Of a DNA stretch of 64,000 bases, positions 1 to 64,000 are shown piece after piece. Positions within the stretch are counted from its first letter, which is position 1. The number at the start of each line of letters is the position of its first letter. Both the position numbers and the translations under genes were made by a program. The stretch is from Pseudomonas sp. FP1742 (GTDB lineage Bacteria; Pseudomonadota; Gammaproteobacteria; Pseudomonadales; Pseudomonadaceae), in the NCBI RefSeq assembly GCF_030687145.1, contig NZ_CP117460.1, positions 4,278,001-4,342,000 on the forward strand, in the 5' to 3' direction. The notes below the pieces were generated by a model. That model ran no database searches and was not told where the DNA came from. It saw nothing but the letters and a program-made list of their open reading frames with translations.

Positions 1-557
1 CCGACGAACACCCGATTCTTGCCATCGGATGAACGGATGTAGGCGTTATAGCCTTGACTGCGCAGGGTTTTCTGCAGACTTTCAGCGCTTTCGCGGCTCG
101 ACAGGCTGGCCAGTTGTACCGACCAGCTGACCGACAAGCCATTGGCATCGACACGACTAGGGGTAGCAACCGGCTTGGCCGGTGCGGCAGCGATCGGCTG
201 GGCAGGCGCCGGTACAGGCTTGGCGACTGGCGCAGGCGGTGTAACCGGTTTGGCAGCCGGCGGCGCTGGCGCTACGGGCGCACTTGGCGCAATCGGCGTC
301 GACGGGGCTTGCTGCTCGGCAATATCTTCATCGCTCGGCACAGGCTCCTGCGGCAATGCCTGCGGTTCAGGCACCACCACCGGCTCGACCTGCACTTGTG
401 GCATCGCAGGGGCGTGCGGTGCCGCAGGCGCATCGACCGTCACCTGGCGCTGCTCATCCTGGCGGGAAAACAGCATCGGCAGGAAAATCACCGCCAGCGC
501 CACCAGCACCAGGGCGCCGACCATGCGCTGCTTGTACGCCTTATCCAGCAAAGCCAT
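1..557 (-). CDS. dedD: DedD, SPOR-domain cell-division protein (3' end off window)
   Basis: The minus strand reads [20 protein letters not shown] from an ATG at 557. It continues through one N-terminal membrane helix (about residues 11-28), a long Pro/Ala/Val-rich periplasmic linker, and the beginning of a SPOR domain (SVSWSVQLASLSSRESAESL and onward). It runs off the left edge after about 185 residues, so the last part of the SPOR fold is missing here. SPOR domains bind denuded glycan at the septum, and DedD is an inner-membrane accessory of the divisome. The start lies 17 bp inside the end of folC and is preceded by GGAGGAAG within folC, which argues for translational coupling. The folC-dedD order is the usual one in Pseudomonas, normally followed by cvpA and purF. 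Confidence 0.88.
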   Translation of the reverse strand, partial: MALLDKAYKQRMVGALVLVALAVIFLPMLFSRQDEQRQVTVDAPAAPHAPAMPQVQVEPVVVPEPQALPQEPVPSDEDIAEQQAPSTPIAPSAPVAPAPPAAKPVTPPAPVAKPVPAPAQPIAAAPAKPVATPSRVDANGLSVSWSVQLASLSSRESAESLQKTLRSQGYNAYIRSSDGKNRVFV

Positions 558-1848
558 TTGCCGCTTCCTCCGTGGAGTGCCGGGCCAGCCATTCAAGGGC
601 CTCGGCGACACAATAAAAAGATCCGAACAACAGAATTTCGTCGTCCCTCGTCGCCTGCGCGCACTGCCCTTCCAGGGCGGCGGCCACGCTGTCATAAGAC
701 GTTACCGAGGCGCCAAGGTTCTGCAACGCCGCGTGCAACTGCGCAACCGGCCGGGCCCGTGGCGAATCCAGCGGCGCGACGGCCCAATGCTGGACACTAG
801 CATTCAATTCACCGACAACACCATCCAGATCCTTGTCCGCCAACAACCCGAACACCGCAAGACGCTTGCCCGCTGGTGGTCGACTGGCCAGACGCCGGGC
901 CAGATACTCTGCCGCATGGGGGTTGTGCCCTACGTCCAGCAGCAGGTTCAGGCGCTTGCCCTGCCAGACAACCTGCCGACGATCGAGGCGACCGACGACC
1001 CGCGTCGCCTTCAGCGCTTCGATAATCTGCGCATCGACCCAAGGCAAGCCCAGCAGTAGATAAGCCTGCAACGCCAGTGCGGCGTTTTCCATCGGTAGAT
1101 CGAGCAAGGGCAGATCGTGCAATTCGACCGCACGTCCCTGAGCATCAACACCACGCCATTGCCAATTGTGGTCGGTGATACCCAGGTCGAAATCGCGCCC
1201 ACGCAGGAAAAACGGGCAATTGAGCTCGCGCGCCTTATCCAGCAGAGGTTGCGGGGGATTCAGATCGCCGCAGAGCGCAGGTGCGCCCTGGCGGAAAATT
1301 CCGGCCTTTTCGAAGGCCACAGATTCGCGGGTATCGCCCAGGTAATCCGCATGGTCGACACCAATGCTGGTGACCAGCGCCATGTCGGCATCCACCACGT
1401 TGACCGTGTCCAGGCGCCCACCCAGACCAACTTCCAGCACCACCGCATCGAGACCGGCCTGTTGAAACAGCCAGAATGCCGCCAGGGTGCCCATTTCGAA
1501 GTAAGTCAGGGATGTTTGACCACGACCCGCCTCCACCGCAGCAAAGGCGTCGCACAGCTGGGCATCGGTAGCTTCGACACCATTGACCTGCACCCGCTCG
1601 TTGTAACGCAGCAGGTGCGGAGAATTGTAGACACCCACGTTCAGGCCTTGCGCCCGCAGCAATGAAGCCACGAATGCGCAGGTAGACCCTTTGCCGTTGG
1701 TGCCGGTGACCGTAATCACCCGAGGCGCCGGCTTGCCCAGTCCCATGCGGGACGCTACCTGTTGCGAACGCTCCAGCCCCATGTCGATGGCCGAAGGATG
1801 CAACTGTTCAAGGTAGGCGAGCCACTCGCCAAGGGTGCGCTCGGTCAT
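541..1848 (-). CDS. folC: Bifunctional folylpolyglutamate synthase / dihydrofolate synthase
   Basis: The protein has 435 residues, the usual length for FolC. It adds glutamate to dihydropteroate and then to folates, in the cytoplasm, using ATP. Visible signs are the P-loop [18 protein letters not shown] near residues 45-62, the [14 protein letters not shown] segment, [11 protein letters not shown], and the [12 protein letters not shown] motif of the Mur-ligase C-terminal domain. The ATG overlaps the accD stop by four bases (ATGA), and the 3' end overlaps dedD by 17 bp, so accD-folC-dedD reads as one translationally coupled transcript. Nothing is missing from the catalytic motifs. Confidence 0.95.
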
Positions 1849-2765
1849 AGGTTCGCAGGTACCGGTGGAACCACAATTGGTTCGACAGGCGCGGCGACGA
1901 ATTTAGGCGTCGGCTTGCCGGTCAGTTGTGCCAGCAGGTTGCCCAGACGTGGACGCAGTTCCTGGCGAGGGATGATCATGTCGATCGCGCCGTGCTCCAG
2001 CAGGAACTCGCTACGCTGGAAGCCTTCCGGCAGTTTTTCGCGAACGGTTTGTTCGATCACGCGCGGACCGGCGAAACCGATCAGGGCTTTCGGCTCACCG
2101 ACGATCACGTCGCCGAGCATCGCCAGGCTGGCAGAAACACCACCGTAGACCGGGTCGGTCAGTACCGAGATGAACGGAATGCCTTCTTCACGCAGGCGCG
2201 CCAGCACCGCGGAGGTCTTGGCCATCTGCATCAGGGAAATCAGCGCTTCCTGCATCCGCGCACCACCGGAGGCGGAGAAGCAGATCATCGGGCAACGGTT
2301 TTCCAGGGCGTAGTTCGCGGCGCGCACGAAGCGCTCGCCGACGATGGCGCCCATCGAACCACCCATGAAGGAGAATTCGAAAGCCGATACCACGACCGGC
2401 ATGCCCAGCAAGGTACCGCTCATGGAGATCAGTGCGTCTTTCTCGCCCGTCTGCTTTTGTGCAGCGGTCAGGCGATCCTTGTACTTCTTGCCGTCGCGGA
2501 ATTTCAGACGGTCAACCGGCTCCAGGTCCGCGCCCAGTTCGGCACGACCTTCAGCGTCAAGGAAGATGTCAATGCGCGCGCGCGCACCGATACGCATGTG
2601 ATGGTTGCACTTGGGGCAAACATCCAGGGTCTTTTCCAGCTCTGGGCGATACAGCACCGCCTCGCAAGACGGGCATTTGTGCCACAGACCTTCAGGCACC
2701 GAGCTCTTCTTGACCTCGGAACGCATGATCGAAGGGATCAGTTTGTCTACTAACCAGTTGCTCAT
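1845..2765 (-). CDS. accD: Acetyl-CoA carboxylase carboxyltransferase subunit beta
   Basis: From the ATG at 2765 the protein has 306 residues and begins [14 protein letters not shown]. It has the N-terminal four-cysteine zinc ribbon ([12 protein letters not shown] with CPKCNHHM) and then the carboxyltransferase crotonase-like fold, with [25 protein letters not shown] and [12 protein letters not shown]. AccD pairs with AccA to move carboxyl from biotin to acetyl-CoA, the first committed step of fatty-acid synthesis. A longer reading frame runs to 2894, but its extra residues are not family-like. The stop overlaps folC by four bases. The C-terminal tail is short and Pro/Val-rich. Confidence 0.95.
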
Positions 2766-2987
2766 GCTTTCTTTCTCCAGTACCGGCGGCCCGAACGCTC
2801 TGGTTCGCAGCCCCGCGTATGCCCTTGAGCTAAATTCATGTGTGCGGCGATGATCGATGGCTTGCCGGGTCAGCGACACGCGACCGGCGTACAACCCAAA
2901 ACATCCTCAGCCATGCCTGCTTGTGCAGCGCATCTCTTTTGTACAGCGTTTTGTACAGTGCAGTGGACGGCGGCAGTCTGCCAGCCG

Positions 2988-3620
2988 TCACATCAACGTA
3001 GAAGCCCCCGCAACCGCTTTGATGAATGCCTGAATCCTGGCGTGGTCCTTGATGCCCTTGCTCGCCTCTACGCCACCGCTGACGTCCACCGCGTACGGCC
3101 GAACCCGGGCAATTGCCTCGGCGACGTTATCCGGTGTCAAGCCGCCCGCCAGGATGATCGGCTTGCTCAAACCTGGCGGTATCAAAGACCAGTCGAACGC
3201 TTCACCGGTTCCGCCGGGAACACCTTCGACATAGGTGTCGAGCAAAATACCGCTGGCACTTGGGTATGCGTCACAAGCTGCCGCGATGTCATCACCGGCC
3301 TTGACCCGCAACGCCTTGATGTACGGCCGGTGCCAGCCTTCGCATTCAGCGGCGGTTTCCTCGCCATGGAACTGCAACAGGTCCAGCGGCACGGCGTCGA
3401 GGATTTCCCCCAGCTCGCAGCGGCTGGCGTTGACGAACAAACCCACGGTGGTCACGAACGGTGGCAAGGCCTTGATGATCGCCCTCGCCTGCTGGACAGA
3501 CACGGCTCGCGGGCTTTTGGCATAGAACACAAATCCGATGGCATCGGCCCCGGCCTCGACCGCCGCCAACGCATCCTCTATGCGGGTAATCCCACAAATT
3601 TTGCTGCGAACGGCTGACAT
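2988..3620 (-). CDS. trpF: Phosphoribosylanthranilate isomerase
   Basis: This 210-residue TIM-barrel enzyme isomerises N-(5-phosphoribosyl)anthranilate in tryptophan synthesis. The N-terminal [12 protein letters not shown] carries the catalytic cysteine. [15 protein letters not shown], the ILLDT strand, [16 protein letters not shown] and [16 protein letters not shown] (phosphate-binding and catalytic-aspartate regions) are all present. It sits between truA and accD, its normal place in pseudomonads, away from the other trp genes. The 220-bp gap to accD holds no other gene that I can support. Confidence 0.95.
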
Positions 3621-3683
3621 GTCGATAGAACCTCAGGGCAAATCCGGGAAAGTTCCGGATGGTAACAAAAGCGCTCGAAGGCG

Positions 3684-4508
3684 TCAGCCGTCAAGTTCCG
3701 AGAAACCGGTAAGGAAGTGTGGGCCGATATAGCGCTCGGGCAATTGGAACTCATCGCGATACTCGACCTGCACCAGGTACAGGCCGAACGGATGGGCCGT
3801 CACCCCGCCGGAGCGACGAATGCGACTCTCCAGCACCTCTTTCATCCACTCCACGGGACGCTCGCCAGCACCGATAGTCATCAAGACGCCTGCGATGTTG
3901 CGCACCATGTGGTGCAGGAACGCACTGGCGCGGATGTCCAGCACAATCATTTTGCCATGGCGGGTAACACGCAGATGATGCAGCTCCTTGATCGGCGACT
4001 TGGCCTGGCACTGACCGGCGCGGAATGCGCTGAAGTCGTGGGTGCCGACCAGATACTGTGCCGCCTCGGACATGCGTTCGACGTCCAGTGGACGGTGGTT
4101 CCAGGTGATTTCTTCGTTCAGGTGCGCCGGGCGGATCTGATCGTTGTAGATCACATAGCGATAGCGCCGGGCGATGGCCTTGAATCGCGCATGAAAATGC
4201 GCCGGCATGACCTTGGCCCAACTGACACTGATGTCATGCGGCAAATTGATGTTGGCACCCATGACCCAGGCCTTCATCGAGCGTTCCACCTGGGTATCGA
4301 AATGCACTACCTGCCCACAGGCATGCACACCGGCGTCAGTGCGCCCGGCGCAATGCAGCGACACGGGTGAGTCGGCGACTTTGGACAAGGCCTTTTCGAG
4401 GATCTCCTGCACCGTGTCCACGCCGGAGGCCTGACGTTGCCAGCCGCGATAACGCGAACCTTTGTACTCAACGCCCAGCGCGATCCGGAAAAAGCCGTCG
4501 GCCGCCAT
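3684..4508 (-). CDS. truA: tRNA pseudouridine(38-40) synthase
   Basis: TruA makes pseudouridine at positions 38-40 of the anticodon arm of many tRNAs. From the ATG at 4508 the protein has 274 residues. ALGVEYKGSRYRGWQRQ opens the fold, CAGRTDAGVHACGQVVHFDT carries the catalytic aspartate, and the FLHHMVRNIAGVLM helix is typical. The frame stays open to a TTG at 4565, which would add 19 residues of non-conserved sequence, so I prefer the internal ATG even though no strong ribosome binding site precedes it. The stop is 63 bp upstream of the trpF start. Confidence 0.93.
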   Translation of the reverse strand: MAADGFFRIALGVEYKGSRYRGWQRQASGVDTVQEILEKALSKVADSPVSLHCAGRTDAGVHACGQVVHFDTQVERSMKAWVMGANINLPHDISVSWAKVMPAHFHARFKAIARRYRYVIYNDQIRPAHLNEEITWNHRPLDVERMSEAAQYLVGTHDFSAFRAGQCQAKSPIKELHHLRVTRHGKMIVLDIRASAFLHHMVRNIAGVLMTIGAGERPVEWMKEVLESRIRRSGGVTAHPFGLYLVQVEYRDEFQLPERYIGPHFLTGFSELDG

Positions 4509-4638
4509 TTCGGCGGCCGGATTATCTATATTTGCCAAGGGGTGACAGCCTGCTGATCTACGCAAAGGCAGGCATTATAAGGCCGCTGGACCGGGATGCC
4601 AGCGTAACTGTGACACTGCGTTGAATGTACCGCCCCCA

Positions 4639-5418
4639 TCGCGAGCAAGCCCGCTCCCACAGGGGGATCAGTGCCAGACGCAAATGATGCAGACAACCCC
4701 CAATCATTGTGGGAGCGGGCTTGCTCGCGAAAGCGGTGTGTCAGGTGGCATCAATATTGACTGTGCCGCCGTCTTCGCGAGCAAGCCCGCTCCCACAGGG
4801 GATTGGTGCCAGGCGCAAATGATGCAGACACCCCCTAATCATCGTGGGAGCGGGCTTGCTCGCGAAAGCGGCGTGTCAGGTGGCATCAATATTGACTGTG
4901 CCGCCGTCTTCGCGAGCAAGCCCGCTCCCACAGGGGATTGGTGCCAGGCGCAAATGATGCAGACAACCCCCAATCATTGTGGGAGCGGGCTTGCTCGCGA
5001 AAGCGGCGTGTCAGGTGGCATCAATATTGACTGTGCCGCCGTCTTCGCGAGCAAGCCCGCTCCCACAGGGGGATCAGTGCCAGACGCAAATGATGCAGAC
5101 ACCCCCTAATCATTGTGGGAGCGGGCTTGCTCGCGAAAGCGGCGTGTCAGGTGGCATCAATATTGACTGTGCCGCCGTCTTCGCGAGCAAGCCCGCTCCC
5201 ACAGAGGGATCAGTGCCAGACGCAAATGATGCAGACAACCCCCAATCATTGTGGGAGCGGGCTTGCTCGCGAAAGCGGCGTGTCAGGTGGCATCAATATT
5301 GACTGTGCCGCCGTCTTCGCGAGCAAGCCCGCTCCCACAGGGGGATTGGTGCCAGACGCAAATGATGCAGACAACCCCCAATCATTGTGGGAGCGGGCTT
5401 GCTCGCGATGGCGATCCA
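4639..5418. repeat. Tandem array of ~136-bp units, each with a head-to-head REP pair
   Basis: Six copies of GCGAGCAAGCCCGCTCCCAC start at about 4641, 4777, 4912, 5047, 5183 and 5319, with spacings of 135-136 bp. Each is followed about 70 bp later by the inverse GTGGGAGCGGGCTTGCTCGC. Spacer and flank (GCAAATGATGCAGACA and GCGTGTCAGGTGGCATCAAT) are also repeated almost unchanged, so whole units were duplicated. The arms are the Pseudomonas REP/BIME palindrome. Short open frames here are repeat artefacts; the 4,566-5,494 gap contains no other gene. Confidence 0.9.
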
Positions 5419-5440
5419 ACAGACGCCATCGCATCCCCCA

Positions 5441-5477
5441 AACAAGAACGGCAGCCTTGATGGGCTGCCGTCTTGTT
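5441..5477 (-). terminator. Rho-independent terminator of fimV
   Basis: AACAAGAACGGCAGCC pairs with GGCTGCCGTCTTGTT around a short loop, with one mismatch in the stem, 17 bp beyond the fimV stop. The stem ends in an A/T-rich foot on both sides, so it could work in both directions. Confidence 0.7.
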
Positions 5478-5494
5478 TACGCCTTACTGATGAT

Positions 5495-8140
5495 TCACGC
5501 CAGACGCGAGAGCATTTCCTTGGCTTCGCTCTTCTGACCCGCATCGCCCTCGGTCACCACCTCATTGAGGATGTCCCGAGCGCCGTCGTGGTCGCCCATG
5601 TCGATGTAGGCCTGGGCCAGGTCGAGCTTGGTGGCGACTTCGTCAGTGCCAGAGAGGAAATCGAGCTCATCATCTGACGAGGCCAACGCATCTTCCTCGG
5701 TGAAGCTTGGCTCGCCGAGGCTCTGGGACAAGCGATCCAGCTCGGCATTGACGTCGTTGAGTTCGTTTTCAAAGGCGTCAGGCTGATCCGGGGTGGCGTC
5801 CATTTCATCGGCCAGCGACAGATCGAAGTCAGCCGGCAACTCCAGGTCGTCGAGCGTTGCTTCAGTGACGGTAGGCGCCTCAGCGGCAGGCAAGTCTTTG
5901 AGGTCGTCATCCAGGCTCAGCAGGAATTCGTCTTCAGCCAGGGTTGCCGGCGAAGCATCGCCCCCCAGATCCATGTCCAGATCGAAGTCCGACAGATCGT
6001 CGAGGTTTTCCTTGATTTCAGTCTGTTGCTGCAACACCGACTCAAAGCTCAGGTCGTCATCCAGCGGAAACTCGTCCAGCTCAACCAGAGGCTCTGGCTC
6101 TGGCTCTGGCAGTGGTTGCGGCGCTGGCTCGGCGGCAACCGCAGGTGCGATCGGCGTAGCCGCTTCCAGATCGTCGAGACTCAGATCAAAAGCGCTGTCA
6201 AAGTCTGCCAGCGCCGGCTCCGGGGCTTGCGGCTCGTCCAGCAGCAGATCCTTGACGTACTGCGCATCCAGTTCGGCAGCGACAGCCGCGGCGGCCAGGC
6301 CACCCACCGCCGCGACCACCATGGCCGGGAAGCGGCTTTTCAGCTGTTCGACGCGGGCGAAGTTGTCGCCGTTGGCCACCAGTTGACGCTCCTGAGCGAC
6401 GAACGCATCGCGATCGCCCTGCTGACCGTAGACCTCCATCAGTTTCAGGCGCAGGTCACTGCGTTGCGGTTCTTGCTTGATGGCGTCTTCCAGCAAGGCG
6501 GCGGCCTGATTCAGACGACCGGCCGCCATGTGCGACTGTGCCTGAGCCAATACATCGTCGGAGCGCTCGGCCGCAGGTGCAACCAACGGAGCCGCGATCG
6601 GTGGCGTCACCACAACCGGGGTAACCACCGGGGCCGGCGCAGGCGCAGGCGCTGGTGCCGGCGCGGTCGCGAGCTTCACGCTTGGCGGCGGAACCTCCAG
6701 ACCTTCGAAGCTGCTTTCCGGCAGGTCGAGGTCAGCGGAAAACGCTTGTTCCTCAGCCAAGGCACGGGCCATGCGCAGATGTTTTTCGGCTTCTTGCTGG
6801 GCTTTGCGGCGACGGGCCAGCAACAACAGCAAGAGCAGCAGAACCACCGCACCACCACCCACCAGACCCAGCAGGATCGGGTTGGTCAGCAGCTCGTTGA
6901 ACTTCTGCTCGTCAGACGCCGCTGGCGTCGGCTCGACGGGCGGCGCCGGAACGGCTTCCGGTGCGCCAGCCTCCGGTGCCGGAGCTGTCGGAGCCACGTC
7001 CGCAGGCGTTACCGCAGGATTGCCCGCCAGTTGGGCCGACATCGCCGGAGCCGTCGCGGCAGCCGCCGGTGCGCCCGCATCGCCTTCGGCCTGCAGCTTG
7101 GCCAGCTGATTGTTCTTCAACTCGATCAGGCGTTGCAGCTTGTCCACCTGACTTTGCAGGTCGCTCATGCGGCTTTTCAGCTCAGCGTTGTCGCGACGCG
7201 CGGTGTCGAGGCTTTCCTGGGTCAAGGCCAGCTTGTTGTTCAAGGCTTTCGCATCACCGGCGGCGCCTTTGCCACGGCCCTTGCCGGAGTCGGCAGAGAC
7301 CAGGCTCAGCTTGTCTGCGGCGGCTTGCGACGAAGCGCCTTCACCGCGCGCACGCCGGGTGGCATCGAGTTGCTGCTGCCCGCTTGCGGGTTTCGCTACA
7401 TAGCGACGCCCCTGGCGCCACGCACTGTTCTGCGCCGCGACTTCGGCGATGGCCTTGGGTTGCGGCAGGCTGGTGCTTTGCACCTGATCCGGCAGACGCA
7501 GCACCTGGCCGGTTTTCAGCCGGTTGATGTTGCCGTCGATGAACGCATCCGGGTTCATCGCCTGGATGGCCAGCATGGTTTGCTGGATCGATGCGCCATT
7601 GCGCGCCTTTGCGGCGATCTCCCACAGGGTATCGCGCGGCGTGGTGGTGTATTGCGTCGATTTGGTCGCGCCGGTAACCGGCGCGGTCACCGCTTGCGCT
7701 GGCGCCGGTTGCGCGGCGGCATCGGCGGTTTGCGGCGAGAATTTGGACGGATCGAGCAGCACGCTGTAATCGCGCAGCAGACGACCGCTGGGCCACATCA
7801 CCTGAACCAGGAATTTCACCATCGGCTCGGAGAGCGGTTTGCTGGACGTGACACGCAGGATGCTTTTTCCGCTGGCGTTAAGTACCGGCGTGAAAGTCAG
7901 GTCGCTGAGGAACGCCTGACGGTCAACACCGGCCTTGGCGAAATCTTCGGCCGAGGCCAGGCTCGGCACCACTTCGGCAGCGGTGAGATCCTTGACATCG
8001 AGCAACTCGATTTCCGCCACCAGAGGCTGGTTCAGCGTCGATTTCAGGGTCAGCTCCCCCAGCCCGAGGGCATGCGCCATACCGGAGGACAGCGCCGAGG
8101 CGGCCGCTATTGCTAACACCAGTTTGCGAACTTGAACCAT
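5495..8140 (-). CDS. fimV: FimV, peptidoglycan-binding polar hub / pilus assembly protein
   Basis: The protein has 881 residues. A signal peptide (residues 1-24, ending MAHA) leads into the conserved FimV N-terminal domain (LGLGELTLKSTLNQPLVAEI). A LysM-like peptidoglycan-binding segment follows near residues 165-215 (TPRDTLWEIAAKARNG, LKTGQVLRLPD). Then come a coiled coil (about 300-345), a Pro/Ala linker, one membrane helix (about 422-442, rich in leucine, followed by RRRK), a long acidic cytoplasmic region, and the C-terminal TPR-like FimV domain (LDLAQAYIDMGDHDGARDIL). In Pseudomonas FimV localises pole proteins, supports type IV pili and raises cAMP via CyaB. The position between truA and usg is standard. 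Confidence 0.94.
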   Translation of the reverse strand: MVQVRKLVLAIAAASALSSGMAHALGLGELTLKSTLNQPLVAEIELLDVKDLTAAEVVPSLASAEDFAKAGVDRQAFLSDLTFTPVLNASGKSILRVTSSKPLSEPMVKFLVQVMWPSGRLLRDYSVLLDPSKFSPQTADAAAQPAPAQAVTAPVTGATKSTQYTTTPRDTLWEIAAKARNGASIQQTMLAIQAMNPDAFIDGNINRLKTGQVLRLPDQVQSTSLPQPKAIAEVAAQNSAWRQGRRYVAKPASGQQQLDATRRARGEGASSQAAADKLSLVSADSGKGRGKGAAGDAKALNNKLALTQESLDTARRDNAELKSRMSDLQSQVDKLQRLIELKNNQLAKLQAEGDAGAPAAAATAPAMSAQLAGNPAVTPADVAPTAPAPEAGAPEAVPAPPVEPTPAASDEQKFNELLTNPILLGLVGGGAVVLLLLLLLLARRRKAQQEAEKHLRMARALAEEQAFSADLDLPESSFEGLEVPPPSVKLATAPAPAPAPAPAPVVTPVVVTPPIAAPLVAPAAERSDDVLAQAQSHMAAGRLNQAAALLEDAIKQEPQRSDLRLKLMEVYGQQGDRDAFVAQERQLVANGDNFARVEQLKSRFPAMVVAAVGGLAAAAVAAELDAQYVKDLLLDEPQAPEPALADFDSAFDLSLDDLEAATPIAPAVAAEPAPQPLPEPEPEPLVELDEFPLDDDLSFESVLQQQTEIKENLDDLSDFDLDMDLGGDASPATLAEDEFLLSLDDDLKDLPAAEAPTVTEATLDDLELPADFDLSLADEMDATPDQPDAFENELNDVNAELDRLSQSLGEPSFTEEDALASSDDELDFLSGTDEVATKLDLAQAYIDMGDHDGARDILNEVVTEGDAGQKSEAKEMLSRLA

Positions 8141-8349
8141 AGCCTCATCCTTTGTTTGAACATCCCTCGGCCAGCGAGAAGGTGTTGATAGTCGCTGCCC
8201 TAAGGCATTGCGCGCGGCGGCGAAGGGTCGTCGCGCGCGATCATTTCATTCATGCGATGCAAGGCCCGGTGGGGGTGACTCGCCTCAAGCACTCCGACCC
8301 GGCATGGCGCCCGGTCGGATTCATTCGAAAAATTGTCGCCAAGTATCTT

Positions 8350-9360
8350 TTACAGCAGGTCTTTTATCAACAATTCAGCCACCTGCACAGCATTGAGCGC
8401 GGCGCCTTTGCGTACGTTATCTGACGTCAGCCACACATTAAGTTCCGCGGGGTCGTCGATCCCACTGCGAACCCGACCAACGTAAACCACGTCCTGCCCT
8501 ACCGCATCGCCTACCGGAGTCGGGTAATCGCCCGCCTCGACCAGTTCGATACCGGGTGCGGCTTCCAGAGCTGCATTGACTTTCGCCAGGTCGACAACGC
8601 TCGATGACTGCAAGGTCACGCTATAGCTATCGCCAAAAAACACCGGGGCTTGAATGCAAGTGACGGAAATCTTTAATAAAGGCAGATCCATGACCTGCCG
8701 CAGTTCACGCACCAGGCGTTTTTCCAGCAGCGTATGACCTTGAGCATCGGGCGCACCGACTTGCGCCAGCAGGTTGAAAGCCATCTGCCGATCGAAGAAT
8801 GCCGGCTCCAGCGGACGCACGTTGAGCAGTTCGGCGGTTTGCCGGGCCAGCTCGCTAACCGCTTCGCGGCCCTGGGCAGAGACTGCCAGACACGCCGTCA
8901 GGCTGATGCGTTGCAAGTCGAGCAAACCGAGTAGCGGCGCCAGCACCACGGCCAGCGTCGTCGCCGAAGGACTTGGGCTGCTGACCTGGAAGGGTTTCTT
9001 CAGACCGTTCAGGATTTGCGCGTTGGCCTCAGGCACCACTTGCGGCGCCTGATCGGCCGGCAACGCGCCGGACAGGTCGATCAGCGAGCAACCGGCGGCC
9101 GTGGCCCGCGGGGCGAAACTGAGGGTCACCGCCGGGCCTGCGGCAAAGAATACCAACTGAACTTTGCTGAAATCGAACTCATCGACTTCCCGCACCCGCA
9201 CGTTCTTGCCACGAAACGGCACCGAGTGCCCGGCCGATTCACTGCTCGCCAGCAGGTGCAGGTTGCCGACCGGAAAATCCCGTTCTTCGAGAATCTGGAC
9301 GAGGGTTTCGCCGACAGTACCGGTGGCGCCGATCACGGCAATATCGAAGGACTGGCTCAT
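8350..9360 (-). CDS. usg: Aspartate-semialdehyde dehydrogenase-like protein (Usg type)
   Basis: From the ATG at 9360 the protein has 336 residues and starts MSQSFDIAVIGATGTVGETL, with the NAD(P)-binding GATGTVG loop. It follows the aspartate-semialdehyde dehydrogenase fold (SGALPADQAPQVVPEANA; SPSPSATTLAVVLAPLL), but the catalytic Cys-containing motif seen in true Asd (GGNC, present in the neighbouring asd) is replaced by SPSPSATT. Usg-type paralogues lie beside asd and have no established reaction; catalysis as Asd is therefore unlikely. A longer frame to 9600 runs through a REP element and is not the start. The gap to fimV (about 210 bp) shows no gene. Confidence 0.85.
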   Translation of the reverse strand: MSQSFDIAVIGATGTVGETLVQILEERDFPVGNLHLLASSESAGHSVPFRGKNVRVREVDEFDFSKVQLVFFAAGPAVTLSFAPRATAAGCSLIDLSGALPADQAPQVVPEANAQILNGLKKPFQVSSPSPSATTLAVVLAPLLGLLDLQRISLTACLAVSAQGREAVSELARQTAELLNVRPLEPAFFDRQMAFNLLAQVGAPDAQGHTLLEKRLVRELRQVMDLPLLKISVTCIQAPVFFGDSYSVTLQSSSVVDLAKVNAALEAAPGIELVEAGDYPTPVGDAVGQDVVYVGRVRSGIDDPAELNVWLTSDNVRKGAALNAVQVAELLIKDLL

Positions 9361-9455
9361 GGTTCTACCTCTGGCGAAACGGGGGGAGCGGCACTTTACC
9401 GGGTGGTTGGCGGTGAGGCAATTCGGCTGGGGATTTGTGGGGGCTGTACCGGCCT

Positions 9456-9533
9456 CTTCGCGAGCAAGCCCGCTCCCACATTGATCGTGTGAGCACTGGA
9501 AATCAAATGTGGGAGCGGGCTTGCTCGCGAAGA
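9456..9533. repeat. REP/BIME inverted pair
   Basis: CTTCGCGAGCAAGCCCGCTC and its inverse face each other around a short spacer between the usg-like gene and asd. It is the same palindrome as in the 4.6-5.4 kb array. Confidence 0.85.
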
Positions 9534-9578
9534 CGGCCTGATAGACAGCCGATAAATCCCGAACCACCACTCGCCATA

Positions 9579-9611
9579 AAAAAACCCGCACCTCTTTCAA
9601 GGCACGGGTTC
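9579..9611 (-). terminator. Terminator of asd
   Basis: On the minus strand ACCCGTGCCT pairs with AGGTGCGGGT (two G-U pairs) and runs into a T tract, just after the asd stop. Confidence 0.75.
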
Positions 9612-9629
9612 TTTCATTGCATCAATCGA

Positions 9630-10742
9630 TCAACGCTCAAGCAGGATCCGCAGCATGCGACGCAGCGGCTCGGCCGCCCCCCACAGCAGTTGGTCGCCGA
9701 CGGTGAAGGCACCGACGAATTGCGACCCCATGTTCAGCTTGCGCAGACGACCGACCGGCACGTTCAGGGTGCCGGTGACTTTCGTCGGGCTCAGCTCCTG
9801 CATGCTGATGTCGCGGTTGTTCGGCACCAGCTTGACCCAAGGGTTGTGCTGGCTGATCAGCCCTTCGATGTCGGCGATCGGCACGTCTTTGTTCAGTTTG
9901 ATGGTCAGCGCCTGGCTGTGGCAGCGCATGGCGCCGATGCGCACGCAGATGCCATCCACCGGGATCGGGCTCTTGAAGCGACCGAGAATCTTGTTGGTCT
10001 CGGCCTGGGCCTTCCACTCTTCGCGGCTCTGGCCGTTCGGCAGTTCCTTGTCGATCCACGGGATCAGGCTGCCGGCCAGCGGTACGCCGAAGTTTTCGGT
10101 CGGGTACGCGTCGCTGCGCATGGCTTCGGCCACGCGGCGGTCGATGTCGAGGATGGCGCTGGCCGGATCGGCCAGTTGATCGGCGACAGCGGCGTGGGTC
10201 GCGCCCATTTGCTTGATCAGTTCACGCATGTTCTGCGCGCCGGCACCGGAGGCCGCCTGATAGGTCATGGCGCTCATCCATTCCACCAGACCGGCTTCGA
10301 ACAGGCCACCCAGGCCCATCAGCATCAGGCTGACGGTGCAATTGCCGCCGATGTAGTTCTTGGTGCCCGCGTCGAGCTGCTGGTCGATGACCTTGCGGTT
10401 CACCGGGTCCAGCACGATCACCGCGTCATCCTGCATGCGCAGGCTGGAAGCGGCGTCGATCCAGTAACCCTGCCAGCCGGCTTCGCGCAGCTTCGGGAAT
10501 ACTTCGCTGGTGTAGTCGCCACCCTGGCAGGTCAGAATCACGTCGAGGGTCTTCAGCTCTTCAATGCTGTAAGCGTCCTTGAGCGGAGCAATGTCCTTGC
10601 CCACGGACGGGCCTTGGCCACCGACATTGGAAGTGGTGAAAAACACCGGCTCGATAAGATCGAAATCCTGCTCTTCCAGCATCCGCTGCATGAGCACGGA
10701 ACCGACCATGCCGCGCCAACCGATCAGACCTACACGTTTCAT
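9630..10742 (-). CDS. asd: Aspartate-semialdehyde dehydrogenase
   Basis: This is the true Asd, 370 residues, reducing aspartyl-4-phosphate to the semialdehyde for lysine, diaminopimelate, threonine and methionine. [20 protein letters not shown] gives the NADP-binding loop, and [18 protein letters not shown] contains the catalytic cysteine. [16 protein letters not shown] and the [16 protein letters not shown] segment with the active-site histidine complete the pattern. It matches the gamma-proteobacterial long form. A stem-loop separates it from leuB upstream, so it may be partly uncoupled from the leu genes. Confidence 0.95.
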
Positions 10743-10768
10743 CGCAACTACACCTTCTTGAAAAAGTG

Positions 10769-10804
10769 GGCCGCTGCTTTCAAGGTTGAAAATTGCAGCG
10801 GGCC
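10769..10804 (-). terminator. Stem-loop between leuB and asd
   Basis: GGCCGCTGC pairs with GCAGCGGGCC (one bulged G) and on the minus strand is followed by ACTTTTTC. It may be a terminator or partial attenuator after leuB. Confidence 0.55.
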
Positions 10805-10811
10805 AGAGAGA

Positions 10812-11894
10812 TTACAGATTCCGCAGCGCGGCGACTACTGCGTCGCCCATTTCCTGCGTACCGACCTTGGTGCAACCGGCCGACCAGATGTCGCCCGTGC
10901 GCAGGCCCTGATCCAAAACCAGGCTCACGGCCTTCTCGATGGCATCGGCCGCATCCTGCAGATTGAAGCTGTAACGCAGCATCATCGACACCGACAAAAT
11001 GGTCGCCAACGGGTTGGCAATGCCCTTGCCGGCGATGTCCGGCGCCGAACCGTGGCACGGCTCGTACATGCCTTTGTTGTTGGCATCCAGCGACGCCGAC
11101 GGCAGCATGCCGATGGAACCGGTGAGCATCGACGCTTCGTCGGAAAGAATATCGCCGAACAGGTTGTCGGTGACGATCACATCGAACTGCTTCGGTGCGC
11201 GCACCAGTTGCATGGCGGCGTTGTCGACGTACATGTGACTCAGTTCGACGTCCGGGTAGTCCTTGGCCACTTGCTCGACGATTTCACGCCACAGCTGGCT
11301 GGAGGCCAGCACGTTGGCCTTGTCCACCGAGCACAGCTTCTTGCCGCGTACGCGGGCCATGTCGAAACCGACACGGGCGATACGGCGGATTTCAGTTTCG
11401 CTGTACGGCAGCGTGTCGTAGGCCTGGCGCTCGCCATTATCGAGCTCGCGCACGCCACGTGGCGCGCCGAAGTAGATACCGCCGGTCAGTTCACGGACGA
11501 TCAGGATGTCCAGGCCGGCAACGATTTCTGCCTTCAGGCTGGAAGCCTCGGCCAGTTGCGGGTACAGGATCGCCGGACGCAGGTTGCCGAACAAGCCCAG
11601 TTGCGCACGGATTTTCAGCAGACCGCGCTCTGGGCGGATGTCACGCTCGATGGTGTCCCATTTCGGGCCGCCCACGGCGCCCAGCAGCACAGCATCGGCT
11701 GCGCGTGCACGGGCCAGGGTTTCATCGGCCAGCGGCACGCCGTGCTTGTCGATGGCGGCGCCACCGATCACGTCATGGCTCAGTTCGAAGCCCAGGCTGT
11801 ACTTGTCGTTCGCCAGCTCCAGCACCTTGACCGCTTCGGCCATGATTTCCGGGCCAATACCGTCGCCTGGGAGAATCAGAATCTGCTTGCTCAT
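10812..11894 (-). CDS. leuB: 3-isopropylmalate dehydrogenase
   Basis: This 360-residue enzyme oxidatively decarboxylates 3-isopropylmalate with NAD in leucine synthesis. The N-terminal [18 protein letters not shown], the substrate-binding stretch with [50 protein letters not shown] and [18 protein letters not shown] are all canonical. The next gene upstream is a methyltransferase, then leuD and leuC, so the leu genes form one minus-strand block interrupted by that methyltransferase and a REP pair. Confidence 0.96.
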
Positions 11895-11945
11895 GCTTTC
11901 CTCATGTCATCAGTCGGCGCGCCCTGGGGCGCGCCCGGAAAAATT

Positions 11946-12713
11946 CTATCGTTCAGCCATCAGCACCAGCACATCGGTACTGAACGAACCATCGGCTTCA
12001 ATCTCAAAATATTCGCGCACTTCGTTGCCCATCGATTGCTGCAACTCGAGGATCGCCGCGCGCATTACCTGCGGCGTGCGCATGCGCTCGACCCAGGACG
12101 TGTACTCCAGACGCAACCGTTGGCGCGTGGTGCTGCGGGTATGCAACCCCGCTTCGCTGACCTGACGCAACCACTCGCCGGCAGAATAATCGCGCACGTG
12201 GCTGGTGTCGCGCAGCACTTCGACGCTTTGCAGGTAAGTGTCGAACAACGGGCTGCCCGGCGACAACACATCGATGAACGCCGCCACCCCGCCCGGCTTC
12301 AGCACCCGGCGAACTTCGCGCAGGGCCAGCCCGAGGTCGCTCCAATGGTGCGCCGAATAACGGCTGAAGACGAAATCGAACTCGCCATCGGCGAATGGCA
12401 GACGCTCGGCGGCGCCAAGCACCGTAGACACATTGCTCAAGCCGCGATCGACGGCGGCAGCGGCCACCACGTCGAGCATCTGTTGCGACAGGTCGTAAGC
12501 CACCACTTCCTTGGCCAGCGAAGCCACATGAAAACTCACATGACCGGCGCCGCAGCCAAGGTCCAGCACCCGGGCATCGCCCTGCCCCGCCAGTTCAGCC
12601 TGTAGCAGTGCGAACTCGGTGCCTTGAGCGTGTACGGCGCTGCTCAGATAGGCCGAAGCCTGTTCACCGAATTGTTTTTGGACTACCTGGGTGTGCTGGG
12701 CGGTGCTGGTCAT
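11946..12713 (-). CDS. Class I SAM-dependent methyltransferase (UbiE/BioC-like)
   Basis: The protein has 255 residues. VLDLGCGAGHVSFHVA (motif I), AYDLSQQMLDVVAAAA, AERLPFADGEFDFVFSRYSA and LREVRRVLKPGGVAAFIDVL are the classical class I methyltransferase motifs. The substrate cannot be told from sequence. The gene lies within the leu block, 51 bp upstream of leuB, a conserved arrangement in fluorescent pseudomonads as far as I recall. Nothing ties it to leucine synthesis itself. Confidence 0.88.
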   Translation of the reverse strand: MTSTAQHTQVVQKQFGEQASAYLSSAVHAQGTEFALLQAELAGQGDARVLDLGCGAGHVSFHVASLAKEVVAYDLSQQMLDVVAAAAVDRGLSNVSTVLGAAERLPFADGEFDFVFSRYSAHHWSDLGLALREVRRVLKPGGVAAFIDVLSPGSPLFDTYLQSVEVLRDTSHVRDYSAGEWLRQVSEAGLHTRSTTRQRLRLEYTSWVERMRTPQVMRAAILELQQSMGNEVREYFEIEADGSFSTDVLVLMAER

Positions 12714-12750
12714 AGTGAAGTCCTGTTATTTGTGTTGTCTGGGCTGCCGT

Positions 12751-12818
12751 CTTCGCGAGCAAGCCCGCTCCCACATTTGAAATGCATTCCAATGTGGGAG
12801 CGGGCTCGCTCGCGAAGA
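12751..12818. repeat. REP/BIME inverted pair
   Basis: CTTCGCGAGCAAGCCCGCTC and an inverse copy (with CGGGCTCGCTCGCGAAG) lie between leuD and the methyltransferase gene. Confidence 0.85.
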
Positions 12819-12850
12819 GGCCGGCCCTACCTACATCAATTCCGGATCAA

Positions 12851-13495
12851 TCACGCGTCGCGAAACAACCACGGCTGGCTCGCGCGGTGTTTGGCTTCAA
12901 ACGCGGCAATCGCCTCGCCGTCCTGCAAAGTCAGACCGATATCGTCCAGACCATTGAGCAGGCAGTGTTTGCGGAAGGCATCGATCTCGAAGCTCAGCAC
13001 TTTGCCGTCCGGACGGGTCACGGTCTGGGCCTGCAGATCGATCTGCAACTGGTAGCCCGGGTTCGCTTCAACCTGCTTGAACAGCTCATCGACTTCAGCG
13101 TCGCTCAGGATGATCGGCAGCAAGCCGTTCTTGAAGCTGTTGTTGAAGAAGATATCGGCGTAGCTCGGCGCGATGATGCTGCGGAAACCATATTCTTCCA
13201 GCGCCCACGGCGCGTGCTCGCGGCTGGAGCCGCAACCGAAGTTCTCGCGGGCCAGCAACACGCTGGCGCCTTGATAACGCTCGGCGTTGAGGACGAAGTC
13301 CTTGTTCAGCGGGCGCTTGGAGTTGTCCTGATACGGCTGGCCAACGTCCAGATAACGCCATTCATCGAACAGGTTCGGACCGAAACCGGTGCGTTTGATC
13401 GACTTCAAGAACTGCTTCGGGATGATCTGGTCGGTGTCGACGTTGGCACGATCCAAAGGCGCGACAAGACCAGTGTGCTGGGTAAAAGCTTTCAT
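12851..13495 (-). CDS. leuD: 3-isopropylmalate dehydratase small subunit
   Basis: This 214-residue subunit partners LeuC to interconvert 2- and 3-isopropylmalate. [40 protein letters not shown] and [20 protein letters not shown] are the diagnostic swivel-domain motifs. The start follows the leuC stop by 11 bp, with AGGAG just upstream (GGAGCGCAGC context), consistent with coupled expression of the heterodimer. Confidence 0.96.
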
Positions 13496-13506
13496 GCTGC
13501 GCTCCT

Positions 13507-14925
13507 TTAGATCAATTCACGGACGTCGACGAAACGACCGTTCACCGCGGCGGCGGCGGCCATGGCCGGGCTGACGAGGTGGGTACGGCCACCGGCGCCC
13601 TGACGGCCTTCGAAGTTACGGTTGGAGGTCGACGCGCAATGCTCGCCCGATTCCAAACGGTCCGGGTTCATCGCCAGGCACATCGAGCAGCCAGGCTCAC
13701 GCCATTCAAAACCGGCCTCGATAAAAATCTTGTCCAGGCCTTCGGATTCAGCCTGAGCCTTCACCAGCCCCGAACCCGGCACCACGATGGCCTGCTTGAT
13801 GGTCGAAGCCACTTTGCGGCCCTTGGCGATCACCGCGGCGGCGCGCAGGTCTTCGATCCGCGAGTTGGTGCAGGAACCGATGAATACGCGGTCCAGCTGG
13901 ATGTCGGTGATCGCCTGATTGGCGGTCAAACCCATGTATTTCAAGGCGCGTTCGATGGAGTCGCGCTTGACCAGGTCCATTTCCTTGGCCGGATCCGGCA
14001 CGTTCTGATCCACGGCCAGCACCATCTCAGGCGAGGTGCCCCAGCTGACTTGCGGCTTGATCTGAGAAGCATCGAGCTCGACGATGGTGTCGAACTTGGC
14101 ATCGGCGTCGGAGACCAGGTCTTTCCAGGCTTCGACGGCCAAATCCCATTCCGCGCCCTTCGGAGCAAATGGACGGCCCTTGACGTAAGCCACGGTTTTT
14201 TCGTCGGCGGCTACCAGGCCAACGCGGGCGCCGGCTTCGATGGACATGTTGCAGATGGTCATGCGGCCTTCAACGGACAAGTCGCGAATCGCGCTACCAG
14301 CGAATTCGATGGCGTGGCCATTACCGCCGGCGGTGCCGATCTTGCCGATCACGGCGAGGACGATGTCCTTGGCAGTCACGCCGAACGGCAATTTGCCCTC
14401 GACCGACACCAGCATGTTTTTCATTTTTTTCGCGACCAGACACTGAGTGGCGAGCACGTGCTCGACCTCGGAAGTGCCGATACCGTGAGCCAGGGCACCG
14501 AACGCGCCGTGGGTCGAGGTGTGGGAGTCGCCGCAGACCACGGTCATGCCCGGCAAAGTCGCGCCCTGCTCCGGGCCGATGACGTGGACGATGCCTTGGC
14601 GCACATCATTCATCTTGAATTCGACAATGCCGTATTCGTCACAGTTATCGTCGAGGGTCTGAACCTGCAAACGCGAAACCTGGTCGACAATCGCTTCGAT
14701 GCCGCCCTTGCGCTCCGGGGTGGTCGGAACGTTGTGGTCCGGAGTCGCGATGTTGGCATCGATGCGCCAAGGCTTGCGCCCGGCCAGACGCAGGCCCTCG
14801 AAGGCTTGCGGCGAGGTCACTTCGTGGATGATGTGACGATCGATGTAGATCAGCGCCGAGCCATCGTCGCGCTGCTTGACCAAATGCGAATCCCAGAGCT
14901 TGTCGTAGAGCGTTTTGCCGGCCAT
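13507..14925 (-). CDS. leuC: 3-isopropylmalate dehydratase large subunit
   Basis: This is a 472-residue aconitase-family enzyme with a [4Fe-4S] cluster. [38 protein letters not shown] and [17 protein letters not shown] supply the three cluster cysteines. It is the first gene of the leu block here. A LysR-type gene is divergently placed 160 bp away and may regulate it. No leader peptide rich in leucine codons was evident in the gap. Confidence 0.96.
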
Positions 14926-15042
14926 CAGACGGTTTCCTCATCAGCTTGTTTCTATGCCCTGGGTCTTGAGTATTTTCAATAACCCCTTGGCTTGTGAGGT
15001 CGATCCTAGGGGGTTACATTAAATAACTCAAATTCATATTTT

Positions 15043-15057
15043 TTATGCTTTGCATAA
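15043..15057. promoter_or_regulatory. LysR-type operator candidate between leuC and a LysR gene
   Basis: TTATGCTTTGCATAA is a perfect interrupted palindrome containing T-N11-A, the usual LysR-family half-site arrangement. It lies 29 bp before the LysR ATG and within the divergent gap with leuC. Confidence 0.5.
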
Positions 15058-15085
15058 CCAACTGGAATGCCACTGAGACCTCATT

Positions 15086-15976
15086 ATGGACCTCGCCAAC
15101 CTCAACGCTTTTATCGCGATTGCCGAGACCGGAAGCTTCTCCGGCGCCGGTGAACGGCTGCACCTGACGCAACCGGCCATCAGCAAGCGCATCGCCGGGC
15201 TGGAGCAGCAATTGAAGGTGCGCCTGTTCGATCGCCTGGGTCGGGAAGTCGGCCTGACCGAAGCTGGCCGCGCCCTGCTGCCACGGGCCTATCAGATCCT
15301 CAATGTGCTGGATGACACCCGCCGCGCCCTGACCAACCTGACCGGCGAAGTGACCGGTCGTCTGACATTGGCCACCAGCCATCACATCGGCCTGCACCGC
15401 TTGCCGCCCTTATTAAGGGAGTTCACCCGACGTTACCCGCAAGTGGCGCTGGATATTCAGTTCCTCGATTCGGAAGTGGCCTACGAAGAAATCCTCCATG
15501 GCCGCGCCGAACTGGCGGTCATCACCCTTGCGCCGGAGCCGCACACACTGGCCAAGGCCACGCCCGTGTGGGACGACCCGCTGGATTTCGTGGCCGCACC
15601 GGAGCATCCGCTGATCAGCAACGGCGCGGTCACGCTGGCGGATATTGCCCTGCACCCCGCGGTTTTCCCCGGCGGCAACACCTTTACCCACCACATCGTG
15701 CAACGCCTGTTCGAGGCCCAGGGCCTGACGCCGAACATCGCCATGAGCACCAATTATCTGGAAACCATCAAGATGATGGTCTCGATCGGCCTGGCCTGGA
15801 GCGTTTTGCCGCGCACGATGCTGGATGAGCAAGTGGCGCGCATACCTTTGCCGGGCATACAGCTCACTCGCCAGCTAGGCTATATCCTGCACACCGAACG
15901 GACGCTGTCGAATGCGGCACGGGCCTTCATGGCTCTGCTGGATGCACAAATCGATCAGCCAGGGACTCGCGGCTAA
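15086..15976 (+). CDS. LysR-family transcriptional regulator
   Basis: The protein has 296 residues. A winged helix-turn-helix occupies residues 1-60 (FIAIAETGSFSGAGERLHLT then QPAISKRIAGLEQQL). A periplasmic-binding-protein-like effector domain follows from about residue 90 (GRLTLATSHHIGLHRLPPLL). It is divergent from leuC, an arrangement typical of LysR regulators that control the neighbouring operon and themselves. The effector is unknown; an isopropylmalate-related ligand would be a guess from position only. Confidence 0.9.
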   Translation: MDLANLNAFIAIAETGSFSGAGERLHLTQPAISKRIAGLEQQLKVRLFDRLGREVGLTEAGRALLPRAYQILNVLDDTRRALTNLTGEVTGRLTLATSHHIGLHRLPPLLREFTRRYPQVALDIQFLDSEVAYEEILHGRAELAVITLAPEPHTLAKATPVWDDPLDFVAAPEHPLISNGAVTLADIALHPAVFPGGNTFTHHIVQRLFEAQGLTPNIAMSTNYLETIKMMVSIGLAWSVLPRTMLDEQVARIPLPGIQLTRQLGYILHTERTLSNAARAFMALLDAQIDQPGTRG

Positions 15977-16059
15977 GCTGTGCTTCTTCTTTTGTGCTAC
16001 GCCTATAGAGCCCCAAAACCCTGTGCCTAACGCCCAATTCAGCCCAAGGCCTGTCATCC

Positions 16060-19000
16060 ATGCCCAAATCTGTTGAACGTATGCCGCCAATGCCGCGAAT
16101 TCAGGCAATTGACCCAAAACGGTCCGAGCAGAGCTGGGAAAGTGCCCCGCAGTTGCTGGCAGCCCTCAACGGTGCCCGGCTGGGCGCCTGGTATTGGGAC
16201 ATCGAACGCGGGCAGATCAGTTGGTCCCGGGGCACTCAGGCATTGTTCGGCTTCGATCCCCGGCAACCGTTGCCCGAGGACCTGGAATACCTCGACCTAT
16301 TGCCCCAGGAGGATCGGGCGAAAGCCATCCGCGCGTTCAACGCAGTGATCGCCGGCGCTCCGCTGGAGCAGGCCATGCACCACCGCATCCGTTGGCCTGA
16401 CGGCAGCCTGCATTGGCTGGAAATCAACGGCAGCCTGCTGCCGGACAAAAACGGCCGGCCACGAATGATCGGGGTCATCCGTGAAATCACCCACCAGCGC
16501 CAGCGTGAACAAGCGCTGAGCAGCTCGGAAAAACGTTTCGCCACGCTGTTTCACCTGTGCCCGAACATGGTGCTGCTGACCCGCCAGGAAGACGGCCTGA
16601 TCAGCGAAGCCAACCAGTATTTCGAAAGCCTGTTCGGCTGGCCGGTGCAAGACGCAATCGGCCGAACCACGCTGGAACTGGGCCTTTGGGTCAACCCGGA
16701 GCAACGGGCGGAACTGGTCAAGGCCACCAAGGCCAAAGGTGAGCTGATCAACATGGAGGTGCAGTTTCGCGCCAGCAACGGGCAGGTCCACGACGGCATT
16801 CTCAGCGCCCAAAAGGTCGAGCTCGAAGGCCAGCCCTATCTGCTGAGCACGTTCCTCGACACCACCGAACGCAAAATCGCCGAGCACGCCCTCAAAGACA
16901 GCCAGGAACGCCTCGACCTGGCCCTGGATTCGGCGCAACTCGGCACCTGGGACTGGCACATCCCCAGCGGCATGCTTTACGGTTCGGCGCGGGCCGCCCA
17001 GCTGCACGGGCTGGAGCCCAAACCCTTCCATGAATCCTTCGATGCGTTTTTCGAAGGCGTGCCCGGCGAAGAACGCGACTCCATGCGCGACGCCTATCGC
17101 AGCTTGCGCGAAGGCCCGGCCGGCAATTATCAGCTGACGTACCGCGTGCAACTGCCGGACGGCAGTTCGCGCTACCTGGAAAGCCGCGCCAGGCTCTACC
17201 GCGATGACAGCGGCAACCCGCTGCGCATGGCCGGTACATTGCTGGACATCACCGATCAAGTGGAGCGCGAACAGCAACTGATAGCGTCGGAAGAGAAATT
17301 CGCGACCTTGTTCCAGGTCAGCCCGGACCCGATCTGCGTCACGCGCCAGGACACCGGCCACTTCATCGAGATCAACTCCAGCTTCACCCAGACATTCGGC
17401 TGGAGCGCCGCCGACGTGATCGGTCGCAGCGCCGACGACATCGGCCTGTGGGACGCTTCGGCGAAAAGTCTGCAAAGGATCGAGCGGGTTATCCGCGAAC
17501 AGGGCCTGAACAATGTGGCGATCATCGTTCAGCACAAGGATGGGCAGTCCCTGACTTGCGTGATCTCCAGCCGCCAGATCAGCGTCGGCGACCAGCCGTG
17601 CATCGTCACCACCCTGCGCGACATCACCCAGCAGCAACGCTCGGAAGCGGCGCTCAAGGCCAGCGAGGAGAAGTTCGCCAAGGCTTTCCACTCAAGCCCC
17701 GACGCCATCACCATTACCGAGCGCGACACCGGACGCTACCTGGAGGTTAATGACGGTTTTTGCCGCCTGACCGGCTACCGCGCCGATGAAGTGGTGGGCC
17801 GCACGGTGTATCAGGTCGGCATCTGGGCTGAAGAGAAGCAACGCTCGGCGTTGCTGGCGGAACTACAGATCAAGGGCCGGGTTCACCACCTGGAAATGCT
17901 CGGGCGCAACAAGCGCGGCGAGTTGCTGACCGTCGAAGTCTCGGTGGAACCGATCACCCTCAACGAAACCGCCTGCCTGCTGCTGACCGCCCGGGACGTC
18001 AGCCTGCTGAAAAATGCCGAAGCGCAGATCCGTCACCTGGCCTACCACGACCCGCTGACCAACCTGCCGAACCGCGCGCTGTTGATGGACCGCCTGAGCC
18101 AGCAGATCGCCCTGCTCAAGCGCCACAACTTGCGTGGCGCCCTGATGTTCCTCGACCTGGACCACTTCAAGCACATCAACGACTCCCTCGGCCACCCGGT
18201 GGGCGATACGGTGCTGAAGATCATCACCGCGCGTCTTGAGGCCAGCGTGCGCATGGAGGACACCGTCGCACGTCTGGGCGGTGATGAATTCGTAGTGCTG
18301 CTCAGCGGGCTGGAAGGCTCACGCAGCGATGTCAGCGCTCAGGTACGGGAGCTGGCGGACACCTTGCGCGAACTGCTGTCCGAACCGATGTTCCTCGACG
18401 GACAACGCCTGCAAGTGACGCCGAGCATCGGCATCGCGCTGATCCCCGACCACGGCTCGACCCCGACCGACCTGCTCAAGCGCGCCGATATCGCCCTCTA
18501 TCGCGCCAAGGACTCGGGTCGCAACACCACGCAGATGTATCACAACACCATGCAGAAGGCCGCCAGCGAACGCCTGCGCATGGAAACCGACCTGCGCCTG
18601 GCCCTTTCCCGGGGTGAATTCAGCGTGCAATACCAACCTCAGGTGGACGCCCGCAACAATCGCATTACCGGCGCCGAAGCCCTGGTGCGCTGGCATCATC
18701 CGCAACTGGGCGCGCAATCGCCCACCGAATTCATCAAGGTGCTGGAAGACAGCGGGCTGATTCTGGAAGTCGGCACGTGGATCCTCGACGAAGCCTGCGC
18801 GGCCTTCAAACGCCTGATCGCCAAAGGCCTGATCGACCCGCTCGATTTCAGCCTGTGCGTGAACATCAGCCCACGGCAATTCCGTCAGAACGATTTCGTC
18901 GAACGCATCGAGCACAGCCTCGGCAGCCACGGCCTGCCCTTCTCGTTGCTGAAACTGGAAATCACCGAAGGCATCGTCATCCAGAACCTGGACGACACCA

Positions 19001-19338
19001 TCAGCAAAATGCGTCGCCTGAAAAAACTCGGCGTGAGCTTTGCCATGGACGATTTCGGTACCGGCTATTCCTCGCTGACCTACCTCAAGCGCCTGCCGGT
19101 CGACACCCTGAAAATCGACCAGTCGTTCATCCGCGACGCCACCACCGACCCTAACGATGCCGAAATCATTCGCGCCATCGTCGCCATGGCCCGCAGCCTG
19201 GAGCTGGAAGTGATTGCCGAAGGGGTGGAAACCGTGGAGCAACTGGAGTTCTTGCAAGGGTTGGGCTGCCATTTGTATCAGGGGTATTTGCACAGCCGGC
19301 CGTTGCTGGTGGAGGAGTTTCAGAAACTCCTCAAATAG
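16060..19338 (+). CDS. Multi-PAS GGDEF/EAL cyclic-di-GMP protein
   Basis: This 1,092-residue cytoplasmic sensor has no membrane helices. Four PAS/PAC repeats are visible (around residues 30-150, 160-280, 285-405 and 405-655, the last probably two PAS units). Typical pieces are GRPRMIGVIREITHQRQREQ and TGHFIEINSSFTQTFGWSAA. A GGDEF domain follows with intact LGGDEFVVLLSG near residue 740, then an EAL domain with GAEALVRWHHPQ near 871 and DDFGTGYSSLTYLKRLPVD. Both catalytic signatures are intact, so either diguanylate cyclase or phosphodiesterase activity is possible; in such hybrids the EAL domain often dominates. It is monocistronic. The start is the first ATG of the frame; internal ATGs at 16081 and 16090 are alternatives. 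Confidence 0.92.
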   Translation: MPKSVERMPPMPRIQAIDPKRSEQSWESAPQLLAALNGARLGAWYWDIERGQISWSRGTQALFGFDPRQPLPEDLEYLDLLPQEDRAKAIRAFNAVIAGAPLEQAMHHRIRWPDGSLHWLEINGSLLPDKNGRPRMIGVIREITHQRQREQALSSSEKRFATLFHLCPNMVLLTRQEDGLISEANQYFESLFGWPVQDAIGRTTLELGLWVNPEQRAELVKATKAKGELINMEVQFRASNGQVHDGILSAQKVELEGQPYLLSTFLDTTERKIAEHALKDSQERLDLALDSAQLGTWDWHIPSGMLYGSARAAQLHGLEPKPFHESFDAFFEGVPGEERDSMRDAYRSLREGPAGNYQLTYRVQLPDGSSRYLESRARLYRDDSGNPLRMAGTLLDITDQVEREQQLIASEEKFATLFQVSPDPICVTRQDTGHFIEINSSFTQTFGWSAADVIGRSADDIGLWDASAKSLQRIERVIREQGLNNVAIIVQHKDGQSLTCVISSRQISVGDQPCIVTTLRDITQQQRSEAALKASEEKFAKAFHSSPDAITITERDTGRYLEVNDGFCRLTGYRADEVVGRTVYQVGIWAEEKQRSALLAELQIKGRVHHLEMLGRNKRGELLTVEVSVEPITLNETACLLLTARDVSLLKNAEAQIRHLAYHDPLTNLPNRALLMDRLSQQIALLKRHNLRGALMFLDLDHFKHINDSLGHPVGDTVLKIITARLEASVRMEDTVARLGGDEFVVLLSGLEGSRSDVSAQVRELADTLRELLSEPMFLDGQRLQVTPSIGIALIPDHGSTPTDLLKRADIALYRAKDSGRNTTQMYHNTMQKAASERLRMETDLRLALSRGEFSVQYQPQVDARNNRITGAEALVRWHHPQLGAQSPTEFIKVLEDSGLILEVGTWILDEACAAFKRLIAKGLIDPLDFSLCVNISPRQFRQNDFVERIEHSLGSHGLPFSLLKLEITEGIVIQNLDDTISKMRRLKKLGVSFAMDDFGTGYSSLTYLKRLPVDTLKIDQSFIRDATTDPNDAEIIRAIVAMARSLELEVIAEGVETVEQLEFLQGLGCHLYQGYLHSRPLLVEEFQKLLK

Positions 19339-19362
19339 ACCCGTAGCAGCTCCGCATTCGAC

Positions 19363-19508
19363 TGTAGCAGCTGTCGAGCCTGCGAGGCTGCGTTCGGCTG
19401 CGAAGCAGTCGTAATCCAGTCAATACCATTTACCTGAAAGAACGCGGTGGCAGGTTTTGCGACTGCTACGCAGCCGAACGCAGCCTCGCGGGCTCGGCAG
19501 CTGCTACA
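19363..19508. repeat. Long inverted repeat (49-bp arms)
   Basis: TGTAGCAGCTGTCGAGCCTG and onward (19363-19411) is mirrored at 19460-19508 with a few mismatches, around a 48-bp loop. This is another intergenic repeat family common in fluorescent pseudomonads, distinct from the GGGAGCGGG REP. It sits between the convergent PAS-GGDEF-EAL gene and ibpA. Confidence 0.8.
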
Positions 19509-19544
19509 AATAGGTGTAAATCTTATTCAGGACGGGATAACGGA

Positions 19545-19574
19545 CAAAAAAGGGCGCCAGTGGATGGCGCCCTT
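19545..19574 (-). terminator. Terminator of ibpA
   Basis: AAGGGCGCCA pairs with TGGCGCCCTT around a five-base loop; on the minus strand it ends in a run of T. Confidence 0.85.
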
Positions 19575-19592
19575 CTCATTTGCTCTGACCGA

Positions 19593-20039
19593 TTAGTGTT
19601 GCAGAGCCGGTTTTTCCGCCCCGTTGATCGGGATGCGTTTGGCTTTCGCTTCTTCCGGGATCACACGCAGCAGGTCGATACTCAACAAACCGTTGCGCAG
19701 TTCGGCGGCCCTGATTTCGATGTGGTCCGCCAGACGGAACGACAGCTTGAAGGCGCGCTGTGCGATGCCCTGGTACAGGTAAGTGACGTTTTCGTCCGCG
19801 TCACGTTTGCCGCCACTGATGGTCAGTACACCTTTTTCTACTTGCAGGTCCAGGTCGTCTTCCTGGAAACCGGCGGCCGCTACAACAATGCGGTATTGAT
19901 CATCACCGTATTTTTCAACGTTGTAGGGTGGATAGGTGCTGCCTGGCTCATTGCGCAGGGCGGTTTCGAACAGGTCGTTGAAACGGTCGAAACCTACCGA
20001 GGAACGGAACAGTGGGGCCAAGGAAAATGCAGTACTCAT
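19593..20039 (-). CDS. ibpA: Small heat-shock protein (Hsp20 / IbpA)
   Basis: This 148-residue alpha-crystallin-domain chaperone holds unfolded proteins for DnaK and ClpB. The start MSTAFSLAPLFRSSVGFDRF is IbpA-like, and the crystallin core is visible at about 35-125 (YNVEKYGDDQYRIVVAAAGF; GKRDADENVTYLYQGIAQRA). The C-terminal KRIPINGAEKPALQH contains an I-x-I-like anchor (IPI). It is transcribed alone, from a sigma-32 promoter, with a probable RNA thermometer in the leader. Confidence 0.94.
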   Translation of the reverse strand: MSTAFSLAPLFRSSVGFDRFNDLFETALRNEPGSTYPPYNVEKYGDDQYRIVVAAAGFQEDDLDLQVEKGVLTISGGKRDADENVTYLYQGIAQRAFKLSFRLADHIEIRAAELRNGLLSIDLLRVIPEEAKAKRIPINGAEKPALQH

Positions 20040-20106
20040 GATTCAAATCTCCTGAACATAATCAGCAAGTTTTTTTGTCTCCGCGACCCGAATTCGGCAT
20101 CGCGTA
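20040..20106 (-). promoter_or_regulatory. Candidate ROSE-type RNA thermometer in the ibpA leader
   Basis: The leader of roughly 65 nt contains ACTTGCTGATTATG followed by TCAGGAGATTTG just before the ATG. The TTGCT block opposite AGGAG is the hallmark of ROSE elements, which hide the ribosome site at low temperature. Pairing was judged by eye only. Confidence 0.5.
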
Positions 20107-20112
20107 ATCCTT

Positions 20113-20140
20113 AGATAAGGACCGCTGATTACTTTTCAAG
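20113..20140 (-). promoter_or_regulatory. Sigma-32 heat-shock promoter of ibpA
   Basis: The minus strand has CTTGAAA, 13 bp, then CCTTATCT, close to the CTTGAAA / CCCATNT consensus. Confidence 0.7.
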
Positions 20141-20171
20141 AGATTATTTTCAGATTTTTTTTCAAGCAGAT

Positions 20172-21131
20172 TCAGGCGGCTTCAGACACCTGCAACCCCA
20201 GTAAACGCGAGACCTGATCCAGTTCGGTTTCACGGCGCAAGACGCTGAACAACTCTACCGCTTCGGGATAATTACGGGTCAGCATTGCCAGCCACTGCTT
20301 CAGGCGACCCGGCGATTGGCGTGGTGTCATCTGGGCCTTGGCTTGCAGCCAGAAATCCTGAATCAGCGGCAGCAGCTCGGCCCAGGTCATCTCGACGACC
20401 TCCTCGCCGGCCCGCGCCGCGGCGATCTGCCGGGCCAGGTCCGGACGCGACACCAGGCCGCGACCGAGCATGATGTCTTCGACACCGCTGATCTCGCGGC
20501 AACGGCGCCAGTCCTCGACGCTCCAGATGTCGCCATTGGCGAACACCGGCACCTTGACCACGTCCTGTACCCGCGGAATCCATTCCCAGTGGGCTGGAGG
20601 CTTATAACCATCAGTTTTGGTCCGCGCGTGAACCACAATGTGTGCCGCACCGCCTTCGGCCAGGGCCGTGGCGCAAACCAGCGAGCCATCGGGGCTGTCG
20701 AAGCCCAGGCGCATTTTGGCGGTTACTGGAATGTGCGCTGGCACCGCGCGACGGACATGTTCGACGATTTCGTTGAGCAGCTCAGGTTCTTTGAGCAGGA
20801 CAGCGCCGCCGCGTGACTTGTTGACGGTCTTGGCCGGGCAGCCAAAGTTCAGGTCGATGACTTCGGAACCCAATTCGCAGGCCAGTGCAGCGTTTTCCGC
20901 CAGGCACACCGGGTCGGAACCGAGCAACTGCACCCGCAGCGGCACGCCGGAAGCGGTACGGGCGCCGGTCAGCAGTTCCGGACCGAACTTGTGGTAATAG
21001 GCAGGCGTGAGCAGCTGATCGTTGATCCGAATGAACTCGGTTACACACCAATCGATACCGCCCACACGGGTCAGCACGTCCCGCAGGATGTTGTCGACCA
21101 ACCCCTCCATGGGCGCCAAAGCAATTTGCAT
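20172..21131 (-). CDS. dusC: tRNA-dihydrouridine(16) synthase
   Basis: From the ATG at 21131 the protein has 319 residues and begins [20 protein letters not shown]. DusC is an FMN enzyme that reduces U16 in the tRNA D-loop. [19 protein letters not shown] carries the catalytic cysteine; [35 protein letters not shown] and [18 protein letters not shown] complete the Dus pattern. A GTG three codons earlier is possible but unneeded. The C-terminal helical domain is of the short DusC type, not DusA or DusB. Confidence 0.92.
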
Positions 21132-21228
21132 GAAAAACACACTCGACGAAAAACGTGGGGCAGTTTACTGGTTTCGGCGTGCAGAAGGTATTTCGTCAGA
21201 CCGGGCGCTGGCAAATGTGCGGACTGTG

Positions 21229-21666
21229 TCAGCTTGGAACTTGCAACGCCGGGCCGTAGCCCTCGATGAATTCCGCCGGCATGCGCTTGGGCTTGCCGGT
21301 CGACAGTTCGATGCACACGAACGTGGTCTGCGCCCGCAGCAACGTTGAGTTGTCACTGGGGCGGATCAGCTGGAAGTGTCGGGTCATTCTCAGGCGCTGA
21401 TCCCAATCGACGATCCAGGTCGCCAGCTGCAGCTCATCGCCCTCGTACGCCGCCGCCAGGTAATCGATCTCGTGCCGCACCACCGCCATCGCCCGGTCCA
21501 GCCGCCGATACTCGACCAGGTCCAGGCCCAGCCGCTGCGAGTGACGCCAGGCACAGCGCTCGAGCCAGGTCACGTACACCGCGTTGTTCGCGTGGCCCAG
21601 CCCGTCGATGTCTTCGGCGCCCACTTCCAGATCAATGATAAACGGCGTTGCCCGATCCCAGCCCAT
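21229..21666 (-). CDS. Acyl-CoA thioesterase, 4HBT hotdog family
   Basis: This 145-residue protein has the single hotdog fold. VGAEDIDGLGHANNAVYVTW holds the catalytic-aspartate region of 4-hydroxybenzoyl-CoA-type thioesterases, with the helix LERCAWRHSQRLGL after it. The substrate is unknown. It lies between dusC and an alpha/beta hydrolase on the same strand with 48 bp to the latter, so co-transcription is possible. Confidence 0.88.
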   Translation of the reverse strand: MGWDRATPFIIDLEVGAEDIDGLGHANNAVYVTWLERCAWRHSQRLGLDLVEYRRLDRAMAVVRHEIDYLAAAYEGDELQLATWIVDWDQRLRMTRHFQLIRPSDNSTLLRAQTTFVCIELSTGKPKRMPAEFIEGYGPALQVPS

Positions 21667-21714
21667 GCCCCACTCCCGGTCAGATTATTTCGACCGGGGC
21701 AGTGTAACGGAAGC

Positions 21715-22548
21715 TCAGGCCGATTGGCGCGATTGCAGGCTGCGACCGGCCAGCAGCGAGAGCACGCCATCGATCACCCGCGGATCGGCCAGGACCCGCT
21801 GATGACCGCCCTCTTCCAGGCGCAACAAGCGACTGTCGAACCAGGCTTCGTGAATCAGTTGGGATTCCTTGACCGAGACAAAGCTGTCGTCCTCGGCATG
21901 GACAATCAGGCCTGGCATGTCGAGCTGGTAGTGCGCGACATCCAGCGCAGCGGCGCGCATGCCGACGTCTTTTTCGACCTGACGAATGAACGCCGAACGG
22001 GCTTTGGGCGGCAGGCGCACATAACGCGCAAAACCGCGCAGCACCCCAAGGATTCGCGCCGGGGCGGCGATCGAGACCAGGGTTTCGGTGCGCAAGCCCA
22101 ACTGCACCGCGAGCATGGCGCTGGCGCCCCCCATCGAGTGACCGATTACCGCTTGCAGCGGCGGTAGTTCAGCGGCCGCTTCAAGCATCGCCCGGGCGAA
22201 CAGCACCACATTGGCTTCGCGTCCAGGCGAGCGACCGTGAGCCGGGCCGTCCAAGGCGACCACGGTGTAACCGGCATCGACCAGCGCCGTGATCAGCGCG
22301 GCAAACTGCGTTGGCCGGCCTTCCCAGCCGTGCATCAACAACACTGCCGGGCCCTGTCCCCAACGCAGCGCCGAGAGGCCGAAGCGCAAGGTGATCCGCT
22401 CGGATTTCGCCAGCAGCGGCAATTCCCAATCACGCGGCGGCAACTCCCGCGGGGTCATGAATGCCAGACGCATCTTGCTCGCCACCAGCTTCGGTGCGAA
22501 CCAGCCCAAGGTGCCATTAACGCCACGAACCCAGCTCAACGTGTTCAT
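21715..22548 (-). CDS. Alpha/beta-hydrolase
   Basis: From ATG 22548, preceded by AGGAGATGGGCG, the protein has 277 residues. VLLMHGWEGRPTQFAAL gives the oxyanion region, AVIGHSMGGASAMLA the Ser nucleophile elbow (GHSMG), IVHAEDDSFVSVKES the acid, and EEGGHQRVLADPRV the histidine. The triad is complete. The gene is 28 bp downstream of a TetR gene on the same strand, suggesting a self-regulated pair; the substrate is not predictable. Confidence 0.88.
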   Translation of the reverse strand: MNTLSWVRGVNGTLGWFAPKLVASKMRLAFMTPRELPPRDWELPLLAKSERITLRFGLSALRWGQGPAVLLMHGWEGRPTQFAALITALVDAGYTVVALDGPAHGRSPGREANVVLFARAMLEAAAELPPLQAVIGHSMGGASAMLAVQLGLRTETLVSIAAPARILGVLRGFARYVRLPPKARSAFIRQVEKDVGMRAAALDVAHYQLDMPGLIVHAEDDSFVSVKESQLIHEAWFDSRLLRLEEGGHQRVLADPRVIDGVLSLLAGRSLQSRQSA

Positions 22549-22576
22549 CGCCCATCTCCTCAGGCTGGACTTTAGG

Positions 22577-23116
22577 TCACAGCACCGCCGATTTGGCGGC
22601 GCGCAGCAATCGATCGGACAACTCTCCCGGCCCCAGCGCCCGCGCCAGCGCCAAACCACCCACCATCAAGGCGATGTCGGCCAAGACCTTGTCGATGTCT
22701 TCCGGGCTGGCTGCCAACTGCGCGACCATCAATTCAATATGTTCATTCAACGCCACACGAAATTCGTCCGGCAGACGGCCCAGTTCACTGATCGACGCTG
22801 GAACCGGGCATGCCTGCTCGGTGGAATCACGGTGTTTGCGCGACAGGTAGAACGCTGCGACCAACGCGCGACGCTCTTCGCCGGTCAACTCGGCATCCAT
22901 GTCGGCGATCAAGTCACGACGATGGCTGAGCAGCTGCTTGAACGCTTCCAGCATCAACGCGTCCTTGCTCTCGAAGTGCGCGTAGAAACCGCCGACCGTC
23001 AGCCCGGCCGCGCCCATCACTTCACCCACGCTCGGCTCGGCCGGACCGCGCTGGATCAGCGCTGCACTGGCAGCCTTGAGGATGCGTTCGCGGGTTTGAG
23101 CTTTTTTATCGTTCAT
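22577..23116 (-). CDS. TetR-family transcriptional regulator
   Basis: The protein has 179 residues with an N-terminal helix-turn-helix: RERILKAASAALIQRGPAEP, then VMGAAGLTVGGFYAHFESKD. The C-terminal ligand-binding half resembles the TetR_C_33/AcrR-like group (CPVPASISELGRLPDEFR). AT-rich ATTACGACTAGAATATTATTC upstream probably holds its promoter and operator. It leads the hydrolase gene. Confidence 0.88.
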   Translation of the reverse strand: MNDKKAQTRERILKAASAALIQRGPAEPSVGEVMGAAGLTVGGFYAHFESKDALMLEAFKQLLSHRRDLIADMDAELTGEERRALVAAFYLSRKHRDSTEQACPVPASISELGRLPDEFRVALNEHIELMVAQLAASPEDIDKVLADIALMVGGLALARALGPGELSDRLLRAAKSAVL

Positions 23117-23242
23117 CGTTGCCTCCGAATATTACGACTAGAATATTATTCTCATAATAATTTTTCGCAAGTCGTAGATGTGACCGCTGGTCTGAAGAAC
23201 AGTTTTGAGGAAAAAGGAGATTTGGCCAAACGCCAGACAAAC

Positions 23243-23273
23243 AAAAGGGCCATTCAATAATTGAATGACCCTT
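23243..23273 (-). terminator. Terminator of the tRNA Glu/Ala operon
   Basis: AAAGGGCCATTCAA pairs with TTGAATGACCCTT with a TAA/A loop; the minus strand ends in TTTTGTTTGT. Confidence 0.8.
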
Positions 23274-23298
23274 AAAAATCCCGCAAAGCGGGTAATCG

Positions 23299-23374
23299 TG
23301 GCGTCCCCTAGGGGACTCGAACCCCTGTTACCGCCGTGAAAGGGCGGTGTCCTAGGCCACTAGACGAAGGGGAC
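23299..23374 (-). tRNA. tRNA-Glu (UUC), copy 2 of operon
   Basis: The cloverleaf reads GTCCCCTTCGTCTAGTGGCC at the 5' end, with anticodon loop CTTTCAC (anticodon TTC), T-arm GGTTCGAGTCC and encoded CCA. It is 76 nt long and identical in its mature part to the copy at 23584. Confidence 0.97.
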
Positions 23375-23454
23375 ACAAACCCTTCTATACAACTGATCAG
23401 TGCTGAGAGCTGATCGATTCAAGGCCGGTGTGGCCAGACCTTGAACTGTAAAAT

Positions 23455-23530
<76 letters not shown>

Positions 23531-23583
23531 GGATTTTTCGCCTCGCGGCGGAGCGACATCTTGCAACATCGCTTCTGTAAAAC

Positions 23584-23659
23584 TGGCGTCCCCTAGGGGA
23601 CTCGAACCCCTGTTACCGCCGTGAAAGGGCGGTGTCCTAGGCCACTAGACGAAGGGGAC
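23584..23659 (-). tRNA. tRNA-Glu (UUC), copy 1 of operon
   Basis: Same 76-nt sequence as the tRNA-Glu at 23299, including CCA. It follows the first tRNA-Ala in the direction of transcription. Confidence 0.97.
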
Positions 23660-23738
23660 GCAAACCCTTCTATACAACTGATCAACGCTGAGTGTTGATC
23701 GCTTCAAGGCCGGTGTGGCCAGACCTTGAAGTGTAAAT

Positions 23739-23814
<76 letters not shown>

Positions 23815-23835
23815 TCATCGCTGAGGACGGGGCGA

Positions 23836-23864
23836 ATCTTAATGGCGCATCGGAAAGCTGTCAA
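23836..23864 (-). promoter_or_regulatory. Sigma-70 promoter of the tRNA operon
   Basis: The minus strand has TTGACA, 17 bp, TAAGAT, then a GC-rich TCGCCCCG discriminator typical of stringently controlled stable-RNA promoters. Confidence 0.75.
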
Positions 23865-24003
23865 ACTTATTTTTCAAAAAATTTAAAATTTTTTGCCGAC
23901 ATAACAATCACTTACCGCCCTCCCCCCGTAAATTCGGGGGAAGCGCCGAAGATCAGGATCAAAAGATCGCGGCCTCCGGCAGTTCCTACAGAGTCAAACG
24001 CCG

Positions 24004-25485
24004 TCAGGCAATCGCGCCCAGAAGCTTTTCCCACTCTTTGTTTTCTTTCTTCGACACGCCGCCCAGCAGGTCAATCGCCTGGCGCAGACGGAAACGGGTC
24101 AGGTCCGGACCGAGGATTTCCATCGCATCGAGTACCGATACCGAACTGGCCTGCCCGGTGATCGCGGCAAACATCAGCGGCATGGCGTCACGCAGCTTCA
24201 GCTCCAGGGATTCGACCACCGCCTGAATCGTTGCGGTGATGCTGTCCTTCTCCCACTGACGCAGGCTTTCCAGCTTCCACAGGATCAATTGCATCAACTG
24301 ACGAACCTGATCGCCCGAGAGCTTCTTGGATTCGAACAGTTTAGCGTCCGGATTCACCCCACCCGCGAAGAAGAAGCCGGCCAGCGGTGCGACCTGACTG
24401 AAGGTTTCAACCCGGCCCTGCACGTGTGGTGCGATTTTCATCATGTATTCAGGGTTCAGCGCCCACTTCTGCACGCGAGCGGCGAACTCTTCCACCGGCA
24501 GGTCACGCAGCCACTGGCCGTTGAGCCACGACAGTTTCTCGATGTCGAAAATCGGCCCGCCAAGCGAGACGCGGCTCAGGTCGAAGTTGTCGACCATTTC
24601 CTGCAGGGAGAACTTCTCGCGCTCGTCCGGCATCGACCAGCCCATGCGGCCCAGGTAGTTGAGCATCGCTTCCGGCATGAAGCCCATGCGCTCGTAGAAC
24701 GTCACCGAGGTCGGGTTCTTGCGCTTGGACAGTTTGCTCTTGTCCGGGTTACGCAACAGCGGCATGTAGCACAGCTGCGGCTGTTCCCAGCCGAAGTACT
24801 CGTACAGCAGGATCAGTTTCGGTGCCGAAGGCAGCCATTCTTCACCGCGCAGCACGTGGGTGATGCCCATCAGGTGGTCGTCGACCACGTTGGCCAGGAA
24901 GTACGTCGGCAGGCCGTCGGTCTTCATCAGCACTTGCATGTCCATGCGATCCCACGGGATCTCGACATCGCCACGCAGCATGTCCGGCACCACGCACACG
25001 CCTTCGGTCGGCACTTTCATGCGGATCACGTGGGGTTCGCCGGCAGCCAGGCGGCGCGCGACTTCTTCCTTGGACAGCAACAGCGCACGGCCATCGTAAC
25101 GCGGGGTCTCACCGCGGGCCATTTGCTCGGCGCGCATCTGGTCCAGTTCTTCGGCGGTGCAGAAGCACGGGAAGGCATGGCCCATGTCGACCAGTTGCTG
25201 GCAGTACTTCTGGTAGATATCGCCGCGCTCACTCTGCCGGTAAGGACCGTGCGGGCCGCCGACATCCGGGCCTTCGCTCCAGTCGATACCCAACCAGCGC
25301 AGGGCGTCGAAAATCTGCTGTTCGGACTCGCGGGTCGAACGCAGTTGGTCGGTGTCTTCGATCCGCAGGATGAACTCACCGCCATGCTGCTTGGCAAAGC
25401 AGTAGTTGAACAAAGCGATGTAAGCGGTACCTACGTGGGGATCCCCGGTAGGCGATGGCGCGATGCGAGTGCGGACGGTGGTCAT
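24004..25485 (-). CDS. gltX: Glutamyl-tRNA synthetase
   Basis: From ATG 25485 the protein has 493 residues, the expected length. It charges tRNA-Glu. [20 protein letters not shown] carries the HIGH-type motif and [13 protein letters not shown] the KMSKS loop; [20 protein letters not shown] is a family signature. It sits next to four tRNA genes including two for tRNA-Glu, a functional neighbourhood found in pseudomonads. Longer frame to 25524 adds non-conserved residues. Confidence 0.96.
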
Positions 25486-25658
25486 GGCATGTCTCGAAAT
25501 GAATAAAAAGCGAAGATCAAACAAGAGGCGAATGGTAACAGGCGATGGCGGCCCGGCTCCAGTGAGTGGGGTATTTACCTCTATAACACTCGTAAGCCGA
25601 GGTGGGTTGAAGGCTGGGGAAGCGCATTAGCAGATGCATATGGCGTTCAGTCGGGCGC

Positions 25659-25741
25659 CTTCGCGAGCAAGCCTGCTCCCACATTAGACCGCGTCCGCCT
25701 GGACAACCCGGCCAACTGTGGGAGCGGGCTTGCTCGCGAAG
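25659..25741. repeat. REP/BIME inverted pair
   Basis: CTTCGCGAGCAAGCCTGCTC faces GGGAGCGGGCTTGCTCGCGA between gltX and uvrB; one base differs from the common arm. Confidence 0.85.
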
Positions 25742-25763
25742 AGGCCCTGTCAGACACCACAAA

Positions 25764-27779
25764 TCAAACCGCGATCAACCGCTCCCGCAATTTGCCGATT
25801 TCGTCGCGCAACTGCGCCGCGGCTTCGAATTCCAGGTCGCGCGCGAGCTGGTACATCTTCTCTTCCAGCTGACGAATGCGTTTGCTGATCTCGCTCGGCG
25901 AGCGCAGTTCGGCCTCGTATTTGGCACTTTCCTCGGCAGCCTTGGCCATGCCTTTGCGCTTTTTGCTACGCGAGCCAGGCACGGTGGCACCTTCCATGAT
26001 GTCGGCAACGTCCTTGAACACCCCCTTCGGCGTAATACCGTTGGCCAGGTTGAAGGCGATCTGCTTGTCGCGACGGCGCTCGGTTTCGCCGATCGCCCGC
26101 TCCATGGAGCCGGTAATGCGATCCGCATACAGAATCGCCCGACCGTTGAGGTTGCGTGCCGCCCGGCCGATGGTCTGGATCAGCGAACGCTCGGAACGCA
26201 GGAAGCCCTCCTTGTCGGCATCGAGAATCGCCACCAGCGAGACTTCCGGCATGTCCAGGCCTTCACGCAGCAGGTTGATCCCCACCAGCACATCGAAGGT
26301 GCCGAGACGCAAGTCACGGATGATCTCGACCCGCTCTACGGTATCGATGTCCGAGTGCAGGTAACGCACGCGAACGCCATGGTCAGCCAGGTAATCGGTC
26401 AAATCCTCGGACATGCGCTTGGTCAGCGTGGTCACCAGCACCCGCTCTTCCAGGGCCACGCGCTTGGTGATTTCCGAGAGCAAGTCGTCGACCTGAGTCA
26501 GCGCCGGACGGATTTCGATTTGCGGGTCCACCAGACCGGTCGGACGCACCAGTTGTTCGACCACCCGCCCCGCGTGTTCGGCCTCGTAATTGCCCGGCGT
26601 GGCCGAAACAAAGATCGTCTGCGGGCTGATGCTTTCAAACTCGTCGAAACGCATCGGCCGGTTATCCAGCGCTGATGGCAGGCGGAAGCCGTATTCCACC
26701 AGCGTTTCCTTACGGGACCGGTCGCCCTTATACATGGCACCAACCTGCGGCACGCTGACGTGGGATTCGTCGATCACCAGCAAGGCGTCGGCCGGCAGGT
26801 AGTCGAACAAGGTCGGCGGCGCCTCGCCGGATGCACGGCCCGACAGGTAGCGCGAGTAGTTTTCGATACCGTTGCAGTAACCCAGCTCGATAATCATCTC
26901 CAGGTCGAAACGGGTGCGTTGCTCCAGCCGCTGGGCTTCCACCAGCTTGTTGTTGGAGCGCAGGTATTCCAGACGCTCCTGCAACTCGACCTTGATCCCC
27001 TCGACGGCGTCGAGCAGGGTTTCCCGTGGCGTCACATAGTGGCTCTTCGGGTAGAAGGTGAAGCGCGGCAACTTGCGGATGACTTCGCCAGTCAGCGGAT
27101 CGAAGGCGGACAGGCTCTCCACCTCGTCATCGAACAGTTCGATGCGGATCGCTTCAAAATCGGATTCCGCTGGATGGATATCAATCACATCGCCGCGCAC
27201 CCGGAAAGTCGCCCGGGCGAAGTCCACGTCGTTGCGGGTGTATTGCAGGTCTGCCAGGCGACGCAGCAGTGCACGCTGATCAAGCTTGTCGCCGCGATCC
27301 ACGTGCAACACCATCTTCAGATAGGTTTCCGGACTGCCCAGGCCGTAGATGCACGACACCGTGGTGACGATGATCGTGTCCTTGCGCTCCAACAGCGCTT
27401 TAGTCGCGGACAAGCGCATCTGCTCGATGTGGTCGTTGATCGAGGCGTCCTTCTCGATGAAGGTGTCGGACGACGGCACATACGCTTCGGGCTGGTAGTA
27501 GTCGTAATAGGACACGAAGTATTCAACGGCATTGTTCGGGAAGAACGCCTTGAACTCGCCGTATAACTGAGCAGCCAGGGTTTTGTTCGGCGCCAGCACC
27601 AAAGTCGGGCGCTGTATCTGGGAAATTACGTTGGCGATGCTGAAGGTCTTGCCCGAGCCGGTCACACCGAGCAACGTCTGGTGCGCCAGCCCGGCTTCGA
27701 TGCCCTCGACCATCAGGCGGATGGCTTCCGGCTGATCGCCGGCGGGCTCGAAGCGGGTGACTAGCTGGAATTCAGACAT
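25764..27779 (-). CDS. uvrB: UvrABC excision nuclease subunit B
   Basis: From ATG 27779 ([20 protein letters not shown]) the protein has 671 residues. It verifies DNA damage handed over by UvrA and recruits Uvr[21 protein letters not shown] is Walker A, the beta-hairpin region [20 protein letters not shown] is present, and helicase motifs include [21 protein letters not shown] and [19 protein letters not shown]. The C-terminal UVR domain ([20 protein letters not shown]) binds UvrC. The frame is open to 28016, but those residues are not UvrB-like. Confidence 0.97.
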
Positions 27780-28115
27780 ACATACCTCTGGTTCACTCTT
27801 GCCCGGTGACACCGGACAGGAACGAGAAAGACCGCAAACGACCGACGTCGCCCGAGGAAAAAACTGGATTGTGCTCAATGTGGAGCCGTTTGCCACTGCT
27901 TTCAAGGCAAACGTCCTACATCGGGTAAAACCTTTGACGACGCCACTCGACCAACGATCGAAAAATAATTGGAAAAACTTACCGTAAAAGCCGAATCGCC
28001 TGTCGCCATCAATCACTGATGGCCTCTATACTAGCTCCCCGTTTGTGCACCGCTCTAGTGCATTCGGCTGGAGCGCGACACGTCCCTCCACACTCCATTC
28101 AGAGCCGCCGCAATA
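27780..28115. other. Divergent intergenic region uvrB / aminotransferase
   Basis: This 336-bp gap should hold the promoters of both divergent genes. I see no gene, no clear LexA box and no repeat of the REP type. Confidence 0.6.
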
Positions 28116-29312
28116 ATGAGCCTGTTCTCCGCTGTCGAAATGGCACCACGCGATCCAATCCTGGGCCTCAACGAAGCATTCAATGCCGATACCCGTACCA
28201 ACAAGGTTAACCTGGGGGTCGGTGTTTACTGCGACGAGCAGGGGCGAATTCCACTCCTGCGCGCCGTTGTCGAAGCCGAGACGATTCGCGCCGCTCAACA
28301 CGTTTCCCGTGGTTACTTGCCGATCGACGGCATCGCTGCCTACGACCAGGCCGTGCAGAAACTGCTGTTCGGCAATGACTCACCGCTGATTGCTGCTGGC
28401 CGGGTCATCACCACCCAGGCCGTCGGTGGCACTGGCGCACTGAAAATCGGTGCCGACTTCCTCAAGCAACTGCTGCCGAACGCTGTCGTGGCGATCAGCG
28501 ATCCGAGCTGGGAAAACCACCGCGCACTGTTCGAAACCGCCGGTTTCCCGGTGCAGAACTATCGCTACTACGACGCCGCCACCCACGACGTTAACCGCGC
28601 CGGCCTGCTGGAAGACCTGAACGCCCTGCCGTCCGGCTCCATCGTGGTGCTGCACGCTTGCTGCCATAACCCGACCGGCGTCGACCTGAGCCCGGCAGAC
28701 TGGAAAAACGTACTGGAAGTGGTGAAAGCCAAAGGTCACGTGCCGTTCCTCGACATGGCCTACCAGGGCTTTGGCGACGGTATCGATGAGGACGCTGCCG
28801 CTGTGCGTCTGTTCGCCGAATCGGACCTGACCTTCTTCGTGTCCAGCTCGTTCTCCAAATCTTTCTCGCTGTACGGCGAGCGCGTTGGCGCCCTGTCGAT
28901 CGTCAGCGAATCGAAAGAAGAAGGCGCACGCGTACTGTCGCAAGTCAAACGCGTGATCCGCACCAACTACTCCAACCCGCCGACCCACGGCGCAAGCATT
29001 GTCGCCGCGGTGTTGAATAGCCCGGTACTGCGCGCCCAGTGGGAAGAAGAACTGGCAGAAATGCGTCTGCGGATTCGCGGCATGCGCACCCAGATGGTCG
29101 ACCTGCTGGCGAAAAACGCTCCACAGCGCGACTTCAGCTTCGTCGGTCGCCAGCGCGGCATGTTCTCCTACTCTGGCCTGACGGTTGAGCAGGTAACCCG
29201 CCTGCGCAACGAGTTCGGCATCTACGCCCTGGACACCGGCCGCATCTGCGTTGCCGCGCTGAACCAGAGCAACATCGACGTTGTGACCAAGGCCATCGTT
29301 CAGGTGATCTGA
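28116..29312 (+). CDS. Aromatic/aspartate aminotransferase, class I PLP
   Basis: The protein has 398 residues and belongs to the AspC/TyrB group: MAPRDPILGLNEAFNADTRT and VNLGVGVYCDEQGRIPLLRA at the start, VVLHACCHNPTGVDLSPADW in the cofactor region, and SSSFSKSFSLYGERVGALSI with the PLP lysine. It interconverts amino acids (probably Tyr, Phe, Asp) and 2-oxo acids. Gene identity between tyrB, phhC and aspC cannot be settled by eye. A terminator follows at 29331. Confidence 0.9.
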   Translation: MSLFSAVEMAPRDPILGLNEAFNADTRTNKVNLGVGVYCDEQGRIPLLRAVVEAETIRAAQHVSRGYLPIDGIAAYDQAVQKLLFGNDSPLIAAGRVITTQAVGGTGALKIGADFLKQLLPNAVVAISDPSWENHRALFETAGFPVQNYRYYDAATHDVNRAGLLEDLNALPSGSIVVLHACCHNPTGVDLSPADWKNVLEVVKAKGHVPFLDMAYQGFGDGIDEDAAAVRLFAESDLTFFVSSSFSKSFSLYGERVGALSIVSESKEEGARVLSQVKRVIRTNYSNPPTHGASIVAAVLNSPVLRAQWEEELAEMRLRIRGMRTQMVDLLAKNAPQRDFSFVGRQRGMFSYSGLTVEQVTRLRNEFGIYALDTGRICVAALNQSNIDVVTKAIVQVI

Positions 29313-29330
29313 GTCATTGCGTGATATGAA

Positions 29331-29360
29331 AACGGGAAGCCATAGGGCTTCCCGTTTTTT
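29331..29360 (+). terminator. Terminator of the aminotransferase gene
   Basis: AACGGGAAGC pairs with GCTTCCCGTT around CATAGG, then TTTT. Confidence 0.9.
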
Positions 29361-29422
29361 ATTTGTCTTTGATAATTCCCAGTTCGGCGACCGGTCGCTC
29401 TAGACTGCACGCAGATCAAAAA

Positions 29423-29511
29423 TGTGGGAGCGGACTTGCTCGCGAAAGCGGCGGCACATCCAGCATAAATGTGACGGTTGGACCGCTTTCGCGAACAAGC
29501 CCGCTCCCACA
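29423..29511. repeat. REP/BIME inverted pair (diverged)
   Basis: TGTGGGAGCGGACTTGCTCG faces GCGAACAAGCCCGCTCCCAC; both arms carry single changes from the usual palindrome. Confidence 0.8.
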
Positions 29512-29547
29512 GATTATGAACACACCCGAGAATTCTTGAGAACCCAC

Positions 29548-29748
29548 ATGAAAAACGACGACCTACGCGCCGACCGCGATGAGCTGGACCACTTCGTGCC
29601 CCGCTCCTCGGCCAAACGCGGTAATAACCTGGTGCTGCAAGTGGCCGCGGGCGTGTTCCTTGGCGGCCTGGCCTTGTGGCTGGTGCAACTGGCCGCCACG
29701 ATGCTGTATGCCAAGCTGATGCTCGGCACCATTACTTTTGGCGGTTAG
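29548..29748 (+). CDS. Small membrane protein, unknown function
   Basis: The ATG at 29548 opens a 66-residue protein. It has a charged N-terminus (MKNDDLRADRDELDHFVPRS) and one hydrophobic segment at about residues 29-56 (LQVAAGVFLGGLALWLVQLA). I know of no function. The frame extends upstream into a REP element, so the internal ATG is the sensible start. Its stop overlaps the end of the convergent 76-residue gene by four bases. Confidence 0.6.
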   Translation: MKNDDLRADRDELDHFVPRSSAKRGNNLVLQVAAGVFLGGLALWLVQLAATMLYAKLMLGTITFGG

Positions 29749-29975
29749 GCCAGTTCGCTCGCACGCTGGCTGGCCGCATCGTCATAGGCTACATAAAGCG
29801 ACTCGGCCACCTGGCTCTTGATCGCCTTGGTGCTTTCCAGACCCAGGACAAAACCTTCGGCTTTACCGCCTGCGCGGTTCAGATCGTCAGCGGTACTGGC
29901 CTGAGTAATAGCGTCGAGCAGTTTCTCGGCGTGCGGGCCGACACCTTTGGGCAGGCTGATCTGAGCGATGCTCAT
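29745..29975 (-). CDS. Small conserved hypothetical protein
   Basis: A 76-residue soluble protein, MSIAQISLPKGVGPHAEKLL and onward, predicted mostly helical. No membrane segment or catalytic motif. It ends on top of the convergent small membrane protein gene. Function not recognised. Confidence 0.6.
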   Translation of the reverse strand: MSIAQISLPKGVGPHAEKLLDAITQASTADDLNRAGGKAEGFVLGLESTKAIKSQVAESLYVAYDDAASQRASELA

Positions 29976-30165
29976 GCAAACACCCCACTGTTTCGGGGTG
30001 TGAAGGCTGGGTGATTCATGGCGCGTACCTTTTCGGCTGAGGGCCGGCAGCGCGTGTCACCACTTCCGGGCAGCCATGGTAGACCTCTCCCGCGCTTCTG
30101 GTAACCGCCGATGGCCGATAAACCTCCCTCTGATCCGATGAAAACATCAAATTGCCAACAGAGGC

Positions 30166-30193
30166 TTGACTTCTCTTTTTGAATCAGTAACAT
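30166..30193 (+). promoter_or_regulatory. Promoter of tRNA-Asn
   Basis: TTGACT, about 16 bp, TAACAT, ending nine bases before the mature tRNA. Confidence 0.6.
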
Positions 30194-30202
30194 ACACGCC
30201 AT

Positions 30203-30278
<76 letters not shown>

Positions 30279-30322
30279 GACAAGGTTCCAGAGAAGGCTT
30301 TCAAAATCTCTGAAACCCCCGA

Positions 30323-30348
30323 AAAACCCGCCTTCTGGCGGGTTTTTT
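30323..30348 (+). terminator. Terminator downstream of tRNA-Asn
   Basis: AAAACCCGCC pairs with GGCGGGTTTT around TTCT, followed by more T. Confidence 0.85.
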
Positions 30349-30440
30349 CGTTTTTGCGTTCTGTCGGATTCCGGTGGATACCAGCCATTTTAAGGGTAGA
30401 TTTTGGGATAAAGGTCAGTTCGATAAAAGGGAGTACCCTT

Positions 30441-31763
30441 ATGTCGCGCACTACTGCTCCACTCTCCGACGCCGCTTGCCGTTCGGCCAAGCCCACAGAC
30501 CGCGCCTACAAGCTTTTCGACGGCGACGGCCTTTACCTTCTAGTCCAACCCAATGGCCGCAAAGGCTGGCGCCTTAGATACGTCAAACCTGATGGCCGGG
30601 AAGGACTGACCTCTTTCGGCAACTACCCCATCATTGGCCTCGCCGATGCGCGCCGCAAGCGCTTGGAGATCAAGCGAATGCTGGCGGATAGCATTGATCC
30701 CATAGGAGCCAAGAACCAAGCCAAGACGCAAGCCCTGATCAAAGGCCGCACCTTTGAAAGTGTTGCTCTCGGCTGGCACACGGAAATGTCAGCCAAGTGG
30801 GCACCGGACTATGCCAAGACAGTGATGAGTCGCCTCAAAACCCACCTCTTCCCGCTGATCGGCGCCCGATCTATTGTCGACCTAGATACCCACGACCTCA
30901 TGCGGCCCCTGGAAGCGATCAAGAAGCGTGGAACGATAGACATTGCTTTAAGGGTACAAAACTACTTGCAGAGCATCATGCGCGAGGCAAAGCGCCTCCG
31001 GCTTATCACCGTGAACCCTGCGTACGACCTCGTAGGCTCGATCAAAGCCTCACGAGTCGTCCATCGTCCCGCTTTATCCTTATCGCGCTTACCTGAATTG
31101 CAGGAACGGATCGACACTTATAAAGGCCGCGCACTTACCCGGCTGACAGTCTTACTCTCGCTGCACGTGTTTGTACGCTCCAGCGAGCTGCGCTTCGCCC
31201 GCTGGAGCGAGTTCGACCTCAAGCGTGGCATCTGGGAAATACCCGACACGCGACCAGCGTTGGAAGGCGTACCCTTTTCCACAAGGGGCACGAAGATGGC
31301 AGGCGATATCCATCTTGTACCCTTATCGCCGCAAGCGGTCGCCCTGCTCGAGCAGATCCACGTAATCACTGGCAAATTTAACTTGGTGTTCGCAGGCGAT
31401 ACCAAGTCTTGGAAACCAATGTCCGAAAACACGGTGAACAGCGCACTTCGGAAGATGGGGTACGACACCAAAACCGAGATCTGCGGGCATGGGTTTCGTT
31501 CGATGGCCTGCAGCGCACTGATCGAGTCGGGTTTGTGGACGGATACAGCCATCGAGCGGCAGATGAGCCACAAGGAACGCAACAACGTCCGCGCCGCTTA
31601 CATCCACAAGGCCGAGTTCATCGAGGAGCGCAGGCTGATCATGAACTGGTGGAGTCGCTACCTTGAGGCTAATCAGCAGAAGCATGTCAGCCCACGCGAA
31701 TTCGCCAATCAGACGGGGGCGAATGTCACTCGCCTAAAAGCAAAACGTGGCGCAACCGAGTAA
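30441..31763 (+). CDS. int: Tyrosine-type site-specific integrase (P4-like)
   Basis: From the ATG at 30441, preceded by AAAGGGAG, the protein has 440 residues. The N-terminal DUF4102-like domain is visible (LSDAACRSAKPTDRAYKLFD; GDGLYLLVQPNGRKGWRLRY), then a SAM-like core-binding domain and the catalytic domain. Catalytic residues: Arg in HVFVRSSELRFARW, His-x-x-Arg in CGHGFRSMACSAL, His in MSHKERN and the Tyr in RAAYIHKAEF. It should catalyse insertion and excision at tRNA-Asn. The open frame starts earlier, inside the tRNA, but those residues are not integrase-like. Confidence 0.94.
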   Translation: MSRTTAPLSDAACRSAKPTDRAYKLFDGDGLYLLVQPNGRKGWRLRYVKPDGREGLTSFGNYPIIGLADARRKRLEIKRMLADSIDPIGAKNQAKTQALIKGRTFESVALGWHTEMSAKWAPDYAKTVMSRLKTHLFPLIGARSIVDLDTHDLMRPLEAIKKRGTIDIALRVQNYLQSIMREAKRLRLITVNPAYDLVGSIKASRVVHRPALSLSRLPELQERIDTYKGRALTRLTVLLSLHVFVRSSELRFARWSEFDLKRGIWEIPDTRPALEGVPFSTRGTKMAGDIHLVPLSPQAVALLEQIHVITGKFNLVFAGDTKSWKPMSENTVNSALRKMGYDTKTEICGHGFRSMACSALIESGLWTDTAIERQMSHKERNNVRAAYIHKAEFIEERRLIMNWWSRYLEANQQKHVSPREFANQTGANVTRLKAKRGATE

Positions 31764-31804
31764 GCGCTCGGTCTTCATATCTCAGTGATCCGCTTGTCCA
31801 CGCG

Positions 31805-31849
31805 GGTCCATCCAAACAGGGCTGCAAAGCCGCCCTGCTTGGATGGACC
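31805..31849. terminator. Stem-loop after the integrase gene
   Basis: GGTCCATCCAA pairs exactly with TTGGATGGACC, with an inner CAGGGC/GCCCTG stem. There is no strong T run, so termination is plausible but not certain. Confidence 0.5.
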
Positions 31850-32108
31850 TCACTTAAAAAATCTAAAGCCCACGCAACTGTCTGTGGAAAACCAATGATT
31901 TCCACCGGTGGATAATTTCATCCACAGCCGCAGAACTCCCGAAAATTCGAGCCTTGACCCGAATTCTCCACAAGCGTAGAAAAGATCGGGCAAAGCGCTG
32001 TCGTTGACAGCAACCCAGGTAGCCAGAACCTTTGAGGCTACGCCATACCGTGGTGGTTCTCCCAAAGTGCGATTAGCGTCCGGCGGCTCGCACGGTCACT
32101 GCAATGTG

Positions 32109-32384
32109 ATGGATGCCTACTTTTACCAGTGTGCCCACTGCGGCAACTCATCCCGTTTCATAGCCGCCCTGCAGCAACCTATCCGCTTGGCCATTTCCTT
32201 GCGCCAACCTGCGCCCGTCTCTTTCTTCTGGAAAGAGACGGGCGCTCCTACCGCTGCTGCAGCCCAACTCGTACAAGGCTTTGCGGCATTCCCCCTCGTG
32301 ACAATCGGCGTGACAAACACCGAAGTCACCGGCAACAGCGATGCAGATGATGGTGCCGCAGCCCAAGGAATGGACTGCACCTGA
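32109..32384 (+). CDS. Doubtful small protein with a CxxC pair
   Basis: The frame starts MDAYFYQCAHCGNSSRFIAA, which looks like half of a zinc ribbon, and continues for 91 residues in all with little further pattern. No ribosome site precedes the ATG, and the opposite strand is also open. It may be a decayed or spurious gene; I list it only because the CAHC motif stands out. Confidence 0.2.
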   Translation: MDAYFYQCAHCGNSSRFIAALQQPIRLAISLRQPAPVSFFWKETGAPTAAAAQLVQGFAAFPLVTIGVTNTEVTGNSDADDGAAAQGMDCT

Positions 32385-32673
32385 CTGACAGTCAGGCATG
32401 CCCCGGTCATCGCATCCCTGCCTTCACCTGACTCAAGATCTCGCGGCACCGGTTTCGTCAGCCAGTGCAGCCTCCACCCGCCCACCTCTTCGGAGGTGCT
32501 CAGGAGGCTAGATCATGAGATGCCCAAGCTCCCGGTCGTAAAGAGCCGTCAGTCCCGCGTTAGGGGACAACCCTCACAGGTCGCGGGGGCCTTGATCCCT
32601 GATAACACTCAACATTCTTGGCGGGATGACGTGGGGAATGTTTTAAAGCTTTGGCTTCAAGAGGAGTTCGATC

Positions 32674-33654
32674 ATGGCACTGGTGGACAGGCGAGATGGA
32701 CGCAATTTTGGCTATGGCCGGCAACTGAGTTATGCCGGGCCGCAGGCGCTGAAAGATCTGTTTGGCGACGGGCACTACGGCACGGTCAAGGCGCACAGTG
32801 ATCGCTGGCAGGCATTTGTACGCTGGTGTCGGTCTGAGGATGGGCCTGGCGTCAACGATGCGCGACAGATTGATCGGCAGACCTTGTTGGACTACTCCGA
32901 GCATCTGCGCCAGCAAGTTGAACAAGGTGCTATCGGCATCGCCACTGCGCAAAACCGGTTATCCAGTGTGAATCGGACCATGGCCGCGCTTCGCGGTGAT
33001 CTGTATGTGAAAGTGCCGAGTCCGAGTACGGCGCTGGGAATGCGGCGCACCAGTGTTCGTTGCTCGGTTCCGCAAGGCCAAGACCGCGAATACGTTAAGA
33101 AGATCGTAGAGGTGCTTTGCGCACACCAGCAGCCGCGTGCCGCCGCCATCGCGCAGTTGGCGCGAGCAACCGGAATGCGCATGCGTGAGGCCATTTTGGC
33201 CAACCTACCCCGACTGCAAGGTGAGGCTAGGCAACTCGAGAGGATCAACATCCAGGACGGCACCAAAGGTGGCCGCTCGGGAGCTTCGGCTCCTCGGTGG
33301 ATAACGATGGATGAGCACATCCGCGACGCACTGGCATTCGCCCTTCAAGTATCGCCTGACGGTAGCCGCAACCTGTTGGCACCGCACGAAAGCTACCTCG
33401 ATTTGCAACGGAGAACCGTCCGCCCTGCCCGGGACATTCTTCATAAGCACGGGCTCAAAGGCTTTCACGAATTGCGGGCGGCCTATGCATGCGAACGCTA
33501 TGAGCAAATCACCCATCATCCGGCACCCATCAACGGTGGTCGTTGCTATCAACTCGACCGACATCTCGATCAGCAGGCTCGAGCACAAATCAGCTTTGAG
33601 TTGGGGCACGGTCGTATTGATGTGGTGTCGGCTTACATCGGGGGCCGAGCATGA
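32674..33654 (+). CDS. Integrase-domain protein (tyrosine recombinase, Integrase_1 type)
   Basis: The protein has 326 residues. The N-terminal half is a core-binding helical domain (KAHSDRWQAFVRWCRSEDGP). The C-terminal half retains the tyrosine recombinase residues: Arg in ATGMRMREAILANL, His-x-x-Arg in FHELRAAYACERY, His in FELGHGRIDVV and the Tyr in SAYIGG. It differs strongly from the integrase at 30441. Genes of this type occur on pseudomonad islands beside a short partner, as here (ATGA overlap with the next gene). The role may be recombination of an older element inside the island. Confidence 0.85.
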   Translation: MALVDRRDGRNFGYGRQLSYAGPQALKDLFGDGHYGTVKAHSDRWQAFVRWCRSEDGPGVNDARQIDRQTLLDYSEHLRQQVEQGAIGIATAQNRLSSVNRTMAALRGDLYVKVPSPSTALGMRRTSVRCSVPQGQDREYVKKIVEVLCAHQQPRAAAIAQLARATGMRMREAILANLPRLQGEARQLERINIQDGTKGGRSGASAPRWITMDEHIRDALAFALQVSPDGSRNLLAPHESYLDLQRRTVRPARDILHKHGLKGFHELRAAYACERYEQITHHPAPINGGRCYQLDRHLDQQARAQISFELGHGRIDVVSAYIGGRA

Positions 33655-33992
33655 GTAACGCATTCGATATGGAGCTGTTTCTGGCGGGCGTCCTGACTGG
33701 ATCTCATACCACACGCCAACGCCACCTGCGTCAGGCGAAGGCCATTCAAGCGGCGATATATTATCGCTGGCAACGCGACAATCCATGGACTTGGCAGCAA
33801 AAGCATCTCGCATGGTTCCTAAATCACCATGTGAACCAGCACGCTGAATCGACGCGCTATTACTATCTGCTGACCGTGCACACGCTTGCTCATCGCCTAG
33901 GAAAGTCCTGGAAGTTCAACCGCCAGGCGAAGGTCAACAACCGGCCGATTCTGTTGAAGAAGTCGGTTTTCAACGTTGCGTTACCGATGTAG
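33651..33992 (+). CDS. Short partner of the integrase-domain gene; 3' end probably altered
   Basis: The protein has 113 residues, MSNAFDMELFLAGVLTGSHT and onward, helical and basic, with tryptophan-rich YYRWQRDNPWTWQQKHLAWF. Its ATG overlaps the stop of the upstream gene (ATGA). I do not recognise the family. The last roughly 17 codons run into a 23-bp inverted repeat whose mate is at 34,087, so the native C-terminus may have been replaced by repeat sequence. Confidence 0.6.
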   Translation: MSNAFDMELFLAGVLTGSHTTRQRHLRQAKAIQAAIYYRWQRDNPWTWQQKHLAWFLNHHVNQHAESTRYYYLLTVHTLAHRLGKSWKFNRQAKVNNRPILLKKSVFNVALPM

Positions 33993-34109
33993 TGAAAAAC
34001 GACCTTCTAAAATCGCGTATACGCAACGATCTCTCTTTGGGTAAGGGGTCAAGTCCCCCCTAGAAATGCCTCGAAACTACCGGAGGCGACTTTTTCAACA
34101 GAATCGGCC
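33943..34109. repeat. 23-bp inverted repeat bracketing 121 bp
   Basis: GGCCGATTCTGTTGAAGAAG... at 33,943-33,965 is the inverse of 34,087-34,109, with a single mismatch. It looks like a pair of transposon-type ends or a MITE-like remnant; no transposase lies between them. Confidence 0.7.
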
Positions 34110-35505
34110 AATAGCAGTCTCTCACCATCTATATTGGGTCAATTGCAGCCGCTCAGGGACGATTGGAATTTGACTAAGAATCCATCAGTCAGGGGGTAGA
34201 CTTATCGGTACAACTACTGGATTGGTTTGACGGACACTACGTCGAAATACCTAAATCTCTTCTTTTTCGCCTCATTTGTTGCATCTTGTTCAGCAACAAA
34301 GAGAGTCAACAGCTTGTTCGCGATCATCGTTTTTTTTCTGGCAGCATTGCAAGCGCTTTGCCAGAGTATCTATTTTCTTAAATGTCACTTGAGTAGAAAA
34401 ACTCAGTGAAGATTTCGCTCGCGGTCCTGTTGCCTGATAGGAAGTGGTAGCGCGAAATTCTCGAATGGAACATCTCGTCAGGCAAGGAAATTGGGAGCAA
34501 AGAGACTTTAGCGGGCATTAGCATCGATCGTTAACAGCAGGAAAAATGGTAATCCAATACCATCCCGAGTTGAAAAAAAAGCAAAACGCTGCAAAAAAAC
34601 GCACTACCGACAGATGACTGAATCTGTGGCGCACCGCATTGGTGCAAGACAAATCCAGATCAAAGAGACTCGAACGTCTTGTATAGACAGGTATTGCTCA
34701 GTACATAACTCTATAGACCTAGCTTGGAAAGTATCGTTAACGAAAATGAGAAACGTCCAATTACCGACACAAAAATGACCTGTAACTCACTGTTTTATAT
34801 ATGTTTTAAGTGATAAGCACTTAAAAAAGTGAATTTGGATTTGACCGAATGAATGCGGTCAATTACGATTGGCCCACAAGTAACCCCTGCCCCTTCGCGA
34901 CATGTGCAGAGTTGAGATATCAGACTATGGATGGTAAGTTTTTTTGAGGTCTAATTAGACCGTACTTATGGAATACGCACTAAAAAATGCGTAAATGATT
35001 TTTCAATTTATCACGGCACTTCCAGTGGATTTATCCCTCCCTTGAAGATTTGGTCACAGCTTGCTACCTGCCGGCTGACCATAAATTCGTGTAAATCATT
35101 CGATTGAACGATCAACCCAGATCAGGCTATCGATCTAGTACATAGTATCGCCTATAAAATACTTAGTGATTTTTCATACCCTTTTCTTTACATGGCTACT
35201 AAAGCGTCTAGGCCGAAATGCTTGCGCTTCGTTCCATAAAAACGGGTCCGTTGAGTCAAGTATATGGCTCGCACAAAATGCAGTTTTGGTTGTGGATAAA
35301 TGCATGCTGAGGTAGGCATGTAGTCCTTGCGGCGCAACAAAAAATAAAATCAGACTTACTATATCTAACGCATAAGTCATCTAGTGGCACTCGGCATCGC
35401 TGGGCGTCACGGTACGAGTGCGCGCGGCGGTTGAGAAATCCATCTGTAACTCAGCAACACTTTGCAAGTGTTACAGGGAAGTTTTGAGTAAGGACATCAA
35501 CTCTA
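33993..35505. other. AT-rich 1.5-kb gap before the biosynthetic cluster
   Basis: No reading frame here is convincing (a hydrophobic 60-codon frame at 34,227 and a 68-codon minus-strand frame at 35,174 lack ribosome sites). There are three clean palindromes: TTTTAAGTG-ATAAG-CACTTAAAA (34,804-34,826), GGTCTAATTAGACC (34,948-34,961) and AACACTT-TGC-AAGTGTT (35,456-35,472), plus one perfect DnaA-box TGTGGATAA at 35,291. It probably contains the promoter and control region of the cluster. Confidence 0.5.
35456..35472. promoter_or_regulatory. Palindrome just upstream of the first cluster gene
   Basis: AACACTT-TGC-AAGTGTT, perfect 7-bp arms, ends 33 bp before the presumed start of the N-hydroxylase gene. 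It could be an operator or a leader hairpin. Confidence 0.4.
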
Positions 35506-36915
35506 ATGAATGCTTCAGATATCAGCGCAAGGTGCTCAGTCATGGACGTCGTAAACATGGAAATGGAACATTATCATCTCGTCGGAATCGGCGCTGGCCC
35601 CGCAAATTTGAGCCTGGCAGCGTTACTCCACAACAACGAGAAAGCTCCAAATTTGTTTATTGATCAAAAGCAGCAGTTCTCTTGGCACGACGAACAGATG
35701 CTGGATGGAGCTACATTGCAGGTTTCAATATTTAAAGACCTGGCCAGCCTTTCTGATCCAACGAACCGCTTTACTTTTCTTTCCTATCTTCATGACCAAG
35801 GGCGAATCTATCACTTTCTCAATGCCCAATTCGCTCAGGTACCCCGTCGAGAATTTAGAAACTACTTAGCTTGGGCTGCCGAGAAAAATGAAAACGTAAT
35901 ATTCGGCGAAAAAGTTCTGCATATTAATTTCAATGACGCTTTTATCATTAAGACTAATAAACGCACCATCACCGCCAACAATATAGCTATTGGCGTGGGT
36001 ACCCAACCTTGGGTGCCAGAATTTGCTAAGCCGCACCTTGGAAAAGAGAATTTTCACATTTGTGAATATCTGCAGAAGTCCTCCAATCTTGCAGGTAAAC
36101 GAGTTGCTGTCGTTGGCGGTGGACAATCTGGCGCGGAGGTGTTCCTGGACCTTCTGTCCAGACCATTTCACGAGCGCCCGTCCCAGATCTGCTGGATTTC
36201 GCGCCGTAGAAACTTTTCCCCGATCGATGATTCAACCTTCACCAATGACACCTTCATTCCAGATTACTCTAACTACTTTAATCAACTCCCCCCCAGTGTC
36301 CGGAATAAAACAATTAAGGAAAACATCCTGACCTCCGATGGGATATCCGAACACACGCTACGAGCGATATATCAGAAAATTTACTATTCTCGCTTCGTCG
36401 ACAATGATGGACGTGCTATAGGCTTATACCCAAACCGCAGCGTCCTAGATATTACACCTTCGAAAGATATAGCCGGCGAATGGAAGTTGACGTTGATCCA
36501 TAACGACTTTCCAGAACAACCCGAAGCTCTGGAGATCGATGCCGTAGTTTGGGCCACCGGCTTCAGCCCCGCAAGTAAGGACTTTCTTGCGCCACTGAAA
36601 GAACGCCTGCGCAGCGAAGGCGGTGAGTACGTAGTGGATGATGATTTCGCAGTACAGTGGGATGGACCGGCGAATAGAAACATATTTATGCAAAATGGTG
36701 TGCGCGGCCAGCGTGGGCTTCCTGATGTCAATTTAAGTCTGAATGCCTGGCGGGCGCAGCGCATTGTTGGACGACTCCTCGATAAAGCCCAACCCAAAGA
36801 GCAATTGTCCTCGTTCATAACATGGAAAGGACTAAAACCTGATGACGTAACAGAAAGTACCGTCTCATCATTAATCGGGTTCGATACTTTAAAAGTAATG
36901 TCTAACGGACGCTAA
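35506..36915 (+). CDS. L-lysine N6-monooxygenase (lysine/ornithine N-hydroxylase family)
   Basis: The protein has 469 residues. FAD binding: HLVGIGAGPANLSLAALLHN (about 24-43). NADPH binding: GKRVAVVGGGQSGAEVFLDL (about 198-217). The late motif VVWATGFSPASKDF (near 350) and PDVNLSLNAWRAQRIVGRLL close the family pattern; WHDEQMLDGATLQVSIFKDL is the typical substrate/cofactor stretch. The family N-hydroxylates the side-chain amine of Lys or Orn. Lysine is inferred here from the neighbours: the next two genes are a DAO-type flavoenzyme and a cupin-MetRS fusion, as in hydrazine-forming clusters, and a lysA gene lies in the island. The start could also be ATG 35542 or 35557. Confidence 0.9.
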   Translation: MNASDISARCSVMDVVNMEMEHYHLVGIGAGPANLSLAALLHNNEKAPNLFIDQKQQFSWHDEQMLDGATLQVSIFKDLASLSDPTNRFTFLSYLHDQGRIYHFLNAQFAQVPRREFRNYLAWAAEKNENVIFGEKVLHINFNDAFIIKTNKRTITANNIAIGVGTQPWVPEFAKPHLGKENFHICEYLQKSSNLAGKRVAVVGGGQSGAEVFLDLLSRPFHERPSQICWISRRRNFSPIDDSTFTNDTFIPDYSNYFNQLPPSVRNKTIKENILTSDGISEHTLRAIYQKIYYSRFVDNDGRAIGLYPNRSVLDITPSKDIAGEWKLTLIHNDFPEQPEALEIDAVVWATGFSPASKDFLAPLKERLRSEGGEYVVDDDFAVQWDGPANRNIFMQNGVRGQRGLPDVNLSLNAWRAQRIVGRLLDKAQPKEQLSSFITWKGLKPDDVTESTVSSLIGFDTLKVMSNGR

Positions 36916-36943
36916 GCAACCTAAGTTAATAGTGGGACTCATT

Positions 36944-37975
36944 ATGACTTCAACAGATATTGCAATTGTTGGCGGCGGTATCGTGGGCGCTATGATTGCG
37001 ACTCGCTTGGCAGAACAGTATCCAGAGAAATCGATCACTGTTCTGGAGCGAGATCTGATTGGCACCGGGGCTACAACTCGATCGGCCGGGGTACATTTTC
37101 CGCGAGGGGTATCAGAGCGTGTACGTTTCATGGCCGAGCAAAGTCAGGAGTATTATCTACAACTGAAAGCAGAGACTGGAGCGCCAATATTTCCGGTACC
37201 CATGACACTGATAGCTTCACCCGAACAGCAATCGCAGATCGAACTGTGCTACTTGGCCAAGGCCGAATTAACCTCGATTCCTCGGGAGGCCCCGGAATTA
37301 GCTGGCATATCCATCCCTAGCGATTCCATGATATGGCGGGTGAATAATGCGAGTTTCGCTGATGTTGCCGGATTAACCGCGCAACTTTTCAAGCGCCTAC
37401 GCAACCATATATCACTTTTTGAAGGTGTCCGGGTCAATAAAATTTCTCTAGGCGATGATTATTGTCTAACCCTTAGTACTGGAGAGAAGATCCGCGCCGA
37501 TAGGGTCGTCCTTGCGCCCGGCTCATGGGTTAACGAACCTGCCTGGCGACATTTTTTATTCGATCTGCCTATTAAAATAAAGAAAATCGTAGCCGTTCAT
37601 ATCGAAGCTCCGGTTTCAACTACAGATGGCATGACAGTATTTCACAACGAAGATGCTTTTCTGCTGCCTCGTCATGATCGAGGTCACTGGCTATTTAGCT
37701 ACACCTGTAATGAATGGGATGTAGACCCTGGAACAATTAGCCGCTCCATTTCTGAGCAAGACCTAACTGAAGCAAGATCAATTTTGTCACGCTACATGCC
37801 AGAATTTGCTGAAAGAATCAGCTCTGGTCGCGTGTTCTGTGATGCCTATAGTTCAAACCGAGAACCAATAGTCGAAGCACTGGATGGCACTGGACTCATA
37901 TTTGCGGGAGGAGCCAATGGCTCCGGATATCGCTTGGCGCCTGCGATTGCAGCACAAGTAGTAAAACTCATCTAA
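36944..37975 (+). CDS. FAD-dependent oxidoreductase, DAO/glycine-oxidase type
   Basis: From ATG 36944 the protein has 343 residues. The N-terminal Rossmann motif is TDIAIVGGGIVGAMIATRLA, followed by ERDLIGTGATTRSAG, where glycine-oxidase-like enzymes contact FAD. The C-terminal GLIFAGGANGSGYRLAPAIA is the second FAD motif. In the s56-p1 and triacsin pathways a homologous flavoenzyme is thought to cleave the Lys-derived part from the N-N adduct, releasing a hydrazino acid and 2-aminoadipate semialdehyde. The role here is inferred from order and family. It starts 28 bp after the hydroxylase stop. Confidence 0.88.
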   Translation: MTSTDIAIVGGGIVGAMIATRLAEQYPEKSITVLERDLIGTGATTRSAGVHFPRGVSERVRFMAEQSQEYYLQLKAETGAPIFPVPMTLIASPEQQSQIELCYLAKAELTSIPREAPELAGISIPSDSMIWRVNNASFADVAGLTAQLFKRLRNHISLFEGVRVNKISLGDDYCLTLSTGEKIRADRVVLAPGSWVNEPAWRHFLFDLPIKIKKIVAVHIEAPVSTTDGMTVFHNEDAFLLPRHDRGHWLFSYTCNEWDVDPGTISRSISEQDLTEARSILSRYMPEFAERISSGRVFCDAYSSNREPIVEALDGTGLIFAGGANGSGYRLAPAIAAQVVKLI

Positions 37976-38003
37976 ATATTTTAGTTATACATGGAGTGTA
38001 CAA

Positions 38004-40019
38004 ATGATCATCAATCAATATGATGCGAACGCCCTGTCCGACGCATTTGGAATTCAGACGAACAGCCTAGAAGGACTGGTTTTTAATTCAGGATGGGGAC
38101 GGGTGTTGCCCGGTCAATCGTCCAACAGTCATCAACATGATGAGACTGAATTCTTTGTAATTATCGCCGGGGAAGGCGAATTGCTGGTTAATGGTCATCG
38201 TCATCAGGTGAAAGCTGGTACTGTCGCGCTGTTTGAGCCCTTTGAGTCCCATGTAATAACCAACACCTCTACGACTGATCTGGTGTTTTTCCTGCAATAT
38301 TGGAGAGATGCCAAATGGGCAGTACGTTCCGCACTTTCAAAAGAAAGACAGAACCATCAAGGTCGTCCACAATTTGTATTTTCAACACCTCCCACCCCAA
38401 ATGGTGATTTACACCTTGGGCACTTGTCTGGTCCCTACCTTGGTGCCGATGCTTATGTAAGGTATCAACGATTAGTGGGTAACCGTGCTTGGCACCTTAC
38501 TGGTTCTGACGATTATCAAAGCTACGTTGTCGCATTAGCTGAACGAGAAGGTTCGACACCTGAAGAAGTGGCGGCACATTATTCCATGGAAATACGAGAA
38601 ACACTGCGAGCCATGGATATAGAAATAGATCAATACACCGTAACTGATGCAGTTGAAAACTATCATTCCGGAGTCAAGCAATTTTTCTCCAAGATCGTGC
38701 AGTCTGGTAAAGTCGAGTCGCGAACCGCTACCGCACTAGTGGATGACGTAACGGGAGAGTACCTTTACGAAGTTAATGTGTCTGGTGGATGTCCAGGCTG
38801 CGGTGGAGGTACGAATGGCAATATCTGCGAAGAATGTGGAGAACCGAACATTGTTACGGATCTAATCGCACCCGTATCAAAGATCAGCAACAAAGCACCG
38901 GTCTTGTCAGAAGTGCAGCAACATTTGCTGCCTCTGCATGACTTTGCAGAAGTTGTCGCTGACCATCATAAACTAGGCCGTGTCCCCGCCAGAATTAAAG
39001 AACTGGCGCAACGAGTATTCAAGAGATCTTCCCTAGACGTCCCGGTAACTCACTTTTCAGATTGGGGGGTGTCCCCGTCAGAAAAGGACTCGAGCGGCCA
39101 AGTCATTTGGGTCTGGCCTGAAATGAGCTTTGGATTTCTCTATGGGATCGAAGCATTGGGCGCACGCTTAAATGAAAAATGGCGTGCTGAAGCCCCTCAA
39201 GAGGACTGGAAAATTGTGCACTTTTTCGGTTATGACAACAGTTTCTATCATGGGATTCTTTATCCGGCTCTGTACAGCCTAGCGCATCCCGAATGGAAAC
39301 CTGACATCGACTATCACTACAACGAATTTTATCTTCTTGACGGAAAAAAGTTTTCTACTAGCCGTCGTCACGCTGTGTGGGGAAAAGAAATACTCAATCC
39401 TTCAAGTGTTGATGCTGTTCGTTATTACCTTTGCCTTACACGACCCGAGGGAGAGCGTACCAACTTCCGTATGGCAGACTACGAAAAAGCACTGAAGGAA
39501 ACCTTGATAGGTTGTTGGCAGACCTGGTTGGTGGATTTGGGAACGCGTGTTAGCCAGACATATGGCGGCAAAGCGCCAGACGCAGGCATATGGACCCGAG
39601 AGCATTCGGCTTTTCTGGCACAACTGACAGAACACCTGTCAGGTATCAGCAACGCTCTAAACTCCGATGGTTTCTCACTTCGCCGGGCCGCCCGAAAACT
39701 CAATGAGATCGTCGAGGAGACTATTGCATTTTCATCCCTGCAAAAACGCCTCGCGGTTTCGAGCGAATGGAAAGATGAAGCTCGAACTTCAATTGCTTTG
39801 GAGTTGGCAGCAGCTCAGTTGCTCTCACGTGTAGCGCGTCCTCTAATGCCGCGGTTTGCCAAAAAATTGGCTTTTGCCATTTCGGAAGTTGAGGACCATG
39901 CGTGGCCAGAAACTGTCGACTTGGTCTTGCCTGGTGCGAACATTAACTTAGACAAGGTAACTTATTTCGCTCTCCCAATAACAACCTCGCAAGACGCACC
40001 AGAAAAAATCGATGCTTGA
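38004..40019 (+). CDS. Cupin-methionyl-tRNA-synthetase fusion (hydrazine synthetase type)
   Basis: The protein has 671 residues. Residues 1-110 form a cupin with metal ligands His43, His45, Glu49 (SHQHDETEFF) and His83 (PFESHVI). From about 122 on it is a class I synthetase core of MetRS type: HLGH at 137-140 (HIGH), a four-Cys zinc knuckle at 263-278 (GGCPGCGGG, ICEECGE), and KKFSTS near 448-453 (KMSKS). A helical C-terminal bundle follows. Such fusions use the synthetase domain to activate or bind an amino acid and the zinc cupin to join it to N6-hydroxylysine with an N-N bond. It is not the housekeeping MetRS. It lies 28 bp after the flavoenzyme gene in the same operon. Confidence 0.92.
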   Translation: MIINQYDANALSDAFGIQTNSLEGLVFNSGWGRVLPGQSSNSHQHDETEFFVIIAGEGELLVNGHRHQVKAGTVALFEPFESHVITNTSTTDLVFFLQYWRDAKWAVRSALSKERQNHQGRPQFVFSTPPTPNGDLHLGHLSGPYLGADAYVRYQRLVGNRAWHLTGSDDYQSYVVALAEREGSTPEEVAAHYSMEIRETLRAMDIEIDQYTVTDAVENYHSGVKQFFSKIVQSGKVESRTATALVDDVTGEYLYEVNVSGGCPGCGGGTNGNICEECGEPNIVTDLIAPVSKISNKAPVLSEVQQHLLPLHDFAEVVADHHKLGRVPARIKELAQRVFKRSSLDVPVTHFSDWGVSPSEKDSSGQVIWVWPEMSFGFLYGIEALGARLNEKWRAEAPQEDWKIVHFFGYDNSFYHGILYPALYSLAHPEWKPDIDYHYNEFYLLDGKKFSTSRRHAVWGKEILNPSSVDAVRYYLCLTRPEGERTNFRMADYEKALKETLIGCWQTWLVDLGTRVSQTYGGKAPDAGIWTREHSAFLAQLTEHLSGISNALNSDGFSLRRAARKLNEIVEETIAFSSLQKRLAVSSEWKDEARTSIALELAAAQLLSRVARPLMPRFAKKLAFAISEVEDHAWPETVDLVLPGANINLDKVTYFALPITTSQDAPEKIDA

Positions 40020-40129
40020 GGTGGTGGGGATGCTCGCGCTTCAGTTGTGAACTGATAGAAGTATCAGTTAATTCAATTTTTTTAGCACTGAAAATCGAGT
40101 CTTCAAGAACTCATACAAGGATAAAATAA

Positions 40130-40744
40130 ATGAAATGGCAATCTCAAATATCTGAACACCTGGAAAACGAACATGTCCTTTTGCGTCCGGTGTTGGAGTC
40201 AGACAAAGAAGCTGTTTATGCATTAGCGCAGGATTCAGAAATCTGGACCTATTTTGTTTTCAAGGTCAGTAATCTGGACGAATTCGACGATTTTTTCAAC
40301 GCGATGCTCTCTGACCATGCCGCAGGTCGTCGTGTGGTGTATGTCGTTATTGACAAAAAAACTCAACGAATTGCGGGAAGTATGAGTTATGGCAATTTGG
40401 CCGAGGCGGAAGCACGGCTAGAAATAGGTTGGTCCTGGTTGGGAAGCGAATTCCGTGGGAAGGGTATCAACCACTGGGCAAAGTTTCTTCTGATGGAGCA
40501 AGCATTTGAGAAACTGGAAGCTCTCAGAGTTGAGTTTAAAACAGATATATTGAATACACGCGCGCGTTCTGGTTTGCGAAATATTGGTGCTACAGAAGAA
40601 GGAACCCTAAGAAGCTTTAATTTCATGCCTGGTGGTCGCCGTCGGGATGCAATATTTTATAGCGTCCTTGCAAGCGAATGGCCAGATGTTAATGCACAGC
40701 TCTCTCAGCAGTCAAAATTTAGCGCAACGAGAAAAGTTTTGTGA
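40130..40744 (+). CDS. GNAT-family N-acyltransferase (RimJ/RimL-like)
   Basis: The protein has 204 residues. VLLRPVLESDKEAVYALAQD opens the GNAT fold; EIGWSWLGSEFRGKGINHWA contains the acyl-CoA loop (about 98-116); and TDILNTRARSGLRNIGATEE is the RimL-type region. It moves an acyl group from CoA to an amine. In triacsin assembly a GNAT enzyme acylates (succinylates) hydrazinoacetic acid before loading on a carrier, so an acyl mask on the hydrazine is a reasonable guess here. AAGGATAAAATAA precedes the ATG. It overlaps the next gene by GTGA. Confidence 0.85.
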   Translation: MKWQSQISEHLENEHVLLRPVLESDKEAVYALAQDSEIWTYFVFKVSNLDEFDDFFNAMLSDHAAGRRVVYVVIDKKTQRIAGSMSYGNLAEAEARLEIGWSWLGSEFRGKGINHWAKFLLMEQAFEKLEALRVEFKTDILNTRARSGLRNIGATEEGTLRSFNFMPGGRRRDAIFYSVLASEWPDVNAQLSQQSKFSATRKVL

Positions 40745-41766
40745 ATAAGACGGTTAGCTATGTAAACCTACACGGGACTCCCTTCGAACGGGGGGAGCAG
40801 CATGGCAAAGCATTGGCAGAATCACTTCGTTCGTTTGTTGACGACGGGCGTAGTCGCATAGATTCGCTAACTCGAGAGCCGTTAACCAGTGATAGTCTTG
40901 AAAAGACTATCAACACTCATAAAGCCGTAGTCGAGGAGTATCTTCCAGATATCGCTCGTGAGGTAGAAGGTTTAGCCGTTGGTGCAGGCATCTCGCTCCA
41001 AGATGCCTGGATGTTGCAACTACGCCGAGAAATTATTGGTTACAGCCGAATGACACTTGGCGACTGCTCAACATTCGCATCTGTCGCAGCTGAACCAATT
41101 CTTGCTCAAACGGTGGATTTGAACGGCAATCTCGACGACTTCATCAGCGTTCTGGATATTAGGGGGAGCGCCCAGCGCTCCCTTGTCCTGAGTTACGGTG
41201 GCCTTTTGGGTTACTTGGGAATCAATGACGGTGGATTAGCCGTAGGTCTAAATCTCGTTTTAGGCGGTGCTTGGCAGCCAGGTATTCCTCCGTACTTGGC
41301 AATCCGCCATTTGCTGGATACGGTGAGTACGGTCGAGGACGCCGTTGAGATACTTCGGACGCTTCCATTGTCAAGCTCGCGGTCATTTACGTTATGCGAC
41401 AGGAATCAAGCGCTTGCGGTAGAAGTGTTAGGTGATGAACTTCGCATATTAGAAATATCACCTGTAGCGCATACAAACCACTTCTTGCATCCAGACTTTG
41501 CTTCAGATGATCAAATCAATGTGTTCGCCCGAAACTCCTCGAATCGGCGGCTTGATGCAATATCGCAGTTAGCAAGTCTGATACCAAATGATGAGAAAAT
41601 ATGTTTCAACGCCTTCTCTTTACCGCCACTTTGCGTTTCTGATATCGGTGATATCCGTCGTGAAAGAACGGTCTCCGCAGTCGTGATGTATCCAGGTAGA
41701 GGGGAAATGTACCTGCGACCCGGAGATCCGTCCCTATCAGAAACTATCCGATTCTCATTAAATTAA
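40741..41766 (+). CDS. C45-type Ntn hydrolase / acyltransferase (isopenicillin-N acyltransferase fold)
   Basis: The GTG start overlaps the GNAT stop (GTGA). The protein has 341 residues. VNLHGTPFERGEQHGKALAE is the family opening; TLGDCSTFA places the nucleophile at Cys109, which would become N-terminal after self-cleavage between Asp108 and Cys109; AQTVDLNGNLDDFISVLDIR and HTNHFLHPDF match substrate-pocket motifs of the C45 group. Members hydrolyse or exchange amide acyl groups. Tight coupling to the GNAT gene suggests that this enzyme removes or swaps the acyl group the GNAT puts on; that is inference. Confidence 0.82.
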   Translation: MNKTVSYVNLHGTPFERGEQHGKALAESLRSFVDDGRSRIDSLTREPLTSDSLEKTINTHKAVVEEYLPDIAREVEGLAVGAGISLQDAWMLQLRREIIGYSRMTLGDCSTFASVAAEPILAQTVDLNGNLDDFISVLDIRGSAQRSLVLSYGGLLGYLGINDGGLAVGLNLVLGGAWQPGIPPYLAIRHLLDTVSTVEDAVEILRTLPLSSSRSFTLCDRNQALAVEVLGDELRILEISPVAHTNHFLHPDFASDDQINVFARNSSNRRLDAISQLASLIPNDEKICFNAFSLPPLCVSDIGDIRRERTVSAVVMYPGRGEMYLRPGDPSLSETIRFSLN

Positions 41767-41834
41767 CTTACTCAAGATTTTTTTGAAGTAAATGGAAGAC
41801 CTATGCACTCGCTGAGTTAGCCAAATTACATTTG

Positions 41835-43049
41835 ATGGGCCAAACCAAAAAAAAGGCGAGCCTTCCGTTATACGATGCCCGCCATTTTAATCGCTATGAA
41901 CAACGAAATCATCAGGGCAAGATAATGGGCATAACGGTACTGAAAAATCTGACCGCAAAGTTTCGCACGGACCATCAGGTGTCTTTTAATATTTGCCTGG
42001 ACACCTTCGACAAACGGACGGATGCCGATTCTTTACGCAAAAAATCGGAGTTTCTGAACCATTTAGAACAACAGCACCAATCTTCAGTAATGTTCAACGT
42101 GATAAACCCTGGAAGTGAACTACTCGCTAATCTTATTCTGGACCAGGAGGAAAGCTTTCCCAGTCCGCCCCCCCGAGCAGCCCCCGATCAATCCCCAATG
42201 TTCGAGTCACAGGAAATTGCAGGTAACAAGTTCATACGTATTAATCCTAACAACAGTAAATGCACATTGGTGCTCTTAGGTCCAATAGGACTTTCATGGC
42301 GCGTATGGACAACAATGCTACCCGGCTTGCACCGCTGGGATGTTGTAATTCCGCAATATTCCTCTACTGACTTTGAAGAAGGACGACAGACAGCGATAGG
42401 GTCGACCGAAGAGGACAGCGATAATGTGGCGGTAATTTTAAAAAGTCTTCAGTCTTCTTCAATTACAGTGGCAGCGTGGTGCGATGGAAATGATATCGCA
42501 GTTTCCTTGGTCAATAGAGGAGATATCAAAGCCAAATCATTTGTCTGCATATCGCCAAGCTTCAAGACGACTAAAAAATTATTAGCATATGAATCCGAAC
42601 TGATAACTGCACTACAAAGCGTTGTAGACAAGCCCGCATTTTCTTCTATTTACGCGGGACTATTCCGAAATTCACTCAATTCAAATGGCATTGAAGAGAA
42701 TGCAATTATAGACCAGGACGCCGTTATTCTCGACACATTAAGAAAACCTAGTTGGCATGCAAGGAAGCTTATAAACAGCGTCTACCTGCAACCCAACTCT
42801 TTGGCGTTTTATGCTAAACGGTATTTGAACAAGATAAATTTGGAGATCAACAAAGCCACATTCAAAGGAGTGTCGACATACCTGATTCAAGGCGAACTGG
42901 ACAATATTGTCGACAATCGCGAGGCTGAGTATTTCCTAGAGTCACACGGAATTTCTTATAAACGAATATGCAGTCTGCACTGCGGTCACTACACTCTCAT
43001 TGATCAACCTGAAATAATTTGGCGTGTATTGGATAAGCTAAGCCAATAG
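41835..43049 (+). CDS. Alpha/beta-hydrolase-like protein with Cys nucleophile position
   Basis: The protein has 404 residues from ATG 41835 (ATG 41925 is an alternative). The first 130 residues are unlike hydrolases. After that LVLLGPIGLSWRVWTTMLPG starts an alpha/beta fold. The nucleophile elbow reads VAAWCDGNDIA, so Cys (about residue 216) replaces the common Ser; the acid is in IQGELDNIVDN and the histidine in LHCGHYTLIDQPE. Cys-type members include dienelactone hydrolases and some transferring thioesterase-like domains. A role in releasing a carrier-bound intermediate or in acyl transfer is possible. It ends the plus-strand operon; a terminator follows. Confidence 0.72.
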   Translation: MGQTKKKASLPLYDARHFNRYEQRNHQGKIMGITVLKNLTAKFRTDHQVSFNICLDTFDKRTDADSLRKKSEFLNHLEQQHQSSVMFNVINPGSELLANLILDQEESFPSPPPRAAPDQSPMFESQEIAGNKFIRINPNNSKCTLVLLGPIGLSWRVWTTMLPGLHRWDVVIPQYSSTDFEEGRQTAIGSTEEDSDNVAVILKSLQSSSITVAAWCDGNDIAVSLVNRGDIKAKSFVCISPSFKTTKKLLAYESELITALQSVVDKPAFSSIYAGLFRNSLNSNGIEENAIIDQDAVILDTLRKPSWHARKLINSVYLQPNSLAFYAKRYLNKINLEINKATFKGVSTYLIQGELDNIVDNREAEYFLESHGISYKRICSLHCGHYTLIDQPEIIWRVLDKLSQ

Positions 43050-43095
43050 GTTTGTGTTTTGGCACAAAAATTAATGTGCCCCCCCTTAGAATGAC

Positions 43096-43134
43096 AAACT
43101 CCCTTCGAGCCGACCAGCACATCAAAGGGAGTTT
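43096..43134. terminator. Bidirectional terminator between convergent cluster operons
   Basis: AAACTCCCTT pairs perfectly with AAGGGAGTTT; T and A runs flank both sides. Confidence 0.85.
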
Positions 43135-43156
43135 TCGTACGAGATGTCAGAAGAAA

Positions 43157-44158
43157 TCAAGCTTTTGAGTAACACTTTATATTATCAATAAGCTCAGAGT
43201 CTAGCGCGTGTAATTTACGAACTGCATCTAGAAATGACGCTGAGTTCAACTTTTGCAGACTAGGACTTCTGAGCAAGAATATTTTAAGAGAATAAGAAAT
43301 ACGTTGCACTTCTGCAAAAAGAGCGGTGGTGATTTCATTATTAAATCCGCGTTTGTTTCGGTAGAAATTATACGTCTTTCGAGATCCGTGAAGCAGAGAA
43401 TAAAAATCGTGCAGGATTTTCGATTTTACTGCGCCGGAATCAAAGGGAGACTCTATGAATGAAATCATAAAATCTGTAGGATCCTCGTACTCGAGTTGCT
43501 CAATGTAACTACTGTGCAACTGAGCATCGTCGCTTGGAAGGCTATCAGTCAAAGTGACTTCTAGAACGGTCTTCTCTGTATCATTATCAAAAAAATCAGA
43601 TAAATTTTTCAGTCCGTAGTGGTAAGTCCTGAGAATACTATCTTTGTCGTCGTCTATCAGTATGGCTTGATCAGCCATAAGCTCACCAATTAGCGCAAAG
43701 TGCGACAAATGCTTATTTAAGTACTCAGGACAATGAGGCAAATAATAGACATCCCCTGATATCAAATAAAATCTATTAGCCAGCGGCTCGTATTCCTTAA
43801 GGAAATCTTGAAAGCTGCTGTATCGCTTTTCCCGGACAAGTATTCCATTGGCCGTAAGGATAGCTTCATCAAAAAAAGAGCTCGTGAACTCATACTTTTC
43901 TGACTTATTGCAAATGATCTGCTCAGCAATAAGGCCAGGACTAACTAAAGCATTGTGAAATATAGCAGAAACCTCTTTGCCGAAATCGCTGGCCCTTACC
44001 AACACATGCCGCTGCCCACAGTTCAAAAAACTTCTATCAAAAAGATTCTTATCATATTCGAAAAGTTTTCCGTCATTCATTATCGTTCCCATGATTCTCG
44101 AAAGGTAATTAAGGAGATCTAATCTATAAAATTGCTCAGTACCGCCCACATCAGACAC
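43157..44158 (-). CDS. Unrecognised 333-residue protein, possible papain-like acyltransferase
   Basis: I do not recognise this family with confidence. It is soluble, acidic and AT-rich in codon use. Two spots resemble the BtrH-type N-terminal domain (papain-like fold, acyl-ACP to amine transfer): a Cys near residue 47 (FLNCGQRHVLVRASDFG) and a His near 153 within HFALIGELMADQAILIDDDK. The C-terminal third is helical. It is the last gene of the ACP-ligase-ACP operon, 37 bp after the second ACP, so a part in handling carrier-bound acyl groups would make sense. Confidence 0.65.
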   Translation of the reverse strand: MSDVGGTEQFYRLDLLNYLSRIMGTIMNDGKLFEYDKNLFDRSFLNCGQRHVLVRASDFGKEVSAIFHNALVSPGLIAEQIICNKSEKYEFTSSFFDEAILTANGILVREKRYSSFQDFLKEYEPLANRFYLISGDVYYLPHCPEYLNKHLSHFALIGELMADQAILIDDDKDSILRTYHYGLKNLSDFFDNDTEKTVLEVTLTDSLPSDDAQLHSSYIEQLEYEDPTDFMISFIESPFDSGAVKSKILHDFYSLLHGSRKTYNFYRNKRGFNNEITTALFAEVQRISYSLKIFLLRSPSLQKLNSASFLDAVRKLHALDSELIDNIKCYSKA

Positions 44159-44195
44159 GTAAAAGTTTTAATCAATAGCTACCCTACAAGACATT

Positions 44196-44444
44196 CTATG
44201 AGTGGGTCTGAATGAGAGAAACCAGACTGCCGACCGTGTCTAACTTGGCAAGATCTTGTTCTGTGAGTCGCGCCAGATCGACTTCATGCTTTTCGCATAA
44301 CTCAGTAACTATAAAAATCAGCATCATGGACGTTACGTTGTGAATATCGAATAAGTTATCTATTTGATCGATTTTCACGTCCCCCTCCAATTTCGCAAAT
44401 TTTTTGAGGGTTATCTGGACTGATTTTTCGATGGCTTCATGCAT
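44196..44444 (-). CDS. Acyl carrier protein 2 (atypical attachment motif)
   Basis: From ATG 44444 the protein has 82 residues, four-helix acidic ACP size. The phosphopantetheine site should be Ser39 in HNVTSMMLIFIVTELCEKHE; the usual Asp before Ser is Thr. The ATG overlaps the ligase stop in the octamer ATGCATGA, the same junction found between ACP 1 and the ligase, which supports this start over the longer frame from 44477. It probably carries the substrate activated by the ligase. Confidence 0.78.
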   Translation of the reverse strand: MHEAIEKSVQITLKKFAKLEGDVKIDQIDNLFDIHNVTSMMLIFIVTELCEKHEVDLARLTEQDLAKLDTVGSLVSLIQTHS

Positions 44445-45954
44445 GATAAAGGTTTTCCAGTTGTTCTTTGAATTCATTAATGATTACTTTGCGACGCACT
44501 TTAAATTGGTTAGTCAGGTATCCGTTCGCTACAGTAAACTTATTCGTAGTAAAACTAAGCTTTCCGATACGCTCATGACTAGATACAGTATTATTAAACT
44601 GAGAAACTTGCTCTATAACGAACTCTTCCTTTGAACTATCTTCTAAAGAAATAAGTGCCGTAAGAAACGGCTTATGCATCCCATACAACACCGCATGAGC
44701 AACGCCTTCCAAATTGGCAAGGCGGGATTCGATACTACTCGGCGGAACTTTTTTGCCGCTGTCAAGTACAATCAAATCGTCCACGCGCCCCGTAATAAAC
44801 AAATAACCGTCCTCATCTAGGTAAGCAAGATCACCTGTACTTACGCAGTTTTCACTTACAAATGTTCTTTCACTTTCGCCTGGCGCGGAAATTTTGTATT
44901 TGTTATTTACAGGGTATTCAGAGTAAATGATGAGCTCCGAGTTTTCATTGATAATGGCTTTTTTATAATCCAGAAGTTTACCAACACTTCCGGGGCGGGA
45001 ATGGCCAGGGTAGTTTTTAGAGACGATACATACCTCATTCATCCCATAACCTTCATAAAGAGGAATATAAATATCTGCAAAGAAATTAATTACGGCAAGG
45101 TCACAAGGTGCAGAGCCCGTCCAGAGGTAGCGAATATTCTCGCCCAAAATAGACGTGGCACAATCCTTGGCTGAAAGATCTGAAGTATCACGCATCTTCA
45201 AGTTGATTATTTCAAAAACCTGTTTATAGAAACCAGGTACTCCCATTACTACTGACGGCTTGAATTTTTTTAACGCCATGAAGACTAAACTATTATTGGT
45301 CAGCACAACGTCATGATCAAACAGCAATGCCGAATAGATCCAGTATCGTTGTTGCAACAACGACAGAGGAAGGAAAACCAGCAAACTATCGTCATTCGTA
45401 TGATTGAATATTTTCTGGACAGATTGTATTGAGTAACTAACACTCTCCGCCGTTGCTTCTAGGCATTTTGGGTTACCTGTGCTACCAGAAGTAAACTTTA
45501 GCGAAAAAATATCTTTCGAACTGAACTCATAGGCGCTATCTTCCGCTGCGGCGTCAATCGTATTTAAATTTTCCAATAGGTCGTTAAAACGGCAGATCGG
45601 GTGTAACTGAGAGACGTAATCGAAATCTAGAAAAATATGTCGGATATTCAGATCAGCAATGAGCTCCTCATTGCCCATGAAGAAATCTTTATCCATGCCG
45701 GCAACGATAACTCCACGGTGCTTCGCCGCCAAATCGATCACGATCCAAGTAAGAGAGTTTGCACCACTTATTATGATGGTGTCTCCTGGATTTATATTTC
45801 TATCGGCTAACCATCGGCTCGCTTTCAAGGCTAAGTTCAATAGCTCGTCTAGATCAAGCTCCATGGATTTTCCAAACTCGAGCAGCTTAAAGCGTCCACG
45901 ACGGTTCAAGTTTCTGTCAAAAATATTGTTAATTATAAGTGATCTTTCATGCAT
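44437..45954 (-). CDS. AMP-forming acyl/aminoacyl ligase (ANL superfamily)
   Basis: From ATG 45954 the protein has 505 residues. A3 is LKFTSGSTGNPKCLEAT, A5 YEGYGMNEVCIV, A7/A8 STGDLAYLDEDGYLFITGRV then DDLIVLDSGKKV, and A10 NGYLTNQFKVRRK with the catalytic lysine region. It should adenylate a carboxylic acid and load it on one of the flanking carrier proteins. Substrate is not readable; an acylated hydrazino acid is the obvious candidate. A 24-base longer start at 45978 is possible, but ATGCATGA overlap and upstream GGGGAA favour 45954. Confidence 0.88.
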   Translation of the reverse strand: MHERSLIINNIFDRNLNRRGRFKLLEFGKSMELDLDELLNLALKASRWLADRNINPGDTIIISGANSLTWIVIDLAAKHRGVIVAGMDKDFFMGNEELIADLNIRHIFLDFDYVSQLHPICRFNDLLENLNTIDAAAEDSAYEFSSKDIFSLKFTSGSTGNPKCLEATAESVSYSIQSVQKIFNHTNDDSLLVFLPLSLLQQRYWIYSALLFDHDVVLTNNSLVFMALKKFKPSVVMGVPGFYKQVFEIINLKMRDTSDLSAKDCATSILGENIRYLWTGSAPCDLAVINFFADIYIPLYEGYGMNEVCIVSKNYPGHSRPGSVGKLLDYKKAIINENSELIIYSEYPVNNKYKISAPGESERTFVSENCVSTGDLAYLDEDGYLFITGRVDDLIVLDSGKKVPPSSIESRLANLEGVAHAVLYGMHKPFLTALISLEDSSKEEFVIEQVSQFNNTVSSHERIGKLSFTTNKFTVANGYLTNQFKVRRKVIINEFKEQLENLYHA

Positions 45955-46186
45955 GACCGGATTCCCCGAACGCGTCATAGATACTCTCTAAGCTCGCAAA
46001 GTTTTCTGGATTGAAGTCTTCCAGCCCCAAACTGATGCCCAAATTATCTTCCATGTAACCGATAAGCGCGACCAGCATAAGTGAACTAAATCCGAACGCC
46101 ACTAATAGCCCTTGGGCGGGGATGGTTTCGATTTCAAGCCGAGTGGCGATGAAGTTATGAATCGCATTTTTTTTATCCTCATTCAC
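45947..46186 (-). CDS. Acyl carrier protein 1
   Basis: The protein has 79 residues. The helix-II site reads AFGFSSLMLVALIGYMEDNL; Ser35 before Leu is the expected phosphopantetheine serine, with Ser in place of the usual Asp. Downstream ISLGLEDFNPENFASLESI is typical ACP helix III/IV. It is the first gene of the minus-strand operon and is divergent from the phosphopantetheinyl transferase gene with only 14 bp between start codons. Confidence 0.83.
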   Translation of the reverse strand: MNEDKKNAIHNFIATRLEIETIPAQGLLVAFGFSSLMLVALIGYMEDNLGISLGLEDFNPENFASLESIYDAFGESGHA

Positions 46187-46200
46187 GATGGTCAGATCCT

Positions 46201-46908
46201 ATGTTAATGTTCCAATTAGACAATTTTCAGCTTCCTTGGCGAGTGGTTATAGTGAAAAAAGAAGTGCAGCAATCATATAAGGCGATCCAGGTTGACGACG
46301 TTACGACACTGCTGATCGAAAATATTGATCCTGCTCTGGACATCGAAAGTCTTGAGTTCCGCGCGCAAGCTCGCGGACACGATTCTGAACAGTTAGGCAG
46401 TAAGAGAAAAACTGAACATTTTGCAGCAAGAGAGGCGCTTTCCAAATTGCTGAAAACCATAGGCCGAGACAAAAATCTTTCCTATTCCTGGCCTTCGCGA
46501 ACAGCCCCCCCACGATTCGACGATTTGTCAATGAGTGTTGGGCACTCCGATAATCTGGTGATCGCTGGATTGACGAAAGGTAAAAACCGATTATCTCCGG
46601 AACTCGCTGAGTTTGTTAAGACCAGAGTTCTTACGGTAAACGATGTGTGGGACGAGCACACTAATCGTGAGGCTTTCCTCACAACAGTATTTTCATATAA
46701 AGAATCATTTTTCAAGGCCGTGAGCTCGCTTTTGAACTTTACGCATTTGCGGCTTGATATTTGCTCTGTAGTACAACTCGATGAAAATCATTTCCGACTC
46801 GCCTCGTTGCTGGATTCAATCGAAGTGGTCATTCACGGAAACGGCGTATTGGCTGACGACTATATTTATACTTGGGTAATCGTACGCGCTAAAGATGAGA
46901 TGAGATGA
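46201..46908 (+). CDS. 4'-phosphopantetheinyl transferase, EntD-like, altered metal site
   Basis: The protein has 235 residues from ATG 46201 (GTG 46252 is also possible). GSKRKTEHFAAREALSKLLK corresponds to the KRKAEHLAGR block of EntD, LSMSVGHSDNLVIAGLTKGK to the SHC region, and LTTVFSYKESFFKAVSSLL to FSAKESVYKA. It should attach phosphopantetheine to the two island carrier proteins. Where EntD has Asp-x-Glu of the magnesium site, this protein has NRLSPEL, so the Asp appears replaced by Ser while the Glu is kept. Activity is therefore likely but not assured. Confidence 0.8.
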   Translation: MLMFQLDNFQLPWRVVIVKKEVQQSYKAIQVDDVTTLLIENIDPALDIESLEFRAQARGHDSEQLGSKRKTEHFAAREALSKLLKTIGRDKNLSYSWPSRTAPPRFDDLSMSVGHSDNLVIAGLTKGKNRLSPELAEFVKTRVLTVNDVWDEHTNREAFLTTVFSYKESFFKAVSSLLNFTHLRLDICSVVQLDENHFRLASLLDSIEVVIHGNGVLADDYIYTWVIVRAKDEMR

Positions 46909-47620
46909 ACACAGGGATAGGTAAATACCCGTTCTTTCGCTGTGTAAATATCTTATTTTGCACTGGCGATGAGTGTAGTTCAGGCGAAAAAAAAATCGCC
47001 AAAGATACGAGCCAGCCGCTCTTTTGTCGTGAGGTGTCGCCGACGTGGCGAAGACCGAAGAAAGTGCACTAATTTCGTGCATAGTGTAGATATCCTCGCT
47101 TCCTTATGAGGGCAGGCATCATTGCCGATGATCTGATTTTACTTGCATAAAGAAACTACTACAAACCTCTTTATTTTACAATGCAAAATGTTGCGCCGTT
47201 CACTTTTTGTATCTATTTTTCGAGACTATGCCTTCGTGAGACAAGAGTCATTAAGCGACAAGCCTAATAACGTGAAAACCATGTCATTCTATGACTTTTC
47301 GTTACTAGACCGACGTTCATCTGAATGATAAAGTTCAAGTAGGGGATTTTTGTGAGTGACGAAATTGTCGGATGTTTTTAACCGATGAGTCGTGAAACGG
47401 AAAGGACATCCACAGGTACGATGAGCACCCTTCCTTTCGCACGTTTTTCTCGCTGCCAATCTGACCTGATAGGTGCTGCTGTCCAAAAAAATGGTGCAAA
47501 GTGCACCTCATGAAGAGTGCGTTTGAATGTAAAAGCGAGTTGATTTTAATGTTGGATTTCGGCAGAAAAATCACAAAAACACGCATCGCTTGATCATTTC
47601 ATAAACATCAAGGAGCAGGG
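46909..47620. other. AT-rich gap before the exporter gene
   Basis: About 710 bp without a supportable gene. It contains a GGCGAAAAAAAAATCGCC mini-hairpin near 46,984 and a perfect GGTGCA-AAG-TGCACC palindrome at 47,493-47,507, 113 bp before the exporter ATG, which may be an operator. Confidence 0.45.
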
Positions 47621-48847
47621 ATGAACAGGGTTCACAGGTTGATTTTGCAATACGCGTCCTTATATGCTATCGACGGATTTATCACCGCCGTAAGTGCATT
47701 AGTATTACTCAGGACCGGCGCCAGCGCGATGGAGCTTTCCATTGCAGTATGTTTGATTACCATTCCAAGGATCGTGGTAGGCCCATTTTTTGGGGTGATC
47801 GTAGATAAGGTAGACCGTAAGCGTTGTATGTTTTTTTCCACCCTTGCTCTTTTCTCGGGGTTGCTTTTTGCAGCATTGTCAATATCTAATATTTTCAGCT
47901 TACCGGTCGTGATTGCGATATGGCTGTTGAATTTGCTCACAGCGGTAAGTGTCTCTATGAGTACACTCGCATCCAGGGTATTACTCAGAAATTACTCAAC
48001 GCTTGAGAATCTTGCGAAAAATAATGGAATGATACAGGCAGTTACATGGCCTTCTTATTTTGCCGGTGCCGGACTTGTCGGCTTGGTCGGCGACTTTAAT
48101 GTTGCATTCTGGATTGTCACGGCGTTCACAGCATTGATGTTTTTGGCGATAGGCTTTTTTTTCGAAGACGCGAAGGGCGACTCTTCTAAAAACCAAAGCC
48201 TTCATTTCTTCAGCGATATTGCGGAAGGTTATCGAGAACTGAAAACCCACCAAAGCCTTCATGTGCGAATGAAATATTATCCCATCTTCACTTTTTACTG
48301 GCGAGGGATGATAAATATCCTTCTGCCTTTGGTGGTAGTCCAACAGTTAAATCTGCCGAACTCCTATTACGGAACTCTGCTCTTTGTTAACGGTGCCTTT
48401 GAACTACTTGCCAACATTGTGGTGGGTCGGATCTCTTGGCTCAGTCACTTCAAGAGTTCTTTCTGGTCAGAAGCTCTTTTGCTCTGTGGCTTGTCTATTA
48501 CATGTCTGGTAGTCTTCTTTCAATTTCCACCGGAGTGGTTGTACGCATCCGTAGCCATTGTCGGTATCGCGGCAGCATTCGCGGACATCCCTTTCGCGAC
48601 AGAAATGCAATTGAAGATAAGCGGCCCCAACCAAGGTAAAGTCTTTAGTTTTTGGTATGCTTGGGGCGGTTTAGGTGGGGGAATTGGCACATTAGTAGTA
48701 GGTGCGTCTGTGGATGTACTAGGAATGAAAATGGCCTTGATGTGCCTAGTTGGCTTGCTGATCCCTGCTGCGCTTTATATCTTAAGTTATGGGCTTCGTC
48801 GAGCCAGCATGACGAAAAAGCAGGGAGAGTTTTTTGAACACTCATAG
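47621..48847 (+). CDS. MFS exporter
   Basis: This 408-residue inner-membrane protein shows about twelve hydrophobic helices. The loop between helices 2 and 3 has the MFS signature GVIVDKVDRKRCMFF; the N-terminus resembles the DHA/EntS-like MFS group (RTGASAMELSIAVCLITIPR). AAGGAGCAGGG precedes the ATG. Its place in the cluster suggests export of the product and possibly self-protection. It converges on the aminotransferase gene, with a shared terminator. Confidence 0.88.
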   Translation: MNRVHRLILQYASLYAIDGFITAVSALVLLRTGASAMELSIAVCLITIPRIVVGPFFGVIVDKVDRKRCMFFSTLALFSGLLFAALSISNIFSLPVVIAIWLLNLLTAVSVSMSTLASRVLLRNYSTLENLAKNNGMIQAVTWPSYFAGAGLVGLVGDFNVAFWIVTAFTALMFLAIGFFFEDAKGDSSKNQSLHFFSDIAEGYRELKTHQSLHVRMKYYPIFTFYWRGMINILLPLVVVQQLNLPNSYYGTLLFVNGAFELLANIVVGRISWLSHFKSSFWSEALLLCGLSITCLVVFFQFPPEWLYASVAIVGIAAAFADIPFATEMQLKISGPNQGKVFSFWYAWGGLGGGIGTLVVGASVDVLGMKMALMCLVGLLIPAALYILSYGLRRASMTKKQGEFFEHS

Positions 48848-48875
48848 AGTAAGATACTGATCTTTTATTATAGAC

Positions 48876-48910
48876 CCCAGAGACACTTAGATTATCTATC
48901 TATCTCTGGG
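48876..48910. terminator. Bidirectional terminator, exporter / aminotransferase
   Basis: CCCAGAGA and TCTCTGGG pair across a 19-base AT-rich loop between the convergent genes. Confidence 0.65.
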
Positions 48911-48930
48911 ACTTACCCGCTTGGATAGCT

Positions 48931-50058
48931 TTAAAGCAAAGGTGCGCTGACCTCGGCAAGGACCTCAACTAGCGAGTTACGAAATAGTTGCATTTCTTCC
49001 GACGTTCCGATTGAAACTCTTAACCACGACTCTGGGCCGACTTCACGAATCAGTACACCGCGCTTTATTAATCCTTCCCAAACAGCTCGGCGGTTTGAAA
49101 ATTGTCCAAACAGGATGAAGTTTGCATCCGAGTCTGCCGCAATCAATCCTTGTTCACGCAACCAGATAATTGAAAAATCCCGCTCCGCTTTCAACTGGTT
49201 TATTTTAGAGAGCAACTCTTCTTTGCCTGCAAGTGCTGCTCGAGCGGCAGCCTGAGTCAATGACGACAGGTGATAAGGCAATCGGGTCAACTTAATGGCG
49301 TCCACAATACTGGGCCCACTTGCGCAATAACCTAAGCGCCCTCCCGCGAACGCGAATGCTTTGCTCATGGTTCTGCAAACGACAAGGTTAGGAAATTCAG
49401 GTAACAGGTTCACCGCGCTCAATTTACCGTTTCGACGGAACTCGCCATAGGCTTCGTCGACAACGACAATTCCTGGTGCTACATTGAGTATCGATTCTAT
49501 TTCACTAAGTTCGAGAGCGGTTCCGGTCGGATTATTAGGTGAGGTCAGAATAATAATATGCGGTAAATGCTGTTCAACTTCGGAGATTACTTTCTGCATG
49601 TTTAAGGTGAAATTTTGTTCTCGCTCTACCGAAATCAATTGCGTGAGCGAGTTTCGACAGTACTCTTCGTACATTGCATAGGCCGGTGTAAAGACCATGG
49701 CTTTACGTCCTGGCCCACCAAAGACTTGCAGCAGTTGCTGCAGGATTTCATTTGAACCATTGGCGGCCCAGATATTATTGGCTTGAAGAGGCTCGCCAGT
49801 GTCGCTGCTTAAATAGTTGGCAAGTTCGGTTCTCAAGCTGAGAAACTCTCGATCTGGATAACGATTCATCTGCACTACCGCAACCGACACGGCTTCGGCA
49901 ATGGATCGCACTAATTCTGGGGACGGTGCGTACGGATTTTCGTTGACGTTTAGTCGCGCGATACATTCAAGCTGAGGGGCGCCATAAGGTGATAGACCTC
50001 GCAAATCATCGCGAATGGGTAGTTCTGATAATGGTGTTACTTTCCATGGCCTATGCAT
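48931..50058 (-). CDS. HisC-like class I/II aminotransferase
   Basis: From ATG 50058, which has AAGGAT at the right distance, the protein has 375 residues. LNVNENPYAPSPELVRSIAE is the HisC-type opening. SPNNPTGT (173-180), VVDEAYGEF (200-208) and TMSKAFAFAGGRLGY with PLP Lys233 are all present. Histidinol-phosphate aminotransferase homologues in clusters often serve other amino acids. Core histidine genes are not nearby, so a pathway-specific transamination or recycling of an amino-acid by-product is more likely than histidine synthesis. A longer frame to 50085 lacks a ribosome site. Confidence 0.85.
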   Translation of the reverse strand: MHRPWKVTPLSELPIRDDLRGLSPYGAPQLECIARLNVNENPYAPSPELVRSIAEAVSVAVVQMNRYPDREFLSLRTELANYLSSDTGEPLQANNIWAANGSNEILQQLLQVFGGPGRKAMVFTPAYAMYEEYCRNSLTQLISVEREQNFTLNMQKVISEVEQHLPHIIILTSPNNPTGTALELSEIESILNVAPGIVVVDEAYGEFRRNGKLSAVNLLPEFPNLVVCRTMSKAFAFAGGRLGYCASGPSIVDAIKLTRLPYHLSSLTQAAARAALAGKEELLSKINQLKAERDFSIIWLREQGLIAADSDANFILFGQFSNRRAVWEGLIKRGVLIREVGPESWLRVSIGTSEEMQLFRNSLVEVLAEVSAPLL

Positions 50059-50290
50059 ATCATTATCCTTCGGCGAATTGAGCATTATTGAAACAGCCTG
50101 GCATCAGGAACTGTCATATAGTTTTCGAGTACATCGTCCCTTCGATTCTCTATATGCACGTTGTGCTGTGCGCATCACCAATCCTAAATTGGAGACAATC
50201 AGTGACACGCATGCACGCTCTCCCCTAATTAATGGAAAAGGTCAACACTCATTTGGATAGGCACTTTTAGTGGAGCCAGGCTGTATATTT

Positions 50291-51583
50291 TTATAGATCC
50301 ATCTCTAACGCCAGCAAGTCTGTAAATGGTTGGGTACGTCGAATCAACCTGGCGTCGCCGCACTCGAGCAAGACTTCCGGCAATAGTGGTCGGCTATTAT
50401 AGTTGGATGACATGGAGGCGCCATAAGCTCCAGTGTCGTGCACGATCAAAAAATCGCCAACCTGAGCTTCGGGTAACAAACGAGGTGTGACGCCTTGCTC
50501 ATCTTGGGTAAAAATATCGCCTGATTCACATAACGGTCCTCCCACCACATAGGGAAGTTTTTGCCGACCAACCGAAGCACCCTGAGCATCCAGCAAGGTC
50601 ATATGGTGATAAGCACCATATAGGGTCGGCCGCATCAAGTCGTTGAAGCCTGCGTTCACCAAAATAAAATTTTGACGACCGGCTTTCTTGACCGCACGGA
50701 CTTCGGTGACTAAATAGCCTGACTCGGCTACCAGGAATCGGCCTGGCTCAATTTCCATTCGAACAGGATGGTTGAGTATCGCTTCAATATCCTTCCTGGC
50801 TTTGCCCCATGCTTTCGCATAGAGCTCAATATCCACCGATTCATCTCCCAGACGGTATGGAGTGGAAAGTCCTCCCCCGATTGAAAATGCTTCGATGTCG
50901 TGGTCGAGCGCCTTTACGGCCGCGACCATTGCACCACCGACTTGCTCCAGATGTGCGTAATCCACACCTGAACCGATATGCATGTGTAATCCAACCAGCT
51001 TTAATCCGAATTGGCGAATCACGCAGAGTGCTTCATCAATCTGATCATGCCATATGCCATGCTTGCTGTTTTCACCGCCTGTATTGGTCTTACGACTGTG
51101 CCCATGGCCGAACCCCGGATTAATACGCAACCAAACGCGGTGCCCCCGATGCTTTTCGCCCAGTTGGCGGAGCATATCGATCGAACCGGTATTAACCTCA
51201 ATGTTCAACTCAACGACGCGTCGCAATGTCGCCTCGTCAAATAAATCACAGGTCAGCACAATGCCTGCCGGCTCGCTAGCAGGATTGTATCCAGCGAGCA
51301 GCGCACGTTCGATTTCACCCAACGACACGGCATCGACCAGCACGCCTTTCTCGCGAATCAAACGGAGAATATGCAGGTTTGAGCAGGCTTTTTGTGCGTA
51401 CCGGATGACATCGAAGCCCTTCAATTGGTCGATTCGCGCTCTGATTGTCTGGGCGTCATAACACCATAGCGGCGTGCCGTGCTGCCTGACAGCGGAGATC
51501 AATTGCTGAAAAGAAGATGTATTTGGCATTGAAGTATTCGATCTGGAGTCGAGGAAGCCCCCATCATGCAGAGAGTTCTGCAT
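50291..51583 (-). CDS. lysA: Diaminopimelate decarboxylase (island copy)
   Basis: The protein has up to 430 residues (ATG 51529 is an alternative start). PLP Lys65 lies in RYAQKACSN. GLHMHIGSG (198-206), SIGGGLSTPY (234-243), MEIEPGRFLVAESGY and GGPLCESGDIF with Cys352 are the diaminopimelate decarboxylase signatures, so the enzyme should turn meso-diaminopimelate into L-lysine. The chromosome of a pseudomonad normally carries its own lysA beside dapF elsewhere; this copy in an island next to a lysine N-hydroxylase probably supplies lysine to the pathway. It is divergent from a LysR gene, as lysA is in E. coli. Confidence 0.88.
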   Translation of the reverse strand: MQNSLHDGGFLDSRSNTSMPNTSSFQQLISAVRQHGTPLWCYDAQTIRARIDQLKGFDVIRYAQKACSNLHILRLIREKGVLVDAVSLGEIERALLAGYNPASEPAGIVLTCDLFDEATLRRVVELNIEVNTGSIDMLRQLGEKHRGHRVWLRINPGFGHGHSRKTNTGGENSKHGIWHDQIDEALCVIRQFGLKLVGLHMHIGSGVDYAHLEQVGGAMVAAVKALDHDIEAFSIGGGLSTPYRLGDESVDIELYAKAWGKARKDIEAILNHPVRMEIEPGRFLVAESGYLVTEVRAVKKAGRQNFILVNAGFNDLMRPTLYGAYHHMTLLDAQGASVGRQKLPYVVGGPLCESGDIFTQDEQGVTPRLLPEAQVGDFLIVHDTGAYGASMSSNYNSRPLLPEVLLECGDARLIRRTQPFTDLLALEMDL

Positions 51584-51656
51584 TCAATAAAATATCTATT
51601 TTTTACTCAGTCATTCAGTTCCGATATGCTCTTTACTCATTGCGCGGAGCTCGGGA

Positions 51657-52586
51657 TTGGCCATTTCCATAAGACACATCGAAGTTTTCAGAGCCATCAT
51701 GCAGGCAGGGAGTGTTACAGGTGCGGCGCGTCTGCTCTTCACCTCGCAACCCACTGTCAGCCGGGAACTTGCACGGTTGGAAAACCTTTCTGGAATTAAG
51801 CTGTTCGATCGAGAAGGCGGTAGGTTGGTACCCACGGCCCAGGCAATGATGTTGCTTGAAGAGGTGGAGCGCGCTTACATCGGGCTGGAGCGCATAAACA
51901 GCGTTGCCCAATCAATTCGCCGCTTCGCGCATGGCCAACTGAGCATTACCTGCCTTCCATTGTTTTCACAGGCGCTGCTTCCTAAAGTGTGCCAGGACTT
52001 CCAGAAACAGCATGCTGGCATAGGATTGAGTATTACGGCACAGGAGTCCCCCTTGCTGGAGGAGTCCCTCAGCGCGCAGCGCTATGACCTCGGGTTGACA
52101 GAGAGTGAGAAGCTACCGCGTGGGACGCGCGGTGAACTACTGTTCTGCGCGGACATGGTTTGCATATTGCCAGAGCATCATCCTTGGCTGGCCAAGTCGT
52201 GTCTCACTGCCAGGGATTTTCATGGCGTCGACTTTATCAATCTCTCAGGCTTGGACATTTACCGTCAGGCCGTCGATGACCTCTTCCATCAGGCTGAGGT
52301 CGATAGGCATATCGTTATAGAAACCAACAACGCCGTATCGGTATGCGCCATGGTCAGGCAAAAACTGGGGGTGGCTATAATTAATCCCCTAACGGCCATG
52401 GATGAGTCGGCCAGAGGGCTGGCTATTCGACCTATCAGCTTATCCATTCCTTATCGCGTCACGTTGATCAGACCCGATTACCGCCCCTCATCCATCTTCG
52501 TCGACGAGTTCCAGAAGTCGTTACATACCGAGGCGTCACGCCTTGCAAAAGCACTGGATCAAAGGTTGGGAGGCTTTCGTTGCTAG
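51657..52586 (+). CDS. lysR: LysR-type activator of the adjacent lysA
   Basis: The TTG start at 51657 is preceded by GGAG at seven bases. The 309-residue protein follows the E. coli LysR very closely as I remember it: IRHIEVFRAIMQAGSVTGAA, TSQPTVSRELARLE, GQLSITCLPLFSQALLPKVC, QESPLLEESLSAQRYDLGLT and SVCAMVRQKLGVAIINPLTA. E. coli LysR senses diaminopimelate and activates lysA, which is divergent there as here (73-bp gap). It is thus the likely local control of lysine supply, and perhaps of the whole cluster. Confidence 0.9.
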   Translation: MAISIRHIEVFRAIMQAGSVTGAARLLFTSQPTVSRELARLENLSGIKLFDREGGRLVPTAQAMMLLEEVERAYIGLERINSVAQSIRRFAHGQLSITCLPLFSQALLPKVCQDFQKQHAGIGLSITAQESPLLEESLSAQRYDLGLTESEKLPRGTRGELLFCADMVCILPEHHPWLAKSCLTARDFHGVDFINLSGLDIYRQAVDDLFHQAEVDRHIVIETNNAVSVCAMVRQKLGVAIINPLTAMDESARGLAIRPISLSIPYRVTLIRPDYRPSSIFVDEFQKSLHTEASRLAKALDQRLGGFRC

Positions 52587-52897
52587 CGGCTCTTGAGAGT
52601 CAGCTGTCATGGTAGGTCGCTGGCCTACTCAAACAAACAGCCACCCAACCTTCGCATCCAGAAGCTACGGATTGGGATCCAGGCTGTATCCCTTTTTTGA
52701 AGGAAAACCGCTTCGCCGTACTATCCACATCTTTCACGATCGACACATCCCAAGCGAACGCTGAGATGTAAACAAACGCGTTGCATGACTCAATTTACTT
52801 AATTCGCATAAAATACGGGCTTTATTAGGATAATCGTAGGGATATAAATTTTATAGATCTTCATAATTTCATTATAAAACAGGTAGTTATTTTTCTA

Positions 52898-52923
52898 TTC
52901 GAGTCCAGGTCGTGAGCCAGACA
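52898..52923 (+). repeat. attR of the tRNA-Asn island
   Basis: TTCGAGTCCAGGTCGTG then AGCCAGACA matches tRNA-Asn 30,256-30,282 with one G missing in the acceptor stem. Confidence 0.85.
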
Positions 52924-52933
52924 GCAAAATCGA

Positions 52934-52967
52934 AAAGCCCCTGAATCGAAAGGTTCAGGGGCTTTTT
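52934..52967 (+). terminator. Original tRNA-Asn terminator, now beyond attR
   Basis: AAAAGCCCCTGAA pairs with TTCAGGGGCTTTT, then T run. It probably ended the tRNA-Asn transcript before the island inserted. Confidence 0.8.
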
Positions 52968-53022
52968 TGTGTTTGCGATAAAGTCAAAAGATCGCAGACC
53001 GCAATCTTTTGACTATCGATCT

Positions 53023-54540
53023 TTAGACATGCTCACTGCTTTTCGCATGCACCGCCCGCAGCTCGGCATGCCCATGCTCTGCCTCCACCACCGGAATCTC
53101 ATTCCCGTCACAGTCGTGCAGTTTACCTGCGCTGAAGTAATCCCCTTCCCGAAGCGCTGCCAGATCCTGATAACGCAAGACCCGCTCAGTACCGGCCGCG
53201 AACACCGATTGCTGGTCCGAGTTGCCGGCCGTGAGGTGGTTGAAGGTCAGGTTCAGCACGATGGCCATGATCGCCGAGGAGCTGATGCCCGAGTGGAAGA
53301 TCGTTGAGAACCAGCTTGGGAAGTGGTCGTAGAAGTTCGGCGCGGCGATGGGGATCATACCGAAACCGATGGAAGTGGCGACGATGATCAGGTTGACGTT
53401 GTTGCGATAGTCGACCTTGGACAGCGTCCGTATGCCGCTGGCGGCGACAGTGCCGAACAACACGATGCCGGCGCCGCCGAGCACCGAGGTCGGCACGGCG
53501 GCGATGACCCGGCCCATGAACGGCAGCAATCCGAGCACCACCAGAAACACACCGCCAGTGGCCACCACGAAGCGGCTCTTGATCCCGGTGACCGCCACCA
53601 GCCCGACGTTCTGGGCGAAGGCGCTCTGAGTGAAGGAGCCAAAGATTGGCGCGATCATGCTCGACAGCATGTCGGCGCGCAAACCGTTGCCCAGGCGCTT
53701 GGAGTCGACCTTGGTGCCGATGATTTCACCAACGGCAAGGATGTCGGCCGAGGTTTCCACCAGGGTCACCATGACCACGATGCACATCGACAGGATCGCG
53801 GCGAAGTGGAAGGTCGGCATGCCGAAATGGAACGGCGCCGGAAAGCCGAACATCGGCCCTTGGGTAACGGACGAGAAATCCGCCATGCCGAGGAACACGG
53901 CGATGACCGTGCCGATGACCATCGCCAGGAGGATCGACAAACGGGAGATGGTCGCGCTGCCGATCTTGCTCAAAAGCAGCACCAGCACCAGCGTCACCGC
54001 CGCCAGACCGATGTTCGCCATGCTGCCGAAATCCGGCGCATGGCTGTTGCCACCCATGGCCCAGCGCGCGGCCACCGGCATCAACGTCAAGCCGATGGTG
54101 GTGATCACAATGCCGGTCACCAGCGGTGGAAAGAACTTGGTAATCCGTGAGAACACCGGCGTGATCAGCAAGCCAATCAGCGACGCGGCAATCACTGCCC
54201 CAAGAATCGACTGAAAGCCGCCCTCCCCGCCACTGCTGACAATTGCCACCATGGTTGCAACACCAGAGAACGACACGCCCTGCACCAGCGGCAACTGACA
54301 ACCGAAAAACGGCAAACCCAGGGTTTGCAGCAATGTCGCCAGCCCCCCTGCAAACAATGAAGCAGCAATCAACAAACCGATGTCCGCCGGCGAGAGCCCG
54401 GCCGCCTGGCCGATGATCAAAGGCACCGCGACAATACCGCCATACATGGTCAGAACGTGTTGCAGGCCATAAGCCATATTCGCGCCGATCCCAAGGTTTT
54501 CGTCCTCAGGCCGTTGGTGTGAAACATGGGGCGTTTTCAT
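53023..54540 (-). CDS. Nucleobase:cation symporter-2 permease (xanthine/urate type)
   Basis: This 505-residue protein has 12-14 membrane helices. It begins near LGIGANMAYGLQHVLTMYGG, has the QH motif of NCS2 carriers, and carries the signature QNVGLVAVTGIKSRFVVATG, whose N-x-G pattern groups it with xanthine/uric-acid permeases rather than uracil ones. It would import purine bases with a proton. Upstream, palindromes at 54,592-54,648 look like regulator sites. Function within urate or xanthine use is inferred. Confidence 0.88.
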   Translation of the reverse strand: MKTPHVSHQRPEDENLGIGANMAYGLQHVLTMYGGIVAVPLIIGQAAGLSPADIGLLIAASLFAGGLATLLQTLGLPFFGCQLPLVQGVSFSGVATMVAIVSSGGEGGFQSILGAVIAASLIGLLITPVFSRITKFFPPLVTGIVITTIGLTLMPVAARWAMGGNSHAPDFGSMANIGLAAVTLVLVLLLSKIGSATISRLSILLAMVIGTVIAVFLGMADFSSVTQGPMFGFPAPFHFGMPTFHFAAILSMCIVVMVTLVETSADILAVGEIIGTKVDSKRLGNGLRADMLSSMIAPIFGSFTQSAFAQNVGLVAVTGIKSRFVVATGGVFLVVLGLLPFMGRVIAAVPTSVLGGAGIVLFGTVAASGIRTLSKVDYRNNVNLIIVATSIGFGMIPIAAPNFYDHFPSWFSTIFHSGISSSAIMAIVLNLTFNHLTAGNSDQQSVFAAGTERVLRYQDLAALREGDYFSAGKLHDCDGNEIPVVEAEHGHAELRAVHAKSSEHV

Positions 54541-54591
54541 GGTTGGGGGGTTCCCTGGTTTTTGTTATGCGCACACTGTATTCAATACTCA

Positions 54592-54648
54592 GGACAAATG
54601 TCCATAGAGTTGTATACAACCAACCAGTCAGATTATGGACACTTGTCC
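54592..54648. promoter_or_regulatory. Operator cluster upstream of the purine permease
   Basis: GGACA-AA-TGTCC (54,592-54,603) and GGACA-CT-TGTCC (54,637-54,648) flank GTTGTATACAAC (54,609-54,620). TTGTATACAA is typical of GntR-family operators. Confidence 0.5.
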
Positions 54649-54787
54649 ACGCCGCCCTTTGGCCATAGCGCCTCCAGCCCCAAACGTCTTGAAATACATC
54701 CCTGCGCCCCTATCCCTCCTCACCGCTAATCTTTTGCTTTCCAAGCGACCGCCGGCACGGACGCCTCCTCGCTTATACATATAAAGT

Positions 54788-55076
54788 ATGCATAATAAAG
54801 TCATTCGAGATTCAGTATCACAGGGCAAAGAACGCGGCCAACAAACTAAAACATCAAGGCATCAGCCTCGCAGAGACAGAACCGGTGTTTTATGACGAAC
54901 GAGCCCTGACTTTTCAGGACGACCATCATGATGAGCAGCGGCGGATCATCATGGGGCTGGATGCCAAAGGTCGCTTGCTGGTCGTTGCGTACACCTATCG
55001 CGACCCGAATTTCGTGCGAATCATTTCCGCACGCGTCGCCACCAAAGGCGAGCGTCGCCACTATTTGGAGGCTTGA
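54788..55076 (+). pseudogene. brnT: BrnT-like toxin gene with a frameshift at codon 3
   Basis: The conserved BrnT reading (IKSFEIQYHRAKNAANKLKH, then GISLAETEPVFYDERALTFQ and RIISARVATKGERRHY at the end) has no start codon in its own frame before Val at 54,885. ATG at 54,788 followed by CATAATAAAG would restore MHIKSFE if a single A were absent, so a one-base insertion appears to have broken the gene. BrnT toxins are RNase-like and are neutralised by BrnA. A GTG start at 54,885 would give only 63 residues lacking the first strand and helix. A sequencing error is possible. Confidence 0.6.
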
Positions 55077-55079
55077 ACG

Positions 55080-55424
55080 ATGAAAGACGAATACGACTTC
55101 AGCAACGCCAAGCGTGGAGCAATTGCCACAAGCAAAGGCAAGACCCGAATCACCATCATGCTCGACGATGTCGTCATAGAGGCTGCACGCGCTCTGGCAG
55201 AAAACGAGGGATATGGCTACCAGACTGTGATCAACAATACTTTGCGCCAAGCGTTGCTCAGCGATAAAGACAAAGTGGCGAAGCCCGATCAGAACACCGC
55301 TGGAGCAAACGTCGGGCATTTCAAAAAAGGCATAACTGCCTCGGAGCTGAAAAGCCTGGAGAAAAAATTGTCGGAGGCCCTCAGCGAAATCCATCGCGTG
55401 ATGGAGCTTGAAGTTCGTTCCTAG
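55080..55424 (+). CDS. brnA: BrnA-family antitoxin
   Basis: The protein has 114 residues. MKDEYDFSNAKRGAIATSKG and KTRITIMLDDVVIEAARALA are the BrnA opening and ribbon-helix-helix region, and GYGYQTVINNTLRQALL completes the DNA-binding fold. The C-terminal helix is longer than in the type protein. It starts three bases after the toxin stop, with GGAGG upstream, and would bind BrnT and repress the operon. It is intact although the toxin seems broken. Confidence 0.85.
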   Translation: MKDEYDFSNAKRGAIATSKGKTRITIMLDDVVIEAARALAENEGYGYQTVINNTLRQALLSDKDKVAKPDQNTAGANVGHFKKGITASELKSLEKKLSEALSEIHRVMELEVRS

Positions 55425-55454
55425 GTACAAACCGCTTGAATCGGCCCGCTGAAA

Positions 55455-55483
55455 AAGGGGCGAATTGATCAAATCCGCCCCTT
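55455..55483 (-). terminator. Terminator of the arylamine N-acetyltransferase gene
   Basis: AAGGGGCG pairs with CGCCCCTT around an AT-rich loop; the minus strand ends in TTTTTC. Confidence 0.75.
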
Positions 55484-55493
55484 CGCGTGATGC

Positions 55494-56333
55494 TCAGTTT
55501 GCCTTCGGCACCGACTCGATCAACCGTTCAAACACCGGTTTCAACGCCTCCTTCGCCGGCACCCGAATTGCGAATTCACTTTCCAGTAAGCCGATCAACT
55601 CATCCACATCCGCCACCTGCCGCCGCTCGCTCTCGCTGCCCATGCGGTGAATGGCAAAACTGCCGTTGTTCAACGTGCGTCGCCATCCCTCCCCCGTCCG
55701 CGCCACCATCAATTGTTTGACGAAGGGCGATTCGGGATGGGTCGAGACATACCAGTTGCCGAGGGTGTAATCGATGTCTTCCTGACGTTGCAGGTCGAAG
55801 ATGTACATCGCCCGCCATTCACCGCCAACATTGGCACGCAGGGTGTAGCCGTCCGCATGCTGTTCGATGCGGTAGGGTTCATGAGGGGTGAGTTGTTCGG
55901 CATCGGTGTCGAGGATCAGCGGTGCCGTGGGCACCATGCCGCCGAAGCCGACATCGGTGATGTAGCGCACGCTGGCGAGGGTCACCAGGCTCAAGCGGTG
56001 AGTGCGAGCGGTCCACGCGCCTTCGGGCTGGTTCATGACCACGCGGCCAGTGATGCCACGTGCGTCGAAGCCCAGTGTCTGCAGCAAAGCCAGGAACAGG
56101 TTGTTGAGTTCGTAGCAGTAACCGCCACGGCCGTCGTGCAGGACTTTCTGCTCGATGGACGGCAGGTCGATGAGTACCGGTTGCCCCAACAATGTGGTGA
56201 GGTTTTCGAACGGGAACGCACCGGTGTGGCGCAGTTGCAGTTGACGCAGGGTGTCCAGGGTCGGCGCCGGGGGCGCGTCGAAGCCCAGGCGTTGCAGGTA
56301 CAGCGCAAGATTCGTCAGTCGTGGTTCGCTCAT
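55494..56333 (-). CDS. nat: Arylamine N-acetyltransferase
   Basis: The protein has 279 residues, normal NAT length. Catalytic Cys73 is in HDGRGGYCYELNNLF, His in TARTHRLSLVTLA and Asp in RYITDVGFGGMVP, giving the NAT triad. NAT moves acetyl from acetyl-CoA to arylamines and hydrazines. The last property makes it a possible detoxifier of hydrazine compounds, but the gene is outside the island and common in pseudomonads, so I infer no link. Confidence 0.93.
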   Translation of the reverse strand: MSEPRLTNLALYLQRLGFDAPPAPTLDTLRQLQLRHTGAFPFENLTTLLGQPVLIDLPSIEQKVLHDGRGGYCYELNNLFLALLQTLGFDARGITGRVVMNQPEGAWTARTHRLSLVTLASVRYITDVGFGGMVPTAPLILDTDAEQLTPHEPYRIEQHADGYTLRANVGGEWRAMYIFDLQRQEDIDYTLGNWYVSTHPESPFVKQLMVARTGEGWRRTLNNGSFAIHRMGSESERRQVADVDELIGLLESEFAIRVPAKEALKPVFERLIESVPKAN

Positions 56334-56446
56334 CGCTCAATCCTTATGCATGGAGCCCGCGGATCGCTCCGCCGATGGCCGCCATGTATAAGGGAAAAAG
56401 CGCCCGGTCCGATAATTGATTTCGCCAATCGCCGCACGCGCCAAAA

Positions 56447-57241
56447 CTATCGCCGTTTGCGCGAACCCAATCGAATCCACGTCGGCGCATGATCGCTGGC
56501 ATGAGGTTCGTTGCGAACCCAGGCATCGACGCCGGCCTCTTGCAGGTAAGGACTCGCGACCTGGTTGAGCAGCAGATGATCGATGCGCAGTCCCGAGTTT
56601 TTCTGCCAGTGCTGCCGGAAGTAGTCCCAGAAGGTGTAGATCCGCTCCTCTGGATACAGATGACGCAGGGAATCGGTCCAGCCCTGATCCAGCAGACGCT
56701 GATAACACGCACGACTCTCGGGTTGCAGCAGCGCGTCCTTGAGCCAGGAGCGCGGGTTGTAGATGTCCATATCGGTGGGCACCACGTTGTAGTCGCCGGC
56801 CAGTACCACCGGATGGTCGCTGCTTTGAAGGTCCTTGGCGTACGAGATCAGACGTTCAAACCACGCCAGCTTGTAATCGAACTTGGGCCCCGGCTGCGGG
56901 TTGCCGTTGGGCAGGTACAGACAGCCCACCAGCACCCCGTGCACAGCTGCTTCGATGTAGCGGCTATGGGTATCGCTGTCATCGCCCGGCAAACCGCGCC
57001 GACTCTCCAGCGGTTGCGCATCGCGAGCCAGAATTGCCACCCCGTTCCACGACACCTGGCCCTGCCAGATCGCGCCATAACCAGCCGCCTCCAGCTCGGC
57101 GGCGGGAAACGCGCCATCCACCGATTTGAGTTCCTGCAGGCAGGCGATGTCTGGCTGCTCCCGCGCCAGCCACGCCAGTAGATTGGGCAGGCGCGCACGC
57201 ATGCCGTTGACGTTGAAGGTGGCGATTTTCAGGTTGTTCAT
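56447..57241 (-). CDS. xthA: Exodeoxyribonuclease III
   Basis: The protein has 264 residues. LKIATFNVNGMRARLPNLLA, IACLQELKS, LYLPNGNPQPGPKFDYKLAW, VLAGDYNVVPTDMDIYNPRS, LRIDHLLLN and EPHASDHAPTWI are the exonuclease/AP-endonuclease motifs with all metal ligands. It repairs abasic sites. Fluorescent pseudomonads usually hold more than one such gene, so the symbol is given as family name. Confidence 0.92.
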   Translation of the reverse strand: MNNLKIATFNVNGMRARLPNLLAWLAREQPDIACLQELKSVDGAFPAAELEAAGYGAIWQGQVSWNGVAILARDAQPLESRRGLPGDDSDTHSRYIEAAVHGVLVGCLYLPNGNPQPGPKFDYKLAWFERLISYAKDLQSSDHPVVLAGDYNVVPTDMDIYNPRSWLKDALLQPESRACYQRLLDQGWTDSLRHLYPEERIYTFWDYFRQHWQKNSGLRIDHLLLNQVASPYLQEAGVDAWVRNEPHASDHAPTWIRLGSRKRR

Positions 57242-57325
57242 GGTCCGACGCTCGCAACGGATGGGCGGTATCCAATTGTGACCGGGGGCCGCCCCGGCAG
57301 TTGCCGCGGCGGATGTAACAGGCGA

Positions 57326-59911
57326 CTAAAGGTGCGCGCCCTGCTGCGCAAAGTCTTCCTGCGAGGCGTTGAGCAACGGCAACAGCGCCGACCTGTCCAC
57401 CGGACGACTGAGGTAAAACCCCTGCACTTCATGGCACTGATCCGAGATCAGGAAGTCCAGTTGCTCCAGCGTCTCGACACCTTCGGCAGTCACCGTCAGG
57501 CCCATGGCCTTGCCCAGGTTGATGATCGCCTGTACCACGGCGCGATCATTGCTGCCGCTGCTCATGGACGAAATAAAGCGTTTGTCGATCTTGATCCCGT
57601 CGAACGGATACGTGCGCAAGTAACCCAGCGAGGAATAACCGGTGCCGAAGTCGTCCATGTTCAGGCGCACGCCCAACTCCTTGAGTGCATTCATGGTCGC
57701 CAGGGCGCCATCGACGTCGTTGAGCATCACGTTTTCAGTGATCTCCAGCTCCAGCCGACTGGCGGGCAAGCGGGTCTGGATCAACGCTTCGCGCACGTCC
57801 TCGATCACATCGCTACGGGCGAATTGCACCGGCGACAGGTTGACCGACACCATCATCGCGCCGGGCCAGGTCAGGGCCGTCTCGCACGCCTCGCGCAACA
57901 CCCAGCGGCCCAATGGCACGATCAGATCGGTTTGCTCGGCCAGCGGGATAAACGCATCGGGGCTCAACAAGCCTTGCACTGGATGCTGCCAGCGCAGCAG
58001 CGCTTCGACCGAGACGATGCGCTTGCCATCGACGTGATAACGCGGCTGGTAATGCATCACGAATTCGTTGTTCTTGATCGCCCGACGCAGGTCGGTTTCC
58101 AGTTGCCGGCGATGCTGGATCTGATCGTTCATGTGCGCGGCAAAATAGCACCAGGTCTTCTTGCCATCGGATTTGGCCTGATACAACGCGATATCGGCAC
58201 ACCGAATCAGCTCCTGTGGAATATGCCCCTGGCGCCGACTCAAGGCGATACCGATGCTCGCACCGATGTGCAGCGAGTGATGGTCGTAGTGAATCGGCCG
58301 ATGCAGGCTGTCGAGCAAATGTTCGCAAAACCGGTCGATTTCCGCGTGGCTGTCCATGCCATGGAGCACCAGCACGAACTCGTCGCCACCCAGTCGGGCG
58401 ACCAGATCGATGTCTCGCGTGCACTCGCGCAATCGGGTGGCGACTTCCAGCAATACCGCATCGCCGGCCGGGTGTCCGAGGGAATCGTTGATCGGCTTGA
58501 AATTATCCAGGTCGATCATCAACAGCGTCAGCGCCGTTGACTGTTCTTTGAGTGCCAGCGCCTCTTCGAGGTAGCGCGCCAGTTTGTTGCGGTTCGGCAG
58601 GCCGGTCAGGGCGTCGTGCAACGACAGGTGCTGGATTTGCGCATGGGCGGCGACTTCATCGGTGATGTCGCTGGCCGTCCCGCGATAGCCCAGCACCGCG
58701 CCCTTGCGCTGGATCGGCCGTGCCGACACCCGACAAACCCGCTGTTGCCCCGACTGATCGCGGTAGGCGCAACGCAAGTGGCTGATGGCTTGCTCTTCAT
58801 CGAGTTTGTTCAGCCACAGTGACAACGGCGTTGTATCGCAAAGGAGCAATTGCCCGATGTTCTGCCCCAGCCATTGCTGATCGGAGAACCCGGTGACGGT
58901 GCTGAAGCGCCCCGACAGATAAGTAATGCAATGCTGCTCGTCGATTTCCCAGATCCAGTCGGACGCCGCTTCGGCCACCGCACGGAAACGCTCTTCACTG
59001 GCCTCCAGCGCCTGGTTCGACAAATCGAGACTGGTGTAACTGGCATCCACATGACCGGACGTGCGCAGCACATAGCGAAAGAAATAAGCGGTCAACAACA
59101 CAAGCACCAGCAGCGCCCCACCCAGTGGCGGCAACAGCGACCAAAGCAATTGATGACCCGGTTGCTCGAGCCGGGAAACCAGGCTGTAACCGGTGCCGGC
59201 GAGGGCAACGGCAGGTTGCGCGGGAGTAATGGCGTCGTCGGGCGTCAGCCTCAGATCATGCAAACCGTAATCGGCGCTCAGCACACTGAGTTTTTCAGCG
59301 TCCAACTGGTCGATGTATATCAGCACTGAAGTGCTCTTGGGATCGACCGCCGGACGCTCGTCGTTGGGTACGATCGCGGCAGCCGTCAACAGCGCCGGCT
59401 TGCCCTCGAACAAGGTGTAGTGGCTGACAGGCTTGATGAGGCTCTCCTGACTTTGAACCTCCTCGATAAGCGTCGCCATCGATGTCGACAGATAAGCCGT
59501 TGCCTCGTCCTGCACCTGAAGCCCACGCACCACAGCGTACTTGGTTCGCTGAGGATCGATCACGAAAAACCCATCGTAGTGATCCATGGTGAACAGGGTT
59601 TTACCCATGTTCTGCTCGACGTAGGCCCACTGCACATCGACCTCGCCGTTCAGGTGATCATAGGCCGACGTCCAGTTGGCATAACTGGCGATGTAGTTTT
59701 TCGTGGCGGTGATGCGGTTTTCCAGCGCGCGCTGGGTATAGAAGGTGGTCTTGGCCAGGTCCTTGGCATCGAGCCGTCCGGCAATACTGAACAGAGCAAA
59801 CAGTGCGATCAGTACCCCGACCACAAACAACAGACCGACGATGAAAATCAGGTTGCGGGTAATCGGGGTATGGCGCGCAGGTGCAGCGGTGGTAACGGCA
59901 GATAAATCCAT
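57326..59911 (-). CDS. CHASE4-PAS-GGDEF-EAL membrane protein
   Basis: The protein has 861 residues. Two membrane helices (about 22-44 and 268-288) bracket a periplasmic CHASE4-type sensor (NYIASYANWTSAYDHLNGEV). Then a PAS domain (about 310-425), a GGDEF domain with intact LGGDEFVLVLHG near 507 and an EAL domain with SVEALLRWQHP near 635 and DDFGTGYSSLGYLRTYPFDG. Both active sites are intact. It is a candidate cyclic-di-GMP synthase or phosphodiesterase responding to an extracellular signal. It is the first of two adjacent c-di-GMP genes on the same strand. Confidence 0.92.
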   Translation of the reverse strand: MDLSAVTTAAPARHTPITRNLIFIVGLLFVVGVLIALFALFSIAGRLDAKDLAKTTFYTQRALENRITATKNYIASYANWTSAYDHLNGEVDVQWAYVEQNMGKTLFTMDHYDGFFVIDPQRTKYAVVRGLQVQDEATAYLSTSMATLIEEVQSQESLIKPVSHYTLFEGKPALLTAAAIVPNDERPAVDPKSTSVLIYIDQLDAEKLSVLSADYGLHDLRLTPDDAITPAQPAVALAGTGYSLVSRLEQPGHQLLWSLLPPLGGALLVLVLLTAYFFRYVLRTSGHVDASYTSLDLSNQALEASEERFRAVAEAASDWIWEIDEQHCITYLSGRFSTVTGFSDQQWLGQNIGQLLLCDTTPLSLWLNKLDEEQAISHLRCAYRDQSGQQRVCRVSARPIQRKGAVLGYRGTASDITDEVAAHAQIQHLSLHDALTGLPNRNKLARYLEEALALKEQSTALTLLMIDLDNFKPINDSLGHPAGDAVLLEVATRLRECTRDIDLVARLGGDEFVLVLHGMDSHAEIDRFCEHLLDSLHRPIHYDHHSLHIGASIGIALSRRQGHIPQELIRCADIALYQAKSDGKKTWCYFAAHMNDQIQHRRQLETDLRRAIKNNEFVMHYQPRYHVDGKRIVSVEALLRWQHPVQGLLSPDAFIPLAEQTDLIVPLGRWVLREACETALTWPGAMMVSVNLSPVQFARSDVIEDVREALIQTRLPASRLELEITENVMLNDVDGALATMNALKELGVRLNMDDFGTGYSSLGYLRTYPFDGIKIDKRFISSMSSGSNDRAVVQAIINLGKAMGLTVTAEGVETLEQLDFLISDQCHEVQGFYLSRPVDRSALLPLLNASQEDFAQQGAHL

Positions 59912-60101
59912 GCACTTGATCCTGTCAATCGATTACCCGGTCGGGATGAGACCGGCGGGCCCGGTCGGTCAGGTGTGACAGCCAGACTCTCTCACTGACC
60001 ATAGCAGTCATGCTCGATCAACGCCCCCCTGGATAACACAAGTCATTGTGCTACTTGAAGAACCGGTCACAGGAACCCTTGCCGATCGATGGCCGCAAGC
60101 G

Positions 60102-61673
60102 TCATCGATCCGAACGCATCAGCGCCTCGACGCCCCCTTCCATCGACAACACCGCCGAGCGGTTGCGCCCTGAGTGCTTGGCCTGGTACAGCGCCGCATC
60201 CGCACGCTTGATCAACATTTCGGTGCTGTCGTGCGCCGTCGGCACAAACGAATAACAGCCAAGACTGACCGTCAGATAGCCCGTGGGCGAACCGCTGTGG
60301 GTGATGTTTTTGTCCATGACGCTGCGGCGGATTTGCTCGGCGATCGTCAGTGCTCCATGAATGTCGGTGTCCGGCAGTAACACGGCGAACTCTTCACCGC
60401 CGTAGCGCACCGCCAGATCGGCCTGGCGGTGACAGCAACTCTTGACTGCCCGCGCCACTTCGGCCAGGCAATGGTCCCCGGCCACATGACCGTACGTGTC
60501 GTTGTAGCGCTTGAAGTAATCGATATCGAGCATGATCAGGCTCAGCGGGCTCGACCGCCGGGCACCGCGCCCGAACTCTGTCTCCAGCGCCCGTTCGAAC
60601 AAGCGGCGGTTGGCCAATCCGGTCAGGCTGTCGTGGGTCGCGATCAACTCCAGGGTTTTCTGCGCCTTGCGCAAATCCGCCTCGACGCGCTCGCCCGCGC
60701 GCACCTGATAAATGAACACCCAACCAAACAAGCCAACGCCCAGGACAACTAGGGCGACGATCACACCGGATTGAATCGCCGTGTCGTACCAGCCCTTGAG
60801 GATGGCGTCCCTGGAGGACGCCGCCGCGACCACCACCGGATAGGCATCGAGCTGACGGTAGCCATACAACCGAGCGATGCCATCGACCATTGAGTCGATC
60901 ATGGCGTTGCCCGATATGGCGTTGGGCAAGAGTCTCCGAAAAATCTCGCCCTGCGCCAGCGACGTGCCGATCTGCGACTCCACAAACGGCCGTCGCGCCA
61001 GCAGTGTTCCATCGGTCAATGCCAAAAACATCGCACCGTTGTCGTCGAGGCTGAAGCTTTTGAAGAACTGATCGAAGTACGACATCTTGATCCCGGCCAG
61101 CAGCACACCCTGGAAATGACCGTTCTGATCGTTTACCCGCCTGGAAACCGGAATGATCCACTCGCCATTTTCCCGACTGCGAATGGCCGGGCCGATGTGC
61201 GCCAGGGTTGAGATGTTTTGCTGGTGAAACCTGAAATACTCGCGGTCCGCCACACCTGCCCCGCGGGGTAGATCCTCGAACGACGTCACGACCCATTGCC
61301 CCCGCTTGTCGAACAGAAATATCCCGTGCAACTGATGCAGCACCTGCACCCGCCGCGCGAAGGTTTTCTGCAAGCGTGGCGTCTGGGCAGCATCGAAACC
61401 TTCAGCCTGAATCCAGTCCACCAGACTGGTCAGCACCAGATCGGCCTTCATGAACGTGTCTTCAGCCTGCTGCGCCATGGCCCGGGTCAGGTTCGACGAC
61501 GACACCTCGGCCAGCGCCAGGTCGTGCCGGCGCGACTGCTCCAGTTGCAGGTAAAGCAGCCCGCAGAGACAAAGGCATACCGCCGCAATAAACAGCACCG
61601 CAGCCTTGAGCAAAGGCAGCCGCTTCAAGGCACCACCGGGCGCGGGGTGCGGATCGGAAATGGGGATAGGCAA
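60102..61673 (-). CDS. dCache-sensor diguanylate cyclase
   Basis: The protein has 523 residues. An N-terminal helix (about 22-45), a large periplasmic dCache-like sensor (RGAGVADREYFRFHQQNIST), a second helix (about 290-310) and a GGDEF domain with YGGEEFAVLLPDTDI near 423. The GGEEF variant is active in known enzymes. An RxxD site is not obvious at the usual place. The 190-bp gap to the next c-di-GMP gene suggests separate expression. Confidence 0.92.
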   Translation of the reverse strand: MPIPISDPHPAPGGALKRLPLLKAAVLFIAAVCLCLCGLLYLQLEQSRRHDLALAEVSSSNLTRAMAQQAEDTFMKADLVLTSLVDWIQAEGFDAAQTPRLQKTFARRVQVLHQLHGIFLFDKRGQWVVTSFEDLPRGAGVADREYFRFHQQNISTLAHIGPAIRSRENGEWIIPVSRRVNDQNGHFQGVLLAGIKMSYFDQFFKSFSLDDNGAMFLALTDGTLLARRPFVESQIGTSLAQGEIFRRLLPNAISGNAMIDSMVDGIARLYGYRQLDAYPVVVAAASSRDAILKGWYDTAIQSGVIVALVVLGVGLFGWVFIYQVRAGERVEADLRKAQKTLELIATHDSLTGLANRRLFERALETEFGRGARRSSPLSLIMLDIDYFKRYNDTYGHVAGDHCLAEVARAVKSCCHRQADLAVRYGGEEFAVLLPDTDIHGALTIAEQIRRSVMDKNITHSGSPTGYLTVSLGCYSFVPTAHDSTEMLIKRADAALYQAKHSGRNRSAVLSMEGGVEALMRSDR

Positions 61674-61955
61674 AGGTGAGTCCTGGAAGGGTAATTCATG
61701 GGCAACGGCCCAAAACCCTTATTTTTTGTGAGCTTAGTCTACGGGGTTGTGCGGAGTAAACGGAGGATTGGGGGATAAATGGTACATAAAGTGTGGAGCG
61801 AGCAGGCTCGCGCCCCAAGGTCTGCGGTGTTCAAGTCCTGACTGACAGGCATGAGCCCCGGATATCCCCCGCTTGAAACCAATCCCATGACGCATGGCAA
61901 AAACACATGACCTTGAAGGAGCTACGATTAACTGACATCACGACAGGAAATCGAA

Positions 61956-62438
61956 ATGAGTAAAGCAGACGAACTCGCCGCGAAGCTGAAACAATCCCGG
62001 CCAACCCGTGCCGACGCGACCATCGCCGATCAGGCCATCGACAGCTGGCCAAGCCAGGTCTACGAGCTGTATCACCAGATCGAAGCCTGGCTGCAACCAC
62101 TGATCGAGGTGGGTCTGAAGCTGCGACGCAACTCTACTCACGTGTTCGAGAGTGCCCCGGACGGGGCGACTTACGATTACGCCATCGACCAACTGCTGAT
62201 CGAAGGCAACCACCACAGCATCACCTTCGATCCCGTCGCCCGCTTCACCGCTGACGGTGCCGGGCGAATCGAGATTCACTCGACGGGCAAGGAGCTGGCC
62301 CTGCTGCGAACCGTGAACGAACACGGCGAGACGCACTGGTGGCTGCAGGCGATCGAGCAATCCGGACAACAACCGGATGCGATCGCGCTGACGGAACACA
62401 ACCTGTTGCTGGCGGTGCAAGAAGGCCTGGGGCTTTAA
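61956..62438 (+). CDS. Conserved hypothetical protein
   Basis: The protein has 160 soluble residues. It begins MSKADELAAKLKQSRPTRAD and includes VYELYHQIEAWLQPLIEVGL and DYAIDQLLIEGNHHSITFDP. There is no membrane helix or known catalytic motif. I do not recognise the family; the fold looks helical at the N-terminus then mostly beta. It converges on the L,D-transpeptidase gene, with 12 bp between stops. Confidence 0.7.
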   Translation: MSKADELAAKLKQSRPTRADATIADQAIDSWPSQVYELYHQIEAWLQPLIEVGLKLRRNSTHVFESAPDGATYDYAIDQLLIEGNHHSITFDPVARFTADGAGRIEIHSTGKELALLRTVNEHGETHWWLQAIEQSGQQPDAIALTEHNLLLAVQEGLGL

Positions 62439-62450
62439 GCTCGACTGCGC

Positions 62451-64000
62451 CTACAGCGTGCTCTGCTCCGCCGCCACCGAGGGAGGCGCCGCTCGCCTCC
62501 CATCCAGCGCTGGTCGTTCCGAAGGCAGATTCAGCGCCCGCAATACCGGGGAATCGTACCCATACACATCGGGCTTGAATGTCACGCGCCCATCAAGACT
62601 CAGGTCCACCGTCCAGTAGGCCAACAGCACCGGCACTTTCACCGGGAGCCTGACGTTCTCTGTCTTGCCGTTGGCCAACTGCTTTTGAATCCCTTCGCTG
62701 TTCCAGTGAACCGGATCGTTGAACAACAGCTCCACCAATTGCAGCGGGTTTTCTACCCGAATACAGCCGGAGCTGGTCGCGCGATTGGATTTGGCGAACA
62801 ACTCGCGATGCGGCGTGTCATGCAGATAAATCGAATACTCATTGGGAAAACGAATCACCACTTGCCCCAGGGAGTTATCCGAGCCCGCATCCTGACGCAG
62901 GGTAAGGCCGCGCGGGTTGTCCCAATCGACAGTCGACGGATCGAGTACATTGCCATCTCGATCGATCACGCGAATCCGGCTGGCCTCGAGGTAACCAGGA
63001 TTGTCGCGAATCTTCGGCAGCATGTCCTTGAGCAGAATCGTCGGCGGCACGGTCCAGGTCGGGTTGAACGTGACATAGGTGATCGCGGATTGAAAAATCG
63101 GCGTGCTGCGAAACGGCTTGCCGACCTGCACCCGGGAGCGCCAGATCGGTTTGCCGTCGCGATAGAACGCGACTTTATAACCGGCGATATCAACCACCAC
63201 GAAGGTGCCCTGAAGTTTGTACAGCAGCCACCGCGCCCGCTCCATGTTCACACGGACCTGGTCGATGCGCGCCTCGACCGATACATTCAGTGCCGCCAGT
63301 GTCGCCGGCCCCGCCACACCATCTGCCCCGAGGTATTGCTCAGTCTGATACTTCTTCACCGCCGCAATGACGGCGTCATCGTAATCAGTACGCCCGGTCA
63401 TCTGCGGGGCCAGATAACCACCCGCCACCAAACGGGCTCGCAACTGCGCGACCGAGGCATCGTCCATGCCGGGCCTGAGCGTTTGCCCTTCCGGAATCTT
63501 TGGCCAGCCGCCCCGGTCGCGAATCTTGCGCAGTTGCGCCAGGCCTTGGCGCAATGTGCCGTAAACCGCTTCTTGTGGCGGTGCCTGGGCGAAAGCGCGC
63601 GCGATCTCATGGCTGTCGAGGGCGGCGAAGAAGCTGTTGACGTCCTCCCGAGGATCGACGCCGACCGGGTCGAAGTTCCAGTGGATGTCCAGCCGCGACG
63701 GGTCGACCTTGCCTCGGCGCAACTGCAGCAGCGCCGTGATGAACGTCTGGGTGGCCGAGATATCAAAGGCTGCCCGTTGCCCAGGGGTTGGGGTGGTCGT
63801 CTGCATCAATGCCCTGGCCTGGGCCAGCTCGGCTATGTGGAAATCCGCGGGGTCCAGGCCATCGGCCTGGGTGTCGCCCAGGCTTTTCAACAACTGGGCG
63901 ACATCGTCATCGTCCGTCCAGGCGGCGCGATAGCCACGATGGCTATAGAAGTCCATCACCACGCGGTTCACATCGACCCGCTGATGGCCCGGCGACGTGA
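62451..64000 (-). CDS. L,D-transpeptidase (YcbB/LdtD type), 5' end off window
   Basis: The frame is open to the right edge, so the N-terminus and signal peptide are missing; over 510 residues are visible. Order: a scaffold domain (about 1-160 from GTG 63971), a peptidoglycan-binding domain (DDASVAQLRARLVAGGYLAP; YLGADGVAGPATLAALN, about 168-235) and the YkuD catalytic domain (from about 255), with YLHDTPHRELFAKSNRATSS and SGCIRVENPLQLVELL containing the catalytic His and Cys. It makes 3-3 cross-links in the periplasm. The large form with an inserted cap matches YcbB. Confidence 0.92.
   Translation of the reverse strand, partial: TSPGHQRVDVNRVVMDFYSHRGYRAAWTDDDDVAQLLKSLGDTQADGLDPADFHIAELAQARALMQTTTPTPGQRAAFDISATQTFITALLQLRRGKVDPSRLDIHWNFDPVGVDPREDVNSFFAALDSHEIARAFAQAPPQEAVYGTLRQGLAQLRKIRDRGGWPKIPEGQTLRPGMDDASVAQLRARLVAGGYLAPQMTGRTDYDDAVIAAVKKYQTEQYLGADGVAGPATLAALNVSVEARIDQVRVNMERARWLLYKLQGTFVVVDIAGYKVAFYRDGKPIWRSRVQVGKPFRSTPIFQSAITYVTFNPTWTVPPTILLKDMLPKIRDNPGYLEASRIRVIDRDGNVLDPSTVDWDNPRGLTLRQDAGSDNSLGQVVIRFPNEYSIYLHDTPHRELFAKSNRATSSGCIRVENPLQLVELLFNDPVHWNSEGIQKQLANGKTENVRLPVKVPVLLAYWTVDLSLDGRVTFKPDVYGYDSPVLRALNLPSERPALDGRRAAPPSVAAEQSTL

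Follow-up and report, generated by a model that had tools for sequence, protein, structure and literature searches.

A 22.6-kb stretch of the Pseudomonas sp. FP1742 genome is a tRNA-borne mobile genomic island, and three intact genes in it (A, B and C, at 35506-40019) very probably constitute an N-N bond-forming trio of the hydrazinoacetic acid (HAA) type. The island is proposed to encode a hydrazine pathway that halts before the hydrazone, the hydrazine being protected, carried, transferred and deprotected; this full model has about an even chance of being right. An intact hydrazine is probably attached to a small molecule, and the product is likely undescribed. The window, in which all positions are counted, is the whole stretch of 64,000 nt that was analysed (assembly GCF_030687145.1, contig NZ_CP117460.1, positions 4,278,001-4,342,000 of the forward strand).

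The island and its probable N-N core

The island occupies 30273-52914 (22,642 bp) and sits in a tRNA-Asn gene. An integrase, the tRNA and direct repeats are all present, and the empty integration site is seen in two relatives. An earlier note on this DNA had rightly spoken of an island, but its extent is wider than was given there. The integrase start codon was picked by eye, the longest open frame beginning at 30270. The frames of genes A to O are all open (Table 1).

Table 1. Features of the island, with positions in the window
Feature	Positions	Strand	Evidence
tRNA-Asn(GTT), integration site	30203..30278	+	left att repeat inside at 30256-30272
Island tyrosine integrase	30438..31763	+	Pfam Arm-DNA-bind_3, Phage_int_M, Phage_integrase
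A, lysine/ornithine N-hydroxylase (NMO)	35506..36915	+	Lys_Orn_oxgnase PF13434 1.3e-96
B, DAO-type flavoenzyme, Spb39/Tri27/AzsM type	36944..37975	+	DAO PF01266 7.5e-34
C, cupin-MetRS hydrazine synthetase, 671 aa	38004..40019	+	tRNA-synt_1g 4.2e-67 and Cupin_2 6.4e-14 in a single protein
D, GNAT, AzsS/Tri31/DobB type, predicted HAA succinylation	40130..40744	+	PF13302 1.5e-19
E, C45 autoproteolytic amidohydrolase, AzsT/DobA type, predicted desuccinylation	40741..41766	+	Pfam AAT/C45; NF040521 223 bits, cutoff 85
F, alpha/beta-hydrolase-like protein	41925..43049	+	Abhydrolase_1 E 0.001, under its cutoff; relative named alpha/beta hydrolase
G, BtrH-like (papain-type) cysteine acyltransferase, putative	43157..44080	-	relatives match PF14399
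H, acyl carrier protein, AzsQ-like	44196..44477	-	32% to Erwinia AzsQ over 69 residues
I, AMP-forming ligase, divergent AzsP/Tri29 type	44437..45978	-	PF00501 9.1e-33
J, second carrier protein	45947..46186	-	PP-binding 6.5e-6
K, phosphopantetheinyl transferase	46201..46908	+	ACPS PF01648 1.3e-6, over cutoff
L, predicted MFS exporter	47621..48847	+	PF07690 5.6e-23
M, second, foreign HisC	48931..50085	-	PRK03317 545 bits, cutoff 409
N, second LysA (diaminopimelate decarboxylase)	50291..51583	-	TIGR01048 392 bits, cutoff 298
O, LysR-type regulator, divergent from LysA	51657..52586	+	PRK11013 470 bits, cutoff 288
Right att repeat	52898..52914	+	17/17 bases same as 30256-30272; empty site in relatives

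Open frames and Pfam domains confirm the three genes as the earlier note had named them, and the 28-base gaps that it described hold both between A and B, with B starting at the ATG at 36944 (a longer open frame from 36932 is also readable), and between B and C. Its naming of the DAO partner as Spb36 is to be corrected, since the review gives Spb39. The assignment to the HAA type is borne out by orthology, motifs and sequence grouping with azaserine-type enzymes. A is 62-63% identical to the hydroxylases of three azs-type loci (L004, L006 and L009). In C, the cupin HxHx3E motif with its second His, the HLGH and KFSTS motifs and the zinc-knuckle cysteines are intact, so the loss of active-site residues envisaged in that note has not occurred. 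C is not an ordinary MetRS: cupin and MetRS-type Pfam domains are both found in at least 120 relatives among the matches listed, and the best other match in its own genome, an ordinary MetRS-like protein, is 26% identical to C and has no cupin part. The hydroxylase likewise lies outside any siderophore locus, no siderophore synthetase or NRPS domain being found among the 18 island proteins scanned with Pfam.

C shares no more than 65% identity with other proteins among the matches listed and is sister to the azaserine-type synthetases. As these are its nearest relatives, HAA formed from lysine and glycine is likely the first product of the trio. These two substrates are suggested by motif segments that C has in common with proteins of Glycomyces harbinensis (63% identical) and S. 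tsukubensis (62-63%). Fifteen sister proteins measure 737-767 aa against 671 for C, which is without their C-terminal extension, described as a carrier domain in a passage of PMC10445470, and so is not fused to such a domain. In precomputed Pfam assignments, PF00550 appears in one of 14 sister synthetases among the matches listed.

The flavoenzyme might instead cut the glycine side of its substrate, as reported for Apy10, yielding a lysine-derived 6-hydrazino acid and glyoxylate rather than HAA, and the later enzymes would then use that acid. The cleaved bond does vary among enzymes of this family, according to a passage of PMC11705231. However, B is 45-48% identical to nine orthologues compared and no outlier among DAOs, and the GNAT (65-68%) and C45 enzyme (53-58%) resemble those of the same three loci, all proteobacterial and azs-type; cleavage on the glycine side is thus quite improbable.

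Predicted carrier-protein steps and missing oxidation genes

The GNAT, AMP ligase, carrier protein and C45 enzyme of the hydrazonoacetyl-carrier pathway are all present, the ligase in divergent form. The earlier note had also listed two carriers and a phosphopantetheinyl transferase, and these were found as well, H matching PP-binding only at E 0.1, below the Pfam cutoff. Judged by their sequences, D, E, I, H or J, and K match the known succinyl-HAA-carrier steps. Passages of PMC10445470 and PMC13061610 describe succinyl-HAA on a carrier for triacsin and dob, and report corresponding GNAT, ligase, carrier and C45 steps for azaserine and dob. E has GDCST at residue 107, and GDC[ST]T occurs in 7 of 7 aligned orthologues. 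Ligase I is 37-43% identical to nine ligases compared, and its substrate may not be succinyl-HAA.

No homologue of the acyl-CoA dehydrogenase (AzsF/Tri22/DobM), AzsE, AzsG or AzsO was found in the window or the island. In the azaserine cluster, AzsE is a diiron oxidase, AzsG a P450 and AzsO an NRPS. The island proteins scanned include no megasynthase, as had been stated before. The choice between a hydrazine, hydrazone, diazo or azo product, left open in the earlier note, can be narrowed: the absence of the hydrazone-pathway dehydrogenase and of AzsE/AzsG-type oxidases favours a product retaining the reduced hydrazine.

A trimmed azaserine- or triacsin-type route would read the same absence differently. 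An acyl-CoA dehydrogenase from elsewhere in the genome would make the hydrazonoacetyl-carrier, and F or G would release or transfer the hydrazone. The relationship of the synthetase and the retention of C45 enzyme and GNAT are in keeping with such a route, the dob pathway is thought to borrow a redox partner from outside its own cluster, and the genome has 14 dehydrogenase matches elsewhere, of which the best (39% over residues 112-389) could act in trans. Moreover, the Embleya locus L077 retains a C45 gene with no dehydrogenase match in about 98 kb, so that such an absence alone is not decisive. Nevertheless, the dehydrogenase is kept in the cluster in 13 of 14 other C45-bearing loci (loci not cut short), and the lack of AzsE, AzsG and AzsO homologues together with the diverged ligase makes the hydrazone route rather unlikely.

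The missing azsE/F/G/O-type genes could also signify a decaying azaserine-type cluster whose late genes are gone and which yields no product. This is very improbable, given that the frames from A to O are open; that full-length relatives sharing 97-99% identity exist elsewhere for C, F and G (in a protein search with these three genes only); that carriers, phosphopantetheinyl transferase, exporter and G/F have been kept or gained; and that the checked motifs are present in C, E, G, HisC, LysA and the phosphopantetheinyl transferase.

Candidate transferases and the proposed pathway

The acceptor and release steps are putative, so the 'complete route' claimed earlier is not supported. Genes F and G were not singled out in the earlier note, and much of the novelty rests there. 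The triad of F, read by eye, is likely Cys186 (in an AWCDG elbow), Asp326 and His355. G, also readable as a longer frame from 44158, has itself no Pfam match at E<=1, PF14399 (BtrH_N) included; its relatives P0002 (31% identical) and L066 (29%) exceed the PF14399 cutoff. Cys21, His124, His127, Asp143 and Asp144 of G are invariant in five aligned sequences and may be catalytic. The fold model of G is weak (pLDDT 51), and the structure matches made from it give no clear call of a papain-like fold.

G-like genes stand beside MetRS-like, cupin, NMO and DAO genes in two clusters on Vibrio and Xenorhabdus plasmids, where no dehydrogenase or C45 matches were found, and another lies in Nonomuraea near a ligase and a carrier-like frame. 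The plasmid MetRS-like proteins are 27-31% identical to C, little above the 26% of the ordinary MetRS-like match; a synthetase role for them is suggested by the cupin, NMO and DAO genes next to them. The MFS adjoining the Vibrio BtrH-like gene is 32% identical to L.

In butirosin biosynthesis the order is to protect, carry, transfer and deprotect, and the proposed model follows it. By orthology, A would hydroxylate lysine at N6, C would link N6-hydroxylysine and glycine via an N-N bond, and B would split the product of C to give HAA. D would cap the hydrazine with a succinyl group, and I would put succinyl-HAA onto carrier H (or J), both carriers being activated by K. As the island is without a dehydrogenase, the chain is proposed to remain a protected hydrazine. 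G, perhaps with F and J, would then move succinyl-HAA to a putative acceptor, after which E would strip the succinyl group to give the free hydrazine and L would export the product. N, with O, would replace the lysine whose skeleton leaves as aminoadipate semialdehyde in each round, while M would either make the acceptor or stand in for a PLP enzyme poisoned by the hydrazine.

The extra LysA would then serve lysine supply, and the extra HisC either supply or self-protection. Both might instead be self-protection copies, replacing PLP-dependent enzymes inactivated by the product: hydrazines attack PLP, both are PLP enzymes only 32-36% identical to the host copies, and a search of 297 other genomes of the genus gave no HisC of the M type at E<=1e-90. 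On the other hand, HisC may be biosynthetic, and LysA suits lysine supply, its type occurring in 56 of 298 genomes of the genus (its own included), 51 of them outside the synthetase-bearing set. A protective role for the pair is therefore possible but doubtful. A LysA gene lies within the synthetase locus in 5 of 11 same-genus genomes with a synthetase.

Tentatively, the protect-carry-transfer-deprotect model can be extended to a new HAA branch that leaves the hydrazine unoxidised throughout. Succinyl-hydrazinoacetyl on the ACP would pass by BtrH-like transfer to a small acceptor and be unmasked as a free-hydrazine agent hitting PLP enzymes, HisC and LysA would be tolerant replacements, and the BtrH-like step would be common to the unrelated Vibrio and Xenorhabdus hydrazine clusters.

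Relation to known systems

The azs-type clusters (azaserine azs/aza; Erwinia, Lonsdalea, Enterobacillus, Xenorhabdus, Pseudomonas sp. S30) have the same NMO-DAO-synthetase order as the island and in common with it the GNAT, C45 enzyme, ligase and carrier. Compared with these clusters, the island lacks the dehydrogenase, NRPS, P450, diiron oxidase and synthetase extension, its ligase is distant, its MFS has no match to the azs MFS, and F, G, J, HisC and LysA are extra. Triacsin, s56-p1 and dob have the HAA trio in common with it, whereas domains for a ketosynthase, a PKS, a dehydrogenase or a diiron N-oxidase are absent from the island proteins scanned. Butirosin BtrH, a papain-type cysteine acyltransferase using a carrier-bound N-protected acyl group (passages of PMC10318531), seems comparable to G; the acyl group and deprotecting enzyme are different, however, protection is by succinyl and not glutamyl, and the sequence link is indirect.

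Passages of Iyer et al. 2010 (PMC2922099) place MetRS-cupin proteins with lysine N6-hydroxylase, GNAT, carriers, ligase and NTN, alpha/beta-hydrolase or BtrH-type transacylases, and list Pseudomonas syringae among organisms with MetRS-paralogue systems. BtrH-type partners of such synthetases were thus pointed out in 2010, although a Met-Lys peptide was predicted there and an N-N bond is predicted here. The por cluster of Pseudomonas orientalis pairs a hydrazine synthetase with an NMO, as does the island. Nine synthetases found in other genomes of the genus share just 31-35% identity with C, and their loci, where fetched, gave no GNAT, C45 or G matches. Negamycin contains a reduced methylhydrazinoacetic acid unit (passage of PMC12797225), so a reduced end product is not unprecedented; locus L071 of Streptomyces SAT1, which would suit negamycin, gave no GNAT, C45, dehydrogenase or G match.

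In the described HAA pathways (triacsin, azaserine, dob, N-nitroglycine), HAA is oxidised further, to a hydrazone, triazene, diazo or nitramine. According to passages of PMC13061610, 469 putative diazo clusters have been compiled, and 129 with hydrazone-type enzymes, and the mining for hydrazone pathways demanded an acyl-CoA dehydrogenase Pfam in each neighbourhood. The island has the five other demanded Pfams but not this one, and would be filtered out by such mining.

Enzymatic N-N bond chemistry is an active research area, and the island, unlike most of its relatives, is without the enzyme that would oxidise the HAA unit. The prediction is testable with a few enzymes. A cluster that makes, protects and carries HAA without oxidation would open the way to reduced hydrazinoacetyl conjugates, and would also illustrate a butirosin-like protecting-group handling of a reactive hydrazine.

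Core trio and carrier steps

The earlier note had claimed a trio of a lysine/ornithine N-hydroxylase (A), a DAO-type flavoenzyme (B) and a cupin-MetRS hydrazine synthetase (C), and this assignment agrees with the domain content of the proteins: PF13434 in A, PF01266 in B, and a cupin together with a MetRS-like domain in C (671 aa). In a protein search with C, 7998 candidates were scored, with 974 reaching E<=1e-100. Among the best 120 of these 974, the closest are a 99% copy and then a protein of 65% identity, and each of the 120 has both domains. An ordinary MetRS is ruled out for C, as the relatives listed (best 120 of 974) are cupin fusions, and a siderophore locus for A is ruled out by a Pfam scan of the island proteins.

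In a tree of 134 sequences, 15 others are placed as sister to the pair of C and its 99% copy, with a support of 0.995 for the 17. The 15 form a group with a support of 0.662 and are all 737-767 aa long, versus 671 aa for C. Azs-type genes surround close relatives of C in Erwinia psidii, Lonsdalea, Enterobacillus, two Xenorhabdus (contigs that end before the expected azsE/F/G part) and Pseudomonas sp. S30. The cupin ligands and the HIGH-like, KMSKS-like and zinc-knuckle motifs of C match those of the Glycomyces harbinensis and Streptomyces tsukubensis proteins, species for both of which characterised synthetases are listed in the available part of a published account (PMC11705231). Because C groups with the azs-type synthetases and its motifs agree with those of the characterised species, hydrazinoacetic acid (HAA) made from lysine and glycine is, by orthology, the expected product of the trio. 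The suggestion that B is an outlier among DAOs, hinting at another regiochemistry, is ruled out, since the DAOs of three proteobacterial azs-type loci (L004, L006, L009) are themselves only 45-52% identical to each other.

According to excerpts of the azaserine and dob (an HAA/hydrazone-type cluster) studies, a GNAT succinylates HAA, an AMP ligase loads it onto a carrier, a C45 enzyme desuccinylates it and an acyl-CoA dehydrogenase dehydrogenates it; the two studies disagree in the step order and in the identity of the desuccinylating enzyme (PMC10445470, PMC13061610). The island carries a GNAT (D, 65-68% identical to those of L004, L006 and L009) and a C45 enzyme (E, 53-58%), as well as an AMP ligase (I), carriers H and J, and a phosphopantetheinyl transferase (K). 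Ligase I is an outlier, with 37-43% identity to the nine ligases compared. Seven of the nine come from loci with a dehydrogenase (L004, L006, L009, L011, L012, L014, L016) and have 49-70% mutual identity; the ligases of L015 and L017, both loci without dehydrogenase and C45 matches, diverge as well, with 42-51% identity to those seven. Carrier J was considered as a split-off carrier domain of the azaserine synthetases and rejected: a profile of their C-termini gives 5.2 bits, and one-to-one comparisons give at most 11 bits, a level that any two carrier proteins may share.

Oxidation genes in the comparison loci

No match to AzsE, AzsF, AzsG, AzsJ, AzsK or AzsO was found in the window at E<=1e-3 with the Erwinia psidii queries. 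Gene content was tabulated for 34 loci (the island, 14 genome, 6 Pseudomonas, 4 ligase- or G-containing and 9 plasmid loci), and 17 of them, the island included, have a C45 match. With L005 and L008 left out of the dehydrogenase count owing to contig ends, 14 of the 16 other C45 loci remain. An acyl-CoA dehydrogenase is matched in 12 of these 14 (in L076 at only 33% and 87 bits) and is annotated at the edge of the fetched stretch in L067; the Embleya locus L077 has no dehydrogenase match, and none of at least 45 bits in the 98 kb around it. The dehydrogenase is thus kept in 13 of the 14 comparable C45 loci and is absent from the island. Outside the island, the host genome gives 14 matches to the dehydrogenase, the best at 39% over residues 112-389, and an enzyme encoded elsewhere in the genome could act in trans. 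HAA clusters without the dehydrogenase occur in other forms: L015, L017 and L079 have a GNAT and a ligase, with neither a C45 nor a dehydrogenase match. Among the 34 loci, only the island combines C45, GNAT, ligase and the G gene.

The cluster on the Embleya sp. NBC_00888 plasmid (L077, L084, L085) resembles that of azaserine: besides C45, GNAT and ligase, it has an NRPS and a diiron oxidase. The Burkholderia stagnalis plasmid locus L067, with no synthetase match in the fetched stretch, is, judged by its genes, another hydrazone/diazo-type cluster.

Coordinates of features in the window and in the comparison loci
Feature	Sequence	Coordinates	Content
tRNA-Asn	window	30203-30278	followed by tyrosine integrase
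Repeat, tRNA 3' part	window	30256-30272	17 bases
Repeat, exact copy	window	52898-52914	17 bases
Mobile island	window	30273-52914	hydrazine genes inside
Second recombinase-like gene, short frame and inverted repeat	window	32674-33992 + 33943-34109	Integrase_1; short frame behind; 23-bp inverted repeat (96%), 121-base spacer
Different insertion	L043 (G005)	about 5717-13900	att remnant near 5717-5743
Burkholderia stagnalis plasmid	L067	9827-21368	ligase, carrier, GNAT, C45, two ketosynthases, alpha/beta hydrolase, diiron oxygenase, acyl-CoA dehydrogenase
Vibrio halioticoli cluster	L068	7892-22314	MetRS-like, cupin, NMO, DAO, class-III aminotransferase, FAD monooxygenase-like, BtrH-like
Xenorhabdus pXT29 cluster	L070	16428-28790 + 1116-2033	MetRS-like, cupin, NMO, DAO, class-III aminotransferase, FAD monooxygenase-like, BtrH-like
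Streptomyces sp. SAT1 plasmid	L071	5693-16998	NMO-DAO-synthetase adjoining lysine 2,3-aminomutase, methyltransferase, peptide ligase

The mobile island and its lysine genes

The window (G000:C1:4278001-4342000) lies within a 6.67-Mb genome of one contig. The 3' part of the tRNA-Asn is repeated exactly at a spacing of 22,642 bases, and the G+C content between the att repeats is 0.474 versus 0.607 in the left 30 kb of the window. Both flanks were compared with four relatives (L043, L044, L045, L046). The site is empty in two, L044 and L046, where the flanks join at a single tRNA-Asn. In L043 the flanks are ~8 kb apart, with a different insertion at the same tRNA-Asn site and an att remnant beside it; in L045 the tRNA-Asn was not found within the stretch compared. 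Because of the repeats, the integrase, the tRNA-Asn and the empty site in relatives, the segment is assigned as a mobile island. A 1.4-kb stretch without ORFs of at least 75 aa follows the inverted repeat at the second recombinase-like gene. No DNA nearly identical to 35506-46908 was found on plasmids. Between 42700 and 47700 a promoter scan gave 9 sites versus 11.1 in shuffles, and terminator-like elements number 7 versus 4.1.

In the DAO step, the lysine skeleton is lost as aminoadipate semialdehyde, as stated in the accessible text of PMC11705231. Saccharopine dehydrogenases are thought to supply lysine in the azaserine cluster (PMC10445470, in part), whereas the island has a LysA (N) and a LysR-type regulator (O) instead. 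A synthetase is found at E<=1e-60 in 11 of 398 same-genus genomes, its own included, and a LysA of the island's family is linked to it in five of the 11, within ~2 kb in G026, G029, G335 and G350 and at ~10 kb in the island. The other genomes, G127, G162, G190, G257, G309 and G346, show no LysA near the synthetase in the 14-30 kb examined. As a control, the island-type LysA occurs in 56 of 298 genomes, five of them with a synthetase, so its presence alone is common, and its linkage to the synthetase less so. In L056 (G335), L057 (G029), L081 (G350) and L083 (G026), an accessory LysA adjoins a divergent synthetase, 30-35% identical to C. The second HisC (M), 32-33% identical to its two best host matches, was found in none of 297 other same-genus genomes at E<=1e-90.

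Gene G and the proposed transfer

A search of 5.8 billion proteins, which requires shared short words, gave two relatives of the putative BtrH-like cysteine acyltransferase G at E<=0.001, one of them 99% identical. BtrH_N is matched by the other (P0002) and by a Vibrio relative, and G itself has no match; Cys21, His124, His127, Asp143 and Asp144 of G are invariant in five sequences. A scan of 369 genomes from the class (E<=1e-12) recovered no G apart from the window's own, and the 16 other C45 loci have no match; relatives are present in 3 of 72,556 plasmid records at E<=0.01. The predicted structure of G has the AziU2-U3 complex as its top Foldseek match (E 0.002 but TM about 0.25) and mostly 14-3-3 helical bundles in VIA-align; these matches were not used as evidence. 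A PDB sequence search with F and G gave no match below E 0.1. The neighbouring F appears to be alpha/beta-hydrolase-like, with a predicted Cys at the nucleophile elbow; its structure model is useless (pLDDT 32). The single relative listed, 97% identical, is named alpha/beta hydrolase (Pseudomonas coronafaciens), and F is weakly matched (E 0.001) by the Burkholderia alpha/beta hydrolase that lies beside an HAA-type GNAT and C45 in L067.

On two of the three plasmids with a relative of G, from Vibrio halioticoli (L068) and Xenorhabdus (pXT29, L070), a single gene run encodes a MetRS-like protein, an NMO (N-hydroxylase), a DAO and a stand-alone cupin. As the MetRS-like proteins have only 27-31% identity to C, it is from the neighbouring genes that we infer split hydrazine synthetases. 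Both clusters encode a class-III aminotransferase (annotated diaminobutyrate transaminase in pXT29) and an alpha/beta hydrolase, with no dehydrogenase and no C45 match, and possibly follow a 4-hydrazino-2-aminobutyrate chemistry like that of actinopyridazinone. On the third plasmid, from Nonomuraea, a ligase gene and a carrier-like frame lie close to the G relative, with no synthetase match in 47 kb.

From the genes, motifs, orthology and gene linkage, we infer each of the following reactions, their order and the role of G. A, C and B would convert lysine and glycine to HAA, to which D would add a succinyl mask. Ligase I would load the carrier H/J, with K activating. G, perhaps together with F, would then transfer the masked group to an acceptor, E would unmask it after the transfer, and the MFS exporter L would export the product. 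The succinyl mask would keep the nucleophilic hydrazine unreactive during the active-thioester stage. In butirosin, a glutamyl mask plays that protecting role.

The association of BtrH-type proteins with such synthetases is not new: as partners of MetRS-cupin systems, Iyer et al. had named transacylases of the BtrH type in 2010 (PMC2922099, as excerpted); a hydrazine-preserving transfer was not found in the literature searched. A reduced hydrazinoacetyl unit is known from negamycin, according to the portion available of PMC12797225, and the gene set of L071 would suit the needs of a negamycin-like molecule. A mining study demanded Pfam02770 in each neighbourhood, as its available text describes (PMC13061610), and would therefore have passed the island over. 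The trio and the carrier steps make the island a member of the HAA family, and the absent dehydrogenase places it outside the hydrazone branch. Its proposed transfer module is also seen in other probable hydrazine clusters.
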